DNA of 64,000 bases. Source: Georgenia thermotolerans. Lineage in GTDB: Bacteria; Actinomycetota; Actinomycetes; Actinomycetales; Actinomycetaceae. Below, piece by piece: positions 1-64,000 of this stretch. The number at the start of each line of letters is the position of its first letter. Positions within the stretch are counted from its first letter, which is position 1. The stretch spans positions 62,001-126,000 of the forward strand of contig NZ_VUKF01000007.1 in assembly GCF_009193185.1 (NCBI RefSeq), written 5' to 3'. The position numbers and the translations under genes were made by a program. Below the pieces are notes generated by a model that saw only the letters and a list, made by a program, of their open reading frames with translations, ran no database searches and was not told the origin of the DNA.

Positions 1-1
1 C

Positions 2-109
2 ATCGGCAACCTCTATGTGTTCATGGATGACAACCATCTGTCTAGAAGCTATGCCGCCACGCTGCGGCAAGACCTTGAAGAGCGGTTGCTCGCCGCCACG
101 GGCTGGTAG
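2..109 (+). CDS. Acyltransferase, SGNH C-terminal end (partial)
   Basis: Only the last 35 residues are in the window. The frame reads through the left edge and stops at 107-109. The segment MDDNHLSRSYAATL matches the terminal catalytic Asp/His block of the SGNH domain in OafA/YrhL-type acyltransferases, and resembles the end of the complete acyltransferase at 4401-6476 (YDENHIARSYARSV). I infer a second polysaccharide O-acyltransferase whose membrane domain lies to the left. The call rests on this one short motif. Confidence 0.6.
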   Translation: MGNLYVFMDDNHLSRSYAATLRQDLEERLLAATGW

Positions 110-253
110 ACCGCCCGCGTCGCCGCTGTCCGTCGGGCGGTGACGGTGTCGGTCGACAAGTGGTCCACAGGTGTTGCCGTTACGCTCACCGAAAGCGTCG
201 CCACATCACGCATGCCCGTCACGATGCGCACCTCACCCGTGGGGAGTCGACGA

Positions 254-2242
254 ATGAGCACTACCGCCACCGACAAGATCTCTCAGGCTGCGTCCCGCCG
301 GAGCCCCTACCGGGTCGTCCAGCGAGTGATCCTGCCCCTCGAGGCCGACTCCGACAGCATCCCGCTGTACGTGGACGCCGGTACGACCTCGGTGGACCCG
401 CGCACCGATGCCGCGCGGGCGCAAGGCACGGCGGGGCCGGCCGTCACGGGAGAGACGGTTCAGTCCTCGGACTTCCGCGGGCGGTTCTCGACCGTCGTCC
501 GGCCCGGCTCGCGCATGTCCTTCGCCACCTACTTCAACGCCTTCCCCGCCAGCTACTGGCGGCGGTGGACCACCGTGGGGTCCGTCCGCCTTGAGGTGAC
601 GGTCTCGGGCAACGGCACGCTGATCGTGTACCGGTCCAACGCCAAGGGCGCTCAGCAGCGCGTCGAGTCCCTGGCCTTCGAAGGACGGACGCCGCACGTC
701 TTCGACCTTCCGCTCACCCCCTTCGGGGACGGCGGCTGGTACTGGTTCGACATCGTCGGGGGAGTCGAGGGAGCCCTGCTGGAGGGTGCGCACTGGGCCG
801 TGCCCGACGCGGGCGGGAAGCGCGGGCGGGCCTCCATCGCTATCACCACGTTCAACCGGCCCGACTACTGCCTGCGCACCATCGAGACGGTGTGCGGCGC
901 GGACACGGTCCGCGAGATCCTCGACGACTTGCTCGTCATCGACCAGGGCACCCAGAACGTCGCCGACGAGGAGGGGTATCCGGAGGTCGCCGCCCGCCTG
1001 GGGGACCGTCTCCGGATCGTCCGACAGGGCAACATCGGCGGCTCGGGCGGCTTCTCCCGGGGGATGTACGAGGCGGTCCGGGCGGGCCGGAGCGACTACG
1101 TCATCCTGCTCGACGACGACATAGTCCTCGAGCCCGAAAGCCTCACCCGCCTCGTGGCCTTCGCCGACTTCGCGCGGCGCCCCACCCTGGTCGGCGGCCA
1201 CATGTTCGACATGTACAACCGCACGGTGCTGCACACCTTCGGGGAGACCGTAGACCCGTGGCGCTTCCAGCCCCGCCCCGCCCACGAGGACATGGAGCTC
1301 GGGCACGACTTCGCCCGGTCCAACCTGCGCACCACGCCCTGGCTCCACCGGCGCGCGGACGTCGACTACAACGGCTGGTGGATGACCCTCATCCCTACCG
1401 AGGTGATCCGTGAGATCGGGCTGTCCCTGCCGCTCTTCATCAAGTGGGACGACGCCGAGTACTCCCTGCGGGCGGCCAAGGCGGGGTATCCCACCGTCTC
1501 GCTGCCCGGCGCCGGCCTGTGGCACATCGCCTGGGGCGACAAGGACGACCTCGTCGGGTGGCAGGCCTACTTCCACGAGCGCAACCGGGTGATCGCCACG
1601 CTGCTGCACTCGCTGTACGACCGCGGCGGACGCGTCCTCCGCGAGTCGAGCTACATGGACGTCAAGCACCTCATCTCCATGCAGTACTACTCCGAGCAGG
1701 GCCGCCTCACCGCCTTGCGGGACGTGCTCGCGGGTCCGGACCGCCTCCACGAACTCCTCGGCACGCGCCTGGCGGAGATCCGGTCGCTGGCCACCGAGTA
1801 CAGCGACGCACAGTTCAGGCCCGACCTGGACGCCTTCCCGGCGCCGCAGCGCCACAAGCCGCGGAACAAGGGCCGAGGCGTGCACCAGCCGGCCCGCATC
1901 GCGCTCGCGCCCTGGGCGGCCAAGACGGTGCTCCGGCAGACCCTGCGACCGGTGGCGGAGGGCGCGGCGGAGCGGCCCCAGACGTTCATCGCGCACCAGG
2001 ACGCGCGGTGGTGGCGGCTGGCCCAGTACGACAGCGCGATCGTCTCCAACGCCGAGGGCACCGCCGCGTCCTGGTACCGCAGGGACCCCCGGCAGCTCCG
2101 TGCCATGCTCGCCGAGGCGATGGGCCTCCACCGCCGCCTCCTCACCGAGTGGCCCCGCCTGCGGCGGTCCTACCAGGACGCCGCACCCCGCCTCGCGTCC
2201 TTCGAGGCGTGGGAGGACACATTCCGCCGTCACGCCGTCTGA
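254..2242 (+). CDS. GlfT2-like galactofuranosyltransferase (GT2)
   Basis: A 662-residue glycosyltransferase close in length to mycobacterial GlfT2 (about 640). Residues 1-190 form an N-terminal beta-rich domain. The GT-A domain starts near residue 193 (ASIAITTFNRPDYC) and carries a DDD metal/nucleotide motif at 287-289, GGSGGFSRG near 262-270, a WDD acidic pair at 398-400 and His424 in GLWHIAWGD; the acid-to-His spacing is like that of GlfT2. A helical C-terminal domain follows. The family polymerises galactofuranose from UDP-Galf on a lipid carrier at the inner membrane face, which fits glf at 37.2 kb. I start at ATG 254, behind GGGGAG, rather than the upstream in-frame ATG at 140. A DUF6541 gene follows 15 bp downstream. 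Confidence 0.85.
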   Translation: MSTTATDKISQAASRRSPYRVVQRVILPLEADSDSIPLYVDAGTTSVDPRTDAARAQGTAGPAVTGETVQSSDFRGRFSTVVRPGSRMSFATYFNAFPASYWRRWTTVGSVRLEVTVSGNGTLIVYRSNAKGAQQRVESLAFEGRTPHVFDLPLTPFGDGGWYWFDIVGGVEGALLEGAHWAVPDAGGKRGRASIAITTFNRPDYCLRTIETVCGADTVREILDDLLVIDQGTQNVADEEGYPEVAARLGDRLRIVRQGNIGGSGGFSRGMYEAVRAGRSDYVILLDDDIVLEPESLTRLVAFADFARRPTLVGGHMFDMYNRTVLHTFGETVDPWRFQPRPAHEDMELGHDFARSNLRTTPWLHRRADVDYNGWWMTLIPTEVIREIGLSLPLFIKWDDAEYSLRAAKAGYPTVSLPGAGLWHIAWGDKDDLVGWQAYFHERNRVIATLLHSLYDRGGRVLRESSYMDVKHLISMQYYSEQGRLTALRDVLAGPDRLHELLGTRLAEIRSLATEYSDAQFRPDLDAFPAPQRHKPRNKGRGVHQPARIALAPWAAKTVLRQTLRPVAEGAAERPQTFIAHQDARWWRLAQYDSAIVSNAEGTAASWYRRDPRQLRAMLAEAMGLHRRLLTEWPRLRRSYQDAAPRLASFEAWEDTFRRHAV

Positions 2243-2257
2243 ACGGCGAGGACATCG

Positions 2258-4354
2258 ATGCTGGGGTGGACGGCGCACGACCTGGCGCTCATCGCGGGGG
2301 CGACGGCGCTACTTCTTCTCCCGGGTCTCCTTGTCCTCCGCGCGGCGCTGGGGCCGCGCAGCCTCGGCCCGATGTCCATGGCCGCGGCGCCGCTCGTCAC
2401 CGCCGGCCTGGCGTACCTGACCGGAGTCCTCACCGGCGTGGCGGGGGTCCGATACAGCCCTGGCACCGTTCTCGCCCTCACCGTGCTGGTGGCCGCCGGA
2501 GCGCTCGGGCTGCGCCGGACAAGCCCGACGTGGCGGCGACGAGGCCGCACGTCTCCCGCGCTCGCCGGGCTGGACGCGGCCCCGTTCGGCCCGGTGCCGG
2601 TGCCGGCGGCGTCCATGATCGTCGCGGGTGTTGCCACCGCGACGGCCATGGGCGTCGCCCTCTGGACCTGGGCGGCGGGACTTGGCCGGCTGGCGGTCGT
2701 CCCACAGGAGCACGACACCGTCACGCACACCCTCATCACCGCCTACATCGCTCGCACCGGTGATGCGGCGCCCGGGCAGGAGTGGCCCGCGGACCTGGTC
2801 ACCGGCACCCCGGACCGGTTCTACCCGGCTGGTCTGCACAAGCTCGCGGCGCTGCCGGCGCAGCTGGGACTCGATCCCGTCACCGCCCTCAACGCCGTCA
2901 CGGTCGCGCTCTTCGCCGTCGTCCTGCCCATGGGCATGCTCGCGCTGGGGTCGCTGCTGCGGTGGCGGGGGGCCGGACCGGTCGCCGGCGGTGCGGCGGC
3001 CATGGCGGCGGCGCTCGCCTACCGGCCCGTGTACGCGATGATGCACGACGGTGGGGTGCTCAGCAACGCCGCGGCCCTCGCCCTGGTCCCCGGCGCGGTT
3101 GCCGTGCTCGTGGCGGCCGGGCGCAGGCCGGCCCGGGAGCTTCCGGGCAACGTCCTGCTGATGGCCGGGGCCTTCTCCATCTACCCCTCGGCCGTCCTGG
3201 CCATCGCCGGCGGGGTCCTCGCCTGGGTGGTCGGGGACGCCCTCGCGCGGCGACCGCGCAGGGAGCAGGTCGGGCGGTGGCTCTGGTCCGTCGGGGGGGC
3301 CGGGCTGGTGGCGGGCGCGTGCGCGGTCCCGGCGCTGGTCGTCGCCTCCCGAGCCGCCGCCACCCCTGGCCAGTTCCCCAGCGACGTGCCCACCTCCACG
3401 CTGGCCGGGGCGCTGGCGCTCGCGTCCAAGATGCCCTACGGCGGATTTCTCGATCCTGGCTGGCACCGGCACCAGGTGCTGCTCGCCGTGCTCGTCGCCC
3501 TGGGGCTGGTGTGCGCCGTGACGGTGCAACGGGCGCTCGGGCTGGTGCTGGCCTGGGCGGTGTGGACGGTGTTCTTCGTCCTGTTCGCCGTCGGCGCCGG
3601 TGGCCCCGCGGTCCGCGCGGCGGCCGGGCTCTTCTACAACAGCTTCATCCGCATCTCCGGGCTGTATGCGCCCTACCAGTGGCTCCTCGTCGGCGTCCTC
3701 GCCGTCACGGCCGCGGTGGGCGGCATGAGCGTGCTCGCCCGGCTCGCCCCGGTCCTGCTCGCACGCCGGCAGCGGGCGACGTGGGACGCGGCTGCGCTCG
3801 CCGTGGCGGTCGCCGTCGTCGCCGTCGTTGGCCTGCACTACGCGCCGGTCAACGCGCGGGCCCTGCAGGAGCGGTACCGGTATCCGCAGTTCGTGCGCGT
3901 GGGCCCCGACGACCGGGCGGCATTCGCCTACCTGGAGAACCACGTCCGGCGCGGGGAGGAGGTGATGAACAACGGCAACGACGGGTCGACCTATCTGTAC
4001 GTCTACGACGGCGTGCCGGTGGTCAATGTCCAGACCCTCCCGAATGGCCCCGACTCGCTGGCGCTTCTGACGCGCTTCAACAGGATCGACACCGACGCCG
4101 AGATCCGCCGACTGGTCCGTGAGCACGACATCCGGTGGGTCTACGTGGACGAGGAGGCGCCGCTGATCGGTGCGCCATTCTCTCAGCAGTGGCTACCCGG
4201 CGGCCTCTACTCCACCGCGCCCGGGCTCGACGGGCTGGATCACGTCCGTTCGCTCGAGGAGGTCTTCCGGTCCGGGACGGTGACGGTCTACCGCGTCGCG
4301 GACTCGATCTTCGCCGGCGCTCGGGATGAAGGTGTTGTACGGAAGGGGCCCTGA
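2258..4354 (+). CDS. Polytopic membrane protein, DUF6541 family
   Basis: A 698-residue integral membrane protein with about a dozen hydrophobic segments over the first 525 residues and a soluble C-terminal domain of about 150. The loop PQEHDTVTH (from residue 149) and the following FYPAGLHKLAAL recur in the paralogue at 42723-44684 (PQDYDAVFQ, YYPAAFHALAAL), as does the C-terminal block GEEVMNNGNDGS / GERVMNDFRDGS. The layout, an acidic extracytoplasmic loop plus a C-terminal domain, resembles GT-C polyprenyl-phosphate-sugar transferases. That role is inference; the family is uncharacterised to my knowledge. It lies 15 bp after the GlfT2-like gene with GGCGAGGA before ATG 2258, so the two are probably cotranscribed. 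Confidence 0.75.
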   Translation: MLGWTAHDLALIAGATALLLLPGLLVLRAALGPRSLGPMSMAAAPLVTAGLAYLTGVLTGVAGVRYSPGTVLALTVLVAAGALGLRRTSPTWRRRGRTSPALAGLDAAPFGPVPVPAASMIVAGVATATAMGVALWTWAAGLGRLAVVPQEHDTVTHTLITAYIARTGDAAPGQEWPADLVTGTPDRFYPAGLHKLAALPAQLGLDPVTALNAVTVALFAVVLPMGMLALGSLLRWRGAGPVAGGAAAMAAALAYRPVYAMMHDGGVLSNAAALALVPGAVAVLVAAGRRPARELPGNVLLMAGAFSIYPSAVLAIAGGVLAWVVGDALARRPRREQVGRWLWSVGGAGLVAGACAVPALVVASRAAATPGQFPSDVPTSTLAGALALASKMPYGGFLDPGWHRHQVLLAVLVALGLVCAVTVQRALGLVLAWAVWTVFFVLFAVGAGGPAVRAAAGLFYNSFIRISGLYAPYQWLLVGVLAVTAAVGGMSVLARLAPVLLARRQRATWDAAALAVAVAVVAVVGLHYAPVNARALQERYRYPQFVRVGPDDRAAFAYLENHVRRGEEVMNNGNDGSTYLYVYDGVPVVNVQTLPNGPDSLALLTRFNRIDTDAEIRRLVREHDIRWVYVDEEAPLIGAPFSQQWLPGGLYSTAPGLDGLDHVRSLEEVFRSGTVTVYRVADSIFAGARDEGVVRKGP

Positions 4355-4400
4355 GCGGTCCCGGCGGGATGCCCCCTGTCGGCTCCGGTACGCGACGCGG

Positions 4401-6476
4401 CTACTCTCGGCCCCGGTATGCGAGGAGGAAGGCGGGGGCCACCGAGCGCGCGTAGCTCCGCGCGATGTGGTTCTCGTCGTAGAAGACCGACAGTCCACCC
4501 ACGGCCGTGTAGCAGCGAGTGTTGTCGCAGAACTGGTCCGTGAGGTCCAGCACCCTCACAGAGTCGTGGCCCACGGCCTCGGCGGCCAGCGCGACGTAGT
4601 CCTCCTGGATGGCGGCTGCGCGGGGGATGGCGCAGTCGACCGGATCCTCCTCGTTGACCGCGGCGCACTGCACGGTGGTCGGGCCGGCGGTCAGCGGGGT
4701 GTCGCGGATGACGTAGACCTGCGCCCCCGCGTCCGCCCATCGCCGCAGGTACGTGCCGGCGGCGTCGCGGTACTGGTCCTGCTGGGAGCGCCCGGTGCCG
4801 TCGTCGAGGATCTCGTGCTGGGAGAACATGGAGGTGAAGACCATGGCCGGTTGTTTCGCGACCACCCGGTCCGCGGTCTGCCGGCCCCACTCCCGGCAGG
4901 CGTTGCGTTCGTCGGGCGGGAGCGTCCGGCCGGCGTACTCCTCCGTCTCGGCGTCGACCAGGGGGCACCCGCCGCGCAGGGACATCTTCAGGTGCCAGCC
5001 CTGTGCGCGGGCCACCTCCACCAGGGCGGCCTGCCAGTGCTCGGCGTGGGAGTCACCGACCAGCCACACGGTGGGGCCGGCGTTCGTGCCCGTGAAGTCG
5101 CAGTCCCTCACGCCGGCCTCGCTGACACAGCCGTCCGGGGCGAACCAGGGGGTCTCGGCGGGGTCGCCGGGTGAGGTCTCCGCGGGACCGAACGCGTCGC
5201 CGCATCCCTGGGCCGTCAGCGCCGAGGCGCCGTAGCAGGGGTCGTCCGCCTGTTCCGCGAGCGCGGCGACCTCCCGGTCTGCGGCGACCCCGTAGGCGTG
5301 AATCTGCGCCGCCGCAGCCACCACAAGCACGGCCATGGCCGCAGCCATGAGGCTGAAGGTGCGCCGCGGCGCGGCCGCCGGCCAGCGCATCCGGATCCCG
5401 GGATCTTCGACATAGGTCTTCGACGCGTGGGCGAGGACGATCGTGGCGGCGAGAAGCACCAGCTTGTGCCGGGCGGTGAGGGTGCTGTCGAGGAGGTGCG
5501 GGGCCAGGACGACGAGTGGCCAGTGCCAGAGGTAGACCGAGTAGGAGATGCCGCCCAGGAACTGCACGGGACGAAGGTTCATGAAGAGCGCGGGGGAGTA
5601 ACGGGCCGGGCGCTCTCCGGCGGCGATGACGGCGGCCGTGCCCAGGGTCGGCAGCAGGGCGGCAATGCCGGGGAAGAACGTTGCGTGGTCGAACGCGAGC
5701 GAGGCCAGGAGGATCAGCGCGAGCCCCACCCAGGTGAGCAGGCCACGGAACGCCGGTGCGAGGCGGAGGCGCCCCGCGAGCAGGCCCGTCAGCGCGCCGA
5801 GCGCGAACTCCCAGGCTCGGGCGGGCGTCACGAAGTAGGCGGCCTCCTTCGACGTCACAGTGAACGCCACACCGAACACCAGGCTGACCACGAAAACGAG
5901 AAGGACGCCGACGAGGATGGCCATGTCGTACCGAAGCCGCCTCTTGCGGGCGACCCATACGCAGGCCAGCAGGAGCACCGGCCACAGCAGGTAGAACTGC
6001 TCCTCGACCGACAACGACCAGTAGTGCTGGGCCACGCTCGCGGTGTCCGTCAGCGCCGAGTAGTCGACGGCCTTGGCCGCGAGGTACCAGTTCTCGACGT
6101 ACAGGGCGCTGGCGACGACCTCCGTCGCGTTCCGCGGCCACATCGCCTCCCGCATGATGACGGCGACGCCCGCCAGCGACACTGCCGCGACGAGTAACGC
6201 CGCGGGAAGCAGCCGCCGGACTCGCCGGGCGTAGAACTCCGCCAGCCCGATGCGGCCGTCGCGTCGCAGCTCCTTGACGAGGTGCTTGGAGATGAGAAAA
6301 CCCGAGATGACGAAGAAGACGTCGACGCCGACGTACCCCCCGGGGAGCCGGTTGGGCCAGAGGTGATTCAGCACGACGAGCATGACGGCGAGGGCGCGGA
6401 GCGCCTGGATGTCGCGGCGAAAACCGGAGTCACGTCCGGGGGGACGTTGCTGCTCTCTCATGTTCTGGGTCGTCAC
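4401..6476 (-). CDS. Acyltransferase 3 / SGNH fusion (OafA-like)
   Basis: A 691-residue protein of the OafA/YrhL type. The N-terminal membrane acyltransferase domain begins RRDIQALRALAVMLVVLNH and continues through VDVFFVISGFLISKH, with about ten transmembrane segments to residue 380. A periplasmic-type SGNH domain follows, with the nucleophile block WLVGDSHAEHW and the C-terminal YDENHIARSY. Members move acyl groups, usually acetyl, from the cytoplasm to sugars of exported polysaccharides or peptidoglycan. Transcription is convergent with the DUF6541 gene. The start is uncertain: GTG 6476 gives the longest product, and an internal ATG at 6461 (MREQQRPP) is equally possible. Neither has a clear ribosome site. 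Confidence 0.88.
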   Translation of the reverse strand: MTTQNMREQQRPPGRDSGFRRDIQALRALAVMLVVLNHLWPNRLPGGYVGVDVFFVISGFLISKHLVKELRRDGRIGLAEFYARRVRRLLPAALLVAAVSLAGVAVIMREAMWPRNATEVVASALYVENWYLAAKAVDYSALTDTASVAQHYWSLSVEEQFYLLWPVLLLACVWVARKRRLRYDMAILVGVLLVFVVSLVFGVAFTVTSKEAAYFVTPARAWEFALGALTGLLAGRLRLAPAFRGLLTWVGLALILLASLAFDHATFFPGIAALLPTLGTAAVIAAGERPARYSPALFMNLRPVQFLGGISYSVYLWHWPLVVLAPHLLDSTLTARHKLVLLAATIVLAHASKTYVEDPGIRMRWPAAAPRRTFSLMAAAMAVLVVAAAAQIHAYGVAADREVAALAEQADDPCYGASALTAQGCGDAFGPAETSPGDPAETPWFAPDGCVSEAGVRDCDFTGTNAGPTVWLVGDSHAEHWQAALVEVARAQGWHLKMSLRGGCPLVDAETEEYAGRTLPPDERNACREWGRQTADRVVAKQPAMVFTSMFSQHEILDDGTGRSQQDQYRDAAGTYLRRWADAGAQVYVIRDTPLTAGPTTVQCAAVNEEDPVDCAIPRAAAIQEDYVALAAEAVGHDSVRVLDLTDQFCDNTRCYTAVGGLSVFYDENHIARSYARSVAPAFLLAYRGRE

Positions 6477-6586
6477 GCGGCGGGTATGCGTTCATCGGCC
6501 TGGACTCCCTCCTGGGTTGACGACGCCGGACGCAGCACCACCCTCCCGGCCGAACTCTCCCCGGCCTGCGCATTCTGGGCGATGCC

Positions 6587-8101
6587 CTAATATCGGACGG
6601 GGTTGTATCCTCTGCTCCGACGTGCGAGGCGCAGCGTGGCACCACCAGGGGGGCGCCCGTGGCACGCCTGCACCCGCACCCTTGCACGAAAGACGTGCCT
6701 ATGAGAGAACCCTGCACGCAGCTGGTCGATCGTCCGGGGGAGCGCCTCGGCATCGAGGGTGGTGCCGTCGTCGGGATTCGACCCGACGTGCATGAGGACG
6801 ATCTCGCCCGGTCGCTGCCCCTCCAGGGTGCGTCGCAGCACCTCGTCGGCGGTGATGCCCCGGCCCGTCCCTTCCCAGCCCAGCGTGTCGACGGTCCACC
6901 TCACAGCGAGGTACCCGGTGGCATTGACCGCATTCACGTTGGCCGCGGTGCGGTCGCCGTATGGGAACCGGAACAGCGGCTTGGCCGGCCTGCCCGTCAC
7001 CGCGACGATCGACGTCTCCGCGGCGGCCAGGTCCCGGCTGATCTGTCCTTCCCTCAGTGTGGGGAAGTGCGCGTGGGTGTTGGAGTGGTTCCCGAGCCGG
7101 TGTCCGGCCGCCGCGATGGCGGCGGCCCCGGCGGGGTAGCGGCGGGTGAAGTCGCCGGTGAGGAAGAACGTGGCCCGCACGCCCCGCGACTCGAGCGTCG
7201 TGAGGATCGAGCTCAGCGCAGCGTCGTTCGAGTCGGCGTCGAAGGAGAGGGCCACCACCGGGACCGACGTCGGGATCCGCTCCAGGTCGGAGCCCAGCAG
7301 GTTGCCGAGGTCGCCCAGGGCCGGCGGGCGCCGGATGCCCAGGGTGTCGGTCCCGTCCGCGTTCCAGTCGCCCGCGAGCGCGGCGTCGGTGGGGTTGCCG
7401 TAGGCGACGGTGCGGCCGGCGGCGCCGGTTGTGTTGGTGTCGCGGAGCAGGTAGCGGTTGCCGCGGCGGACGGCGAGGGTGTCGGTGCCGTTGCCGTCCC
7501 AGTCGCCGACCAGGACCGGGTCACCCGGGTCGCCGTAGGAGAACGCGCGATCGGCGGCGCCGGTGGTGTTGGTGTTGCGGAGCAGGTAGCGGTTGCCGCG
7601 GCGGACGGCGAGGGTGTCCGTGCCGTTGCCGTCCCAGTCGCCGACCACGGTCACGTCACGGGGGTCGCCGTACTGAAAGCTGAGCTGGGCGGCCCCGGTG
7701 GTGTTGGCGTTGCGCAGGAGGTAGCGGTTGCCACGGCGGACGGCGAGCGTGTCCGTCCCGTCGCCGTCCCAGTCACCGACCACGACGACGTCGCCGGGAT
7801 CACCGTAGGAGAAGGTCCTGTCGGCGGCGCCCGTGGAGTTGGAGTTGCGCACGAAGAATGTGGCGCCGCGCCGGACCAGCAGGGTGTCCCGGCCGTCGCC
7901 GTCCCAGTCGCCCACGTAGACGTTGTCGCCGAGGTTCCCGTAGCGAATCACCGTGACGGCCGCACCGGTGGGGGAGTCGTTGAGGTGGAAGGTGTCGCCC
8001 GGACCAGTCACCGATCCGCCCTGCGCAGAGGCGGGCGGACCGAGCAGGGCAGCGGCCCCGGTCAGGCCCAGCGCCACGATGCCCGCGAAGGTGGTGCGCA
8101 T
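6587..8101 (-). CDS. Secreted NodB polysaccharide deacetylase with N-terminal 5-repeat propeller
   Basis: A 504-residue exported protein counted from ATG 8101 (AGGG about 9 nt upstream); GTG 8128 would add nine residues. The signal peptide ends near ASAQG (residue 27). Residues 36-258 are the five-repeat module, with GDWD/GDWN at 64, 109, 154, 199 and 244, exactly 45 apart. The NodB domain spans about 282-460: SFDADSND (variant of the usual FDDG), the metal motif HSNTH at 339-343, RFPYG at 378-382, DTLGW, and His438 in VLMHVG. It probably removes N-acetyl groups from peptidoglycan or an exopolysaccharide outside the cell. The last 40 residues are Arg-rich and unlike the family's usual end, so a late frameshift is possible. 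Here the propeller precedes the catalytic domain; in the other four propeller proteins it follows. Confidence 0.85.
   Translation of the reverse strand: MRTTFAGIVALGLTGAAALLGPPASAQGGSVTGPGDTFHLNDSPTGAAVTVIRYGNLGDNVYVGDWDGDGRDTLLVRRGATFFVRNSNSTGAADRTFSYGDPGDVVVVGDWDGDGTDTLAVRRGNRYLLRNANTTGAAQLSFQYGDPRDVTVVGDWDGNGTDTLAVRRGNRYLLRNTNTTGAADRAFSYGDPGDPVLVGDWDGNGTDTLAVRRGNRYLLRDTNTTGAAGRTVAYGNPTDAALAGDWNADGTDTLGIRRPPALGDLGNLLGSDLERIPTSVPVVALSFDADSNDAALSSILTTLESRGVRATFFLTGDFTRRYPAGAAAIAAAGHRLGNHSNTHAHFPTLREGQISRDLAAAETSIVAVTGRPAKPLFRFPYGDRTAANVNAVNATGYLAVRWTVDTLGWEGTGRGITADEVLRRTLEGQRPGEIVLMHVGSNPDDGTTLDAEALPRTIDQLRAGFSHRHVFRARVRVQACHGRPPGGATLRLARRSRGYNPVRY
7328..7996 (-). repeat. Five 135-bp propeller repeats (NodB protein)
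   Basis: GDWD/GDWN codons begin at 7912, 7777, 7642, 7507 and 7372, each 135 bp apart. The block opens with a half-repeat (FHLNDSPTGAAVTVIRYG) and closes with TDTLGIRR, so the first and last halves complement each other. Confidence 0.9.
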
Positions 8102-8321
8102 CTTCACCCTGACCACCGCCTTTGGCACCGAGGGGCCTCATCGTGGCACCGGTCGCTGCGGGCGCAGGACCCCAGAAGTGGCTCTAGCCGGCACCGGAGC
8201 ATCCCTTCACCGGACGTGCACCACGCATTCCGGGGACGTTCGGCGCTGATTCATCCCGCGGGGAGAGCGTCTCTCCGGCACACTGTCAACGCTGGCCACG
8301 CCCAGCCCGGAAGGGGATTCC

Positions 8322-9644
8322 ATGCGCATCTCGGTGATCGGCTGCGGGTACCTGGGCGCCGTGCACGCCGCCGCCATGGCGAAGCTGGGGCACGACGTCG
8401 TCGGCGTCGAGACGGACCCTGGCAAGGCGCAGGCGCTTGCTGAGGGCGAGGCCCCGTTCTACGAGCCGGGCCTGCCCGAGCTGCTGCGCGAGGCGGTGGC
8501 CACCGGCCGCCTCATCTTCACCACCGAGCCGAGCGCCGCCACGGACGCACAGGTGCACTTCCTCTGCGTCGGGACCCCGCAGAAGCGCGGCGAGTACGCG
8601 GCGGACCTGCGGTATGTCGACGCCGCCGTCGCCTCCCTGCTGCCGTTCCTCGCGCCGGGAAGCCTCGTCGCCGGCAAGTCGACGGTCCCGGTGGGCACCG
8701 CCCGCCGGATCGCCGAGCAGGTCCGGCACGCCCAGCCCGACGCCATGGTCGCCTGGAACCCCGAGTTCCTCCGGGAGGGGTACGCGGTCAAAGACACGCT
8801 GCATCCCGACCGCATCGTCTACGGCGTCCCGGACGGGGCCGGGAGCGAGGCCGGCGCCCGGGCGGAGGCGCTGCTCGACGAGGTGTACGCCGCCCCGCTC
8901 GCCGAGCACACGCCCAAGGTGGTTACCGACTACACCACCGCCGAACTGGTCAAGGTCGCCGCCAACTCCTTCCTCGCGACCAAGATCTCCTTCATCAACG
9001 CCATGGCCGAGCTATGCGAGGCCACCGGCGCCGATGTCACCCAGCTTGCGGACGCGATCGGTCACGACGCGCGCATCGGCCGGAAGTTCCTCAACGCCGG
9101 CCTCGGCTTCGGCGGGGGCTGCCTGCCCAAGGACATCCGGGCCTTCATGGCCCGTGCCGGGGAGCTCGGCGTGGACCAGGCCCTGAGCTTCCTGCGCGAG
9201 GTGGACTCCATCAACATGCGGCGGCGCGTGCGCATGGTCGACCTCGCCCGGGAGGTGTGCGGCGGCTCCATCGTGGGTCGGAAGGTCGCCGTCCTCGGTG
9301 CCGCGTTCAAGCCGGACTCCGACGACGTACGCGACTCCCCGGCGCTCAACGTCGCGGCGCAGATGCAGCTGCAGGGCGCGCACGTCAAGGTCACCGACCC
9401 GCAGGCGATCCCCAACGCCGAACGGGCCTGGCCGGACCTCGTGTTCTCGCCGACCGTCGAGGAGGCGGCCGCCGATGCGGACGTCGTGCTGCTGCTCACC
9501 GAGTGGCGCGAGTACCGCGATCTCGACCCGGTCACCTTCGGCGAGGTCGTCGCCGGCAAGCGGATCATCGACGGCCGCAACGTGCTCGACCCGGCGACCT
9601 GGCGTGGTGCCGGGTGGACCTACCGCGCGCTCGGACGCCCCTAG
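8322..9644 (+). CDS. ugd: UDP-glucose 6-dehydrogenase
   Basis: A 440-residue enzyme that oxidises UDP-glucose to UDP-glucuronate with two NAD+. The Rossmann start MRISVIGCGYLGAVHAA, the substrate segment EFLREGYAVKD and the catalytic Cys267 in FGGGCLPKD are intact. The C-terminal UDP-binding domain begins near residue 320 (VAVLGAAFKPDSDDVRDSP). AAGGGGATT lies just before ATG 8322. It is transcribed divergently from the deacetylase gene across a 220-bp gap. It should supply glucuronate to the polysaccharides made here, and glucuronate would also be the substrate for the C5-epimerase-like lipoprotein at 26389. Confidence 0.93.
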   Translation: MRISVIGCGYLGAVHAAAMAKLGHDVVGVETDPGKAQALAEGEAPFYEPGLPELLREAVATGRLIFTTEPSAATDAQVHFLCVGTPQKRGEYAADLRYVDAAVASLLPFLAPGSLVAGKSTVPVGTARRIAEQVRHAQPDAMVAWNPEFLREGYAVKDTLHPDRIVYGVPDGAGSEAGARAEALLDEVYAAPLAEHTPKVVTDYTTAELVKVAANSFLATKISFINAMAELCEATGADVTQLADAIGHDARIGRKFLNAGLGFGGGCLPKDIRAFMARAGELGVDQALSFLREVDSINMRRRVRMVDLAREVCGGSIVGRKVAVLGAAFKPDSDDVRDSPALNVAAQMQLQGAHVKVTDPQAIPNAERAWPDLVFSPTVEEAAADADVVLLLTEWREYRDLDPVTFGEVVAGKRIIDGRNVLDPATWRGAGWTYRALGRP

Positions 9645-9700
9645 GGCCCCATCGGACGCCCTTGCGGGGCGGACGGACGACGGCGGTATCATCCGCGGTT

Positions 9701-11119
9701 ATGGTCCGGTCCCCGATTGCCCGTGTGCGCAGCTTCATCCGACGGTTCGGTGAGCTCGAGCGGGAGGTGGCGGCGGTCCGTGGGTCGGTCGGCGACCTCC
9801 ACCACGCCGTCAGTGAGGTGCGGGGCAGCGTCGAGGGCCTGATCCAGCAGCACAGTGCCGCTCTCGAGGCCCGCTTGGACGCCGGTATCCGGCGGGTGAA
9901 CGATTCCGCCAACTACGCCGCCCGCCGGGCGCCGCTGACCCGCCGCAGGATCCGCGTGCTCTTCCTCGTCCACCACATCGAGGCATGGGACAGCTCCGAC
10001 GCGCTCGTGCGCGCGCTGCGCGAGGAGGCGGACTTCGAGGTCGTCGTCGCATCGATCCCACGCCGGTTCAGGGGCATGGCTGAGCTGGGCCAGGAGGAGG
10101 CGGTGCACGCGGGGCTGGAGGAGCGTGGCGTCGCCCACATCCGGATCACCCTCGCCGACGACCGGGACCGGCTCAGCCTCGTGCGCGCCGTCGACCCCGA
10201 CATCATCTTCCGGCAGTCGCAGTGGGACGCCGACGTCCCGGAGGCCTTCTCCACCGAGAACCTCCGGTTCGCGCGGCTGTGCCTGGTGCCGTACGAGACG
10301 ATCAACATCGTCCAGAACATGCCGATGGACGGGGTGACCAACTCCGCCGTCGACACCGAGTTCCATCGCGCGGCCTGGATGGTGTTCTGCGCGAGCGAGC
10401 TCAACCGCCAGGTGGCCGAGCGTGACGGCATGCGCGGGGGCGCGCAGTTCGTCGTCACCGGACATCCCAAGGCCGATCACCTGCGATCGGTCGAGCCGAG
10501 GTGGCCGATCGTGCACGAGGGCCGGCGGCCCCGTGCCCGAGTGGTGTGGTCGGCCCACCACACCATCCTCGACGACTGGACGAACTTCGGGGTGTTCCAC
10601 CTCGTCGCGGACGACATGCTCGAGTGGGCGAGGAGCGCACCCGACGTCGACTTCGTGTTCATGCAGCACCCGGCGCTGCCGCCGGTGCTCAATGATCCCG
10701 CGTCGCCGCTGACCCCCGACCAGGCGGCCGAGTTCCGGGCGGCGTGGGACGCCCTGCCGAACACTGCGGTTCTCGCCGGGGGCGACTACGGGCCCGTGCT
10801 CGCGGCATCGGACCTCATGATCGTCGACGGCCTGAGCATGCTCGTGGAGTACCAGTTCATGGGCAAGCCCCTGATCCACATCGAGCGCCCGGGGCACCGG
10901 CCGTTCAACGAGATCGGAGAGATCGTCATGCGGGGCGCGCACACGGTCCCGGGCGTGGCCTCCGCCCGGCGCCTGGCCGAGGACTTCTTCGACGGTGCGC
11001 CCGATCCGCTCGAGCAGGTGCAGCGGGAGACCATCACCCGCCTCTTCGGGGACGAGCCCAGCGTGTCCCGCATCGTTGCCGCGCTCCGGGATGCGCTCGT
11101 CTCAGAACTGGCACGCTAG
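9701..11119 (+). CDS. TagB/TagF-like (CDP-glycerol glycerophosphotransferase superfamily) transferase
   Basis: A 472-residue cytosolic GT-B type protein. Residues about 15-60 form a coiled coil with regular heptads (LEREVAAVRGSVGDLHH). The N-terminal nucleotide fold begins at RIRVLFLVHHIEAW. The C-terminal part has QHPALPPVL, then AASDLMIVDGLSMLVEY and GKPLIHIERPGHRPF, the layout of the CDP-glycerol glycerophosphotransferase family, in which this region binds the activated donor. Whether it transfers polyol phosphate or a sugar cannot be told from sequence. I start at ATG 9701; the long upstream extension of this frame is a shadow of ugd. No clear ribosome site is visible. Confidence 0.72.
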   Translation: MVRSPIARVRSFIRRFGELEREVAAVRGSVGDLHHAVSEVRGSVEGLIQQHSAALEARLDAGIRRVNDSANYAARRAPLTRRRIRVLFLVHHIEAWDSSDALVRALREEADFEVVVASIPRRFRGMAELGQEEAVHAGLEERGVAHIRITLADDRDRLSLVRAVDPDIIFRQSQWDADVPEAFSTENLRFARLCLVPYETINIVQNMPMDGVTNSAVDTEFHRAAWMVFCASELNRQVAERDGMRGGAQFVVTGHPKADHLRSVEPRWPIVHEGRRPRARVVWSAHHTILDDWTNFGVFHLVADDMLEWARSAPDVDFVFMQHPALPPVLNDPASPLTPDQAAEFRAAWDALPNTAVLAGGDYGPVLAASDLMIVDGLSMLVEYQFMGKPLIHIERPGHRPFNEIGEIVMRGAHTVPGVASARRLAEDFFDGAPDPLEQVQRETITRLFGDEPSVSRIVAALRDALVSELAR

Positions 11120-11236
11120 CCGCCGTCGGCGATCGCACAGCAGGCGCACACTTCCGTCCCCACGCGATCCGGATACACTCGGACGGAAATCTGAGCCGAC
11201 ATCTGCGTTCTCGCGCTCCCGAAGGAAGACATTGTT

Positions 11237-12985
11237 GTGATATTCCGTCCCGCAACTCGGCGAGCGGCACTGGCGGCCTGGGACGTGCTGTGCTGGCTGG
11301 TCGCCGCCGTTCTCGCGACCGGCGCCCGTTACGACTTTGCGATCAGCGAGGTGCAGTGGACCTCGGTGCTGACCTTCGTCGGGGTGACGGCGGCGCTCCA
11401 GGTGGTCGTCGGGTACGCGTCGAAGATGTATCGCGGCCGCTACCGCGTGGGGACGTTCGATGAGGCGCTGGGACTCGCGCTCCTCGCCGTCTGTGTGGCG
11501 CTCGTGTCCTACGTGGCCTTCGTCGTGGTCCTGCATACCGACCTGCCCCGCGGCGTTGCCCTGCTCGCGCCGCCGATCGCGCTCATGTCCATGGCCAGCG
11601 GTCGCTGGGTCTATCGGCTACTGCGGGCGCGGGGTCTGGGGGAGCGTCAACCGGCCACCCGCAACGTTGTCATCTACGGAGCAGGCGACGCCGGGTACCA
11701 GTTGCTCCGCCTCATGCTCACCGACCGGGCCTCGCAGTACCGGATCGTGGGCCTCATCGATGACAACCCGGGCAAGCGCAACCTCCGACTCATGGGTGTC
11801 CCGGTGATCGGGAACAAGGAGAGCCTCCCGGAGGCAGCCATCGCGGCGGATGCGGATACGGTCATCCTCGCCATCGCGTCAGCGACCGGTGAGTTCATTG
11901 GGGAGGTGCAGGATCTCGTCGAGGGGGCCGGCCTGGAGTTCCTCGTGTTGCCCCCGCTCAACGAGATGTTTGGGCGCAAGTTCCGCCTGGGAGACGTCCG
12001 TAAGGCGGACATCGCTGACGTTCTCGGACGCAGGCAGGTCGAGACGGACCTCGGCGCCATCGCCGACTACCTTGCCGGCCGGCGCGTGCTCATCACCGGC
12101 GCGGGCGGTTCGATCGGTTCCGAGCTGGCGCGTCAGGTGTACAAATTCGGCCCCGCGGAACTCGTCCTGCTCGACCGTGACGAGTCAGAGCTGCACGCGG
12201 TACAGCTCTCGATCTACGGCAAGGGCCTGCTCGACACGCGCGACATGGTCCTGGCCGACATCCGCGACGCCGACGCGCTCCGCGCCGTGTTTGAGGAGCA
12301 CCGACCGGAGATCGTCTTCCATGCCGCCGCCCTCAAGCACCTGCCGATGCTTGAGCAGTATCCGCAGGAGGGCTGGAAGACCAACGTTCTCGGCACGCTC
12401 AACGTACTCAGCCTCGCCGCCGATCACGGCGTGCGCAGGTTCGTCAACATCTCCACCGACAAGGCAGCCGACCCGACGAGCGTGCTGGGGCAGACGAAGA
12501 GGCTCGCAGAGCAGCTGACAGCGTGGATGGCCGAACGGGTCGAGGGCAGCTACATGTCCGTCCGCTTCGGCAACGTTCTCGGCTCGCGCGGATCGATGCT
12601 CCACACGTTCAACGCGCAGATCGAGGCCGGAGGACCGGTCACTGTGACCCATCCCGAAGTCACCCGGTACTTCATGACCATCCCGGAGGCGTGCGAGCTC
12701 GTCATCCAGGCAGGGGCCATCGGCGGCCCCGGGGAGGTCCTGGTCCTCGACATGGGGACACCGGTCAAGATTCTCGACGTCGCCAAGCGCCTGATCGCCC
12801 GCTCCGGGAAGGAGATCGACATCGTGTTCACCGGGCTAAGGCCCGGCGAGAAGATGCACGAGGATCTCTTCGGCGGGTCCGAGCAAGGTGTGAAGACCGC
12901 CCACCCGCTCATCTCGCACGTCTCAGTGCCTCCCATCGAACCTGCGGCCCTGGAGGCTTACCGCGCCGAAGGAGCCATGCTGTGA
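11237..12985 (+). CDS. pglF: Membrane UDP-GlcNAc 4,6-dehydratase (PglF/WbpM/CapD type)
   Basis: A 582-residue long-form nucleotide-sugar dehydratase. Four N-terminal membrane helices (residues about 10-115) are followed by a CoA-binding-like Rossmann fold (NVVIYGAGDAGYQLL) and the SDR domain from about residue 285 (VLITGAGGSIGSELA). STDKAADPTSVLGQTKR holds the catalytic region; the position normally Met in WbpM/PglF (NVMGATK) is Leu here. The enzyme makes UDP-4-keto-6-deoxy-GlcNAc, the substrate of the next gene. It is first of four tightly coupled genes, with start GTG 11237 and its stop overlapping the next start. Confidence 0.87.
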   Translation: MIFRPATRRAALAAWDVLCWLVAAVLATGARYDFAISEVQWTSVLTFVGVTAALQVVVGYASKMYRGRYRVGTFDEALGLALLAVCVALVSYVAFVVVLHTDLPRGVALLAPPIALMSMASGRWVYRLLRARGLGERQPATRNVVIYGAGDAGYQLLRLMLTDRASQYRIVGLIDDNPGKRNLRLMGVPVIGNKESLPEAAIAADADTVILAIASATGEFIGEVQDLVEGAGLEFLVLPPLNEMFGRKFRLGDVRKADIADVLGRRQVETDLGAIADYLAGRRVLITGAGGSIGSELARQVYKFGPAELVLLDRDESELHAVQLSIYGKGLLDTRDMVLADIRDADALRAVFEEHRPEIVFHAAALKHLPMLEQYPQEGWKTNVLGTLNVLSLAADHGVRRFVNISTDKAADPTSVLGQTKRLAEQLTAWMAERVEGSYMSVRFGNVLGSRGSMLHTFNAQIEAGGPVTVTHPEVTRYFMTIPEACELVIQAGAIGGPGEVLVLDMGTPVKILDVAKRLIARSGKEIDIVFTGLRPGEKMHEDLFGGSEQGVKTAHPLISHVSVPPIEPAALEAYRAEGAML

Positions 12986-14133
12986 ACGACCGCATCTACC
13001 TCTCCGCCCCGGACATCACCGAGGCGGAGGAGGACGGGATCCTTGCGGCCTTCCGGTCGGGCTGGATCGCGCCCCTCGGGCCGGAGGTTGACGCCTTCGA
13101 GCGCGAGATCGCCGAGTTCACCGGTCGTGAGCACGCCGTGGCGCTCTCCTCCGGCACTGCCGCGCTCCACCTCGCCCTGCTGGGCGTGGGGGCAAGGCAG
13201 GGCACCGTGGTGCTCACTTCGACTATGACCTTCGCGGCCACCGCCAACGCCATCACCTACACGGGCGCGACCCCAGTGTTCGTCGACTGCGACGAAAGCG
13301 GCAACATGGATCCGGCGCTGCTAGGGGCGGCCCTCGAGGACCAGCTCGCCGGAGGCGCGACCGTCGCCGCCATCCTCCCAGTTGACCTGCTCGGCAAGGT
13401 GGCGGACTACGGCCGCATCTCCGAGCTCGCGCGCGAGTACGACATCCCGTTGCTCTCGGACGCCGCCGAGTCGCTCGGTGCGGTGAAGGAAGGCCGCCCG
13501 GCAGGCAGCTTTGGCGTGGCCGCTGCCATCTCGTTCAACGGCAACAAGATCATGACCACCTCCGGCGGCGGCATGCTGCTGACTGACGACGAAGCGTTCG
13601 CCGCGCGAGCCCGGTATCTCGCGACGCAGGCGCGCCAGCCGGTGGTGCATTACGAGCACGAGGACATCGGCTACAACTACAGGCTCTCGAACCTCCTCGC
13701 GGGCCTCGGGCGGGTCCAGCTCAGGCGTCTGCCGGGGATGCTCGAGCGCCGTCGGCGCCGGCGTCAGGAGTACCGAGCACTCTTCGCAGGGCTCGATGGG
13801 ACCGAGATCTTCGGCGGCCCGGACGGAGCCGACGGCGGCGCGGATCACGACAACTTCTGGCTGACCTCGGTGCTCGTGGACGAGACAGCGGCAGGCTGGT
13901 CGGCAGCGGGGCTGCAGCACCACCTGGCACGCCTCAACATCGAAGCTCGTCCGCTCTGGAAGCCGATGCACGTGCAGCCGGTGTTCTCGTCCCTGCGCAG
14001 TTACGTCAACGGCACCAGCGAGCGCCTGTTCGCGCGCGGCATCTCGCTCCCGAGCGGCTCCGTGCTCACCGATGACGACTTCGCGCGCATCGCCGCGGCC
14101 ATCACCGACTTCGTCGAGAGCCGGAGGTCATGA
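12982..14133 (+). CDS. pglE: PLP aminotransferase, PglE-like (DegT/DnrJ/EryC1)
   Basis: A 383-residue DegT-family aminotransferase that should aminate C4 of the keto sugar made by the upstream dehydratase, giving UDP-4-amino-4,6-dideoxy-GlcNAc. ALSSGTAALHLAL binds the cofactor phosphate, LSDAAESLGA carries the Asp that contacts the pyridine nitrogen, and Lys189 in FNGNKIMTTSGGG is the Schiff-base lysine. Start GTG 12982 overlaps the previous stop by four bases, and the last four bases overlap the next ATG, so translation is coupled. Confidence 0.85.
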   Translation: MNDRIYLSAPDITEAEEDGILAAFRSGWIAPLGPEVDAFEREIAEFTGREHAVALSSGTAALHLALLGVGARQGTVVLTSTMTFAATANAITYTGATPVFVDCDESGNMDPALLGAALEDQLAGGATVAAILPVDLLGKVADYGRISELAREYDIPLLSDAAESLGAVKEGRPAGSFGVAAAISFNGNKIMTTSGGGMLLTDDEAFAARARYLATQARQPVVHYEHEDIGYNYRLSNLLAGLGRVQLRRLPGMLERRRRRRQEYRALFAGLDGTEIFGGPDGADGGADHDNFWLTSVLVDETAAGWSAAGLQHHLARLNIEARPLWKPMHVQPVFSSLRSYVNGTSERLFARGISLPSGSVLTDDDFARIAAAITDFVESRRS

Positions 14134-14765
14134 GAGCGCGCCGCCGCCCCTACGACTTCGTCAAGCGCGGGGGCGACCTCGTCGTCGCCGGTCTCGGCCT
14201 CGCCCTGACGGCGCCGATGCAGGCGGCGGTGGCCGTCGCCGTGGCTCGCAACCTCGGCCGCCCGGTGCTCTTCCGCCAGGAACGTTCGGGCCGGAACGGC
14301 GAGCCCTTCCGACTGGTGAAGTTCCGGACGATGCGAGACGTGAACCCCGCGGCGGGAATGGTCTCCGACGCGGAGCGAATGACGCCCTTCGGTGCGAAGC
14401 TCCGTGCCACGAGCCTCGACGAGCTGCCCAGCCTGTGGAATGTGCTCAGAGGCGACATGAGCCTGGTCGGGCCCCGCCCGCTCCTGCCGCAGTACCTGCC
14501 GCTGTACACCTCGGAGCAGGCGCGGCGGCACGAGGTGCGACCGGGAGTCACGGGGTATGCCCAGGTCTCGGGGCGCAACGCACTCTCCTGGGAAGAACGG
14601 TTCGCGCTGGACGTGGAGTACGTGGAGAGGCGGTCCTTCCTCTTGGATCTCCGGATCCTCGTGGCGACGATCCGCACGGTCGTGCGACGGGAGGGCATCG
14701 CGGCGGAGGGACACGTCACCATGGCGCCCTTCATCGGATCGCCCCGCCCGGAGGTCGGGCGATGA
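14130..14765 (+). CDS. pglC: Initiating phosphosugar transferase, PglC-like (bacterial sugar transferase)
   Basis: A 211-residue monotopic phosphoglycosyl transferase. The N-terminal re-entrant helix (KRGGDLVVAGLGLALTAP) is followed by RQERSGRNGEPFRLVKFRTM, the catalytic Asp-Glu pair in ATSLDELPSLWNV, and SLVGPRPLLPQYLPLY. It attaches phospho-sugar to undecaprenyl phosphate and starts repeat-unit assembly. Its length and its position between PglE- and PglD-like genes point to the short PglC class that uses UDP-di-N-acetylbacillosamine. ATGA overlaps join it to both neighbours. Confidence 0.87.
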   Translation: MRARRRPYDFVKRGGDLVVAGLGLALTAPMQAAVAVAVARNLGRPVLFRQERSGRNGEPFRLVKFRTMRDVNPAAGMVSDAERMTPFGAKLRATSLDELPSLWNVLRGDMSLVGPRPLLPQYLPLYTSEQARRHEVRPGVTGYAQVSGRNALSWEERFALDVEYVERRSFLLDLRILVATIRTVVRREGIAAEGHVTMAPFIGSPRPEVGR

Positions 14766-15409
14766 GCGCCACACCACTCGTCATCGTGGGGATGGGTGGC
14801 CTCGGGCGTGAGGTTATCGACGTCGTCGAGGCGATCAACGCCGCCGAGCGCGACGAACGGTACGAACTGCTCGGCATGCTTGACGACGCGCCGCGCCCGG
14901 AGAACCTTGACCTTCTCGCCGACCGGCGCGTGGCCTATCTGGGCACGTGCGCCGACTGGCTCCGGCGGGCGAAGGATGCGGTCTACGTCGTCGGGATCGC
15001 CGATGCCGGTGTGCGGCGAGCGATCGATCAGGAATTCTCCGCGGCCGGCTTCCAGGCCACTACGCTCGTCCACCCGGCCGCCACGCTCGGTTCTCCCGTG
15101 ACGGCGGGGCCGGGCAGCATCGTGTGCGCGGGTGCCCGTCTGACGACCAACATCAGCCTCGGACGTCACGTCCACGTCCACGTCAACGCGACGGTCGGTC
15201 ACGACTCAGTGCTGGCGGACTACGCCTCGGCCTACCCGCTCAGCGCCATCTCCGGAAGCTGCCGTATCGGTCCCCGCGCCACCGTCGGAGCGCACGCGGT
15301 CGTCCTCCAGGGGCTGCAGGTGGGGGCGGGGGCATTTGTCGGTGCGGGCGCAGTGGTAACTCGCGATGTGCCGCGGTTCACCACGGTCGTAGGAGTTCCG
15401 GCTAAATGA
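14762..15409 (+). CDS. pglD: Sugar N-acetyltransferase, PglD-like
   Basis: A 215-residue acetyltransferase with an N-terminal Rossmann-like UDP-sugar domain (PLVIVGMGGLGREVIDV) and a left-handed beta-helix of hexapeptide repeats from about residue 100, ending GAGAVVTRDVPRFTTVVGVPAK. His147 in NATVGHDS is at the catalytic position of PglD. It would acetylate the 4-amino group, giving UDP-di-N-acetylbacillosamine for PglC. This is the last gene of the high-GC block; the next gene begins 51 bp later in markedly less GC-rich sequence. Confidence 0.85.
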   Translation: MSATPLVIVGMGGLGREVIDVVEAINAAERDERYELLGMLDDAPRPENLDLLADRRVAYLGTCADWLRRAKDAVYVVGIADAGVRRAIDQEFSAAGFQATTLVHPAATLGSPVTAGPGSIVCAGARLTTNISLGRHVHVHVNATVGHDSVLADYASAYPLSAISGSCRIGPRATVGAHAVVLQGLQVGAGAFVGAGAVVTRDVPRFTTVVGVPAK

Positions 15410-15460
15410 GCTCGAACTCAAACATTAGTTTCGGACGATACGAGGAATGAGAAAACGCCT

Positions 15461-16774
15461 GTGGACCTGAGAGAGTATCTCGCCGTCTTTCGGAAGAATG
15501 CCCTTCTGGGGCTAATCGTATTCACCGTCGCGTTTGCCCTTATGGTCTTTTTTGTTGCCTCGCGTCCGCCGCAATACACGGCGTCGGCGCGAGTTCTCTT
15601 CACACTCGAGTCGAGTGCCACCGGAGAGATCGACGTTGCTGACCTCTCCGCCTATCTAGAGCAGCAGGTTGATGTTTTCGCGGAAATCGCGACATCTCCG
15701 GGTGTCTTGCAGCCGGTCTTAGACCAAGTCGAGCCTGAGGCTACTCTGGACGATTTCTCGGATAAGATCGATACCCGGGCATCGGTCAGCGGATCGGTAC
15801 TCGTAATCTCGGCGAGTGATATTAGTCCGGCGCGGGCGACCGCGATGGCGAACGGAGTCGCGGAGCAACTCGCTGCTGTTGCTTCCGGTGTGCCATCCCT
15901 CGCTGGAGAAGCGTTCCAACTAAACGCTGAAATTCTGGCGCCAGCTGTGGTGCCGGCCGCTAACGGGGCAAAGGTGGGGTCGCGTGACCTGGCCTTTGCC
16001 GCGATCTTGGCGATTCTAGCGGGCGCAGGCGCGACAGTGGTCAAAGAACTTCTGGACGGCCGCGTCCTTGCGCGCCGGGACATCGAGTCGATCGCTGATG
16101 TACCAGTGGTTGGGGATTTTGCGCGAGTCGGGAACATCCCGATCAGTTCTGCAAATGGTCGCGAGGATGCTTCGCTGCAGATTGCAGCGAAGCAGATGCG
16201 GGAAAACTTCTTGCATCGCTTCGAGGAGCGGAAGTCGGTCATGGTGACATCGTCCGTGCCTTCGGAGGGTGCGGGCGACGTGGTGGCGCAGTTGGCAGAG
16301 ACCCTTGCAGACTCCGGGCTGCGGCTGCTGGTGGTGGACGCCCGACGGCCGACGCAGGGATCTGGCGAGCGTGCGGGCTCCGCAGGACTTGCCGACGTGC
16401 TTGAGGGTAACGTCTCGCTCGGCTCTGCAGTGTCTCCTGGCGAGGTGAGCGGAATCTCGCTTCTTGTCCGAGTGACTGATGGGCAGTTGGCAAGCGAACC
16501 TTCGTGGCGAAGGATGCCCGAACTTTTGGCCCACGCGGAATTCGATTACGACTTTGTCCTAGTCGTCGCAGATCCCCTAGCAACCTCTGTCGATGCTGTT
16601 GCGCTCGGACGGATTACTGCGGGCACGATCTTGGTCGTAGGCTCCGGGATCGCGCGCCTGAGGGATGTGCGAGGCGCCATGGCGACTCTGGCGGATGCGG
16701 GGATCAGCATCCAGGGAATTGTGTTGAACAAGTACAACACCGGACTGGTCAAAAATTTGCAGCCGGCCCGGTAA
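15461..16774 (+). CDS. Wzz / BY-kinase-like chain-length protein with degenerate P-loop
   Basis: A 437-residue protein with Wzz topology: a membrane helix near 15-33, an extracytoplasmic segment, and a second helix near 170-190. The cytosolic domain from about residue 250 aligns with the ATPase of bacterial tyrosine kinases (VMVTSSVPSEGAGDVVA, LLVVDARRP, DFVLVVADPLA). The Walker A lysine and following Ser/Thr are absent (EGAGDVV instead of an EGKST-type loop), Walker B lacks the usual DTPP, and there is no C-terminal tyrosine cluster. It probably sets chain length without kinase activity. Start is GTG 15461. Codon use is more AT-rich than that of the preceding genes. Confidence 0.78.
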   Translation: MDLREYLAVFRKNALLGLIVFTVAFALMVFFVASRPPQYTASARVLFTLESSATGEIDVADLSAYLEQQVDVFAEIATSPGVLQPVLDQVEPEATLDDFSDKIDTRASVSGSVLVISASDISPARATAMANGVAEQLAAVASGVPSLAGEAFQLNAEILAPAVVPAANGAKVGSRDLAFAAILAILAGAGATVVKELLDGRVLARRDIESIADVPVVGDFARVGNIPISSANGREDASLQIAAKQMRENFLHRFEERKSVMVTSSVPSEGAGDVVAQLAETLADSGLRLLVVDARRPTQGSGERAGSAGLADVLEGNVSLGSAVSPGEVSGISLLVRVTDGQLASEPSWRRMPELLAHAEFDYDFVLVVADPLATSVDAVALGRITAGTILVVGSGIARLRDVRGAMATLADAGISIQGIVLNKYNTGLVKNLQPAR

Positions 16775-16852
16775 AGGCATGTTCGGACGAATTCCGTCGC
16801 GATGATGTCGAGCGTTGTTTCAGTAAGTCGTGAGAGTTTTGAAGGAGACTTC

Positions 16853-18151
16853 ATGCAGATCGCAGTTGTTGGACTTGGGAAAATCGGGCTTCCGCTAGCG
16901 GTGCAGTTTGCCGCTTCGGGTAACAATGTCATTGGAGTGGATGTTCAGCCAAAAACCGTCCACCTCGTGAATGCAGGAGTTGAGCCCTTCCCCGGCGAGG
17001 CGCAGCTCGGGGAGAAGTTGGCCGAGCTGGTTCCGACGGGGCGTCTGCGTGCGACGACGGACTACGCCGAGGCGATACCAAATGCCGACGCAGTGGTTGT
17101 TGTGGTGCCCCTTTTCGTCGACGATGTGACGTGGAACCCAGACTTCGGCTGGATGGATGCGGCAACGCGCTCGTTGGCCGAAAACCTCACGCCCGGAACG
17201 CTGATCTCCTACGAGACGACCCTTCCGGTGGGGACGACCCGCAACAGGTGGAAGCCGCTGATCGAGGAGATCTCTGGACTGAAGGAGGGCACCGACTTCC
17301 ACTTGGTGTTTTCGCCAGAGCGCGTGCTTACCGGTCGGGTATTTGGTGACCTTCGCCGCTATCCGAAGTTGGTCGGCGGATTGTCTGAATCGGGCGTCGC
17401 CGAGGCGGTGAGGTTTTACGAGGCTGTCCTCACGTTCGACGAACGCGATGACCTGCCGCGCCCAAACGGTGTCTGGAACATGGGGGGCGCAGAGGCGGCC
17501 GAGATGGCCAAACTCGCTGAGACGACGTACAGGGACGTTAATATCGGTCTGGCCAACCAATTCGCGCTATTCGCAGACAAGGTTGGTATCGACGTCTATA
17601 AGGTGATTGAGGCATGTAATTCTCAGCCGTACTCACACATTCACCGGCCGGGCATCGCGGTTGGTGGGCACTGCATCCCGGTTTACCCGCGCCTCTATCT
17701 GTCCACCGACCCGGACGCCTCAATCGTCCGCACCGCGCGGAATTCGAACGCCGCAATGCCTGAGTATGTAGTCGATCGTGTCGCTGAAGTGCTCGGTGAT
17801 CTGGCTGGCGTGCGGACCGTGGTGCTCGGCGCCTCGTATCGCGGCCGCGTGAAGGAGACGGCCTTCTCAGGGGTCTTCGCCACTGTGGAGGCGCTGCTTG
17901 CTCGTGGCGCAACAGTGGCGGTGCACGATCCCATGTACGCCGATGAAGAGCTTGCGGCCTTCGGCTGGAATCCGTATCACCTGGGCGACGAGGTGGACCT
18001 CGCCATCGTTCAGGCGGACCACCCAGAGTACGCCGAACTAACGCCTAGCCACCTGCCAGGCATCCGCCTTCTGTTCGACGGGCGGCGCATCACCGATCCG
18101 ATCCGATGGGTCGGGACGCCTCGGCTCACAATCGGAGGCGGCGATGAGTGA
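16853..18151 (+). CDS. wbpA: UDP-N-acetyl-hexosamine 6-dehydrogenase (WbpA/WecC family)
   Basis: A 432-residue nucleotide-sugar dehydrogenase that oxidises C6 of a UDP-N-acetylhexosamine. It has the Rossmann start MQIAVVGLGKIGLPLAVQF, the segment FSPERVLTGRV, catalytic Cys274 in GGHCIPVYP, and a C-terminal domain. Sequence alone does not separate UDP-GlcNAc (WbpA) from UDP-ManNAc (WecC) specificity; the following WbpD-, WbpE- and WbpB-like genes favour WbpA. The start is ATG 16853, set by GAAGGAGA 6 nt upstream, not the in-frame ATG at 16802. A short dyad lies at 16784-16796. Confidence 0.87.
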   Translation: MQIAVVGLGKIGLPLAVQFAASGNNVIGVDVQPKTVHLVNAGVEPFPGEAQLGEKLAELVPTGRLRATTDYAEAIPNADAVVVVVPLFVDDVTWNPDFGWMDAATRSLAENLTPGTLISYETTLPVGTTRNRWKPLIEEISGLKEGTDFHLVFSPERVLTGRVFGDLRRYPKLVGGLSESGVAEAVRFYEAVLTFDERDDLPRPNGVWNMGGAEAAEMAKLAETTYRDVNIGLANQFALFADKVGIDVYKVIEACNSQPYSHIHRPGIAVGGHCIPVYPRLYLSTDPDASIVRTARNSNAAMPEYVVDRVAEVLGDLAGVRTVVLGASYRGRVKETAFSGVFATVEALLARGATVAVHDPMYADEELAAFGWNPYHLGDEVDLAIVQADHPEYAELTPSHLPGIRLLFDGRRITDPIRWVGTPRLTIGGGDE

Positions 18152-18758
18152 GGCTCCCGCGAACGTACGGATTCAGGCATCCGCTGATGTCGCCACCGAT
18201 GCGCAGATCGGCGACGGTTCCTCGGTGTGGCACCTGGCCCAGATCCGCGAGGGTGCGGAACTCGGGGAGAGGTGTGTCGTCGGGCGCGGAGCGTACGTCG
18301 GTCCCGGCGTGCGAATGGGCAGGAACTGCAAGGTGCAGAACTACGCGTTGGTCTACGAACCGGCGCGTCTAGACGACGGGGTGTTCATCGGACCGGCGGC
18401 AGTGTTGACGAACGACACCTTTCCGCGGGCGGTGAACCCGGATGGGTCAATCAAGGCAGCGCACGACTGGACACCAGTGGGGGTAACGGTCGGTGAGGGC
18501 GCGTCCATCGGTGCGCGGGCGGTATGTGTGGCGCCAGTCGCAGTGGGACCTTGGGCGACCGTTGCCGCCGGTGCGGTAGTGACGCGGGACGTTCCCGCGC
18601 ACGCCCTAGTGGCCGGAGTGCCAGCTCGCCGGATCGGCTGGGTGGGGCACGCGGGGCTCCGGCTGGTTTCCGCAGGCGGCACCGCATGGCGGTGCCCGGA
18701 AACCAGTCAATTGTACGAAGAGTTCGAAGACACGATCAGGAAGGTCGAGATCCAGTGA
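18144..18758 (+). CDS. wbpD: UDP-3-amino-GlcNAcA N-acetyltransferase, WbpD-like
   Basis: A 204-residue left-handed beta-helix acetyltransferase with hexapeptide repeats from residue 10 to about 165 (VWHLAQIREGAELGERC, NCKVQNYALVYEPARLDDG, AVVTRDVPAHALVAGVPARR). In the Wbp pathway this enzyme acetylates the 3-amino group to give UDP-2,3-diacetamido-2,3-dideoxyglucuronate. A 30-residue tail containing CPETSQLYEEF follows the helix. It overlaps the dehydrogenase gene by 8 bp and its stop overlaps the next GTG start. Confidence 0.85.
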   Translation: MSEAPANVRIQASADVATDAQIGDGSSVWHLAQIREGAELGERCVVGRGAYVGPGVRMGRNCKVQNYALVYEPARLDDGVFIGPAAVLTNDTFPRAVNPDGSIKAAHDWTPVGVTVGEGASIGARAVCVAPVAVGPWATVAAGAVVTRDVPAHALVAGVPARRIGWVGHAGLRLVSAGGTAWRCPETSQLYEEFEDTIRKVEIQ

Positions 18759-19867
18759 GCCCTGCAATGATTCCAGCGGCGAAGCCGATCATCGGGGATG
18801 ACGAGCGCGTAGCTGTGGACCGCGTGTTGGCGTCGGGGATGGTTGCGCAAGGCCCGGAGGTGCAGGCCTTCGAGGCCGAATTCGGCGACCACATGGTGGC
18901 CGGACGCACATGTGTGGCTGTCAACTCCGGCACCTCAGGACTGCACCTGGGTCTTCTGGCGTCCGGTATTGGGCCCGGCGATGAGGTGATCGTGCCATCC
19001 TTCACGTTCGCAGCGACCGGTAACGCCGTCGCTTTGACGGGGGCTACACCGGTGTTCGCCGATATCGAGCCGCTCCACTTCTGCCTTGATCCGGAATCGG
19101 TGCGCGCTGCTGTGACGGACCGGACCCGAGCAATCATGCCGGTGCATCTTTACGGCCACCCAGCAGATATGCCTGCTCTGCAGGCGGTCGCCGATGGCGC
19201 GAACTTGTTGGTATTCGAAGATGCCGCACAAGCTCACGGCGCCTCGTTGAATGGCCGGAAGGTTGGAACCTTCGGAGCATTCGGCATGTTCTCGCTCTAC
19301 CCGACGAAAAACATGACTTCTGGGGAGGGTGGGATGGTCTCCTGTGGAAGCGAGGACATTGCTCGGAGGGTGCGGCTCCTTCGCAACCAGGGCATGGAGC
19401 GCCAGTACGCCAACGAGCTGGTCGGACTGAACAACCGGATGACCGACATTCACGCGGCCATTGGCAGGGTCCAATTGACCAAGGTTGACGGTTGGACTAA
19501 GAAGCGGCAGGACAACGCCGCCTTCCTGGATGCGAACCTGGAAGGGGTTATCACCCCCGCCGTCGCACCAGGCGCAGCGCACGTCTACCACCAGTACACA
19601 ATCCGAATTTCAGGCGCCAACGCGGAGGAGCGTAACCGCATGGTCGCGGCCCTGCGTGAAGAGCACGGTGTGGGCTCCGGCGTGTATTACCCGATTCCGA
19701 ACCACCGGTTGGAGTCCCTCGCGTCCTACGCGCCGGGTCTTGAACTGCCCGAGACGGAGCGGGCTGCGGCGGAGGTCATCTCTCTGCCCGTCCACCCCTC
19801 TCTGACACCGGAGGACCTCTCGAGGATCGTCACTTCGGTCAATGCGGTCGTGAAGGCGGGTGCATGA
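18755..19867 (+). CDS. wbpE: PLP aminotransferase, WbpE-like
   Basis: A 370-residue DegT-family aminotransferase. VNSGTSGLHLGLLASGIGPG, FEDAAQAHGA and Lys185 in LYPTKNMTSGEGG give the complete PLP site; the lysine number equals that reported for Pseudomonas WbpE. It should aminate the 3-keto sugar acid produced by the WbpB-like oxidoreductase encoded next. The start is GTG 18755 inside the previous stop region, and the 3' end overlaps the next gene by four bases. Confidence 0.87.
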   Translation: MSPAMIPAAKPIIGDDERVAVDRVLASGMVAQGPEVQAFEAEFGDHMVAGRTCVAVNSGTSGLHLGLLASGIGPGDEVIVPSFTFAATGNAVALTGATPVFADIEPLHFCLDPESVRAAVTDRTRAIMPVHLYGHPADMPALQAVADGANLLVFEDAAQAHGASLNGRKVGTFGAFGMFSLYPTKNMTSGEGGMVSCGSEDIARRVRLLRNQGMERQYANELVGLNNRMTDIHAAIGRVQLTKVDGWTKKRQDNAAFLDANLEGVITPAVAPGAAHVYHQYTIRISGANAEERNRMVAALREEHGVGSGVYYPIPNHRLESLASYAPGLELPETERAAAEVISLPVHPSLTPEDLSRIVTSVNAVVKAGA

Positions 19868-20856
19868 TGACGAACCTAAGGATGGGGCTCATCGGGCTCG
19901 GGTCGATGGGCCGACACCACGCGCGGGTAATCCGTGAGACGGACGAACTGGAACTCGTCGCCGTCGCGGATCCGGCTGGGGACAAATTCGGTGTCGCTGG
20001 TGGATTGCCGGTCCTGCCCGACGTCGAGTCCCTCATTGCCGCGGGAATCGACGCTGCGACGGTGGCCGTGCCGACTATCAACCACGAGGATGTTGCGTTG
20101 AAGCTCGCCGCAGCGGGCGTGCACACCATGGTTGAAAAGCCGATCGCGCACTCCGCGGAGGCAGGAAGGCGGGTAGCCGATGCTTTCGACGACGCAGGTC
20201 TCGTTGGCGCTGTCGGATATGTTGAGCGCTGTAACCCGGCCCTTCTCGAGTTACGGCGGCGAATGGCAGAAGGTGCGCTCGGCGAGATTTACCAGATCTC
20301 CACTTCCCGGCAAGGACCTTTTCCTGGCCGGATAAGCGACGTCGGCGTGGTCAAAGATCTCGCCACCCATGACATTGACCTCACCGCCTGGCTTGCGCAG
20401 TCCCATTACGAGTCTGTTTCTGCGCACGTGACGCATCGATCCGGACGTGCTCACGAGGACATGGTCGTCGCCGTCGGCCGCCTGGCTAATGGTATTATCG
20501 TCAACCACCAAGTCAACTGGCTCTCGCCCCGAAAGGAACGTCAAACCGTTGTCACGGGCGAGCGCGGTGCATTCATTGCTGACACGGCTTCGGGGGACCT
20601 ATCGTTCTTCGCAAACGGTACTGTCCCAACCGAGTGGGACACGATCGCCGCATTCCGTGGAGTCACGGAGGGGGACGCGATCCGCTATGCGATTGCCAAG
20701 AGGGAGCCCCTCAAGGTCGAGTACGAGCATTTTCGTGATGCGATTCTCGGCCGAACCAGTCACTACGTCACGATGTCCGAGGGCACCCACACTCTAGAGG
20801 TGGTCGAGGCTGTTCTCGAGTCCGCGCGGAGCCTGCAACTCAGCAACTTCGCGTGA
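19864..20856 (+). CDS. wbpB: Gfo/Idh/MocA oxidoreductase, WbpB-like
   Basis: A 330-residue NAD-dependent oxidoreductase with the Rossmann motif GLIGLGSMGRHHARVI and the EKP signature in TMVEKPIAHS near residue 92, followed by the beta-sheet dimer domain (KDLATHDIDL). In the Wbp route this enzyme oxidises C3 of UDP-GlcNAcA, working with WbpE. ATG 19864 overlaps the aminotransferase stop; a second ATG follows at once (MM). It closes the four-gene run from 16853. A 111-bp gap then leads to a glycosyltransferase. Confidence 0.83.
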   Translation: MMTNLRMGLIGLGSMGRHHARVIRETDELELVAVADPAGDKFGVAGGLPVLPDVESLIAAGIDAATVAVPTINHEDVALKLAAAGVHTMVEKPIAHSAEAGRRVADAFDDAGLVGAVGYVERCNPALLELRRRMAEGALGEIYQISTSRQGPFPGRISDVGVVKDLATHDIDLTAWLAQSHYESVSAHVTHRSGRAHEDMVVAVGRLANGIIVNHQVNWLSPRKERQTVVTGERGAFIADTASGDLSFFANGTVPTEWDTIAAFRGVTEGDAIRYAIAKREPLKVEYEHFRDAILGRTSHYVTMSEGTHTLEVVEAVLESARSLQLSNFA

Positions 20857-20967
20857 CGCGCTTTACAAAATTGTCAGCCGTGATCGGAAACTGGGCCAGG
20901 GGCTCTGGCACGACCGGCACGGAACTGGGCTAGAGGGCGGCCTCAGCATTCACGGAGGAACTGAAGC

Positions 20968-22179
20968 ATGAACATGGGACGGAGTGGGCGTACGAAGCAT
21001 GTGCTGGTCATAAACCAGTTTGCGCTCCCCCGCGACCAAGGGGGCGGCACTCGTCACGCCGATCTCTTCAACCGGATCCCGGGCTGGCGGGCGCTCATCC
21101 TGGCGGGCGATCGGAACCACTACACGCGCGAGCGATTCGCCACAACTAATCCGCTATTCCGGCTGGTGAGCATTCCCCGAGCAGGGGCCGGCGCTGTTTC
21201 ACGTCTCCGTAGCTGGATCTGGTATGTGATGAAGGCCGGGGCGATGTCACTCCGGATCGATGGCATTGATGTGATCGTGGGGTCGTCACCGCACCTTCTT
21301 GCCCCAGTCGTGGGGAGGTTCGTTGCCACGGTGAAACGCGTGCCATTCGTCCTTGAGATCCGTGATCTTTGGCCCGAATCGCTTGTGTCGGCGGGCGTGC
21401 TCCGCGAGAGTTCGCCCCTGCACCGAGCGCTCGCAGTGCTCGAACGCTGGCTTGCGATCAGGGCGGATGCCATCATCGTTGTCACCCCCGGCTGGGATCG
21501 ACACTTCTCTGAACTCGGGGTTCCAGGTGAGAAGATTCATGTCGTCGGAAACGGAACCGAACTTAGCGACTTTCAGGTCACTATCCCAAGAGCCGAGCTC
21601 CGACGCAAGCACTCCATCCAGGGATTCACAGCCGTGTTCGCCGGAGCACACGGCCCAAAGGACGGACTCGAGTACATCATCGACGCAGCTGATAAGTGTC
21701 CTGAGATAAACTTCCTACTTATTGGCTCGGGGCCGGCCAAGGCGGAAATCATGGCGAAGGCTCGGCGCATGGGCCTGAATAACGTACAGTTCCGGGATCC
21801 CATACCGAAGTACGACCTCCCGGAACTACTGGCGGCATGTGATGTCGGTGTCCACTCTGTGACTCCTTTGAGCGTTTTTGACCATGGGATGAGTCCCAAT
21901 AAGCTGTTCGACTACCTCGCCGCCGGAATTCCGATAGTCAGTAACGCTCGCACGCCGCTGCGCGCGGTCTTGGAAGACGACCAGTGCGGGAGGATCGGTG
22001 ACGCTGGTTCCCTGGCGTCCAACATTAGGGCGGTGGCAGAAGCCGACGATGCCACTCTTTCGCGTTGGCGTGCTGAGGCTAGATGTCTGATGGAGACCAC
22101 CTTCTCTAGAGCCGCTGCAGCCACGGTTCTTAAAGAGGTACTGAATACCGTCACGAACCGAGCTTCTGCGAAGCCGTGA
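20968..22179 (+). CDS. Glycosyltransferase family 4 (WbuB-like)
   Basis: A 403-residue GT-B glycosyltransferase. The N-terminal domain has HVLVINQFALPRDQGGGTRH and FVLEIRDLWPESLVSAG, both typical of WbuB-type enzymes that add FucNAc-like or related amino sugars. The C-terminal domain has VVGNGTELSDF, the donor site, and MSPNKLFDYLAAGIPIV, where these enzymes normally carry the acidic nucleotide-binding region. It probably adds an early sugar of the repeat unit to the lipid-linked primer. GGAGGA is well placed before ATG 20968. Base composition is clearly lower in GC than in the first 15 kb. Confidence 0.82.
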   Translation: MNMGRSGRTKHVLVINQFALPRDQGGGTRHADLFNRIPGWRALILAGDRNHYTRERFATTNPLFRLVSIPRAGAGAVSRLRSWIWYVMKAGAMSLRIDGIDVIVGSSPHLLAPVVGRFVATVKRVPFVLEIRDLWPESLVSAGVLRESSPLHRALAVLERWLAIRADAIIVVTPGWDRHFSELGVPGEKIHVVGNGTELSDFQVTIPRAELRRKHSIQGFTAVFAGAHGPKDGLEYIIDAADKCPEINFLLIGSGPAKAEIMAKARRMGLNNVQFRDPIPKYDLPELLAACDVGVHSVTPLSVFDHGMSPNKLFDYLAAGIPIVSNARTPLRAVLEDDQCGRIGDAGSLASNIRAVAEADDATLSRWRAEARCLMETTFSRAAAATVLKEVLNTVTNRASAKP

Positions 22180-22215
22180 GATATGCTCGCTAGAATCGAT
22201 TCAGGAGCGATTAAC

Positions 22216-22293
22216 ATGAAGTCTGCCAGCACCTTCTGCAGACACCGGAGGGGCGCAAAAACCGAGGGACAGTTCGACTCGCGGAAGGTGTGA
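22216..22293 (+). CDS. Possible 25-residue leader ORF before the flippase
   Basis: ATG 22216, preceded by AGGAG at a spacing of 8, opens a 25-codon frame (MKSASTFCRHRRGAKTEG...) that ends at TGA 22291-22293, overlapping the GTG at 22290 of the flippase gene. The ribosome site is better than that of the flippase, so this could be a translational-coupling leader. It has no recognisable domain and may be chance. Confidence 0.3.
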   Translation: MKSASTFCRHRRGAKTEGQFDSRKV

Positions 22294-23498
22294 AATTGAG
22301 TTTCAGGGCGGCGAGTGCACGCATCCTGTCGGGTAGCGCCGTAGGGCATGGTGTTACTCTCGCCATCACGCCTCTACTGGCACGTATGTACGACCCGGAC
22401 GTGTTCGGACTGTTTGCGGCGATAAGTGCGACCACGGCGATTTTCGTTGGACTTTCGACATTTCGCCTTGAAATTATCGCTCAAGATGCTAAGTCTGAAC
22501 TGGTTGCAGACCGTTTGTTCGGGCTCGCAGCTCGATCCGCCGCCCTGTGGGGGGCCGGTCTTTCGGTCGCCGCCCTGGTTCTTGTCGTTGTGGGCTGGCC
22601 TTGGTACTGGGCTGCAGTTGGGGCTCTCGTGTTCGTTTCGTCACTGCAGCTTGTCGGGACTGGAATCCTCATCCGCCATGGGGAGTACCGATCGCTCGCG
22701 CGCATGAATATGATTCATGGCGGAGGAGTCGGGATTGTTCAGGCGCTTACCGGTCTGATCGCGCCCAGTCCGTGGTCGCTGATGGTCGGATATGTCGTAC
22801 CGCGGCTAGTCTGGCTGATACCGATGAACAAGCGCGGCAGAGTACGTCGAGAACTGTCAACGCAAAGGGTGACCGGGGCCGATTCGCGCTTACGTTCGAG
22901 GGCAGTGACAGCCGGGGCGAGCGCCGCCGTGAACAGTGCAGCGGGTCAAGTCCCTATCCTTCTGGCTACGGCCCTGTACGGAACCGTAGAGGCCGGACTC
23001 TTCGCGATGGCGGTCCGAGTCCTTGTTAGTCCACTCAGCGTGATCGGCCAGGCAGCCTCGGGGGCAACCCTTGGCGAGGTCGGGAAAGTGCGAAGGAGCG
23101 GAGGGGGAGGAGCACCCGGACTTGTTAACCGGGCGATGCGTGACCTGCTCCTGATCGGCATCGTTCCATGTGGAATCGCCTTCGTCGCGGGCCCAACGGT
23201 TGTTCCGTATCTCCTTGGCGATTCTTGGAATAACACGGGAGCAATCGTGGCGGCTCTCGCTTTGGGTGCGCTAGCCCAGTTTGTCGTCGCTCCGTTCTCG
23301 CAATTGCTAAACGTCAGTGGTGCGCAGAGAGGACTTCTAATCTGGGATATCGTCCGATTCGGGAGCTCGATGCTCGCATGGGTGCTTCCCTGGGCCTTAG
23401 GGGCAGGGATACTGGCATCCGTTATTGCCTACTCGCTCATGTTGTCCATGTGCTATGTGTGGCTGAGGCGTTTAATCCTCGATGCTGTGAGGCGATGA
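22290..23498 (+). CDS. Wzx-like polysaccharide flippase
   Basis: A 402-residue polytopic protein with about 12 hydrophobic segments, beginning FRAASARILSGSAVGHG and ITPLLARMYDPDVFGLFA, the usual N-terminal pattern of MOP-superfamily Wzx proteins (a loop with YxPExFG-like spacing). It should flip the lipid-linked repeat unit across the membrane for Wzy polymerisation. GTG 22290 gives the full frame; TTG 22296 has better spacing from GGAAGG. Its stop overlaps the ATG of the following polymerase candidate (ATGA). Confidence 0.82.
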   Translation: MKLSFRAASARILSGSAVGHGVTLAITPLLARMYDPDVFGLFAAISATTAIFVGLSTFRLEIIAQDAKSELVADRLFGLAARSAALWGAGLSVAALVLVVVGWPWYWAAVGALVFVSSLQLVGTGILIRHGEYRSLARMNMIHGGGVGIVQALTGLIAPSPWSLMVGYVVPRLVWLIPMNKRGRVRRELSTQRVTGADSRLRSRAVTAGASAAVNSAAGQVPILLATALYGTVEAGLFAMAVRVLVSPLSVIGQAASGATLGEVGKVRRSGGGGAPGLVNRAMRDLLLIGIVPCGIAFVAGPTVVPYLLGDSWNNTGAIVAALALGALAQFVVAPFSQLLNVSGAQRGLLIWDIVRFGSSMLAWVLPWALGAGILASVIAYSLMLSMCYVWLRRLILDAVRR

Positions 23499-24898
23499 TT
23501 CAAATGAAACCCCTTGATGGCGCGCCTTCGCGAATGGCCATCGGTCGCACCATGCGAGCACACACCCTCCGGGCTGCGCTGCTGTCCGCATACAGTGAGT
23601 TGCTGCACTTGAGTTATCGAGGACATGTGTCGCCCGCCTTCGATTACCTAGGCTACACGTATCAGCCACCGCAGGTGGATTACTACTTATATGCACTAGT
23701 AGCCATGGTTCTGGTTGCTTCGCAGCTCCCTAAACGGATTGAGACAGTTTCTGCGTTTGTCTTGTGGCTTCTATTTCTCGCGGCGATTGTGCCAAGCATA
23801 TTAATGCCGCACTATACCGGGTATCTCTCCGAGAAGGATGCTCTTGCGACGAGCCTCGGTGTGGCATTTGTCTTCTGCATGGTGGTTGTACTCGTCCGCC
23901 GCCGGGAACCGGCCGTGCCGCTCGGAGCCGAACTCCCTACCAATGTATTCTGGCTGGCGCTAATAGGCGTATCTTTAGTCTCGTACCTTGTGGTTTTCAG
24001 CTCGATTGGCGTTAGTCTGAATGCCGTCTCTCTGTCCGATGTTTACGATGTCAGGGAAGAATATGCTGCGGCTCTGGGCGGTTCCACTCTAGTAGCTTAC
24101 CTCGTGAATGCGCAGGCTAATGTGTTGAATCCCGCCATTATTGCGTTGGGGTGTCTAACCCGGCGCTGGTGGGCAGTGGGACTGGCCCTCGCGGGGCAAC
24201 TAGTTTTGTACTCGAGCACGGGGTTCAAGACTACGCTCATGGTGCTACCAGCCATCTTGGTTGTGCTGCTGCTATACCGATACGTTTCACGGCCATTCGG
24301 GGTAATCCTGGTGGCTGGAATTGTCGCAGTTATTTGCGCTTCTTGGCTACTCGATGTGGTTCGGGACGATAACGTCGTCACATCGCTGTTCGTCCGGCGC
24401 TTCTTACACACGCCCGGTTTATTGAGTGCAATCTACTTCGCATTCTTCTCGGAGTACGATAAAGTGCAGTTGTCGCACTCGATCTTGAGTGGCTGGATCG
24501 AGTACCCGTATGACTTGAAGTTGCCTTTCCAGATTAGCGAGTGGGCAACGGGTGACCCCGGGCGCTCGATGAACGCAAACTTTGTGGCAGACGGCTTTGC
24601 TCAGTTCGGATGGATCGGCGTCGCTGGCGCTGGCTTAGTCCTCGTCGTCTACTTGCGCCTCCTTGACCGAGCAGCTTGCGGTGTGCCACTGCCGGTGAGT
24701 TCAGCCATAATGGTGCTGCCCTCGATCGCGCTATGCAACTCATCTATTCTGACAGCGATGTTGAGCCACGGTCTTGTGATGGCATTCATCGTGCTTGCGA
24801 TGGCAAAGGTCGTACCTCAAACGAGTGTGAGCCCTGGTGTGAAAGAAGGCGTTGTCCCGGGGGGTCAGGAGCGGATTCTCCAGGCAGACCAGAGATGA
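23495..24898 (+). CDS. Wzy-like polymerase (polytopic membrane protein)
   Basis: A 467-residue membrane protein with about 11-12 hydrophobic segments and one larger loop around residues 310-365 (FFSEYDKVQLSHSILSGW, ISEWATGDPGRSMNANFV). Wzy proteins share little sequence, so the call rests on topology, the loop, and position straight after the flippase. It would join repeat units on the outer membrane face. ATG 23495 overlaps the flippase stop; the longer frame from 23378 is only overlap. Among the lowest-GC genes of the window. Confidence 0.68.
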   Translation: MIQMKPLDGAPSRMAIGRTMRAHTLRAALLSAYSELLHLSYRGHVSPAFDYLGYTYQPPQVDYYLYALVAMVLVASQLPKRIETVSAFVLWLLFLAAIVPSILMPHYTGYLSEKDALATSLGVAFVFCMVVVLVRRREPAVPLGAELPTNVFWLALIGVSLVSYLVVFSSIGVSLNAVSLSDVYDVREEYAAALGGSTLVAYLVNAQANVLNPAIIALGCLTRRWWAVGLALAGQLVLYSSTGFKTTLMVLPAILVVLLLYRYVSRPFGVILVAGIVAVICASWLLDVVRDDNVVTSLFVRRFLHTPGLLSAIYFAFFSEYDKVQLSHSILSGWIEYPYDLKLPFQISEWATGDPGRSMNANFVADGFAQFGWIGVAGAGLVLVVYLRLLDRAACGVPLPVSSAIMVLPSIALCNSSILTAMLSHGLVMAFIVLAMAKVVPQTSVSPGVKEGVVPGGQERILQADQR

Positions 24899-24971
24899 GA
24901 TCTCCGTAGTTGTGACGCAGGTGCGTGGCACGGTCCAATCTTGTGACACGTGTTTGCTCACTCGGAGATCT
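24898..24971. other. Inverted repeat in the gap before the epimerase gene
   Basis: AGATCTCCG (24898-24906) pairs with CGGAGATCT (24963-24971), nine perfect pairs around a 56-nt loop that contains two copies of TTGTGAC. It lies directly after the polymerase stop. It could be an mRNA structure or a protein site. No T-run follows, so it is not a standard terminator. Confidence 0.3.
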
Positions 24972-25076
24972 AGTCCCGATTCATCTCTCGAAGAGAATGG
25001 GGGTTATATCGTGTTTGTTCTAGAGTCTGTTGGTCCGCGACTCGGACAGTGCGGCTCCCGGAGGTAGGCTCGGACC

Positions 25077-26147
25077 ATGAAGATACTTAGCGTTGTGGGT
25101 GCGCGTCCTCAATTTGTGAAGCTCGCCCCGATCGTTCACGAGGCGATTCGGCGAGGCGTCGAGCATGTGACGGTTCACACAGGTCAACACTACGATCCCA
25201 TGTTGTCAGATGTGTTTTTCCGGGACCTTGAGATCCCGGCGCCCGTCGCGCACCTGGGCGTCGGATCTGGAAGCCACGGACGTCAGACTGGCGCGATGCT
25301 GTCAGCGATGGACGGAGTGTTCGAGCGAGAACGGCCTGATTGGGTTCTCGTTTACGGTGATACGAATTCGACCATTGCGGCCGCGTTGGCGGCAGTAAAG
25401 TTGCACCTGCCGGTAGCCCACTTGGAAGCCGGCTTGCGGTCCTTCAACCGGCGCATGCCGGAGGAGCACAACCGGGTCCTCACCGATCACGTCGCCGACC
25501 TGCTATTTGCGCCCACCCGCGTCGCTATGACGCATCTCGCGCGTGAAGGTCTTGCGAGTAGATCATTGATGGTCGGGGACGTGATGACGGATGTTCTTTA
25601 TCGTGTCCGTGAGCGTGTGGCCAGCGTCATACCGTCGATGATGGATGAGGAGCAGATCAGGCCAGGAGAGTATTTCGTGGCAACGATCCACCGTGCGGAG
25701 AGCACTGACGACCAAGACCGCTTAAGATCAATCGTGGCGTCCCTAGCATCATTGGATTTGCCTGTGGTCCTACCTGCGCATCCGCGACTCGTGGCCCGAG
25801 CCGCCGAAGTAGGTATCAATCTCTCGGATGGTGCCCTCCGATTGCGGCCGCCTCTGAGCTATCCGGAGTTGGTTGCGGTGGTTATGCATGCTCGGGGTGT
25901 CATCACCGATTCGGGCGGGTTACAGAAAGAGGCCTTTCTGTTGGGTACCCCCTGTACCACTGTACGGACCGAGACGGAGTGGGTTGAGACGATCGAGCTG
26001 GGTTGGAACGAACTTGTCGAGCCTGGAGCCGACCTGGTCCGGTCGGCGACACGGGCGCGGCCCGCACCGACGGATGAGGCTCCTTACGGTGATGGGCGTG
26101 CCGCTTTCCGGGTCATCGATTCCCTGCTGAACCACTCTTCCCTGTAG
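25077..26147 (+). CDS. Non-hydrolysing UDP-sugar 2-epimerase (WecB/WbpI family)
   Basis: A 356-residue GT-B-fold epimerase. The family residues are in place: Asp in YGDTNST, Glu in HLEAGLRSF, Glu in MPEEHNR, His in TIHRAES, and the C-terminal uridine site TDSGGLQKEAF. WecB makes UDP-ManNAc; WbpI makes UDP-ManNAc(3NAc)A from UDP-GlcNAc(3NAc)A. With WbpA, D, E and B homologues 4 kb upstream, the WbpI reaction is the better guess, though sequence alone does not settle it. GGAGG lies 14 nt before ATG 25077. A decayed copy of this gene's 3' end lies at 28223-28366. Confidence 0.85.
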   Translation: MKILSVVGARPQFVKLAPIVHEAIRRGVEHVTVHTGQHYDPMLSDVFFRDLEIPAPVAHLGVGSGSHGRQTGAMLSAMDGVFERERPDWVLVYGDTNSTIAAALAAVKLHLPVAHLEAGLRSFNRRMPEEHNRVLTDHVADLLFAPTRVAMTHLAREGLASRSLMVGDVMTDVLYRVRERVASVIPSMMDEEQIRPGEYFVATIHRAESTDDQDRLRSIVASLASLDLPVVLPAHPRLVARAAEVGINLSDGALRLRPPLSYPELVAVVMHARGVITDSGGLQKEAFLLGTPCTTVRTETEWVETIELGWNELVEPGADLVRSATRARPAPTDEAPYGDGRAAFRVIDSLLNHSSL

Positions 26148-26388
26148 CCAGGGCGGTCCATTGGTGATGCCCACTTAATTGAGGCGAGTGCTTCCGGCCT
26201 GCGGTGGCGATTCCACGATTCAGTCGGCTCTCATCAGTCGACCGCCTCGTCGACCAGGCCCACGCGCGCCGCAACCGCGAAACCCGGTAAACTTCCAATA
26301 CCGTCCCATCAAGCCGCTAAGCGGGTTGCCTCCAGCCAGTTGGTCCGAACGCCGTAACAAAAGGGGATAACTCATCATCACGTCACTG

Positions 26389-28098
26389 TTGCGCCGGAAG
26401 GTGCCCCTGATCGTCTGCGCGGCTGCATTCGTTACCCTCACCGGTTGCACGTCAGCGATACCCCGCATCGAAGGCTGGGAAGGCGACGACCATACTGGGA
26501 TCCTGGCGCTGCCATCCATCCTCGAGATTGTCTCGGCAGAACCCGAGTTGCTCGACCCGATCATTGGGTTCGCGCCCGACGAGTCTGTGCTGGAAAACGA
26601 TCTCCAGAAGCGGATCGAGGACAAGCATCCGACTTACGCTGTGGCTGCTGTCCTCGGCTCATGGTTTCGGACGGGCGAGACAGCGACCGCCAAAGCGCGT
26701 ACCGAGCAGATCATCGCCAGGTGGGGCATTCGCGACGGCGCGACCCGACTGGACTACGGTTTCGAGTACACCCTGAACGGTGAGCATGTAGAAGCCGGCT
26801 GGTGGTCGGGGATGTCTGACTGGACTTTTCCGCTACTACTGACCGCACTCGCCCAAGAGACTGGTGACGATGAGTACGCGCATCTACGCGATTCAATGGT
26901 CGAGAACGCCCTCAAGCCAGTTGAGGAGGGAGGGACGCTGTGGAACGAGGACAACGGTTGTTGGATCTCCGAATATGCGTGGTCAGGTATGGACCGAAAT
27001 CAGGAGAGTCACGTACTCAATGGCCACCAATACGCTCTCGTCGCGATGGGAATGATCGCCGCGTCGACCGACGACTCCGAGCTCGCGAAGGTGTTCCAGG
27101 ATTGCTCGGCTAACACTGTGGCGAAACTTCCTGAGTTCTGGGGGAATGATGTGTGGCCCTCGTACATGCTTCACAGGCGAACGATCAACCAACCGCACTA
27201 TGCGGTTTTCGAGATATCACTATTCGAGGCCCTTGCGCGGCTCTCCGGCGACGCTCGATATCTCGAGGCAATCAAGGAGCGACAGGACGCTTTTGCGCGG
27301 ACATACCCGGTGACCGGGGTGGTCTCGGATGAAGGTTCTAGGTTGATCTTCACTCAGATGGCAGGACCTCACCCTTACCTTCGGGACATCTATACCGCTC
27401 AACTCGAATGCTCCGATGGAGATACGTCCGAGTCGTTCGAACTCCCAGGACGAGGGCTGCGACTCGAGGACTCGATACTTAACGAAGCAACTTCGCTCGA
27501 TCTTGCCGACACAACGTGTTCGATATGGTCGAACAACGGCAAGAGCACTCCGACTCTCATCTCACGTAATCAGCGCATTCAGCTCGCGTCTGACGGTGGT
27601 GCTACTCGGCTCTCCTATGAGTTCGGCATGGAACGAAACATTGAGTGGGAGGGCAAGTGGGCTTTCACGGTGTCCCCGCTCGAGATTGATTCGGAAGAGA
27701 ACGACGGGACGCGTCGTACTCACCAGAGCGCTGTTCAACTGAACCTTGAAGGGCTACTCCCAACGACCGCTGAGTCCGGGGCCTTGGCCCAGTTTGGCGT
27801 CCAACTTACGCCTTCTGCTGCGGTGAATGCCCAGATTCGTGTGATCAGCGGTGAAACGATCTGTCAACGCAACTATCCGAACCTTGCGGGCGGGGCTTCG
27901 AACCTCGTGCTGCTCTCAGTTGCTGGATTCGACGACTGTGCCGTCGATTCCATTAACAGCATCGAGGTCATTTTCAGCCGGGTCGGCATCGATGCTCCCG
28001 TTACGATCACCGGCGTTGAGGTGTTCGGATTCCCGGACACCGAAGCGCTGCGCGTGCACCTTGAGGACTCCGGTGCCGTGATCCCCGGAGTCTCCTGA
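26389..28098 (+). CDS. Lipoprotein, D-glucuronyl C5-epimerase-like
   Basis: A 569-residue protein starting with a lipoprotein signal (VPLIVCAAAFVTLTGC, Cys at residue 20). Residues about 85-310 resemble the C-terminal catalytic domain of heparan-type glucuronyl C5-epimerases: DYGFEYTLNG, EAGWWSGMSDWTFPLLL, WISEYAWSG and HVLNGHQYALVAMG, an alpha/alpha-barrel pattern. The C-terminal 250 residues look beta-rich. It would act outside the cell on a uronic-acid polymer, turning glucuronate into iduronate. TTG 26389 is the first usual start, but AAGGGG sits 22 nt upstream of it; ATC 26377 has better spacing and may be the true start. Confidence 0.62.
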   Translation: MRRKVPLIVCAAAFVTLTGCTSAIPRIEGWEGDDHTGILALPSILEIVSAEPELLDPIIGFAPDESVLENDLQKRIEDKHPTYAVAAVLGSWFRTGETATAKARTEQIIARWGIRDGATRLDYGFEYTLNGEHVEAGWWSGMSDWTFPLLLTALAQETGDDEYAHLRDSMVENALKPVEEGGTLWNEDNGCWISEYAWSGMDRNQESHVLNGHQYALVAMGMIAASTDDSELAKVFQDCSANTVAKLPEFWGNDVWPSYMLHRRTINQPHYAVFEISLFEALARLSGDARYLEAIKERQDAFARTYPVTGVVSDEGSRLIFTQMAGPHPYLRDIYTAQLECSDGDTSESFELPGRGLRLEDSILNEATSLDLADTTCSIWSNNGKSTPTLISRNQRIQLASDGGATRLSYEFGMERNIEWEGKWAFTVSPLEIDSEENDGTRRTHQSAVQLNLEGLLPTTAESGALAQFGVQLTPSAAVNAQIRVISGETICQRNYPNLAGGASNLVLLSVAGFDDCAVDSINSIEVIFSRVGIDAPVTITGVEVFGFPDTEALRVHLEDSGAVIPGVS

Positions 28099-28222
28099 CT
28101 TACCTTGTGCGTTTGGCACGGGAGCGCCAGCGTCAGTTGTCTCCTTGGTGCTCTAACGCTGCGACTAAGGCGTACTTCGTAGCCGACAAGGAGGACGGGT
28201 TCGCAAGGTCAAGTACCGTTCC

Positions 28223-28366
28223 GAGCCAGGTTGGAACGAGTTGGTCGGAGTGAGGAGCGGCCCCGTACGGTCGGCAACCGGTGCGCGCCTCGCACGGGCA
28301 GACGAGGCTCATCGCGGCGGGCGCAGCCGATTTCCGCTTGTCGATTCCGTGCGAAGCGATTCTTAG
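28223..28366 (+). pseudogene. Remnant of a UDP-sugar 2-epimerase 3' end
   Basis: This frame reads WNELVG, then VRSATGARLARADEA and GGRSRFPLVDSV before a stop, matching the end of the intact epimerase at 25077-26147 (WNELVE, VRSATRARPAPTDEA, GDGRAAFRVIDSL). No start or upstream body remains. The rest of 28099-28423 shows nothing recognisable. The fragment suggests a second epimerase gene lost by recombination around the lipoprotein gene. Confidence 0.7.
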
Positions 28367-28423
28367 CAATAACCTACAAGGAGCCAAATCGCGGTGGTGC
28401 CGAGTTAGTTGCGGCGAGTGTCG

Positions 28424-29575
28424 CTATCTAGCAAGTAGCGATTCCAAGATTGAGGACGCAACCTGAGCGTCAGCGTCAAAAGAGAATCGATGCGCCACGA
28501 GGTCCGATGCGGCCTTGTACTCGGCTACGCGTTCTTGCGTCAATCCGGTGAGGGATTTGGCGCAGGAGTCGAGATCAAAGCCGTCACTGACTACTCCCAG
28601 ACCATGTTGCTCGACGATTTTTGTCATCTCGGGCGAAGGTGCGATAGCCAAAGCTAGGCGCGCTTGGATGAAATCGAAGAATTTGTTTGGAAGGGCAAGG
28701 CGCGCATTCGTGCTATACGGCGGAATCCAATAGACGCCCACATCGTAATCGTTCAGCGTTTGGGGAAGAGTATGCGCGGGGACCGGGTCGTGAAATGTGA
28801 TGGTGGGATTGACCGCAGCCCTATTCTGGAGTTGGTCAAGGAAGCGGCCCCCGTCGTTCCCCGGCATAAGGAAGAGATCCAGTGTAAAGCCAGTGCCCAG
28901 GAGATCCATCGCATCGATGATGGTTTCGATCTGGCGGCCGGGTGCCGCGAGGCCGGAGTGAACTAGTCGGATCGTCGTTGCTGGGGCAGGAGATGGGGTG
29001 AGATCGACGAAGGCAGGTGAGTTCCGCATGATCTGCGGCTTGACTCCGTACCGACTGGCATACAGCTCGGCGATCCCATTGGAAACTGTCGTTATCGCTG
29101 CGCAGCGAGGGAGATACTTTCTGCACAGGTAGTCCATCATCGGTGCAACGAGAAGTCGCCACGACCGGATGTGACTGCGTTCTTCCGGCGCCCACTCGTG
29201 GAGGTCGGCCCACACGGCCGAGTCAGAGTTTTGCGCCGCGGTGAACGCTACGGGGAGTGCTCGAGCATCGTTGGCAACAACGATGTCGAAGCGTCGATCG
29301 CCGACAAGTTCGAGCGCGGCCCTTACGCCGGGCGCTGCAAGCTCCGACGATTCATGTCGGCGGGCCGCGAGTGCGAGGATACCCCGCGCTGTTTTGGGTA
29401 GCGAGGGAACGTTGTCCGGCAGTCGCAGGTGCTCGCGTGCACCCTTAGGCGTTGCTCCGTAGCCCACGGTGATCACATCGGCATGGTTACTCACGACAGA
29501 GATCTGACGTAGCACCCGGGCGTCACGCTCGATGTGCGAGAAGGAGACTACGAGGGCGGTTGGCATAACTGGCAC
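28424..29575 (-). CDS. Glycosyltransferase family 4-like
   Basis: A 383-residue GT-B glycosyltransferase. The N-terminal part has ALVVSFSHIERDARVLRQI, the FDIVVANDARALPVA segment and WADLHEW; the C-terminal part has IRLVHSGLAAPGRQIETII and LALPNKFFDFIQARLALA, the donor region. The start is unclear: GTG 29575 or ATG 29566, neither with a good ribosome site. Its 5' end lies about 100 bp from a decayed IS256-family transposase whose frame stays open into this gene, so the native start and promoter may be lost. It is opposite in strand to the cassette genes at 15.4-28.1 kb. Confidence 0.75.
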   Translation of the reverse strand: MPVMPTALVVSFSHIERDARVLRQISVVSNHADVITVGYGATPKGAREHLRLPDNVPSLPKTARGILALAARRHESSELAAPGVRAALELVGDRRFDIVVANDARALPVAFTAAQNSDSAVWADLHEWAPEERSHIRSWRLLVAPMMDYLCRKYLPRCAAITTVSNGIAELYASRYGVKPQIMRNSPAFVDLTPSPAPATTIRLVHSGLAAPGRQIETIIDAMDLLGTGFTLDLFLMPGNDGGRFLDQLQNRAAVNPTITFHDPVPAHTLPQTLNDYDVGVYWIPPYSTNARLALPNKFFDFIQARLALAIAPSPEMTKIVEQHGLGVVSDGFDLDSCAKSLTGLTQERVAEYKAASDLVAHRFSFDADAQVASSILESLLAR

Positions 29576-29671
29576 CAGATGATCGTAACGCCGCAGGGAG
29601 CCGACTTTCTTTGCGCGAGTGGCAAGCGCGGGGATGAGAGGGCCTGCCGGTACATCGCGTCGCCCCAGAGG

Positions 29672-30420
29672 AGTGCCCTCGCTGGCCTGGACCCAGATGC
29701 CCAGGACGTGCTTGATGCCCTAGGTGTCGATCCCGACGGCGATGTGTGGGGCGCGGTTAACGACGGGGGCGCCGTCGTTGACCTTGACCACGAGCGCGTC
29801 GAGAAAGATCACCTGCCAGACCGGGTCCAGCGGCCGGACTGCCAGGCCGTGACCTCCTCCAGGACCGCGTCGGTGTTGTTCGCGATCGTCTCATGGGACA
29901 GCTCGGTGCGCAGCGTGCGGGCCAGGTGGGTCTGGATTCTTGCACGGTCATCCCGCCGGCGTAGAGGCTGACGATCATCTCGTCGAGCCCGGTCAGGCGG
30001 CGGGTGCCCTTGGGCGCCAGGCGCGGTTCGAAGGTGCCCGCCCGCTCCCGCGGGGTGCTCAGCGGGACCTGGCCGACCTCGCTCTGCGGCGTCTTGTCCG
30101 TCGAGCCGTTGCGGGAGTTCGGTGAGCCGCGCCCTGCCGGATCGCCCCGCTCGTAGCCGAGGTGATCGGACAGCTCCGCGGCGAGCCCGCGCTCAAGGAC
30201 CGAACGGATCAGCTCGGGCAGGAAGCCCCTCGCCCGTCACCGCGATCCCGCCCTGTCCCCGCGCGGGCGATCAGGTCGTCGATGAGGTCGTCGCCCACAG
30301 CTCGCCGGCGGGCGTATGGGGCCGGTCCCGGCCCTCCTCATCCGCGGGCACCCAATTAGCCTCTCCCGGCCCCGTGGGGCCGTCCAGGGCGCGTTTCCGG
30401 TCGGGTTCGTCAGGATCATC
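29672..30420 (-). pseudogene. IS256-family transposase remnant
   Basis: Conceptual translation gives blocks of an IS256 transposase in shifting frames: LPELIRSVLERGLAAELSDH, LGYERGDPAGRGSPNSRNGS, TFEPRLAPKGTRRLTGLDEM with IVSLYAGGMTV, LARTLRTELSHETI, QVIFLDALVVKV and HVLGIWVQASEG. There are at least two frameshifts and an in-frame TAG after HIAVGIDT. The C-terminal third, with the rest of the DDE site, is missing. No terminal inverted repeats could be identified. Confidence 0.8.
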
Positions 30421-30486
30421 GGGCCTCCTCACGCCGGCGCGTAAGCGCCAGCATTCAGTAACCGCCACTACACAGACCATCTGACA

Positions 30487-30700
30487 CACCCGCCCCGATG
30501 GCGGCGGGCTGGTCCACGACCACCAGGACTAAGCCGTGCGTGGGGAGGTCGGCGAGGATCGCCCACAGCTTCGCCTCGTCGTTGGGCACGGCTCGGTCGT
30601 AGGGGACCGTCCCGGCCCGGTCGAGCGCAACGGCGTGGTGGTCGCTCTTGCCGACATCGAGCCCGACGGAGACGTCGACGTGCTGGTGTTCCGGGATCAT
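30487..30700 (-). pseudogene. IS110-family transposase N-terminal fragment
   Basis: From ATG 30700 the frame reads VDVSVGLDVGKSDHHAVALD, then AKLWAILADLPTHGLVLVVV and DQPAAIGA, the N-terminal DEDD domain of IS110 transposases, before diverging and ending. Only about 70 of roughly 400 residues remain. The next 230 bp up to 30931 contain no recognisable gene. Together with the IS256 debris this fills the 1.36-kb gap between the two flanking genes. Confidence 0.75.
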
Positions 30701-30931
30701 CTGCCCTCCGTTGCCGCGCCGCTGCTCAACTGGTCCTTCCGCGGCGGCTGACGTCGCCATCCGCGTTACGAAAGCGACTCCGCACCCCAAGGGTGTCTGT
30801 CTGGTGCGGCCCCTATCAGCGATCACCAGTCACCCAACAATCCCGGCGGCAACACCCGCCGGATCATCGACGACTAGCGGCAAAGGGCCATAACGGAACG
30901 TAACCGGGGCACGGCTAGGATCCTCGAAGCC

Positions 30932-32479
30932 CTACTCAACGCGGAACGGTCCGCGCTTCACGGGCGGCGAGGCTGTATTCCTCGCCTGCCCAACTTCAAT
31001 CCCGTAGTCCGTGTGGAACCTGTCCTGCGTGGAACCTGTCCTGCCGCGCGATGAGACCTCAGAGATCCTCGCTGATCGGTGCCGAATACCGCCGACTTCC
31101 TCGGCGCGTGTGGCGCACGCGACGAGAAGGAACCAGCCTAATGGCACGGTGAACATCGGCTCCGTCGCGCCCATGACAAGCAAGGCCGTGATGGTCGTGC
31201 CGATCCACGCAACGGTTCCAGCTGCGTCACGGGTGGTAGGAATGAGCACGACGACGAGAGCCCTTAGGACGATCAGAACGCAGATGCCTACGCCAATCAA
31301 CCCCACCTGCGGCAACAAATCTAAAACTGCGTTATGGCCGTGGGAGAGCGGGAACCCCGTGAGCTCGTCGATGAGTTGCTTCATCTCATTCGGTGGTGCG
31401 GGCCGCCACGCGTACGCCCAGACTGCACCCCATCCGTCGCCTCGAATTGCGGCATCGCCGGAGGCTTCGATGATGGCTCTCCAGAGTGGCAGCCTTCCCG
31501 ACAGCGACGAGGTTCTTCCCATGAACTCAGAGATGCGCTCGATGTTCAGTGCCGCGAGAATGGCAGTTCCGGTTGTCGCACTCGCGACAGCAATGCGCGA
31601 ACGTGCGGCACGCCGCGGTGTCATACGAGCCGAAATAGTCAATCCACCCCAGACCGCAAGTACTGCAATCGTAGCTAGGTAACCCGTTGCTGAGCGGGCC
31701 AGGAGCAGTACAGCCAGGATGACGCACACCGCTGTCGCCCAGCGGATCCGTCGCAGCCGTCCCGATGGGCGGTAGGTGAGACCTGCGCAGAGTGCTAGAA
31801 GAAGCGTGTAGGAGACGATGTTCCGGTTACCGTGGACGCCAAGCAGTGGAGTGCTCGCGACGGTCGCCCCAGTCTCGGTAAGGGTAGTGACGAAGGGCTT
31901 GACGGCGCTGCATGCGGTGAGCAACCCGCCCCACCTGATGCCGCGAGCGAGCGTGTTGCTGTCGGTGTTCGACGTCACCGTTAGGGCGAGCAGGGCAATC
32001 CACGCGTAGAGCAGCACCGAGGTCGCCGTCGCGCTTGGGTTGAGCGACCAGGCCAAGGACGTAAGGCAGAAGGCGAGAAACACTGCCATCGCTAGGGGTG
32101 GGCGCCGCAGAGAGATCTGGCGGTGGTCGATGAGGACGACGAGCAGTGCGAGGCCTGCGAGCCACCACATCGAATCCACGATGGACGGAAGAACGATCCG
32201 TGGGTATGAAATGAGAAAGAACGACACGCCCACAAGTGCGGCCCACATTGGCTCTCGCCAGGCAGGAACTGCGACCGACGGGTGTGACCGCCAGGCCAGG
32301 TAGGCGGGATGTGGTGCCACGTGCCGAGGTGGATACACCCGGGATTCGCGAGTGAGCAACAGTTCTGAAATTCCTACAGTAGCTGGAATGAAGCGGTTCT
32401 TGACATGGCTTTGAGAACGGAGGTAGGTAGCGCAGGTCGACACGGACCGTCTCCGAAGTCTACGAGTCGGACGCGTCAT
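30932..32479 (-). CDS. O-antigen ligase / Wzy-C-like membrane protein
   Basis: A polytopic protein (515 residues from ATG 32479; GTG 32542 is a longer option) with about 11 hydrophobic segments. The block RLPLWRAIIEASGDAAIRGD and the loop FPLSHGHNAVLDLLPQVGL, with its conserved His-Asn and Gly residues, is the signature of the Wzy_C / WaaL family that polymerises or ligates lipid-linked glycans outside the membrane. The N-terminal 75 residues are polar and Arg-rich, so the real start may be further in. It may duplicate the job of the 23495 gene or ligate a different polymer. Confidence 0.75.
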   Translation of the reverse strand: MTRPTRRLRRRSVSTCATYLRSQSHVKNRFIPATVGISELLLTRESRVYPPRHVAPHPAYLAWRSHPSVAVPAWREPMWAALVGVSFFLISYPRIVLPSIVDSMWWLAGLALLVVLIDHRQISLRRPPLAMAVFLAFCLTSLAWSLNPSATATSVLLYAWIALLALTVTSNTDSNTLARGIRWGGLLTACSAVKPFVTTLTETGATVASTPLLGVHGNRNIVSYTLLLALCAGLTYRPSGRLRRIRWATAVCVILAVLLLARSATGYLATIAVLAVWGGLTISARMTPRRAARSRIAVASATTGTAILAALNIERISEFMGRTSSLSGRLPLWRAIIEASGDAAIRGDGWGAVWAYAWRPAPPNEMKQLIDELTGFPLSHGHNAVLDLLPQVGLIGVGICVLIVLRALVVVLIPTTRDAAGTVAWIGTTITALLVMGATEPMFTVPLGWFLLVACATRAEEVGGIRHRSARISEVSSRGRTGSTQDRFHTDYGIEVGQARNTASPPVKRGPFRVE

Positions 32480-32564
32480 CCAGAGGTCTGCAGGGCTGAT
32501 GGGGAAGGCCCTTACCGGAACCGTATTGGCTGTGCGAGACACCTAGCAATGGCGGCGAATGCGG

Positions 32565-33806
32565 TCAGGGCGCCTCGACGTCCGCCTTCGTCAGCGTGCC
32601 ATCCCGCATACGGCCGAAAAAGCCCGGCGTGCGGTTCTCGTCGAGAAGCACGGTCGAGCCCAGCCCGCCCCCGGGGCGATAGCCGGTGTTGGCGATGGGC
32701 GGCGTCCCCACGATGCCGTCCGGCCCGGTGGCGGAGCGGAAGGCCAGGGCCATGCGGCCCAAGTCGATGATGCCGGAGTCCTGGTCCACGACGAGGGCGT
32801 TGGTGCCCGCGTCGATGAGCTGGACCTGGTCCGCGGGGTTGAGGAGCGTGGCGGGGGTGGCGACCTCCTTGACCACGGCGCCGATCACCTGCCGCTGCCG
32901 CTCGCCGCGGCCGATGTCGCCCTTCGGGTCTCCATAACGCATCCGGGAAAAGGCGAGGGCGGTACGTCCGTCGGCGAGGTGGCAGCCGGACGTCCACTCG
33001 AGCTCGCTGCGCGGGTCGGACACGTCGTAGTCCAGGCAGAGCTCGACGCCCCCGACCGCGTCGACGACGTGCTGCACCCCGCCCATGCCGATCTGGACGT
33101 AGTGGTCGACGGTCAGGCCCGTGAGGGACTCGACGGTCCGCACGAGTAGCGGCGGCCCGCCGAGCGAGAAGGCGGCGTTGAGCTTGTTCGCCCCGTGATC
33201 GGGGATCTGCACGAGGGTGTCGCGGGGGAGCGAGATGAGCGACGCCGTCCCCGACGCCGGCACGTGCAGCACCATGATGGTGTCGGCGCGCTGCCCCTCC
33301 GTGCCGTCCGGGATGGAGCCGTCCGAGCGGGAGTCCGAACCGGCCAGGAGGTAGGTCGTTCCCGGGGTGTCCGGGGCGCCCGACAGCGCCTCGGTGTGCT
33401 GGATCTTGCCGTTGGCCCAGAGCAGCAGGCCGACGGGCCAGGCCACCGCGAGAACGAGCAAGACCACCAGGAGGGCACGCACGGGGTGGCGACGGCGCCG
33501 GCGCGTCACGCGCGGGTCAGCAGCAGGACGCCCCTCGGGGCCTGCGGCGCGGCCCGACGCCGCACGAGGGGGCCGGCTCGCCTCCCGGCCCGGCGGGGCG
33601 TACGACGGCGGCGCCGTGGGAGCCTGCGCCCCGCGGATCGACTGACGCCGCACGCCGGCGGGGCCGGCCTGGCGTCGGGGGTGAGGCGTGGCCCCCCGCT
33701 CCTGGCCGGGCCCGACGGGCCGGGCGCCGCGCGCGTCCGGGCGCCGCCCGGACGCGCCGGGCGTGAAGCTCGGGGGGAGCGACGAGCGCCGCTCGTTCTC
33801 GGCCAC
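32565..33806 (-). CDS. LytR-CpsA-Psr (LCP) family ligase
   Basis: A 413-residue protein with a 105-residue Pro/Arg/Ala-rich cytosolic N-terminus, one membrane helix (ALLVVLLVLAVAWPVGLLLW) and an LCP domain from about residue 150: YLLAGSDSRSDG, RADTIMVLHV, SLPRDTLVQI, NKLNAAFSLGG and LAFSRMRYGDPKGDIGRGER. LCP enzymes move lipid-linked glycopolymers onto peptidoglycan outside the membrane. The start GTG 33806 is chosen for AGAAGGG upstream. It is one of a tandem pair of LCP genes, which fits attachment of more than one polymer. Confidence 0.9.
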   Translation of the reverse strand: MAENERRSSLPPSFTPGASGRRPDARGARPVGPGQERGATPHPRRQAGPAGVRRQSIRGAQAPTAPPSYAPPGREASRPPRAASGRAAGPEGRPAADPRVTRRRRRHPVRALLVVLLVLAVAWPVGLLLWANGKIQHTEALSGAPDTPGTTYLLAGSDSRSDGSIPDGTEGQRADTIMVLHVPASGTASLISLPRDTLVQIPDHGANKLNAAFSLGGPPLLVRTVESLTGLTVDHYVQIGMGGVQHVVDAVGGVELCLDYDVSDPRSELEWTSGCHLADGRTALAFSRMRYGDPKGDIGRGERQRQVIGAVVKEVATPATLLNPADQVQLIDAGTNALVVDQDSGIIDLGRMALAFRSATGPDGIVGTPPIANTGYRPGGGLGSTVLLDENRTPGFFGRMRDGTLTKADVEAP

Positions 33807-33928
33807 CTGACCACCCTTCTGCCAATGTCGATCCTGCGGTGGAGTGGCCCACCGGGGCTGTGCCAGCGTAGAGCCTGCGCCGGCCCGAAGCGTCGTGCGG
33901 CGGGGAGGCCGGCGGAACCGTTCTCGCG

Positions 33929-35128
33929 CTATCCCGCCGTCCCCGGCACCCCGGATGCGGCCGGCGTTCCCGCTGCGGGCTCGCCGGTCGGCGGCTCGGG
34001 CGGCGCCTCTCCGGTGCCGGTGAGCGTGGCGTCGATCGGCGCATCGGTGCGCAGCGCCTCCCACATGGCGTCTGCCTCGTCCGCCGGCACCACCCGTGCC
34101 CCTGCCCAGTCGAAGGGCATGGTGGCGAAGGCGATCCCGGCGGCGTCCAGGCCGCGCAGCGAGTTCGCGAGCCCGGCGAGCGTGGGAATCTCACCGACGG
34201 TCTGACCGGTGGTCAGCGTCGACGTCGTCGCGTCGAGGAACTTGTACAGCGCGGGTAGGTCCGTCAGAAGGTTCTTGCCCAGGGCCTCCCGGGCGATAGC
34301 TGCAACGAGCTCCTGCTGGCGGCCGATGCGAGAGATGTCGGAGCCGTCCCCGACGCTCTTGCGTACCCGGGCGAAGCCGAGGGCGTCGTGCCCATTGAGC
34401 ACCTGGTAACCGGCCTGGAGGTGAAGGTCTGCCTGCGGGTCGTTGATGGGCTCGGGCACATCCATGGGCACCCCTCCGAGGGCGTCGACCATGTTGATGA
34501 AGCCGGCGAAGTCGACGACGACGAAGTCGTCGATGAACACCCCGGTGAGCTGTTCCACCGTCTTGATCGTGCAGGCTGCCGCGGCACCGACGTCTCCGCT
34601 CTGCCCACCCATCGAGAAGGCCGAGTTGAACATCGCCTGGCTCTGCGGGCGGGTCTGGGTGCCGTTGGGCAGGGTGCAGGAGGGGATGTCGACGAGGGTG
34701 TCGCGCGGGATGGAGACGAGCTCCACCCTGGATCGGTCCGCGGAGATGTGGGCGATCATCGCCGTGTCGGAGCGCATGCCGCCGACGCCCGAGCCGTCGT
34801 CGTTCTCGCCGGCCCGGGAGTCGGAACCAAGGATGAGGATGTTGAGCCACCGCCCCTCGAGGGCGTCGTCCGGTGCGGCCGGGCTCGGACGGTCGTTGCC
34901 CAGCAGGCTGGAGATGTCCTGGCGGTTGATGTTCCCCTGCATCTCGCTGTAGGCGAGGGCGCCGCCGGTGCCGACGAACAGGACGAGCGCGAGGCCGGTG
35001 ATGCCGGCCCGGCCGAGCGCCGTGTGCCGGCGCTTCCGGCGGGCGTGCCGGATCGGCGCGTCTGCAACGTCGGCCCTGCGGGCGGAAGGGCGCACGCGAG
35101 CGTTGGCATGTCGGGGCACAGCCTGCAT
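33929..35128 (-). CDS. LytR-CpsA-Psr (LCP) family ligase
   Basis: A 399-residue LCP protein: short basic N-terminus (RHARRKRRHTALGRAG), one membrane helix (ITGLALVLFVGTGGALAY), then the LCP domain with NILILGSDSRAGENDD, RSDTAMIAHIS, SIPRDTLVDIPSC, FNSAFSMGG and LGFARVRKSVGDGSD. The Pro/Gly-rich tail (TGEAPPEPPTGEPAAG) is probably flexible. ATG 35128 is preferred over the upstream frame extension. It diverges from a GlfT1-like gene across 164 bp and lies 122 bp upstream of the other LCP gene. Confidence 0.9.
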   Translation of the reverse strand: MQAVPRHANARVRPSARRADVADAPIRHARRKRRHTALGRAGITGLALVLFVGTGGALAYSEMQGNINRQDISSLLGNDRPSPAAPDDALEGRWLNILILGSDSRAGENDDGSGVGGMRSDTAMIAHISADRSRVELVSIPRDTLVDIPSCTLPNGTQTRPQSQAMFNSAFSMGGQSGDVGAAAACTIKTVEQLTGVFIDDFVVVDFAGFINMVDALGGVPMDVPEPINDPQADLHLQAGYQVLNGHDALGFARVRKSVGDGSDISRIGRQQELVAAIAREALGKNLLTDLPALYKFLDATTSTLTTGQTVGEIPTLAGLANSLRGLDAAGIAFATMPFDWAGARVVPADEADAMWEALRTDAPIDATLTGTGEAPPEPPTGEPAAGTPAASGVPGTAG

Positions 35129-35292
35129 CCTAGGTAATGGTGCGTCGTATTCCGTGCACAAGCGTCAGTATCGAGGTAAAGATGTTGTGGAGGCGTCGGT
35201 CCCGTAAAGCCACGGGACGGTGCCCGAGGTCCCTCCACGCACCCCTTAGGCTTGCCGGGCCGCCGCAGCGGCACGGTCGAGCAGGAGAACAG

Positions 35293-36270
35293 GTGGAGCA
35301 CTCAGGGCAGGAGAGGGCCGAGCCCCGCGTCGTCGCGGTGGTCGTGGCGTACAACAGGCGGGAGCTGCTGGGCCAGACCCTCGACGCGCTCGCCGCGCAG
35401 GCCCGGCCGTGTGACGCGGTCGTGGTGGTGGACAACGCCTCGACGGACGGGTCGGGCGCCGTCGCCGCGGCCCATCTCTCGGCGCCGGACGTCGTCTCCC
35501 TGACGCGGAACACCGGTGGGGCGGGCGGGTTCGCCGCAGGGATCGCCCACGCCCTGCAGAGCCACCGTGCGGACCTCGTGTGGATCATGGACGACGACAC
35601 CGTGCCGACCCCCACCGCCCTTGAGGAGCTGCTCCGGGCGCGCGCCGCCTACCCGGGCGAGCCGGCGCTGCTGGCCTCCCGGGTGGTGTGGAAGGACGGC
35701 CGGGACCATCCCATGAACACCCCGCGGCCGCGGCCGGGGGCCGGGGCCGCGGGGCGGGCACGGGCGGCCGCCGCGGGAGCGGTCCAGGTTCGCTCGGCGT
35801 CGTTCGTCTCGCTGCTCCTGGACGCCCGCGCGGTGCGGGCCGTCGGGTTGCCCCAGGCCGCCTACTTCATCTGGAACGACGACTTCGAGTACACCGCCCG
35901 GGTGCTCCGGCGCCGGACAGGGCTGTACGTCCCCTCCTCGGTGGTGCGCCACCTCACGCGTACCTTCGGCGCCACCGACGCCGACCCGGGGGACCGGTTC
36001 TACTTCGAGGTCCGCAACAAGGTCTGGCTGTTCGCCCGGTCCACGGCACTCGGCCCCCTGGACACGCTCCTGTACGGGGGCTCCAGCCTGGTGCGGTGGG
36101 CGCGCACGGCCGCCCGCTCGCGGGAACGGGGGCGCCTGCTGCGCGCCGGGTGGCGCGGCCTGCGGGACGGTGTGGCGACCAGCCCGCAGGCCACCAGCGC
36201 CCTGCTCGCGGACCAGGGCGCGGTCACCGACGAGGTGCGCGAGATCGAGCGAGGGGCCCGCCGTGGCTGA
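35293..36270 (+). CDS. GlfT1-like glycosyltransferase (GT2)
   Basis: A 325-residue GT-A enzyme. It has VVAVVVAYNRRELLGQTLDA, VVVVDNASTDGSG, the NTGGAGGFAAGI loop and the metal-binding WIMDDDTVP near residue 98. YFIWNDDFEYTARV supplies the catalytic acidic pair. These are the hallmarks of GlfT1 and related galactofuranosyl/rhamnosyl transferases, which start galactan synthesis on a lipid-linked primer. GTG 35293 follows GGAGA. The stop overlaps the next start. A paralogue lies at 41753. Confidence 0.82.
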   Translation: MEHSGQERAEPRVVAVVVAYNRRELLGQTLDALAAQARPCDAVVVVDNASTDGSGAVAAAHLSAPDVVSLTRNTGGAGGFAAGIAHALQSHRADLVWIMDDDTVPTPTALEELLRARAAYPGEPALLASRVVWKDGRDHPMNTPRPRPGAGAAGRARAAAAGAVQVRSASFVSLLLDARAVRAVGLPQAAYFIWNDDFEYTARVLRRRTGLYVPSSVVRHLTRTFGATDADPGDRFYFEVRNKVWLFARSTALGPLDTLLYGGSSLVRWARTAARSRERGRLLRAGWRGLRDGVATSPQATSALLADQGAVTDEVREIERGARRG

Positions 36271-37108
36271 CGGGTTCAGCGTGCTGCTGCCCGTCTACGC
36301 TGGCGACGACGCGGGTCACTTCCGGCAGGCGGTCAGCTCCGCCACCGCGCAGCAGTCGCTGCGCCCCGCCGAGCTCGTGGTCGTCCGGGACGGCCCGGTG
36401 GGAGAGGCCCTCGCCGAGGTGCTGCGCGAGCTGAAGGAGGCGGGGCCGACGAGCCCGGCCGGTGACGTGCCGGTGCGGATCGTCGAGCTCGCGGACAACC
36501 AGGGCCTCGCCGTCGCCCTCGAGCGGGGCCTCGCGGCCTGCGCGCACGAGATCGTTGCGCGGGCCGACGCCGACGACATCTCCCTCCCGCAACGCTTCGC
36601 CGTCCAGGTCCCGCTGGTCGCCGGGGGCCTCGACCTGCTCGGCTCGGCGATCACGGAGTTCGTCGACGACCCGGCCGTGCCCGGGATGTCGCGCGTGCTC
36701 CCGGCGCAGGCGGCCGAGATCTCCGCGACGGCACGCTTCCGCGACCCGTTCAACCACCCGTCGGTGGTCTACCGGCGCAGCGCGGTCAGCCGGGCCGGCG
36801 GGTACCAGCACCTCGACCTCCTCGAGGACTACTGGCTGTTCGCCCGCATGATCGCCACGGGCGCCCGGGTCGCCAACGTTCCGGAGCCGCTGGTCCTCTA
36901 CCGGGTCGGGGCCGGCGCCTACCGCCGCCGCGGCGGCGTCCGGCTGCTCAAGGCCGAGCTGCAGCTGCAGTGGCGCTTCCGGGCCGCCGGCTTCACGTCC
37001 GTCCCGCAGTTCCTGCGGAACGTTGTGGTCCGCGGCGGGTACCGGCTGGTGCCGGAGCCCGCGCGCCGGCTGGCCTACCGGCGCATGATCTCTCCCGCCC
37101 GGCGCTAG
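36263..37108 (+). CDS. Glycosyltransferase family 2
   Basis: A 281-residue GT-A transferase: FSVLLPVYAGDDAGHFRQAV, LVVVRDGPVG, NQGLAVALERGL, the DXD-type ADADDISLPQRF near residue 103, and NHPSVVYRRSAV with LEDYWLFARM. This is the pattern of GT2 enzymes adding a single sugar to a glycolipid; the sugar is not predictable. GTG 36263 overlaps the previous gene by 8 bp. glf follows after 118 bp. Confidence 0.85.
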   Translation: MADGFSVLLPVYAGDDAGHFRQAVSSATAQQSLRPAELVVVRDGPVGEALAEVLRELKEAGPTSPAGDVPVRIVELADNQGLAVALERGLAACAHEIVARADADDISLPQRFAVQVPLVAGGLDLLGSAITEFVDDPAVPGMSRVLPAQAAEISATARFRDPFNHPSVVYRRSAVSRAGGYQHLDLLEDYWLFARMIATGARVANVPEPLVLYRVGAGAYRRRGGVRLLKAELQLQWRFRAAGFTSVPQFLRNVVVRGGYRLVPEPARRLAYRRMISPARR

Positions 37109-37184
37109 CCGGGCGCGGAGCCCGTGAGGTGGAATCGCTCACTTCGGTAGCCCGACGTCCGGGTCGGACAGGTGCAGCGGCTAA

Positions 37185-39279
<2,095 letters not shown>

Positions 39280-39280
<1 letters not shown>

Positions 39281-40023
39281 TGACCCTCGACCACATGCCC
39301 CGCATCGTCGTCGACGACGTCGCCAAGCACTTCACGCTGCGCCACACCCACACGGCCAAGGACTGGGTGGTGTGGAACCTCAAGGGCCGCAAGGAGGCCC
39401 GCAGCGACGACTTCGTCGCCCTGCACGACATCTCCTTCACCGTGGGCGACGGCGAGGCCGTCGCGCTGCTCGGCCTCAACGGCTCGGGCAAGTCCACGCT
39501 GCTCAAGCTCGTCTCCGGCGTCATGCGCCCCGATACCGGGAAGATCCGGGTGCGCGGGAACATCGCCGGCCTCATCGAGGTCGGCGCTGGCTTCCACCCG
39601 GACCTCACCGGCCGGGAGAACGTGTACCTCAACGGCGCGATCCTGGGCATGACCGAGCAGCAGATCGATGAGAAGTTCGACGAGATCGTCGCCTTCTCCG
39701 AGATCGAGGAGTTCATCGACACCGAGGTGAAGTTCTACTCCTCGGGCATGTTCCTGCGGCTGGCGTTCGCCGTGGCCGTGCACACCGACCCTGACGTGTT
39801 TCTCGTGGACGAGATCCTCGCCGTCGGGGACGAGCCGTTCCAGAAAAAGTGTCTGGCCAAGATCCGTGAGCTGCGCGACGCGGGCAAGGCCCTCGTCATC
39901 GTCAGCCACGACCTCGACATGGTCGCCCGGCTGTGCAGCCGGGGCATCCTCCTCGAGCGCGGGCGGATGGTGATGGACGGCCCGATCGACGAGGCGGTCG
40001 CAACGATGAGGGGGGAGAGGTGA
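39280..40023 (+). CDS. wzt: ABC-2 polysaccharide exporter, ATPase subunit
   Basis: A 247-residue ATPase with Walker A LLGLNGSGKST, Q-loop region LIEVGAGFHPDLTGRENVYL, signature KFYSSGMFLRLAFAVA, Walker B VFLVDEILAVGDE and the switch His in VIVSHDLDM. It lacks the C-terminal carbohydrate-binding domain found in Wzt proteins that read a polymer cap, so export is probably coupled to synthesis without such a cap, as in the mycobacterial type (Rv3781). Both ends overlap neighbouring genes. Confidence 0.94.
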
Positions 40024-41753
40024 GCGCGGGCGTGATCGACACCCTGCTGAGCGAGGTCCAGGCGGCCTATCCGGATCGGGACGTCGCGCTGACCCTGACC
40101 GAGGACGGCGTGGCCGCGGTCCAGGCCGTGGGGACCGCCTGGCTGGTGGCCGCGGTGCGGGCGCTGGAGGTGGCGTATCCCGGCCGCGGCTACGAGCTGA
40201 CGCTGAAGGTCGACGGCAACGAGCCGATGCCGGCGGGGGTCCGGCTTGACCCCGCGACGGCGGGCGCGCTCTTCGCCGGGCAGGGCGGTGCCGGGCGGCT
40301 CTCGCTCTCGGCGCCCCACCGTCATCGCGGCGCCAAGACCACCGCCGATCCGGTCAGCCGCGTGCTGCAGGTCCCGCGGGCCGAGCTGCTTCAGGCCGAG
40401 GGCGACCTCCACTTCATCGCGCCCACGGACCCGGTGCGCCGGCTGGCCGGGCGGCTGTACTCCCGGCTCTACCGGCGCGCGCCCGTCGCGCTGGACACCT
40501 GGCGTCAGAGCCGGAACAACACCGCGCCGGCGGCGCGGTCGCCGATGGTCCCCAAGGCCCAGGCGCTTCGCGGTGCGCGCACCGCGCCGGCCACGCGCGG
40601 CCGGGCGGGGACAGCGGGGGGCACGACCCGACGCCCCGCGGTCTGGGTGGCGATGCACTGGCTGGAGTCCGGCGGCGCCGAGTCCTGGGCGTTCCGGTCG
40701 GCGGAGATCGCGCGGGACACCGGCCTCGAGGTCGTCATCACGGTGGACCGCAGCGCCCCGCAGCGCGCTCTCGCCAAGGCGCTCGCCATCACGCCTTACG
40801 TGTACCTGGCCGCGAACACGCTGGACGAGGAGGACTGGGGCCCGTTCCTCCACGGCCTGCTCGCGGCGCACGACGTCCGTCACGTGCACATCCATCACTC
40901 GGCACGGGCGTACGGGTTCCTGCCGGAGCTGCGCCACCTCGCCCCGCGGGCGGCCGTCATGGACAGCGTCCACATCGTCGAGCACCGCACCGGCGGGTTC
41001 GTGCGCCAGAGCCTGGAGCTGTCCCACCTGATCGACGTTCACCACGTCATCAGCCCCGCGCTGCGGGACCTGTACCTCCTGGACGCGCGGGTGGCGCCGG
41101 GGAAGGTGGCGTACCGGCCCCTGACCGACCTGGCGGGCGTGGGCGCCGCCGCGGACGGTGCGCAGGGCGGGGAACCGGTCCTCGCGGAGTCCACGGCCCG
41201 GGGCGAGGGCCCCCTGCGGGTGGGCTTCCTCGGCCGGCTGGCGCCGCAGAAGCGGCCCTTCCTCTTCGTCGAGCTGGCCCGCCGCCTCCACAAGGCACAT
41301 CCGGGCTCGTTCAGCTTCCTCATGCAGGGCTCCGGGGCGCTCGGCGGCTTCGTCGACGAGCAGATCGCCCGCGCGGGTCTCGGCGGCGTCATCGAGCGAC
41401 GCGAGTGGGGCCCGGCGGAGCAGTTCTTCGCCGACGTTGACGTCCTGGTCGTCTCGTCGGACAACGAGGGGCTCACCCTCACGACCCTGGAGGCGGACCA
41501 GCACGACGTCCTGGTGCTCTCGGCCGACGTCGGCAGCCAGCGATCGGTGATCCCGCCCCTCATGCTCGTGCCGCGCGCCCCCCGCGGGTTCCTCACCGGC
41601 GCCCGTCGCGCGCTGGAGCGCCTCGCGGTCGACCGCGGGGCGCGGGCCCGGGTGCGCGCCGACCAGCGTCGGCTGCTGCAGGGACTCTGCGCCACCGAGC
41701 CCGCAGGTCAGTACCTCACCACCTACTACGCACCCGAGAAGGAGCAGGCCTGA
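40020..41753 (+). CDS. Glycosyltransferase family 4 with unassigned N-terminal domain
   Basis: A 577-residue protein. Residues 1-150 form an acidic domain (LTLTEDGVAAVQAVGTAWLV, YELTLKVDGNEPMPAG) that I do not recognise. An Arg/Ala/Thr-rich linker (about 160-200) precedes a GT-B domain: VAMHWLESGGAESWAFRSAE, VHIHHSARAYGFLPEL, LRVGFLGRLAPQKRPFLFVE and LVVSSDNEGLTLTTLEA, where the conserved donor-site Glu lies. GTG 40020 overlaps the wzt stop, and the stop overlaps the next ATG, so it belongs to the exporter operon and probably modifies or extends the exported glycan. Confidence 0.8.
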   Translation: MSAGVIDTLLSEVQAAYPDRDVALTLTEDGVAAVQAVGTAWLVAAVRALEVAYPGRGYELTLKVDGNEPMPAGVRLDPATAGALFAGQGGAGRLSLSAPHRHRGAKTTADPVSRVLQVPRAELLQAEGDLHFIAPTDPVRRLAGRLYSRLYRRAPVALDTWRQSRNNTAPAARSPMVPKAQALRGARTAPATRGRAGTAGGTTRRPAVWVAMHWLESGGAESWAFRSAEIARDTGLEVVITVDRSAPQRALAKALAITPYVYLAANTLDEEDWGPFLHGLLAAHDVRHVHIHHSARAYGFLPELRHLAPRAAVMDSVHIVEHRTGGFVRQSLELSHLIDVHHVISPALRDLYLLDARVAPGKVAYRPLTDLAGVGAAADGAQGGEPVLAESTARGEGPLRVGFLGRLAPQKRPFLFVELARRLHKAHPGSFSFLMQGSGALGGFVDEQIARAGLGGVIERREWGPAEQFFADVDVLVVSSDNEGLTLTTLEADQHDVLVLSADVGSQRSVIPPLMLVPRAPRGFLTGARRALERLAVDRGARARVRADQRRLLQGLCATEPAGQYLTTYYAPEKEQA

Positions 41754-42652
41754 TGCAGGTCGGAGCCGTCGTCGTCACGTTCAACCGGTTGGGCATGCTG
41801 GGGGAGACCCTGGACGCCCTGGAGGCCCAGGAGCGCCCGGTCGACCACCTGGTCATCATCAACAACGCGTCGACGGACGGGACCCGGGAGTACCTCGAGG
41901 CCCGTGATTTCACGGTGCCGACCACCATCAAGCATCTGGCGACGAACACCGGCGGCGCCGGTGGCTTCTCCGAGGGCACCGATGTGGCCTACGGGCTGGG
42001 GATGGACGCCGTCTGGCTCATGGACGACGACACGGTGCCCCGCCCCGGCGCGCTCGGCCCGCTGGTGAGCTCGCTCGAGGACGCAGAGGAGCGCCTCGGC
42101 TTCCTGCCCAGCTTCGCGTGCTCGATGGTGCTGTGGAGCAAGGACGGCGCGTTGTGCGAGATGAACGTCCCCGACCCCACCTGGGACTGGGCGCGGCCCC
42201 TCGCCCTGGGCGCGAGCTACACGCTGATGAAGTCCTGCTCGTTCGTCTCGGCGCTCATCACCCGCGAGGCGATCCACGCGATGGGGCTTCCCTCGGCGAA
42301 CTTCTTCATCTGGTACGACGACGCCGAGTACACCCACCGCCTGTCCAAGTACCGGCCCGGCATTTTCGTCGCCGAGTCCAAGGTGGACCACCAGCTCCCG
42401 CAGAACCGCGGTGTGAACTGGGGCGACGTCAACGAGAAGAACATCTGGAAGTTCGAGTACGGCGCGCGTAACCAGGTGGCGTCCGCGGTGAAGTTCCGGA
42501 GCCCGACCATCCTCGCCTCGCTCGCCGAGAACATGATCAAGCAGATGAGGGGCAGCGGCGTGCCGCGCTCGCTGCGCCTGCGGCTCCTCAAGGCCGCCGC
42601 GCGCGGCCTGGTCTTCAAGCCCGAGGTCAAGTCCGCCCGGACGGTGCGATGA
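41753..42652 (+). CDS. GlfT1-like glycosyltransferase (GT2)
   Basis: A 299-residue GT-A enzyme paralogous to the 35293 gene. GAVVVTFNRLGMLGETLDAL, IINNASTDGTREYLEA, NTGGAGGFSEGTDVAYG and VWLMDDDTVPRPGAL give the nucleotide and metal sites, and FFIWYDDAEYTHRL the acidic pair. In mycobacteria GlfT1 adds the first two Galf residues and GlfT2 extends; the two GlfT1-like genes here may divide this task or use different acceptors. It starts inside the GT4 stop. Confidence 0.82.
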   Translation: MQVGAVVVTFNRLGMLGETLDALEAQERPVDHLVIINNASTDGTREYLEARDFTVPTTIKHLATNTGGAGGFSEGTDVAYGLGMDAVWLMDDDTVPRPGALGPLVSSLEDAEERLGFLPSFACSMVLWSKDGALCEMNVPDPTWDWARPLALGASYTLMKSCSFVSALITREAIHAMGLPSANFFIWYDDAEYTHRLSKYRPGIFVAESKVDHQLPQNRGVNWGDVNEKNIWKFEYGARNQVASAVKFRSPTILASLAENMIKQMRGSGVPRSLRLRLLKAAARGLVFKPEVKSARTVR

Positions 42653-42722
42653 CCGTGGCGCCTCCGAGCGGCGGTCGCCGCGGCGGTGACCGACCGCTGT
42701 CCGTGGCCGGGAGCGTGCGGTC

Positions 42723-44684
42723 GTGAGCGCCGTCGACGTGATGACCACCCTCGGCGTCGCGTTGGTGCTGACGTGGGTGCCCGGCGCGGTGGTACTGCTC
42801 GCCGCCCGGGTGCGCCCGCTGCTCCTCCTGGCGCTGAGCCCCGCGGTCACGCTCTTCATCACCTATCTGGGTACCGGAGCCGCGGGCCTCGTGGGCTGGC
42901 GATGGTCGGTGTGGTGGCTCCCCGTGGTGTCCGCCGCGCTGGGCGGGGTGCTGTTCCTCGTCCGGCGCCGCCTCCCCGGGCCCGGGGAGCCGCCGGTCCG
43001 GCGCTGGTCCGCCGCCGGCGCCATCTTCCTGGCGGTGCTGGTCGCCGTAGCCGTGGTGGTGGGCCTGCGCGCCTACCTCTCGGCGTCGCAGAACTTCTAC
43101 GTCATCCCGCAGGACTACGACGCAGTCTTCCAGGCCAACGCCATCCGGTTCATCGCCGACACAGGCGTCGGCACGGCCGAGGGCCTGGCCGGGGTCAACG
43201 CGTACGCCTCCACGGTGCCGACGTACTATCCCGCCGCCTTCCACGCCCTCGCGGCGCTGACGTCCCAGCTGGCGGGCACCGGCGCGATCGTCGCCATGCA
43301 CGCCCACATCGCGCTCTGGATGCTCTCCCTGCCGCTCGGCGCCGCCGCGCTCACCCGCGCGGCGGGCGCCGGACCGCTCGGATCGGGGGTCGCCGCGCTG
43401 GTCTCCACGAGCTTCACGGCCCTGCCCTATGAGCTCATCTGGCGGGGGCTGGTGCCCTTCACCCAGTCGCTCGTCCTGGTGCCGGCGATTCTGGCGATGC
43501 TCGTCGAAGGCGCACGCAGGCGCCGCCCGGCCGATGCCGCGGTCTTGGCCGTCGCCGCCATGGGCGCGGTGAGCACGCACACGTCCGCGGCCGCGAGCCT
43601 GCTGGTCTACGGTGCGCCCGTCATCGTCGTCCTCCTGCTCCTCGCCGGTGCGGACCGCCTCAGGCTCCTCGGCTGGGGCGGCCTGAGCGCCGTGCTCATC
43701 GCCGCGATGATCGTGCCGACGGCCATCGGCATCCAGCAGACCCTGAGCAACGGGCAGCCCCACGACTGGCCGGCCGTCAAGACCCTTCAGGAGGGCGTCC
43801 GCACCGGGTTGCTGTTCGGCACCGGCTACCGCGACACCGTGCAGCTCACGCTGGCGGTCCTGGTCTGGGCCGGCGTCCTGGCCGCCGTGCTGCTGCTGCG
43901 CCGCTACGGCGTGGCCGTCGCCCTCGCGGTCGGCATGGTGGGAAGCGTCGGCCTGTACGTCCTTGCCGTCGCGGTCGACTCCGACCTGTCCCTGACGCTC
44001 ACCAACTTCTGGTGGAACGACCAGCTGCGCCTGTCGGCCCTCGTCGCGGTGGCGGCGCCGGTGTTCGTCGGGGTCCTCTCCGACGCATTGCTCCAGGGAG
44101 CCCGGTGGCTCGTGCTGCGCACGGGCTGGACCCCCGGCGTGGTGCTGGCCCGCCGCGGCACGCTGGCCGCCGTCGGCGCCGCGGTGGCGGCCGCCGTCGT
44201 TGCGGCCGGCTTCTACAGCGTCACCGAGCACGCGTACTTCCTGCGGAACCGCGACGCCATGCTGTACCGCTACTCGCTCGGCCCGACGGTGACCGAGAAC
44301 GAGCGCGCCGGCATGAACGAGCTGCCGCGCTACGTGGGGCGGGGCGAGCGCGTGATGAACGACTTCCGGGACGGCTCGGCCCTGATGTACGCGGTGAGCG
44401 GGGTGCACCCGGTCTACGGGCACATGGGCCCCGACGGGAACACGCCCGAGCACGCGATCCTCGACGCCCGGTTCGACCGGATCGCGGACGACCCGGAGGT
44501 CCAGCGGATCGCTCGGGAGCTGCACATCACGCACGTCTGGCTCTCGGAGGGGTTCCTTCTCCCCGACGTCGAGCGGTCGCCCGGTCTGGACGACGTGGCC
44601 GATGAGCCGGACATCTTCCGGCTGGTCTACTCCAACCCCGGCGTCCAGCTGTACGAGATCAACTGGGACGCCGTCGGAAAGTAG
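42723..44684 (+). CDS. Polytopic membrane protein, DUF6541 family
   Basis: A 653-residue paralogue of the 2258-4354 protein: about a dozen hydrophobic segments, the loop VIPQDYDAVFQANAIRF, TYYPAAFHALAAL, and a C-terminal domain from about residue 505 containing LPRYVGRGERVMNDFRDGS and LHITHVWLSEG. The shared extracytoplasmic acidic loop and C-terminal domain suggest a GT-C-like enzyme acting on a polyprenyl-linked sugar, which is inferred only. GTG 42723 follows the GlfT1-like gene by 70 bp. Confidence 0.75.
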   Translation: MSAVDVMTTLGVALVLTWVPGAVVLLAARVRPLLLLALSPAVTLFITYLGTGAAGLVGWRWSVWWLPVVSAALGGVLFLVRRRLPGPGEPPVRRWSAAGAIFLAVLVAVAVVVGLRAYLSASQNFYVIPQDYDAVFQANAIRFIADTGVGTAEGLAGVNAYASTVPTYYPAAFHALAALTSQLAGTGAIVAMHAHIALWMLSLPLGAAALTRAAGAGPLGSGVAALVSTSFTALPYELIWRGLVPFTQSLVLVPAILAMLVEGARRRRPADAAVLAVAAMGAVSTHTSAAASLLVYGAPVIVVLLLLAGADRLRLLGWGGLSAVLIAAMIVPTAIGIQQTLSNGQPHDWPAVKTLQEGVRTGLLFGTGYRDTVQLTLAVLVWAGVLAAVLLLRRYGVAVALAVGMVGSVGLYVLAVAVDSDLSLTLTNFWWNDQLRLSALVAVAAPVFVGVLSDALLQGARWLVLRTGWTPGVVLARRGTLAAVGAAVAAAVVAAGFYSVTEHAYFLRNRDAMLYRYSLGPTVTENERAGMNELPRYVGRGERVMNDFRDGSALMYAVSGVHPVYGHMGPDGNTPEHAILDARFDRIADDPEVQRIARELHITHVWLSEGFLLPDVERSPGLDDVADEPDIFRLVYSNPGVQLYEINWDAVGK

Positions 44685-44774
44685 CTGGTACCTCAATTTC
44701 GGTCCCGCGGTGCCGATGCCTGTGGAAGAGTCCATTATCGGACGGACCTTGGTGCAGGCCTCGATCGGGGGAAC

Positions 44775-46694
44775 ATGGGTAGGAAGATCCGCGGCTTCGT
44801 CGGTGCCGTGCTGTCGGCGGGCCTCGCCGTCGGAGGAGTGGTGGCCACCTCGAGCGGGGCGGCCGCCGAGGAGGCGATCTACCCCCCGCCGGCCTCGGGG
44901 TACTGGGACGTGCGCGGCCACGGCTGGGGCCACGGCAAGGGGCTGTCGCAGTGGGGCGCCCAGGGCGCGGCGCAGCAGGGCCTCAGCGCGGACCAGATCC
45001 TCGCGTTCTACTACCCGGGCACGACCAAGCAGAACGTCGGCAACGACGAGCTCCGGGTGCAGCTCCGGTCCTTCGGAACACCGTCGAAGGCGTCCTTCTG
45101 GAGCACGTCGGGAACCGGTGGCCCGCTCACGGCCGCCGACACCACGCTGGCCGGCAAGGTGACGATCACGCTCGACGCCGCAGGCTGGATCATCGAGCGG
45201 CCGGGCCAGTCGACTGTGAGGCGCACCGGCAACACGCTCGACGTGCGGGCGACGCCCGGTGCGGACTACGGCACGGGCGTGGTGCTTGCCGACTCCCCGA
45301 CGGCGACCACCGGCACCTACTATCACGGGTACTTCCGGCTCGTCCGCATCGGCAGCACGAATACGTTCGACGTGGTCAACCACGTCGGCATGCAGCTCTA
45401 CCTCTACGGCGTCGTGCCGCGGGAGATGCCGGCGAGCTGGCGCCCGGCCGCCGTCCAGGCCCAGGCCGTGGCGGCGCGGACGTACGCGCTCTCGGTCAAG
45501 CGCAGCACCGGTCACTTCGACCTGTGCGACACCGACCAGTGCCAGGTGTACGGCGGACGGGCCGACGTGTCCGACACCGGGGCGACCGTCTTCATGAAGG
45601 AGGACGCCCGCGCGAGCGATGCCGTCGAGAAGACCTACGGCCATGCGCGGTGGTACGGCGGCGCGGCCGCCTTCACGCAGTTCTCATCGTCCAACGGCGG
45701 GTACTCGCGCGGTGACAGCACGCGGCCGTACCTGGCGGCGCGGCCGGACCCGTACAGCGGGGTCGCGACCGGCGACCCCGTCTCCTCCTGGACCGCGCGG
45801 CTTCCCGTCTCGGCCGTCCAGGCGCACTGCCCGGCCGGCGGCTCCCTCCAGCGACTCGTCATCACGTCCCGCGACGGCCGTGGCGACCTTGGCGGGCGGA
45901 TCACGGGGGCCAGGGTGGAGTGCACCTCAGGGTCGGCGACGCTGCCGAACAACGAGGCGGTCTTCCGCTTCGGTCTGCGCTCGTCGTGGTGGGCGCCGGT
46001 CGAGCCGCCCCAACCCCGCTACCTCATCCACCTCAACAACTCCTTCACCGGCTACGCGGACACGGCGTTCAACTTCGGCGACCGGACCGACACCTTCCTC
46101 GTGGGCGACTGGGACGGACGGAACGGGGACAGTCTGGCGATCCGTCGCGGCAACGTCTTCCACTTCCGGAACTCCAACACCAGCGGCGTGGCGGAGAAGG
46201 CGATCTCCTACGGCAACCCGGGGGACACGATCCTGGTGGGCGACTGGGACGGTGACGGCGTGGACACGTTCGCGGTGCGCCGGGGCAACCAGTTCCACGT
46301 CAAGAACTCCATCAGCAGCGGCTACGCGGACCGGGTCATCGCCTACGGCAACCCCGGCGACGAGATCGTGGTGGGCGACTGGGACGGTGACGGCGTGGAC
46401 ACGTTCGCGGTGCGCCGGGGCAACCAGTTCCACGTCAAGAACTCCATCAGCAGCGGCTACGCCGACCGGGTCCTCTACTACGGCAACCCGGGAGACACGC
46501 TCGTGGTCGGCAACTGGGACGGCAAGGGCGGTGACAGCCTCGGGGTGCGCCGCGGGAACGTCTACCACTTGCGGAACTCGCTGACGTCCGGGGACGCGGA
46601 CCGCGTGGTGACGTACGGCAACCCGACGGACGAGGTGCTGCTGGGGGACTGGGACGGCAACGGTACCGACACCCTGGGCATCATCCGACGGTAG
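44775..46694 (+). CDS. Secreted SpoIID/LytB-domain protein with C-terminal 5-repeat propeller
   Basis: A 639-residue exported protein. The signal peptide ends near SSGAAAEE (residue 32). HGWGHGKGLSQWGAQGAAQQ and, from about 205, MQLYLYGVVPREMPASWRPA and VQAQAVAARTYAL identify the SpoIID/LytB domain; SpoIID itself is a lytic transglycosylase acting on denuded glycan strands. TQFSSSNGGYSRG matches the domain's conserved end. Residues 416-639 are the propeller module with five GDWD/GNWD motifs 135 bp apart. GGGGGAAC precedes ATG 44775. There is no LPXTG or C-terminal membrane helix, so surface retention would depend on the repeats. Confidence 0.88.
   Translation: MGRKIRGFVGAVLSAGLAVGGVVATSSGAAAEEAIYPPPASGYWDVRGHGWGHGKGLSQWGAQGAAQQGLSADQILAFYYPGTTKQNVGNDELRVQLRSFGTPSKASFWSTSGTGGPLTAADTTLAGKVTITLDAAGWIIERPGQSTVRRTGNTLDVRATPGADYGTGVVLADSPTATTGTYYHGYFRLVRIGSTNTFDVVNHVGMQLYLYGVVPREMPASWRPAAVQAQAVAARTYALSVKRSTGHFDLCDTDQCQVYGGRADVSDTGATVFMKEDARASDAVEKTYGHARWYGGAAAFTQFSSSNGGYSRGDSTRPYLAARPDPYSGVATGDPVSSWTARLPVSAVQAHCPAGGSLQRLVITSRDGRGDLGGRITGARVECTSGSATLPNNEAVFRFGLRSSWWAPVEPPQPRYLIHLNNSFTGYADTAFNFGDRTDTFLVGDWDGRNGDSLAIRRGNVFHFRNSNTSGVAEKAISYGNPGDTILVGDWDGDGVDTFAVRRGNQFHVKNSISSGYADRVIAYGNPGDEIVVGDWDGDGVDTFAVRRGNQFHVKNSISSGYADRVLYYGNPGDTLVVGNWDGKGGDSLGVRRGNVYHLRNSLTSGDADRVVTYGNPTDEVLLGDWDGNGTDTLGIIRR
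46020..46691 (+). repeat. Five 135-bp propeller repeats (SpoIID protein)
   Basis: Repeat motifs begin at 46104, 46239, 46374, 46509 and 46644, with no length change. A 92-nt stretch at 46236-46327 is repeated perfectly at 46371-46462, showing recent blade duplication. The block opens with LIHLNNSFTGYADTAFNFG and closes with TDTLGIIRR. Confidence 0.92.
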
Positions 46695-46701
46695 GACGGG
46701 T

Positions 46702-46735
46702 GTGGGGGCCGGCGGCGTCCGCCGCCGGCCCCCAC
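46702..46735. terminator. Bidirectional hairpin between convergent genes
   Basis: A perfect 15-bp stem (46702-46716 with 46721-46735) and a 4-nt loop, just after the SpoIID-protein stop and before the rmlB stop on the other strand. It has no T-run, as is common in high-GC actinobacteria. Confidence 0.7.
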
Positions 46736-46763
46736 CGGTCCTCCAGGTACGAGAGGGTGCGGA

Positions 46764-47795
<1,032 letters not shown>

Positions 47796-48003
47796 CTACA
47801 GATGCACACCCAGCGTAATCACTGCGCTGAGGCAGGCGCGGCCGTGCCACGTTGGCGGCGCGGTACGCGCGAATTGCCGCACCGGTCTTGCCCTTATTGC
47901 CGACCATTTCCGAGTCACCAGGGTACGTTCGTATCGGACGCCGGGGGGCCGTCCCGATCGGTGCACTTCCCCCACCGACAACCGCATGGAATGAGCAACG
48001 CGC

Positions 48004-50223
48004 ATGGCACCGCACACCTTTGGCATTTCTCTGGTCATTTCCTCCCTGGTAGGCGTGAGCCTCGTGGGCGCGCCCGCACAGGCCGACGCGGAGGAGTCGA
48101 CGCCGGCCCCGTCAGCCGTCACGGTGGTCGGCCTGACCGGCGGAACGAGCCAGCTCACGAAGATCGCCCGCGACGGTCTCGAGCGGCTGGACGACACGGC
48201 CGGGACGGGGGCGGACCTGCCGACCGCGCCCGGCGCCGAGTCGCCCACTTCCGACCCCGCGGCCACCAGCCCGGTCGTGGGCGCTGCGGCAGGGCACGGC
48301 GGTCCGATGTCCGCGGGCGTGCCCGTCGTCATCCCCGCCGCGACCTCGTCGACGGAGGCCGAGGCGGCCGACGTCCTCCTTCTTACGCCTCCGATGGAGA
48401 CGCAGGAGTTCTACGTCGCCGGCGTCACCTGGGACCGCGACTCCTCCGAGGGCGGCTTCCAGGTGTTCCTGCGTGCCAGGCAGGACGGCGAGTGGCTGGA
48501 GTGGACCGAGCTCGACGTCGAGGCGGCCCTGGACGAAAGCACGGGCACCGCGGGCACGGACCCCTACGTGACCGGTGGGGCCACGGCCGTCCAGGTGCAG
48601 GTGAGCGGCCCGGAGGGCTCCCTGCCGGACAACCTGCAGCTCAGCCTCATGCCGAGCAACCCGACGGAGTCGGACGAGGTCGTGACAGAGGAGGGCGACG
48701 ACGTCACCTACCTGCCGGAGGAGGACGCGCCGTCGGACGTGGCCGACCCGGTGGCGTTCGCCGACGATACGACGTTCGCGCTGCTCGGGGGCCCCGCCGG
48801 CGGGTTCGCCGTCGCCGATGTCGCTCTCGACAGCGCGGGACCGGCTCCGGCGAGCTCTGCGCCGACGGCGATGCCGACGTCCGTTGCCGCGGCCGCCGAC
48901 GCGGCGACGACGGTGGTCCCCGCCGCTCTCACCGGCGGTGTGCAGGCCGCGGCGGCAGCCAGGCCGACCATCATCAGCCGTGCCGGCTGGGGCGCGGACC
49001 CCGCGCTCATGACCTGGACACCCACCCGAGCCGCGCTCAAGGCCGCGGTCGTCCACCACACCGCAGGAAGCAACAACTATACGGCGAAAGAATCGCCGGG
49101 CATCGTCCGCGGCATCTACTACTACCACGCCAAGGGAAACGACTGGGGCGACATCGGGTACAACTTCCTGGTCGACAAGTACGGTCAGGTCTTCGAGGGG
49201 CGGACAGGGTCCCTCGGCGCGCCGGCCGGCACGATGACCGTCGGGGCACATGCCAAGAACTTCAACACCGGCACGCTCGGCATCTCCGCGATCGGCGACT
49301 ACACCAAGGTGAACGCCCCACAGGTCATCCTCGATCGCATGGCCGCGGTCATCGCCTGGCGATTCTCCGACGCCGGCATCGACGTGCGCACCGCGAGCGG
49401 AATCACCTCTCCGGGGACCGCCGCCACCCCGGCAGGACGAAACCTGCCGAGGATCTTCGGTCACCGCGACGTCGGTTCGACGACGTGCCCGGGCAACGAC
49501 ATCTACGGTCGGCTGGGGTCGCTCACATCCGCGGTGGACAACCTCATGGGCCAGAAGATCTACCTCAACAACAAGTTCAGCGGGTACTCCGACGTTGACT
49601 TCCGGTTCGGTGCGCGCGGTGCGCAGATCCTCGTCGGCGACTGGAACGGCGACGGCAGGGACACCCTGGCCGCTCGCGAGGGCAACCGCTTCATCGTGAC
49701 CGACGAGAACAAGGACCGCGCGGCCACCCGCACCATCTACTACGGCAACCCCGGCGACGAGATCTACATCGGCGACTGGGACGGGAACGGCACCGACACC
49801 TTCGCCGTCCGTCGCGGCAACCAGTTCCACATCCGCAACTCCATGACCAGCGGCCAGGCGGACCGGGTGATCTACTACGGCAACCCGGGCGATGAGATCC
49901 TCGTGGGGGACTGGGACGGGAACGGCACCGACACCTTCGCCGTCCGCCGCGGCAACCAGTTCCACATCCGCAACACCCTGACATCGGGGTACGCGGACCG
50001 GGCGTTCTACTACGGCAACCCGGGCGACGTCATCCTCGTGGGGGACTGGGACGGGAAGGGCACCGACACCTTCGCCGTCCGCCGCGGCATCCGCTACCAC
50101 ATCCGGAACTCGCTGACGTCGGGCATCGCGGACGTCGTCGTCGACTACGGCAACGCCGGTGACCGCACCATCGTCGGGGACTGGGACGGCAACCGCACCA
50201 CCACGCTCGGGGTCGTCCGCTGA
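48004..50223 (+). CDS. Secreted PGRP-type N-acetylmuramoyl-L-alanine amidase with C-terminal 5-repeat propeller
   Basis: A 739-residue exported protein. Signal peptide to about residue 28 (VGAPAQADA), then a low-complexity acidic/Ala-rich region with a beta domain (FYVAGVTWDRDSSEGGFQVF). The amidase_2/PGRP domain spans about 325-515: RAGWGADPAL, VVHHTAGSNNY (zinc His351/352 region), GYNFLVDKYGQVFEGR, His487 in FGHRDVG and Cys495 in TTCPGN, so it should cleave the amide between MurNAc and L-Ala. Residues 519-739 are the propeller module, five motifs 135 bp apart. TCGGACG lies 64 bp upstream of ATG 48004. Confidence 0.9.
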   Translation: MAPHTFGISLVISSLVGVSLVGAPAQADAEESTPAPSAVTVVGLTGGTSQLTKIARDGLERLDDTAGTGADLPTAPGAESPTSDPAATSPVVGAAAGHGGPMSAGVPVVIPAATSSTEAEAADVLLLTPPMETQEFYVAGVTWDRDSSEGGFQVFLRARQDGEWLEWTELDVEAALDESTGTAGTDPYVTGGATAVQVQVSGPEGSLPDNLQLSLMPSNPTESDEVVTEEGDDVTYLPEEDAPSDVADPVAFADDTTFALLGGPAGGFAVADVALDSAGPAPASSAPTAMPTSVAAAADAATTVVPAALTGGVQAAAAARPTIISRAGWGADPALMTWTPTRAALKAAVVHHTAGSNNYTAKESPGIVRGIYYYHAKGNDWGDIGYNFLVDKYGQVFEGRTGSLGAPAGTMTVGAHAKNFNTGTLGISAIGDYTKVNAPQVILDRMAAVIAWRFSDAGIDVRTASGITSPGTAATPAGRNLPRIFGHRDVGSTTCPGNDIYGRLGSLTSAVDNLMGQKIYLNNKFSGYSDVDFRFGARGAQILVGDWNGDGRDTLAAREGNRFIVTDENKDRAATRTIYYGNPGDEIYIGDWDGNGTDTFAVRRGNQFHIRNSMTSGQADRVIYYGNPGDEILVGDWDGNGTDTFAVRRGNQFHIRNTLTSGYADRAFYYGNPGDVILVGDWDGKGTDTFAVRRGIRYHIRNSLTSGIADVVVDYGNAGDRTIVGDWDGNRTTTLGVVR
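49558..50220 (+). repeat. Five 135-bp propeller repeats (amidase)
   Basis: Motif codons begin at 49636, 49771, 49906, 50041 and 50176. The block opens with IYLNNKFSGYSDVDFRFG and closes with TTTLGVVR. The first blade is the most divergent (GDWNGDGRDTLAAREGN). Confidence 0.92.
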
Positions 50224-50229
50224 GAGAGG

Positions 50230-50259
50230 TGCCCGGCCGCTCCGGAGAGCGGCCGGGCA
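50230..50259. terminator. Bidirectional hairpin between convergent genes
   Basis: A perfect 13-bp stem (50230-50242 with 50247-50259) with loop CGGA, 7 bp after the amidase stop and 26 bp from the rmlC stop on the other strand. No T-run. Confidence 0.72.
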
Positions 50260-50284
50260 TCGTCCCGGCGGGAAGGGGGCGGCG

Positions 50285-50905
50285 TCAGCCGCGGCGCAGC
50301 GCGGCGGTGAAGCCCGTCGCCTCCGCGTAGGCCGGGAGGAGCCCCTGGGCCGCCGCGTCCCGGAGGGAGGGGGCCGCTGCGTCCTTGTCGGAGAGCTGGA
50401 GGGTGAGCGGCCGGCCGCGCCGGTCGGTGGTCGGCCAGGTGATCGCCAGCTCCTCCGACAGCGGGTGCACCCCGTGCTCGCGGGTAGGGGCGTACGGCTC
50501 CGAGCACAGGTACATCACGGTCGAGCCGTCCTCGAGGGCGCAGAAGGCGTGGCCGAGGCCCTCGGACAGGTAGACCGCGCGCCGGTCGACGTCGTCGAGG
50601 AGGACCGCGTCCCAGGTCCCGAACGTCGGAGAGCCCACGCGGATGTCCACGACGACGTCGAGCACCGCCCCCGTCGGGCAGGTGACGTACTTCGCCTGGG
50701 AGGGCGGCACGTCGGCGAAGTGGATGCCGCGAACCACCCCGGCCGCGGACACGGAGCAGTTGGCCTGCTTGGGCTCGAACGGGTGCCCGACCGCGTCCTC
50801 GAACGCGGACTGCGTGAACCACTCCAGGAACACGCCCCGGGCGTCGCCGTGCTGGCGCGGGGTGATCTCCCACGCGCCGGGGACCGCCAGCTCTCGAAAG
50901 TCCAT
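50285..50905 (-). CDS. rmlC: dTDP-4-dehydrorhamnose 3,5-epimerase
   Basis: A 206-residue cupin enzyme, third step of dTDP-rhamnose synthesis. RGVFLEWFTQSAFEDAVGHP, QANCSVSAAGVVRGIHFADV (catalytic His near 62), AVLDVVVDIRVGSPTFGTW, VYLSEGLGHAFCALED and the C-terminal GVHPLSEELAITWP match the family. It is convergent with the amidase gene. The DUF2304 gene lies 54 bp upstream on the same strand. Confidence 0.93.
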   Translation of the reverse strand: MDFRELAVPGAWEITPRQHGDARGVFLEWFTQSAFEDAVGHPFEPKQANCSVSAAGVVRGIHFADVPPSQAKYVTCPTGAVLDVVVDIRVGSPTFGTWDAVLLDDVDRRAVYLSEGLGHAFCALEDGSTVMYLCSEPYAPTREHGVHPLSEELAITWPTTDRRGRPLTLQLSDKDAAAPSLRDAAAQGLLPAYAEATGFTAALRRG

Positions 50906-50959
50906 GGGTATCGCTCCTCGCTTCGGTTCGGTTGCGCCCGCGGCTCCGGCCGTCAGCGC

Positions 50960-51460
50960 TCAGGTCGTGGCGTCCCCGTCGCGGGCGGCATCGGTGTCCG
51001 GCGCCATGGTCGCGCGATCGGTGTCCGGGACGATGGAGGCGCGGTCGGTGTCCGGCGCGACGGTGGCGCGGTCGGTGTCCGGCGCGACGGTGGCGCGGTC
51101 GGTGTCCCCCGCGATGGCGGCGCGGAGCTCCTCGATCTCCAGGCGTGCGATGGCCACTTCCTCGGCGATGGTGCGGCGCTGTTCCTCCACGGACGACATC
51201 GCGGTGCTCAGGTGCACGCTGACGAGAAGCAGCACGAGGACGGCGCAGGCGAGCAGCATGTTCGACGGTGCCTGGAACCCGAGCAGGTCGGCGACCCGGA
51301 AGGCGATCTTGGGTAGGACGCTCAGCACGAGGACGACGGCGCCCAGAGCGAACCACAGGGTTACGTACTTCTCCCGGATGCGCCGCGCCCTGAGGAGGTG
51401 CAGGAGGTAGCCGGCGAACAGCAGGGCGGCGAGGACCGGCAGCAGCTGGTAGAGGGTCAC
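50960..51460 (-). CDS. DUF2304 membrane protein with 9-residue tail repeats
   Basis: A 166-residue protein with three hydrophobic segments (LLPVLAALLFAGYLLHLL, VTLWFALGAVVLVLSVLP, MLLACAVLVLLLVSVHL), then a charged helix (VEEQRRTIAEEVAIARLEIE) and a tail of five nine-residue units of the form DTDRATVAP. DUF2304 genes usually pair with a polyprenyl-phosphate-hexose synthase, as here: GTG 51460 overlaps the stop of the next upstream gene by four bases. It may anchor or help flip the lipid-linked sugar, which is inferred. Confidence 0.8.
   Translation of the reverse strand: MTLYQLLPVLAALLFAGYLLHLLRARRIREKYVTLWFALGAVVLVLSVLPKIAFRVADLLGFQAPSNMLLACAVLVLLLVSVHLSTAMSSVEEQRRTIAEEVAIARLEIEELRAAIAGDTDRATVAPDTDRATVAPDTDRASIVPDTDRATMAPDTDAARDGDATT
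50991..51125 (-). repeat. 27-bp tandem repeat in the DUF2304 gene
   Basis: Five in-frame units begin at 50991, 51018, 51045, 51072 and 51099; each starts TCGGTGTCC on the plus strand and encodes a DTDRATVAP-like unit. Two neighbouring units are almost identical, so copy number probably varies between strains. Confidence 0.85.
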
Positions 51461-52188
51461 GAGACGTCTGACCTTTCCTGGCTGGGCCGGGTCAGCGCCA
51501 CGGCCAGCGCCATGAGAGCGCGCATGAGGAAGATCCCGGCCTTGAGCGGGGAGTGCGAGGGCGTCCCGCCCGCGCGGGGCCGCATCGCTACCGGCACCTG
51601 GCGCACCGCGAGCCCGTGCCGCGCGGCGATGACGAGCGCCTCCACGGTGTCGCCGAGGTACTCGGCGGGGTAGTCCTGCGAGAAGAGCTTGATGGCCCGA
51701 CGCGAGCAGGCCTTGAAGCCGGAGGTGGTGTCGGTCAGCCGCGTGCGGGTGACCCGGCTGAGCACCGCGGCGAGGAACTTCATGCTCCACCGGCGAGGTC
51801 CACGCGCCTCGTAGGTGCCCACGCCGGCGAACCTCGCACCGATCACGACGTCGGCGCCCTCGGTCTCCAGGGCCTCCAGGAGGAGCGGGATCTCCGCCGG
51901 GTCGTGCTGGCCGTCGGCGTCGACCTGCACCGTGCGGCTGTAACCCTTCCGGTCGGCATAGACGTAGCCGGCGCGCATGGCGCCTCCGACCCCGAGGTTC
52001 AGCGGCAGCTGCAGGACCTTCGCCCCCGCCGCCGCGGCGACGGCGGCAGTCGCATCGGTCGAGCCGTCGTCGACCACGAGGATGTCTGCGCCCGGGACCT
52101 TCTGCAGGAGCTCGGTGACGACGCCGGGGAGCGGGATCTCCTCGTTCCAGGCGGGCACGATGACGAGCAGGTCGGGTGCGGACGGCAT
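51457..52188 (-). CDS. Polyprenyl-phosphate hexose synthase-like GT2 (DPM1 type)
   Basis: A 243-residue GT2 of the dolichol-phosphate-mannose synthase type: LLVIVPAWNEEIPLPGVV, ILVVDDGSTDATAAVA, LPLNLGVGGAMRAGYVYA and the DXD motif in VQVDADGQHDPAEIP. FLAAVLSRVTRTRLTDTTSG is the usual region before the C-terminus; there is no C-terminal membrane domain, so the DUF2304 partner may supply the membrane link. It would charge polyprenyl phosphate with mannose or glucose for extracytoplasmic transferases such as the DUF6541 proteins. ATG 52188. Confidence 0.85.
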   Translation of the reverse strand: MPSAPDLLVIVPAWNEEIPLPGVVTELLQKVPGADILVVDDGSTDATAAVAAAAGAKVLQLPLNLGVGGAMRAGYVYADRKGYSRTVQVDADGQHDPAEIPLLLEALETEGADVVIGARFAGVGTYEARGPRRWSMKFLAAVLSRVTRTRLTDTTSGFKACSRRAIKLFSQDYPAEYLGDTVEALVIAARHGLAVRQVPVAMRPRAGGTPSHSPLKAGIFLMRALMALAVALTRPSQERSDVS

Positions 52189-52232
52189 GTGCGGGGGGTT
52201 CTTCCTACGGGTTGACGGCAGTGGCGGCCGGG

Positions 52233-53210
52233 TCACAGGGCGTATCGACGTCGGGCGTACCGGCGGTAGACCGAACGGTAGAGCGACGGGGCCGCCTTGA
52301 GGAGCAGCCCGGCCGCGGCGTAGTCCGGACGGGCGCGGACGGTCGCGAGGAGGTCCGGCACCCGCAGGTGCCGGGCGCACCGGCGGACCGCCGCCGTGTC
52401 CACGGTCGAGACCCGGGGCGCCGTCATCGAGCTCTGCGCGCACACGAGCATCGAGAGCACGCACAGGCAGCGCATGGCGGACCGCACCTCCGGGCCGTCC
52501 ACCTCCGGGTTGAGCGTCTCGGCGACGTGCGCCATCGCGCGCTCGACCTCCTCCGGCGACGCCGGACGGCCCCATGTGGCCGACAGGTCGTTCACGCGAT
52601 AGAGGTACAGCGGCTCGGAGATCACCCGGCTGGCTCGGCCGTAGGAGTGGTAGGCCACGGTCGTCGCCAGGTCCTCGTAGCGGCGCAGCCCCTCCGGGAA
52701 GGGGACACGGCGCGCGACCTCCCGGGACACGACGGTGCCGCCCGCCAGCCCGGAGATCCGGTCCTGCATGGCGCGGACGGTGGCCTCCCGGCGCTCGAAC
52801 CGCCCCGGCGTGCCGGGGGAGACGGGGACCCGGCTGCCGTCGGGGTGGACCATCGCGTGGCCGCAGACCACGACGTCGACCCCGTCGGTCATGGCGCCGC
52901 CGACCGCCGCCAGGAAGGTGGGCTCGACGGTGTCGTCGGCGTCGAGGAAGGCGATCCACGGGGCACGCGCCGCCGCGATCGCCGTGTTCCGGGCGGCGGC
53001 CACGCCGCGGTTGCGCTCGTGCTGCACCAGCCGCACCCGCGGGTCGTCGATCGCCGCGACCGCGGCGGCGGAGCCGTCGGAGGAGCCGTCGTCGACGACG
53101 ACGATCTCGAAGTCCTGGTCCGTCTGTTCCAGCACGCTGCCGATGGCGTCGGAGATCGTTCCGGCGGCGTTGTACAGCGGGATGACGACGCTCGTCCTCG
53201 GCGCGGTCAT
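52233..53210 (-). CDS. Glycosyltransferase family 2
   Basis: A 325-residue GT-A enzyme: TSVVIPLYNAAGTISDAIGS, IVVVDDGSSDGSAAAV, NRGVAAARNTAI and the DXD motif in AFLDADDTVEPTFL near residue 90. YEDLATTVAYHSYG is the acceptor-side acidic block found in capsule and teichoic-acid GT2 enzymes. ATG 53210. It is on the same strand as, and 44 bp from, the following membrane-protein gene. Sugar specificity is unknown. Confidence 0.87.
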   Translation of the reverse strand: MTAPRTSVVIPLYNAAGTISDAIGSVLEQTDQDFEIVVVDDGSSDGSAAAVAAIDDPRVRLVQHERNRGVAAARNTAIAAARAPWIAFLDADDTVEPTFLAAVGGAMTDGVDVVVCGHAMVHPDGSRVPVSPGTPGRFERREATVRAMQDRISGLAGGTVVSREVARRVPFPEGLRRYEDLATTVAYHSYGRASRVISEPLYLYRVNDLSATWGRPASPEEVERAMAHVAETLNPEVDGPEVRSAMRCLCVLSMLVCAQSSMTAPRVSTVDTAAVRRCARHLRVPDLLATVRARPDYAAAGLLLKAAPSLYRSVYRRYARRRYAL

Positions 53211-53254
53211 GCGATCGAGGTCCTGAGGTTCGTCGAGGTGGGCACGGGGGGAGT

Positions 53255-54517
53255 CTAGACGGTCCTGCGAACGGCCCTGCGGATGGCGGCGGCGTGCACG
53301 GCGATGCCGCAGACCGGGCCGACGACCAGGCTGACGACGACCCGAGTCTCCAGCCCGAGCGGCAGCAGCAGCATGGCGAGAGAGACCACGACGGCCACGG
53401 ACCACCCCAGGACGTAGGCGACGTGACGTCGCAGGGCCAGGGCGACGGCACCGGCGAGCACGAGCACGGCGAGCACGCCGGCGGCGAGGGTCAGGCTGGC
53501 GAGGACCTGGCCGGCCACGCGATAACCGCCACCGAAGACGAGCTCCATGAGCGCCGGCCCGACGGCCGCGGCGAGCGCCGCGCCGGCTGCGGCGACGGCC
53601 AGGATGAGACCGGCCGCCTTGACCAGCGTCCGGGTCGTCCGGCGGGGTGCCTCCACCACCTGGGTGATGACCACCCCCTGGAAGGCGTTGAGCGGGATGA
53701 GCAGCGGCGCGCGCGTCATGGAGACGGCCAGGATGAGCGGAGCGGCGCCGGCGTAGACGAGGGGCTCGGTCGTGAGCTTGACGAGGGTGGGAAATCCCAC
53801 CATGAGGATGCCGTTGGCGCCCGCACCTGCCATGGCCCCGAGCAACCGGGCGACGTAGCGCCCGGTGTCGGCATCGGCGCGCAGCCGCCACACCGGACGC
53901 GCCGGCGCGAGGGCGAGGGTCAGCACGAGCCAGGTCACGCCGGCCGCCGCGGTGGCCGCCTCCAGGCCGAGGAGCCCCGCCCCCAGCAGGACCGCGGCGG
54001 CCACGAGGAGGAGGCGGACGAGGGGCTCCGCAGCCGAGAAGAGGGCGAACAGGCGCCAGCTGCCGCGCCCGGCCAGGCTTCCCGTCGTGCCGCCCTGTCC
54101 GGCCGCGCCGAGCATCCCGGCCGCCAGCAGCGCCACGGCTGCGCCCGCGTCGGCGTGGAGGATCCGCTCCCCGCCCACGCCCGCCACGAGCGCCATGACG
54201 AGGGCACCGAGGAGGCCGACGGCGACGGCGATGAGCATGACCCGGGGCCGCCGCCGTCCATCGGACGGAGCGACGATCGCCGCCCGCACCGCCCGGGTGG
54301 TCTCGTTCTGCAACCCCGTGGCGAGCGCGTACCCGGCAAAGAGGAGGGACCAGAAGGCGAGGAAGTCGGCGTTCTGCGCGGGGGTGAGGTGACGGGCCGC
54401 CAGGACCTGGACGGCCAGCCCGGCCAGTGCGGCGATCGCCGCGGCGGCCGCGACCCCGGCACCCCCGGCACGGCCGACGCGGCGGTCGGTCGCCGGCGGC
54501 GCGGCAGGATCAGTCAT
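53255..54517 (-). CDS. Flippase-like polytopic membrane protein
   Basis: A 420-residue protein with about 12 hydrophobic segments and the start VQVLAARHLTPAQNADFLAF, the MOP/Wzx-type first loop. LLIPLNAFQGVVITQVVEAP is a conserved mid-protein segment. ATG 54517 is chosen. A paralogue begins at 63723 (MAARSLGAADYDVFAVFWAA), and each is divergent from a related GT2 gene. It probably moves a lipid-linked glycan; no substrate can be inferred. Confidence 0.68.
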   Translation of the reverse strand: MTDPAAPPATDRRVGRAGGAGVAAAAAIAALAGLAVQVLAARHLTPAQNADFLAFWSLLFAGYALATGLQNETTRAVRAAIVAPSDGRRRPRVMLIAVAVGLLGALVMALVAGVGGERILHADAGAAVALLAAGMLGAAGQGGTTGSLAGRGSWRLFALFSAAEPLVRLLLVAAAVLLGAGLLGLEAATAAAGVTWLVLTLALAPARPVWRLRADADTGRYVARLLGAMAGAGANGILMVGFPTLVKLTTEPLVYAGAAPLILAVSMTRAPLLIPLNAFQGVVITQVVEAPRRTTRTLVKAAGLILAVAAAGAALAAAVGPALMELVFGGGYRVAGQVLASLTLAAGVLAVLVLAGAVALALRRHVAYVLGWSVAVVVSLAMLLLPLGLETRVVVSLVVGPVCGIAVHAAAIRRAVRRTV

Positions 54518-54688
54518 CAGCACTCCAGGTCGGGGACCTCGATAGTAGCCGCGCGTGACGGCGCGCCCGCCGGCGCCCGGCCGGGCCACCGTGGCGGTGC
54601 ACCCCCGGGTCTCGCACGCTCGTTACTGTGGGGCACCAGGTGCGGGCGCCTGCCTGCTGTTCCCTGGGCGAGAGGACTGAGGTCTCCG

Positions 54689-55621
54689 GTGGTTCTGGAC
54701 ATATTCGTGCCCTTCTACGGCGATCCGGAGGTCCTCCTGCTGGCCGTCGAGAGCGTCCGGCGCCAGGACAGCGGTGACTGGCGTCTCACGGTCGTCGACG
54801 ACTGCTATCCCGACACGACGGTGGGAGAGCGGGTCGCGGCCCTGGGGGACGACCGGGTCAGGTACGTGCGCAACGAGACGAATCTTGGGATCACAGGGAA
54901 CTTCGCCCGCTGCGCCGAGCTCGCCACCGCGGACCGCGTCGTGATCATGGGGTACGACGACGTGCTGCTCCCCAATTATGTCTCCACGATCGCCGCGGCG
55001 CACGAGGCGTATCCGCAGGCCGACATCATCCAGCCGGGCGTGCGCGTCATCGACGAGACCGGCGCCGACTCCTCCACGCTGGCGGACTGGGTGAAGCAGC
55101 ACGTCGTCAGGCCACGTGGGGATGGTCGCATGCTGCTCTCGGGCGAGCGCCTGGCGGCCTCGCTGCTGCACGGCGACTGGCTGTACTGGCCCTCGCTGGC
55201 CTTCCGGCGCGAGACGCTCCAGGCGGTGCCGTTCCGTGCCGGGCTGGCCGTCATCCAGGACCTGGCGCTCGAGATCGACATCGTGCTCGCCGGCGGCACC
55301 CTCCTGTACGAGCCCACCGTCTGCTTCGCCTACCGCCGCCACACGAGCAGCGCCTCGTCCGCCAAGCTGCTCGGGGCCGCGAAGTTCACCGGGGAGCGGG
55401 AGTACTTCACGCTCGCGGCCGCCCTCTTCCGGCGGCGCGGGTGGCGCAGGGCCGAGCGCGCGGCGCGGTTGCACCTCACCTCCCGCGCCCACGCCCTCAC
55501 GCTGCTGCCCTCCGCCCTCGTGGCGCGGGAGACGGCGACGACGAAGGCGCTCCTGAGCCACGCGTTCCGACCCCTGCAAAGGCGCGTCGCGCCGACCAAC
55601 CCCAGCGAGGTGGCCTCATGA
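54689..55621 (+). CDS. Glycosyltransferase family 2
   Basis: A 310-residue GT-A enzyme beginning LDIFVPFYGDPEVLLLAVES with LTVVDDCYPDTTVGERVAAL and a metal site in VIMGYDDVLLPNYV. RRRGWRRAERAARLHLTSRA near the C-terminus is shared almost word for word with the 62677 gene, so the two are recent paralogues. GTG 54689 follows TGAGG at 6 nt. Its last codons overlap the rmlD ATG. The acceptor may be the rhamnose-containing glycan because of this linkage, which is inferred. Confidence 0.85.
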   Translation: MVLDIFVPFYGDPEVLLLAVESVRRQDSGDWRLTVVDDCYPDTTVGERVAALGDDRVRYVRNETNLGITGNFARCAELATADRVVIMGYDDVLLPNYVSTIAAAHEAYPQADIIQPGVRVIDETGADSSTLADWVKQHVVRPRGDGRMLLSGERLAASLLHGDWLYWPSLAFRRETLQAVPFRAGLAVIQDLALEIDIVLAGGTLLYEPTVCFAYRRHTSSASSAKLLGAAKFTGEREYFTLAAALFRRRGWRRAERAARLHLTSRAHALTLLPSALVARETATTKALLSHAFRPLQRRVAPTNPSEVAS

Positions 55622-56463
55622 CCCGGTGGCTGGTCGTGGGCGGCACCGGCATGCTCGGCCGCGACGTGGTCGCGAGGCTCGCCGGGCAGGAGGTGCGCGC
55701 GGTCGGCAGCGCGGAGGTCGACGTCACCGACCCGGCCGCCGTGGACGACGCCGTCGCCGGCTCCGACGTGGTGGTCAACTGTGCGGCCTACACCGCCGTC
55801 GACGCGGCGGAATCCGACGAGGGGCAGGCCTTCGCGGTCAACGCGGTGGGCCCCCAGCTGCTCGCGCGTGCCTGCGGAGCCGCCGCGGCGCGGCTGGTGC
55901 ACGTCTCCACCGACTACGTGTTCGACGGCGCGGCCGACCGGCCGTACGAGGAGGACGCGCCGCTGCGGCCGCGGTCCGCCTACGGCCGGACGAAGGCCGC
56001 GGGGGAGTGGGCCGTGCGCGCCGGCCTCGCCGACCACCTGGTCGTGCGGACGGCGTGGCTGTACGGCGAGCACGGGTCGTGCTTCCCCAGGACGATGGCC
56101 CGGCTCGCGGCCGACCGGGATGAGCTGCGGGTGGTCGACGACCAGGTCGGCCAGCCCACTTGGACCGCCGACGTGGCGGACCTCATCGTCCGGCTCGTCG
56201 CGGCCTCGGCACCCAGCGGGACCTACCACGCGACCTCGTCCGGCAGCACCTCCTGGCACGGCTTCACACGCAGCGTGATGGCGGCGCTGGGCAAGGACCC
56301 CGACATGGTCCGGCCGACGACGTCCGCGGAGTTCAGCCGGCCGGCCCCGCGTCCCGCGTACTCCGTCCTGGGCCACGGCGCCCTCCTGGCAGCCGGCGTC
56401 GCCCCCATCGGCCGATGGGACGAGCGCTGGGAGGTCGCGGCGTCGGCCGTCCTCGGCCGCTGA
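55618..56463 (+). CDS. rmlD: dTDP-4-dehydrorhamnose reductase
   Basis: A 281-residue SDR, last step of dTDP-L-rhamnose synthesis. LVVGGTGMLGRDVVARL binds the cofactor; NCAAYTAVDAAES, VSTDYVFDGAADRPYEE, and Tyr/Lys in SAYGRTKAAGE form the active site; VRTAWLYGEHGSCFPRTMA and DDQVGQPTWTADVA bind the sugar nucleotide. ATG 55618 overlaps the preceding stop. It is convergent with the M23 gene with only 4 bp between stops. Confidence 0.94.
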   Translation: MTRWLVVGGTGMLGRDVVARLAGQEVRAVGSAEVDVTDPAAVDDAVAGSDVVVNCAAYTAVDAAESDEGQAFAVNAVGPQLLARACGAAAARLVHVSTDYVFDGAADRPYEEDAPLRPRSAYGRTKAAGEWAVRAGLADHLVVRTAWLYGEHGSCFPRTMARLAADRDELRVVDDQVGQPTWTADVADLIVRLVAASAPSGTYHATSSGSTSWHGFTRSVMAALGKDPDMVRPTTSAEFSRPAPRPAYSVLGHGALLAAGVAPIGRWDERWEVAASAVLGR

Positions 56464-56467
56464 GCGG

Positions 56468-58129
56468 TCACATCCGGTACAGCGTGAAGGTGTCGGTGCC
56501 GTCGCCGTCCCAGTCGCCGACGAACGTCTCGTCGCCGGGGTTCCCGTAACCGAACGCGACGTCCGCCACGCCGCTGGTCAGGGAGTTCCGCAGGTGGAAC
56601 CAGATGGACCGCTGAACCCCCAGCGTGTCCGTGCCGTTCCCGTCCCAGTCACCGACGAGCACCTCGTCACCAGGGTTGCCATAGGAGAAGGCCAGGTCCG
56701 CGTAGCCGGAGGTCAGGGTGTTCTTGACGTGGAACCGGTTGCCGCGGCGCACGGCGAAGGTATCGGTGCCGTCGCCGTCCCAGTCGCCCACGAGGATGTC
56801 GTCGCCGGGATCACCGTAGGTGATGACCCGGTCCGCGTAGCCGCTGGTGACGCTGTTCTTGATGTGGAACTGGTTGCCGCGGCGGACGGCGAAGGTGTCG
56901 ATGCCGTCGCCATCCCAGTCCCCGACGTAGAGCTCGTCGCCGGGGTTGCCGTACTGCACGAGGCGGTCCGCCCCGCCGGTGGTCAGGGAGTTGCGGATGT
57001 GGAAGGCGTTCCCGCGGCGGACGGCGAAGGTGTCGGTCCCGTCGCCGTCCCAGTCCCCGGCCAGGAACCGGTCGTAGTACTCCCCGAAGTCGAAGATGCG
57101 CGTGGCCGTCGACCGGAAGGAGTTGGCGACGAAGAACCCGGACTCCACACCCTGGCTCACGCCCTCCTCCATGCGGAAGTCCCGCCCGTGCACCCAGCCG
57201 GCCCGGCCCGAGGTGTGCACCTGGTACCAGTCGTCCTGGAACGAGACGACCCGGTCCAGCGCGGTGCCCGGGGCTAGCGTGGCGAGCGCCCGGGTGCCCG
57301 CACCCGGGCCGCCCCGCAGCGTCGTCGTCCGCGTGACGGTGCCCTCCGGCACGCCGAGGCGCTCGGGCGAGACGTTGCCCGCCGGCGCCCAGCCGGAGAC
57401 ACCCGCCGCACTGACGGCGATGAAGTCCCCGGTCTTCGCTCCCGGCGTGGACGACATGGGCGTGTGGTTCCCCACGGTGGCCACCACGGGGGACGAGGCC
57501 GACGGGGCGGACCGGATCGGCGTCGACCCGACCGCGTAGTACGTGCAGGAGGCGGGCGGCGCCCAGGGCATCGCCCGCGTGGCGGCCGCGGCCAGGTCGA
57601 TGCCCCGGCCACGGAACCAGCCGACGGGCTCGACGGTGTTGCGGCCGTCGGGGGTGTCCAGCCAGATCTCGAGGTGAAGGTGCGGCGCCGTCGACACACC
57701 GGTCGACGAGACCTCCGCGATCTTCTGGCCGGCATTCACGTGCCAGCCCTCGCGGACGAAGGCGTCGGCGTCACGGACGTGGGAGTAGCTGCTGTAGACC
57801 CGGCGCCCGTCGATGGTGTGCTCGATGAGGATCCACTGGCCGGCGACGGCGTCCGGGCGGGTCCGGACCACCGTGCCCGGCGCCACCGAGACGATGGGGC
57901 TCCCCTCGGAGGCGCCCAGGTCGACCCCCTTGTGGAAGGTGGAGGCGAGGACCGTGGGGATGCACCGTGGCCCGTAGTGCGAGGTCAGCGCGTACCCGTC
58001 ACGATCGAGCGGGCCGCTGAGGCTCCCGGCGCGCGGCGTCGCCCCGGTGGCCGCGGGGCCGGCGAGCGCGAGGGCCGGGGCCAGCAGGGCCGCGGCCAGG
58101 TAGGGCCAGGATCGACTTCTCGGGGACAT
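56468..58129 (-). CDS. Secreted M23 peptidase with C-terminal 5-repeat propeller
   Basis: A 553-residue exported protein. Signal peptide to about residue 30 (ALAGPAATGA). The M23/LytM domain (about 40-170) has zinc ligands His66 and Asp70 in HKGVDLGA and His150/His152 in HLHLEIW, with YSHVRD between them, so it should cut peptidoglycan cross-bridges. Two SH3-like segments follow (IRSAPSASSPVVATVGNHTP; TTLRGGPGAGTRALATLAPG). Residues 332-553 are the propeller, five GDWD motifs 45 apart. ATG 58129 follows GAGGAG. The upstream gap holds a CGGACGATATCCG dyad. Confidence 0.9.
   Translation of the reverse strand: MSPRSRSWPYLAAALLAPALALAGPAATGATPRAGSLSGPLDRDGYALTSHYGPRCIPTVLASTFHKGVDLGASEGSPIVSVAPGTVVRTRPDAVAGQWILIEHTIDGRRVYSSYSHVRDADAFVREGWHVNAGQKIAEVSSTGVSTAPHLHLEIWLDTPDGRNTVEPVGWFRGRGIDLAAAATRAMPWAPPASCTYYAVGSTPIRSAPSASSPVVATVGNHTPMSSTPGAKTGDFIAVSAAGVSGWAPAGNVSPERLGVPEGTVTRTTTLRGGPGAGTRALATLAPGTALDRVVSFQDDWYQVHTSGRAGWVHGRDFRMEEGVSQGVESGFFVANSFRSTATRIFDFGEYYDRFLAGDWDGDGTDTFAVRRGNAFHIRNSLTTGGADRLVQYGNPGDELYVGDWDGDGIDTFAVRRGNQFHIKNSVTSGYADRVITYGDPGDDILVGDWDGDGTDTFAVRRGNRFHVKNTLTSGYADLAFSYGNPGDEVLVGDWDGNGTDTLGVQRSIWFHLRNSLTSGVADVAFGYGNPGDETFVGDWDGDGTDTFTLYRM
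56471..57136 (-). repeat. Five 135-bp propeller repeats (M23 peptidase)
   Basis: Motif codons begin at 57058, 56923, 56788, 56653 and 56518, 135 bp apart. The block opens with a half-repeat (FFVANSFRSTATRIFDFG) and closes with GDGTDTFTLYRM. Confidence 0.9.
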
Positions 58130-58222
58130 GCCTGCTCCTCGGGGCCTCCCGTGGCCCCAGGCGGACACGGGCCCCGCCACGAGGCGCCCCCGCGGCGAGG
58201 TTACGGACGATATCCGTTTGGC

Positions 58223-58249
58223 CCCGGCGGGCGCAGGCGACCCGCCGGG
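58223..58249 (-). terminator. Hairpin after rmlA
   Basis: A 9-bp GC stem (58223-58231 with 58241-58249) and 9-nt loop, 21 bp beyond the rmlA stop. There is no T-run. It would separate rmlA from the downstream M23 gene on the same strand. Confidence 0.45.
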
Positions 58250-58269
58250 CGGCCCGGAGGCGTCCCGCG

Positions 58270-59133
58270 CTACTCCGCCAGCAGGCCGAGCAGGTACTCG
58301 CCGTACCCGGACTTCCGGAGCGGCTCGGCCCGACGGCGCAGCTCCTCGTCGGTGAGGAACCCGCGCCGCCACGCGACCTCTTCCGGGCACCCGATCTTCA
58401 GGCCCTGTCGCGCCTCGACGGTCCGGACGAACGCGGTCGCGTCGGCCAGGGAGTCGAACGTGCCGGTGTCCAGCCAGGCGGTGCCACGGGGAAGCACCTC
58501 GACCTTCAGGCGGCCCTGGTCGAGATAGGCGCGGTTGACGTCGGTGATCTCGTACTCGCCCCGGGCCGACGGCTGCAGGTTCCGCGCGATCTCCACCACG
58601 TCGTTGTCGTAGAAGTACAGCCCCGGTACGGCGTAGGAGCTCTTGGGTCGGACGGGCTTCTCCTCGAGCGACACTGCGCGGAACTGCTCGTCGAACTCCA
58701 CCACCCCGTATGCCGTGGGGTCGGCGACGTGGTAGGCGAAGACGGCGCCGCCGTCGATGTCGTGGAAGCGACGGAGGGTCTGGCCCATCCCGGGCCCGTA
58801 GAAGATGTTGTCCCCGAGAACGAGGGCCGCCCGGTCCGTCCCGATGAAGTCGGCGCCGAGGACGAAGGCCTGCGCCAGCCCGTTGGGGCTCTCCTGCACC
58901 TGGTAGGAGAGGGAGATGCCGAACTGCGAGCCGTCGCCCAGGAGCCGGCGGAAGGACGCGGCGTCGTGGGGGGTGGTGATGACCAGGACGTCCCGGATAC
59001 CGGCGAGCATCAGGGTGCTCAGCGGGTAGTAGACCATCGGCTTGTCATACACGGGGACGAGCTGCTTGCTGACGCCTTGGGTGATCGGGTGCAGCCGGGT
59101 ACCGGATCCTCCCGCGAGAATGATTCCGCGCAT
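58270..59133 (-). CDS. rmlA: Glucose-1-phosphate thymidylyltransferase
   Basis: A 287-residue nucleotidyltransferase, first step of dTDP-rhamnose synthesis. [20 protein letters not shown] is the nucleotide site, followed by [33 protein letters not shown], the sugar site FSLEEKP-like [20 protein letters not shown], and GRGTAWLD-like [14 protein letters not shown] 59133 is used. It completes the rml set, which is spread over 46.8-59.1 kb on both strands. It diverges from manA across 62 bp. Confidence 0.95.
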
Positions 59134-59195
59134 CTGTCCAGTGTCACCCTTCCTCGGCGTTACGGTGGCGTTACGACGATAATGGAGGGACGGCG

Positions 59196-60404
59196 GTGCA
59201 GAGGCTTCGGGGTGTGGGGCGTGACTACGCGTGGGGCTCGACCGAAGCCATCCCGGCACTGCTCGACGAGCCCGCCACCGGCGAGCCGGTCGCCGAGATG
59301 TGGTTCGGCGCGCACCCGGCGGGCCCTGCCCACGTGGTCGGACGCGGTGACGGCGTGGCGAGCGACCTCCGGTCCATGATCGCCGCGGACGCCGCCGGCA
59401 CGCTCGGAGAGGACGTGGTCTCCCGCTTCGGGCCGCGTCTGCCGTACCTCCTCAAGCTCATCGCGCCGGCCCGCCCGCTTTCGTTGCAGGTACACCCCAG
59501 TCTCGAGCGAGCCCAGGAGCGCTTCCGGGCAGAGGATGCCGCCGGGATCCCCCGGGACGCGCCCGAACGAAACTACCGCGACCCGAACCACAAGCCCGAG
59601 CTCGTCTATGCGCTGACGACGTTCGAGGCGGTGTGCGGCTTCCGGGCGCCGCGCCGCGCCGCCGAGCTGTTCGCGAACCTCTCCGCGCCCCTGGCCAGGG
59701 ACCTGCGGGCGGTGCTGCGGCAGGATCCCACCGCGGCCGGCGTGCGCACCGTCTTCACCTCCCTGCTCGACGAGAGGACCCGGCCGTCCGCCGAGGAGGT
59801 CCAGGCCGTGGCCCGGTCGTGCGCGGGGCGCCTGCGCGACGGGTCGCCGTCGCCGCGCGCCGACCACACCGTCGTCATGCTGGCGGAGGCCTATCCCGGT
59901 GACCCTGGGGTGGTGGCATCGTTGCTGCTCAACCCGGTGACCCTCCAGCCCGGCGAGGCGTTGTTCGTCCCGGCCGGCGGCGTGCACGCCTACCTCTCGG
60001 GCCTGGGGGTCGAGGTCATGGCGTCCTCCGACAACGTGCTCCGGGCCGGGCTCACCACCAAGCACGTCGACGTCGCGGAGATGCTCGAGTGCGTCGACTA
60101 CGTCGCCGCTCCGCCCATCCGTCCGGCGCCGGAGATCTTCCATGGCGCCACGCGCGTCTACTACGCGCCCGTGGACGACTTCGAGCTTTCCGTGACGCAC
60201 CTCTCCGACGGCGCCGACGACGCCGGCCACCCGCTTCCAGGGCGCGGGCCCCGGGTGCTGCTGTGCCTGGACGGGGTGATCAGCGTGGCGACCGGCGCCG
60301 AGCTGCTCACGCTCGCCCGTGGCGACGCCGTCTTCGTCCGGGCGGACGAGGGACGGCTCACCGTGCGCGGTGTCGGCACGCTCGTCCAGGCAGACGTTCC
60401 CTGA
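59196..60404 (+). CDS. manA: Mannose-6-phosphate isomerase, class I
   Basis: A 402-residue zinc enzyme interconverting fructose-6-P and mannose-6-P. Landmarks are [41 protein letters not shown] (zinc Gln/His), [13 protein letters not shown] (zinc Glu), and the C-terminal [20 protein letters not shown] with [17 protein letters not shown], where Arg and Lys contact the phosphate. GTG 59196. It feeds GDP-mannose, and so the DPM1-type gene at 51457, or mannose-containing glycans. It is upstream of, and cooriented with, the subtilase gene. Confidence 0.93.
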
Positions 60405-60579
60405 CCTCGCGGCCCTGGCATCGCACCGCACCCCGATGCGGGTGCGCACCGGGCCGGCCTTCATTGGACGACACCCGTCCGATCTGGGTCTACGCTGGCG
60501 TCGCGCCACGGACGGACCGTCCTCGCGCCGGCGTAGTCCGGGCCCCTGCTGATGCGCTGATCGGATGGGAGAAACCATC

Positions 60580-62652
60580 ATGATGCGTGGTTCTGGTATC
60601 TCACGCGTCGCGCGCCGTCTCGGTGCGGTATGCGGCGCGGCCGTCCTGGTTCTCGCCGGCTCCTCCGCGGCGGCGAAGGACGAGGTCGGCGGCGACGTCG
60701 AGGAGCTGATCGTCGCGTACGAGCCCGGGGTCCCCCCGACGGCCGCGCCCGGTGTGCCGACAGGCGCCGATGCCGTGCCGGACACGGACTTGCAGACCGG
60801 CGAGCCGCTGGGCCTCGGCCTCCACACGGTCGAGCTTGGCGAGGCCATGAGCGCGGACGAGGCCGAGGCGGTCGCCGCGGAGCTCGCCCGGTCGCCCCAG
60901 GTCCGGTGGGCCGAGCCGGACGTGGCCGTGTCCGTGCCCGAACCGGCGGCCGGCCCCGACGGCGTCCCGGGGTTCCGTACCGTCGGTGACATCACGACCA
61001 CCGCCCAGCAGGCGGGAGCGTCCTGGGGGCTGGACCGCATCGACCAGCGTTTCGGCCTCGACGGGACCTACAGCTATGAAGACCCCGGCGGGGGCGTCAC
61101 CGCTTATGTCGTCGATACCGGCATCCGCGCCACGCACCGGGACTTCACGGGCCGGGTGCGTGCGGGGTTCGACGCCGTGGGCGACGGCCAGGGCACCGGC
61201 GACTGCAACGGGCACGGCACCCACGTGGCGGGCACCCTCGGCGGGACTGTGTACGGCGTCGCCAAGAGCGTCAGCCTCGTGCCCGTGCGCGTGCTGGACT
61301 GCGGAGGGTCGGGTGACGTCTCGGACGTCATCGCGGGCGTGTCGTGGATCGTGTCGCACCATGCGTCCGGCGTGCCGGCCGTGGCCGTGATGAGCCTCGG
61401 CGGGCCTGTCAGCGCCGCTCTGGACGCCGCCGTGGAAGCGCTGATCAAGGACAACGTCACCGTCGTCGTCGCCTCGGGGAACGATGGCGTCTCGGCCTGC
61501 GACTCCAGCCCGGCGCGCGTGCCCGCGGCCATCACGGTCAACGCCTCCACGAGGGCGGACGTGCGGGCCGCCTACTCGGACTTCGGGTCGTGCACGGACG
61601 TGTACGCCCCCGGCACCGGGATCGAGTCCGCCTACTTCACCTCCGACACGGCCGCGGCGCTCGCGGACGGTACCTCCATGGCCGCTCCGCACGTTGCCGG
61701 GGTGGCCGCCCGGCTCCTGGAGGGCGCTCCCACGATGACGCCCGGCCAGGTGGCGGCGCGGATCCAGGGCACCGCTACGCCGGTGGACCTCATGCCCGGC
61801 CGAGCGGACGATCCCAAACGGCTCGTCTATGCGGCGCCGAACCTCTTCCCGCCGGCGCCCGCGCCTGCCCCCGCGCCGACGCCGGCGCCCGCCCCCACGC
61901 CGAGGCCGGCGCCTGCCCCCGCGCCGACGCCTGTCCCCGCGCCGACGCCTGTCCCCGCGCCGCAGACCGCCCCGGCCACGTGGGGCTTCTTCCTCAACAA
62001 CCGGTTCTCCGGCAACGCCGACGTCCACTTCACCTACGGCAACCCGGGCGACGAGGTGCTGGTGGGGGACTGGGACGGCAACGGCACCGACACCGTGGCC
62101 GTGCGGCGCGGTGCCACGTTCTATATCCGCAACTCCAACAGCTCCGGCCCCGCGGATCGCGTCATCACCTACGGCAACCCCGGGGACGTGGTGCTGGTGG
62201 GGGACTGGGACGGCAACGGCACCGACACCTTCGCGGTGCGCCGCGGCAATGTCTTCCACATCCGGAATTCCATGACGTCCGGCCCCGCGGACCGCGTCGT
62301 GATGTATGGCAATCCCGGGGACGTCGTGCTCGTCGGGGACTGGGACGGCAACGGCACCGACACCTTCGCGGTGCGGCGCGGCAACGTCTTCCACGTCCGT
62401 CACTCCATGACGTCCGGGATGGCGGATCGCGTGGTCATGTACGGCAATCCCGGCGACGTGGTGCTGGTGGGGGACTGGGACGGCAACCGCACCGACACCT
62501 TCGGTGTGCGCCGGGGCATCGACTACCACCTGCGCAACTCGATGACCTCCGGGATGGCCGACGTGGTGGTGGCCTACGGCAACCCGGGCGACGAGGTGCT
62601 GGTGGGCGACTGGGACGGCAACCGGACCGACACGCTCGGCGTCCGCCGCTGA
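60580..62652 (+). CDS. Secreted S8 (subtilisin-like) protease with C-terminal 5-repeat propeller
   Basis: A 690-residue exported protease from ATG 60580, chosen because GGGAG lies 9 nt upstream (ATG 60565 would add five residues). Signal peptide to about residue 32, an I9-like propeptide (about 40-115, ending RWAEPDVAV), then the S8 domain with Asp179 (VVDTGI), His212 (NGHGTHVAG), oxyanion Asn in ASGNDG and Ser366 (GTSMAAPH), all intact. A Pro/Ala/Thr-rich linker (about 425-463) leads to the propeller, residues 470-690, five motifs 45 apart. Likely roles are processing or turnover of surface proteins. Confidence 0.91.
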   Translation: MMRGSGISRVARRLGAVCGAAVLVLAGSSAAAKDEVGGDVEELIVAYEPGVPPTAAPGVPTGADAVPDTDLQTGEPLGLGLHTVELGEAMSADEAEAVAAELARSPQVRWAEPDVAVSVPEPAAGPDGVPGFRTVGDITTTAQQAGASWGLDRIDQRFGLDGTYSYEDPGGGVTAYVVDTGIRATHRDFTGRVRAGFDAVGDGQGTGDCNGHGTHVAGTLGGTVYGVAKSVSLVPVRVLDCGGSGDVSDVIAGVSWIVSHHASGVPAVAVMSLGGPVSAALDAAVEALIKDNVTVVVASGNDGVSACDSSPARVPAAITVNASTRADVRAAYSDFGSCTDVYAPGTGIESAYFTSDTAAALADGTSMAAPHVAGVAARLLEGAPTMTPGQVAARIQGTATPVDLMPGRADDPKRLVYAAPNLFPPAPAPAPAPTPAPAPTPRPAPAPAPTPVPAPTPVPAPQTAPATWGFFLNNRFSGNADVHFTYGNPGDEVLVGDWDGNGTDTVAVRRGATFYIRNSNSSGPADRVITYGNPGDVVLVGDWDGNGTDTFAVRRGNVFHIRNSMTSGPADRVVMYGNPGDVVLVGDWDGNGTDTFAVRRGNVFHVRHSMTSGMADRVVMYGNPGDVVLVGDWDGNRTDTFGVRRGIDYHLRNSMTSGMADVVVAYGNPGDEVLVGDWDGNRTDTLGVRR
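61987..62649 (+). repeat. Five 135-bp propeller repeats (S8 protease)
   Basis: Motif codons begin at 62065, 62200, 62335, 62470 and 62605. The block opens with FFLNNRFSGNADVHFTYG and closes with TDTLGVRR. Middle blades are highly similar at the DNA level. Confidence 0.92.
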
Positions 62653-62676
62653 GAGCCGTTCGGTCCCGGGCCGGGC

Positions 62677-63573
62677 TCACGGCCGGAGCGTGTGCCCGAG
62701 CAGGGTCATCGCTGCGGGCCAGGTCCGGCGGGCGATCGCTCCCGGCAGCAGCGTCGCGGCGTGCATCCGCGAGGTGAGATGGAGGCGGGCGGCGCGCTCG
62801 GCACGCCTCCATCCCCTTCGACGGAAGGCTGCCGCGCGGTCCTGAAAGAACGCGAGCTCCTCGGTGAAGCGGCGGCCGTCGGCGGCCCTGACCGACGAGT
62901 CGCTCCGGCGGTGGCGGCGATACTGGAAGCAGGGCGCGTCGGTGACGAGGAGCGTCCCGCCGTCCGCGATGATGTCCAGGGCCAGCGCGAGGTCCTGCAC
63001 GACGTCGTACTCGGCCCGGAACGGGTGCCGGCGGACGCGGTCGGAGCTCCAGGCGACCGACGGGAAGTAGAGCCAGTTGCCGGTGAGCAGGCTGACGGCC
63101 GCGGCCTCCCCCGTCAGGGTGGCGGCCGTGGCCTCGCCCACCGCCCGGCGCCGGAGCCAGCCCTTCACCTTGTCGCCGGCGGGCTCGTACACCGACCCCC
63201 GCTCGTCGATGACCTGGACCCCCGGCTGGACGAGATCCACGCCCGGGGCCGCGAATGCCTCCCGTACCGTACGGACGTACCCGGGGAGCATGACGTCGTC
63301 GGCGCCCATGAAGACGGTGATCGGATGCTCCACGAGTGAGGCGCACCTGCGGAAGTTGGCGTTCGCGCCGAGATTGGACTCGTTGCGGAGGTAGACGACC
63401 CTCGGGTCTTGTTCGGTGAGTCGCGCGAACTGGCCCGGGACGCTGGGGTCGGGGTATCCGTCGTCGACGACGGTCAGCCGGAGATCGGGGTCATCCTGGC
63501 GCAGCACGCTCTCCACCGCGGCATTGAGCAGGGCGACGTCGCCGTAGTAGGGCAGCATGATGTCGATCGTCAT
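62677..63573 (-). CDS. Glycosyltransferase family 2
   Basis: A 298-residue GT-A enzyme, paralogue of the 54689 gene: IDIMLPYYGDVALLNAAVES, LTVVDDGYPDPSVPGQFARL, VFMGADDVMLPGYVRTVRE and the nearly identical C-terminal RRRGWRRAERAARLHLTSRM. It carries the DD metal pair and FRAEYDVVQDLALALDII. ATG 63573 is used; a short in-frame extension upstream is not needed. It diverges from the flippase-like gene at 63723, repeating the arrangement at 53.3-55.6 kb. Confidence 0.86.
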   Translation of the reverse strand: MTIDIMLPYYGDVALLNAAVESVLRQDDPDLRLTVVDDGYPDPSVPGQFARLTEQDPRVVYLRNESNLGANANFRRCASLVEHPITVFMGADDVMLPGYVRTVREAFAAPGVDLVQPGVQVIDERGSVYEPAGDKVKGWLRRRAVGEATAATLTGEAAAVSLLTGNWLYFPSVAWSSDRVRRHPFRAEYDVVQDLALALDIIADGGTLLVTDAPCFQYRRHRRSDSSVRAADGRRFTEELAFFQDRAAAFRRRGWRRAERAARLHLTSRMHAATLLPGAIARRTWPAAMTLLGHTLRP

Positions 63574-63722
63574 CGGCACGGTCCTCGGGAGAGCGGACGT
63601 ATGGGTGAGCGACGAGCGAGGCCAGTCTTTCGGCGCTGCCGCGGTCCCGTCCAGCGAATGACCCCGCACGCATCCCGCGCCTCGTCATTGCCACCGGGTG
63701 GCGGCTGGGGACTGAGCCGACG

Positions 63723-64000
63723 GTGAGCGGGCCAGACGTGCCCGGGCACCACCAGCGGGCCGGTGGGCCCCTTCGGCCCGGGCCTCGCGACGCCACCGTC
63801 GTGCCGGCCGTAGGCACGGCGGGCACACCCAGGGGTGGGCCGGTGGTGCCGGGTGGAATGCGTGCCGTTGCCGTGGCGACGGTGTTCGCGGCCCTCTCCG
63901 GCTACGCGATCCTCGTCATGGCGGCGCGCAGCCTCGGCGCGGCCGACTACGACGTCTTCGCCGTCTTCTGGGCGGCGTTCTTCGCGTTAGGCGGCGTGGT
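63723..64000 (+). CDS. Flippase-like membrane protein (partial, cut by window end)
   Basis: The frame from GTG 63723 is open to the window edge (92 codons). After a Pro/Gly-rich start of 45 residues it reads MRAVAVATVFAALSGYAILV and MAARSLGAADYDVFAVFWAA, aligning with the first two helices of the 53255-54517 protein. A start at ATG 63858 is also possible. The rest lies outside the window. Confidence 0.6.
   Translation, partial: MSGPDVPGHHQRAGGPLRPGPRDATVVPAVGTAGTPRGGPVVPGGMRAVAVATVFAALSGYAILVMAARSLGAADYDVFAVFWAAFFALGGV

Follow-up and report, generated by a model that had tools for sequence, protein, structure and literature searches.

FG-GAP/VCBS propellers (integrin-alpha-type, PVL-type lectins) usually have seven blades and carry a nine-residue loop defined as D-x-[DN]-x-D-G-x-x-D, and the animal lectin Tachylectin-2 is a five-bladed propeller. 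In actinobacteria, five-bladed propellers have been described on secreted proteins as the UmbA lectins (5BP1-12) of Streptomyces umbrella particles; according to the accessible part of that work, these lectins follow a trypsin-like domain and belong to a toxin particle directed against other species, and the related UmbA4 propeller, whose blades are labelled b1-6, binds a wall teichuronic-acid polymer (PMC13274773). MytA of Corynebacterium ends in five tandem LGFP repeats, helix-plus-sheet units of ~54 residues on a stalk, with a reported interaction with peptidoglycan-arabinogalactan in the accessible sections of PMC11299179. The staphylococcal phage phi11 tail receptor gp45 is likewise described, in the available part of PMC6115969, as a propeller with five blades and a putative cavity for GlcNAc, involved in wall recognition.

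Here we report a predicted five-bladed module on the exported enzymes of a Georgenia thermotolerans locus, lying in a stretch of 64,000 nucleotides (the window). Five proteins of the window each carry a single copy of ~221 residues, at the N-terminus in the NodB-type protein and at the extreme C-terminus in the other four:

7328..7990, minus strand: module of the NodB-type deacetylase, N-terminal after a signal-like sequence (protein 6587-8128)
46020..46691, plus strand: module of the SpoIID/LytB protein, C-terminal (protein 44775-46694)
49558..50220, plus strand: module of the PGRP-type amidase, C-terminal (protein 48004-50223)
56471..57136, minus strand: module of the M23 peptidase with SH3 repeats, C-terminal (protein 56468-58390, likelier start near 58129)
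61984..62649, plus strand: module of the S8 protease, C-terminal, the copy modelled by AlphaFold2 (protein 60565-62652)

The first-pass annotation had claimed one 45-residue repeat module common to five unrelated exported enzymes, and this is borne out: every module has five GDWD-type motifs at a 45-residue step (25/25 in register), and the motif-to-motif spacing is exactly 45 residues in 20/20 intervals. A strict regular expression applied to all six frames of the window returned 21 motifs, each within the five named ORFs, and the four motifs that it missed are all variants (GNWDGKGGDS once, GDWDGNRTDT twice, GDWDGNRTTT once). The hosts have distinct Pfam catalytic domains, namely Polysacc_deac_1 (E 3.6e-24), SpoIID (2.2e-25), Amidase_2 (1.1e-13), Peptidase_M23 (2e-22) and Peptidase_S8 (6.1e-35). 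By eye, all five begin with a signal-like sequence, and neither LPXTG nor a C-terminal hydrophobic helix is visible in any of them; with the GTG start as listed, the M23 ORF overlaps that of rmlA, and the start near 58129 fits better. The remaining four modules are 62-70% identical to that of the S8 protease, and all are built as 25-27 + 4x45 + 16-17 residues, so that the fifth blade is split across both ends. A whole-genome search found these five copies only, all inside the window and spanning 55 kb, and a crude formula puts the chance of five random genes clustering within 55 kb at ~1e-7.

Structure prediction, suggested in the first-pass annotation, gave a confident AlphaFold2 model of the S8 module (pLDDT 96.1, pTM 0.90) with 20 strands; we take these to form five blades of four strands each, the fifth shared between the two ends, and on this model the module is almost certainly a five-bladed beta-propeller. 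Foldseek returned 11 matches for it at E<=1e-3, topped by human regulatory and protein-complex propellers and including the Agrocybe GlcNAc lectin, with the Psathyrella GlcNAc lectins next (E 1.4e-3 to 4.7e-3); the Agrocybe and Psathyrella lectins together span E 6e-4 to 5e-3 and TM 0.46-0.52. A related module from a phage contig (L107, see below) was modelled with 19 strands (pLDDT 90.4, pTM 0.86, the last eight residues below 50) and gave 17 matches at E<=1e-3, Psathyrella lectins included, with integrins at 2.5e-3. Among solved structures, a five-row profile found HTRA serine proteases and nothing else, with E no better than 0.12, and a 64-row profile nothing at E<=1. No close solved structure was found by Foldseek or profile searches, and a BFVD fold search gave nothing at E<=1e-3.

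The best reading of the predicted fold and the repeat is a new FG-GAP-like family. As in FG-GAP/VCBS propellers, an Asp-rich loop follows GDW/GDF, the blades show a four-strand pattern, and the AlphaFold2 model is a propeller with Psathyrella/Agrocybe lectins and integrins among the Foldseek matches of the modelled copies; unlike them, the module has five blades, a 45-residue unit and a shorter loop. The loop, D-W-[DN]-G-[DN]-G-x-D, has eight residues, one fewer than the nine-residue FG-GAP form, which the module lacks, and its Asp/Asn positions are kept (D 95%, D/N 98%, D/N 92%, D 99%), in line with the likeness to the FG-GAP/VCBS calcium loop noted at first pass. No curated Pfam or NCBIfam model covers the module. 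Pfam FG-GAP_3 matches 2/64 modules at E<=1e-5 and 48/64 at E<=10 (best 1.4e-7), and lists 2/5 window proteins at E 0.06-0.08, with 14-14.5 bits against a cut-off of 26.9. Eight scattered NCBIfam models reach E<=1e-3 with 1-5 of the 64 modules; most often this is an S-methyl-5'-thioadenosine phosphorylase model, far below its cut-off, and PA5033_fam matches 2/64. The underlying alignment (A2) combines 59/76 loci with the five window modules; 63 passed the length and stop filters, followed by a 92% redundancy cut, and the unmasked module of locus L071 is included in A2 and in A5.

Compared with the systems described above, the module resembles the UmbA lectins and gp45 by description. UmbA propellers serve a toxin particle, as far as the accessible text of PMC13274773 goes, whereas the module stands on the cell's own exported enzymes; a trypsin-like N-terminal domain is absent from the five window proteins, and no trypsin family occurs among the 25 families of 50 shorter relatives or among 25 of the 41 families listed for 24 longer ones. 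The five C-terminal repeats of MytA are similar in number and placement, but kinship with LGFP is ruled out on fold, given the helix-plus-sheet unit in the available part of PMC11299179 and the predicted all-beta unit of 45 residues here. The PDB entry of gp45 is absent among the 50 Foldseek matches listed for the S8 and L107 models, and Tachylectin-2, similar in length to the module, is not named among the 50 listed for the S8 module. No description of this GDWD repeat was found in the open-access literature, nor in the accessible parts of PMC10076258 and PMC2447325; the same literature yielded no endolysin with an FG-GAP wall-binding domain, a single review for a beta-propeller in that role, and no report of Georgenia wall sugars.

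A search of actinobacterial genomes, likewise proposed at first pass, found modules in 9/9 genomes of the genus and in 28/396 genomes of the phylum sample, 18 of them strong carriers, and the length is 220-222 residues in 57/70 genus modules. In 76 module-bearing relatives the module is C-terminal in 58, N-terminal in 13 and internal in 5, thus terminal in 71/76, and a regular expression found no LPXTG in any of the 76. Architecture counts cover 74/76 loci, L071 and L080 being excluded for the masked stretches that they contain. Host families of the 50 shorter relatives include Amidase_2 (7), SpoIID (3), NlpC (2), M23 (1), YkuD (1) and GH25 (1), and the module is also carried by phosphatases, glycosidases and PKD-rich giants; the earlier label "wall enzymes" is too narrow.

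A related module also occurs in a phage setting. On viral contig L107 an amidase domain spans residues 11-171 (phrog_1493, 4.7e-20), and the motifs come after it, at 197, 240, 285, 330 and 374, so that the five-motif module occupies the place of a wall-binding domain behind an amidase lysin domain. The gene neighbours encode portal and head-protease proteins, and the lysin start shows no obvious signal sequence by eye. This five-motif lysin module is known from one viral contig only: when the L107 module served as query in another viral scan, L107 itself and two distant contigs came back, the latter two already met in the first scan, and 50,697 phage records contained no match to the S8 module (E limit 1e-5) or to the L107 module (E limit 0.01). 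An amidase on a further contig (L112) has two motifs.

Four module enzymes of the window are interleaved with rmlA-D, and two genes of the LytR-CpsA-Psr (LCP) class, which links glycopolymers to the wall, lie in the same stretch:

32565..35161, minus strand: two LytR-CpsA-Psr genes, 32565-34064 and 33929-35161 (Pfam PF03816, 2.4e-43 and 1e-43)
46764..47756, minus strand: rmlB-like dTDP-sugar dehydratase between the SpoIID and PGRP module genes (Pfam GDP_Man_Dehyd 4.8e-68, Epimerase 3.3e-60)
50285..50905, minus strand: rmlC, dTDP-4-dehydrorhamnose 3,5-epimerase, 137 bp away from the match to the PGRP module (Pfam PF00908, 6.6e-58)
55441..56463, plus strand: rmlD-like gene adjoining the M23 module gene, its ORF start overlapping the preceding gene (Pfam RmlD_sub_bind 2e-92)
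58270..59259, minus strand: rmlA-like sugar nucleotidyltransferase adjoining the M23 module gene (Pfam NTP_transferase 2.3e-74)

The interleaving of rml and module genes is found in all nine genus genomes. At the module loci of the eight congeners, rmlA-like genes (79-89% identical) and rmlD-like genes (69-74%) occur in 8/8 and rmlB-like genes (79-86%) in 7/8, none being seen in the G002 stretch. The distance from rmlC to a module match is 102-1305 bp in 9/9 genus genomes (under random placement, p is 0.0015-0.009 for each genome), nine values that are not independent because the genomes share ancestry; for these distance tests module counts per genome were read by hand and several genome sizes rounded. 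Among 99 relatives, rmlC is present in 32/32 module-positive vs 37/67 module-negative genomes (Fisher 8e-7); by genera of the family the figures are 10/10 vs 11/26 (p 0.0018), and outside the family 9/9 vs 19/29 (p 0.079, not significant). In the phylum sample, 16/18 strong carriers have rmlC vs 291/396 genomes overall, a small excess, and 2/28 carriers show none (G400, 96% complete, and G470, 80% complete, both with strong modules), so that rhamnose may not be a universal feature. Outside the genus there were 23 carriers, of which 22 were taken further (G072, a borderline match, was excluded); 7 of these had no listed position and 15 entered the distance test. There rmlC lies within 2.3 kb of a module in 3 and at 13-27 kb in 9, is not on the module contig in 2 and is 953 kb away in 1, distances that run to modules among the matches listed and are upper bounds. 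The combined signal is weak (p 0.0025). UGD1 and LCP genes are also near modules, hence the ligand could be a uronate or a linkage unit, and any wall-locus gene would look linked to modules. That the ligand contains rhamnose is, from gene neighbourhoods, close to an even call and slightly on the doubtful side.

The first-pass annotation had proposed a surface-retention or glycan-binding role. Terminal placement in relatives, the propeller model, the lectins (and, for the phage module, integrins) among the Foldseek matches and the phage lysin agree with it by inference, and wall retention through glycan binding seems quite likely. We consider it probable that the module would be a five-bladed FG-GAP-like propeller acting as a wall retention lectin that docks enzymes on a rhamnose-containing polymer. 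The N-terminal half-blade probably pairs with the C-terminal one to close the ring, by which the module would fit either end of any exported enzyme. The Asp/Asn-rich loop of each blade could hold calcium, and the ring may present up to five similar faces toward a repeating polymer, so that many weak contacts could add up to tight binding. After export, the module would dock its enzyme onto a glycopolymer of the strain's own wall. This polymer most likely contains rhamnose, which the interleaved rml genes would supply, and LCP ligases would attach it; enzymes that remodel the wall would in this way stay on the surface with neither sortase nor membrane anchor. A role of wall polymers in placing hydrolases has precedent, as the hydrolase PcsB is mislocalised when a rhamnose polymer is lost, and Atl when teichoic acid is lost, according to the available part of PMC4931226; for a propeller lectin that binds a wall polymer, the teichuronic-acid binding described for UmbA is a precedent.

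An unlikely but serious alternative is that the ligand is peptidoglycan itself or else a conserved linkage unit, the rml genes only marking a wall-building locus. Many hosts are peptidoglycan enzymes (among the 50 shorter relatives, the Amidase_2, SpoIID, NlpC, M23, YkuD and GH25 hosts counted above), two module-positive genomes show no rmlC, and the lectins matched by Foldseek are GlcNAc binders; yet peptidoglycan is near-universal and modules occur in only 28 of the 396 phylum genomes and, among the 99 relatives, only together with rmlC. A role as a calcium-dependent domain for protein-protein contact or self-assembly, an enzyme scaffold and no lectin, is improbable, even though propellers are common protein docking platforms, every blade has an Asp-rich loop and the top Foldseek matches are protein-complex propellers: a related module follows the amidase domain of a phage lysin, for which membership of a host scaffold has no evident purpose, and the proteins that carry modules are extremely varied. 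A passive folding or secretion aid without ligand, for which one may point to the occurrence at either protein end and to the orthologues without an adjoining module (the PGRP of G006 and the SpoIID of G002), is highly unlikely, as the L107 lysin has the module with no obvious signal sequence. For galactofuranan, the galactan of the first pass, two genes inside the window may be counted:

140..2242, plus strand: GlfT2-like galactofuranosyltransferase (Pfam PF19320, 8.7e-46)
37218..38414, plus strand: Glf, UDP-galactopyranose mutase (Pfam PF03275, 1.4e-83)

As the ligand it is very doubtful, and as a general one rejected, for Glf is present in 3/9 genus genomes and GlfT2 near full length in 3/9, six thus having modules with neither, while in the phylum sample GlfT2 occurs in 26/396 genomes and together with modules in one only. 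The earlier claim that the ligand is the polymer made by this locus is not supported for galactan (3/9 vs 9/9 genomes), modules being common without such genes, and fares better for rhamnose, as linkage rather than binding.

The module tree, built from 67/70 modules of the retrieved stretches (part of 88 genus match rows), carries signal from both host enzyme and genome. The three genomes that have galactofuranose genes contribute 18 modules to the tree, and all 18 fall into one group although their enzymes are unlike, which may be counted for galactofuranan but is explained by the close kinship of these genomes. Tests of one clade per host clearly reject SpoIID only (p-AU 0.002), against 0.052 for PGRP, 0.052 for S8, 0.099 for M23 and 0.198 for NodB, and because host and genome both leave signal we do not argue strongly for concerted evolution. 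A wider picture is offered as a tentative possibility: an actinobacterial plug-in system of sortase-free surface display, in which many kinds of secreted enzymes would carry propeller lectins matched jointly to the rhamnose-based polymer of the strain's wall. Within a lineage, copies would be replaced or would pass from one enzyme to another, and phage lysins would use the same key.

If retention by a propeller lectin is correct, it names and explains a module missed by curated libraries and shows how sortase-free secreted enzymes remain on the actinobacterial wall. The module would also serve as a marker and affinity tag for the wall polymer, and the phage-lysin module could serve as a wall label. 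As the interleaved rml genes build the wall that these enzymes remodel, the locus makes the matching of polymer and enzyme testable. On plasmids, a search returned one weak match, from Ahniella.

A six-frame motif search with register splitting placed 25 of 25 GDWD-type motifs in the window at exact 45-residue steps, in five ORFs that carry one module each together with a NodB-type deacetylase, a SpoIID/LytB, a PGRP-type amidase, an M23 peptidase or an S8 protease as catalytic partner. The module is 221-224 residues long and consists of a half unit of 25-27 residues, four units of 45 residues and a second half unit of 16-17 residues; a length of 220-222 residues is kept in 57 of 70 modules of the genus. 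The S8 module shares 62-70% identity with each of the other four, and the whole genome held five module matches at E<=1e-3, all inside the window. Across 64 sequences the per-blade conservation was D3 95%, W4 98%, D/N5 98%, D/N7 92%, D10 99%, R15 93%, R16 97%, N24 83%, Y37 91%, G38 about 100% and D42 98%. With the calcium loop of FG-GAP as the reference, the module loop D-W-[DN]-G-[DN]-G-x-D is one residue shorter, just as the first-pass annotation had described it.

An AlphaFold2 model built with the 64-sequence alignment (pLDDT 96.1, pTM 0.90) contained 20 strands, which we read as five predicted blades of four strands each. The fifth blade would be made from both half units together and would close the ring, as we infer from the order of the strands and from the lengths. 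Blades are hard to add to or remove from a ring, and this would explain why the copies stay at five motifs. In Foldseek the top matches of the model were human regulatory propellers; an Agrocybe GlcNAc lectin was among the 11 matches at E<=1e-3, with Psathyrella lectins just under. In one ORF of a tandem pair of S8 proteases that both carry modules (L121, G008:C36:208277-210799), a loose count gave seven GDW-like matches in the 221-residue module.

Pfam FG-GAP_3 matched two of 64 modules at E<=1e-5, NCBIfam gave only scattered models and no curated family covering these modules, and PDB sequences gave no match to the module at E<=1. The module is a real, unnamed family, with a predicted five-bladed FG-GAP-like propeller fold. 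Our search returned at least 526 relatives among at least 590 stretches, from which 76 loci were retained; among the matches listed, the closest named relatives were Georgenia, and the other named carriers were Oceanitalea, Bifidobacterium, Actinomyces, Geodermatophilus, Propioniciclava and three clostridial records. From these relatives the genus of the window is probably Georgenia or one very close to it. Modules were found in 9/9 genomes of the genus, in 32/99 sampled relatives (genus counted in) and in 28/396 phylum genomes, with matches at E<=1e-15 in 18 of these 28 carriers.

In the 76 relatives the module lies at the C-terminus (58), the N-terminus (13) or internally (5), and a regex search found LPXTG in none of them. 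Hosts of up to 900 residues (n=50, E<=1e-5) carried Amidase_2 (7), Amidase (5), CAP (5), SpoIID (3), GH3 (2), S8 (2) and NlpC (2), and M23, NodB-type deacetylase, YkuD, GH25 and others as single cases. Among longer hosts (n=24), the best 25 of 41 families included PKD (5), metallophosphatase (4), CBM6 (4), GSDH (4), ThuA (3), 5'-nucleotidase (3) and one alpha-L-rhamnosidase domain, among others. Because the host range is so varied, the module is a general surface module with hosts beyond wall enzymes. In four loci (L010, L011, L017 and L046) the sequence after the module is short and terminates with an Excalibur-like D-x-D-x-D-x-x-x-CE motif, and the Excalibur model matched one of the 50 shorter hosts at E<=1e-5.

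The best evidence for function is a module on a phage lysin, because phages that infect Gram-positive bacteria typically encode lysins with a wall-binding domain at the C-terminus. A viral scan with 379 pattern matches left six relatives, and 50,697 phage records gave no module match. The lysin, on viral contig L107, is 408 residues long, and genes for portal, head protease and virion proteins are adjacent to it; its amidase domain (11-171; phrog_1493 endolysin, E 4.7e-20) is followed by motifs at 197 (a GKW variant), 240, 285, 330 and 374. The module of this lysin begins at a different blade point, with five motifs kept. Its model (19 strands, pLDDT 90.4, pTM 0.86, last eight residues below 50), which matched integrins in Foldseek at E 2.5e-3, is not independent since 28 bacterial modules and a second viral module were in its alignment. 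In our view the module is most probably a lectin that binds a wall polymer and so retains its host protein at the surface. A second viral amidase (L112, 7398-8294; phrog_1794) has two C-terminal motifs or blades only, with which no ring is possible alone. On viral contig L111 (7446-8732, G+C 0.32), inspection by eye suggests an M23-like peptidase with FG-GAP-like repeats of the full nine-residue loop behind it, which may be a parallel use of longer-loop relatives.

Pfam content of the window includes GlfT2-like, Glf, acyltransferase-SGNH, Wzz, Wzx-like and weak Wzy-like (just below the Pfam cut-off) proteins, sugar dehydrogenases, aminotransferases, an ABC ATPase, two LCP ligases, several GT2 and two DUF6541 proteins, the latter possibly membrane glycosyltransferases, and all four rml steps (dTDP-rhamnose) are matched by window genes. 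Judged from these annotations, the window shows a large putative wall or capsule polysaccharide locus, with module genes placed as follows.

Module and rml genes and DUF6541 proteins in the window
44.8-62.7 kb, in order: SpoIID with module, rmlB, PGRP with module, rmlC, DUF2304, two GT2, rmlD, M23 with module, rmlA, phosphomannose isomerase, S8 with module
2258-4354: DUF6541 protein, copy 1 (E 3.7e-92), beside GlfT2
42723-44684: DUF6541 protein, copy 2 (E 3e-101), beside SpoIID with module

The first-pass annotation had guessed that the ligand is the polymer of this locus, a galactan/rhamnan, and the rhamnose half of this guess did better than the galactan half. In neighbour maps of all nine genus genomes rml genes are interleaved with module genes, and in 9/9 the distance between rmlC and a module match is 102-1305 bp; a 20-kb stretch of G002 holds rmlA, rmlC and rmlD with no rmlB seen, and rmlA of G008 is on a separate contig beside an S8 gene with module. 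Among the 99 relatives, rmlC was present in 32/32 module-positive vs. 37/67 negative genomes (Fisher 8e-7), the figures being 14/14 vs. 18/38 in the family outside the genus, 10/10 vs. 11/26 with the genera of the family collapsed (p 0.0018) and 9/9 vs. 19/29 in other families (p 0.079). In the phylum sample it was found in 26/28 carriers vs. 291/396 overall (one-sided p 0.009) and in 16/18 carriers at E<=1e-15, the two without it being G400 and G470. Outside the genus, rmlC within 2.3 kb of a module was seen in 3/15 genomes among the matches listed, a weak distance signal. The galactan half was not supported: modules occur in 9/9 genus genomes, whereas Glf proper and near full-length GlfT2 are confined to G000, G003 and G008 (GlfT2 matches at E<=1e-3 in 6/9, three over short stretches only), and in the 396 phylum genomes modules and GlfT2 overlap in G000 alone (Fisher p 1.0). 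From this gene distribution a rhamnose polymer, and not galactan, is the leading candidate ligand. UGD1 and LCP genes accompany the cluster in several genomes, so that an acidic rhamnose polymer and a linkage region are indistinguishable.

Modules may move between hosts: monophyly is rejected for those of SpoIID (p-AU 0.002), yet the SpoIID catalytic parts fit a simple tree, and no module adjoins the PGRP of G006 or the SpoIID of G002. The 18 modules that G000, G003 and G008 contribute to the tree all form one group (one change on the tree; branch support 88), and because these genomes are close kin, kinship and replacement within the lineage suffice as an explanation.

Window positions 16000-32000 have a G+C of 0.58-0.64 per 4 kb vs. 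0.67-0.74 elsewhere and hold Wzx-like, epimerase, C5-epimerase and weak Wzy-like genes; this stretch looks like an exchanged serotype-type cassette. Inside the polysaccharide locus, 26389-28098 matches the C-terminal domain of D-glucuronyl C5-epimerase (PF06662, E 1.7e-25), which is unusual with a wall polymer.
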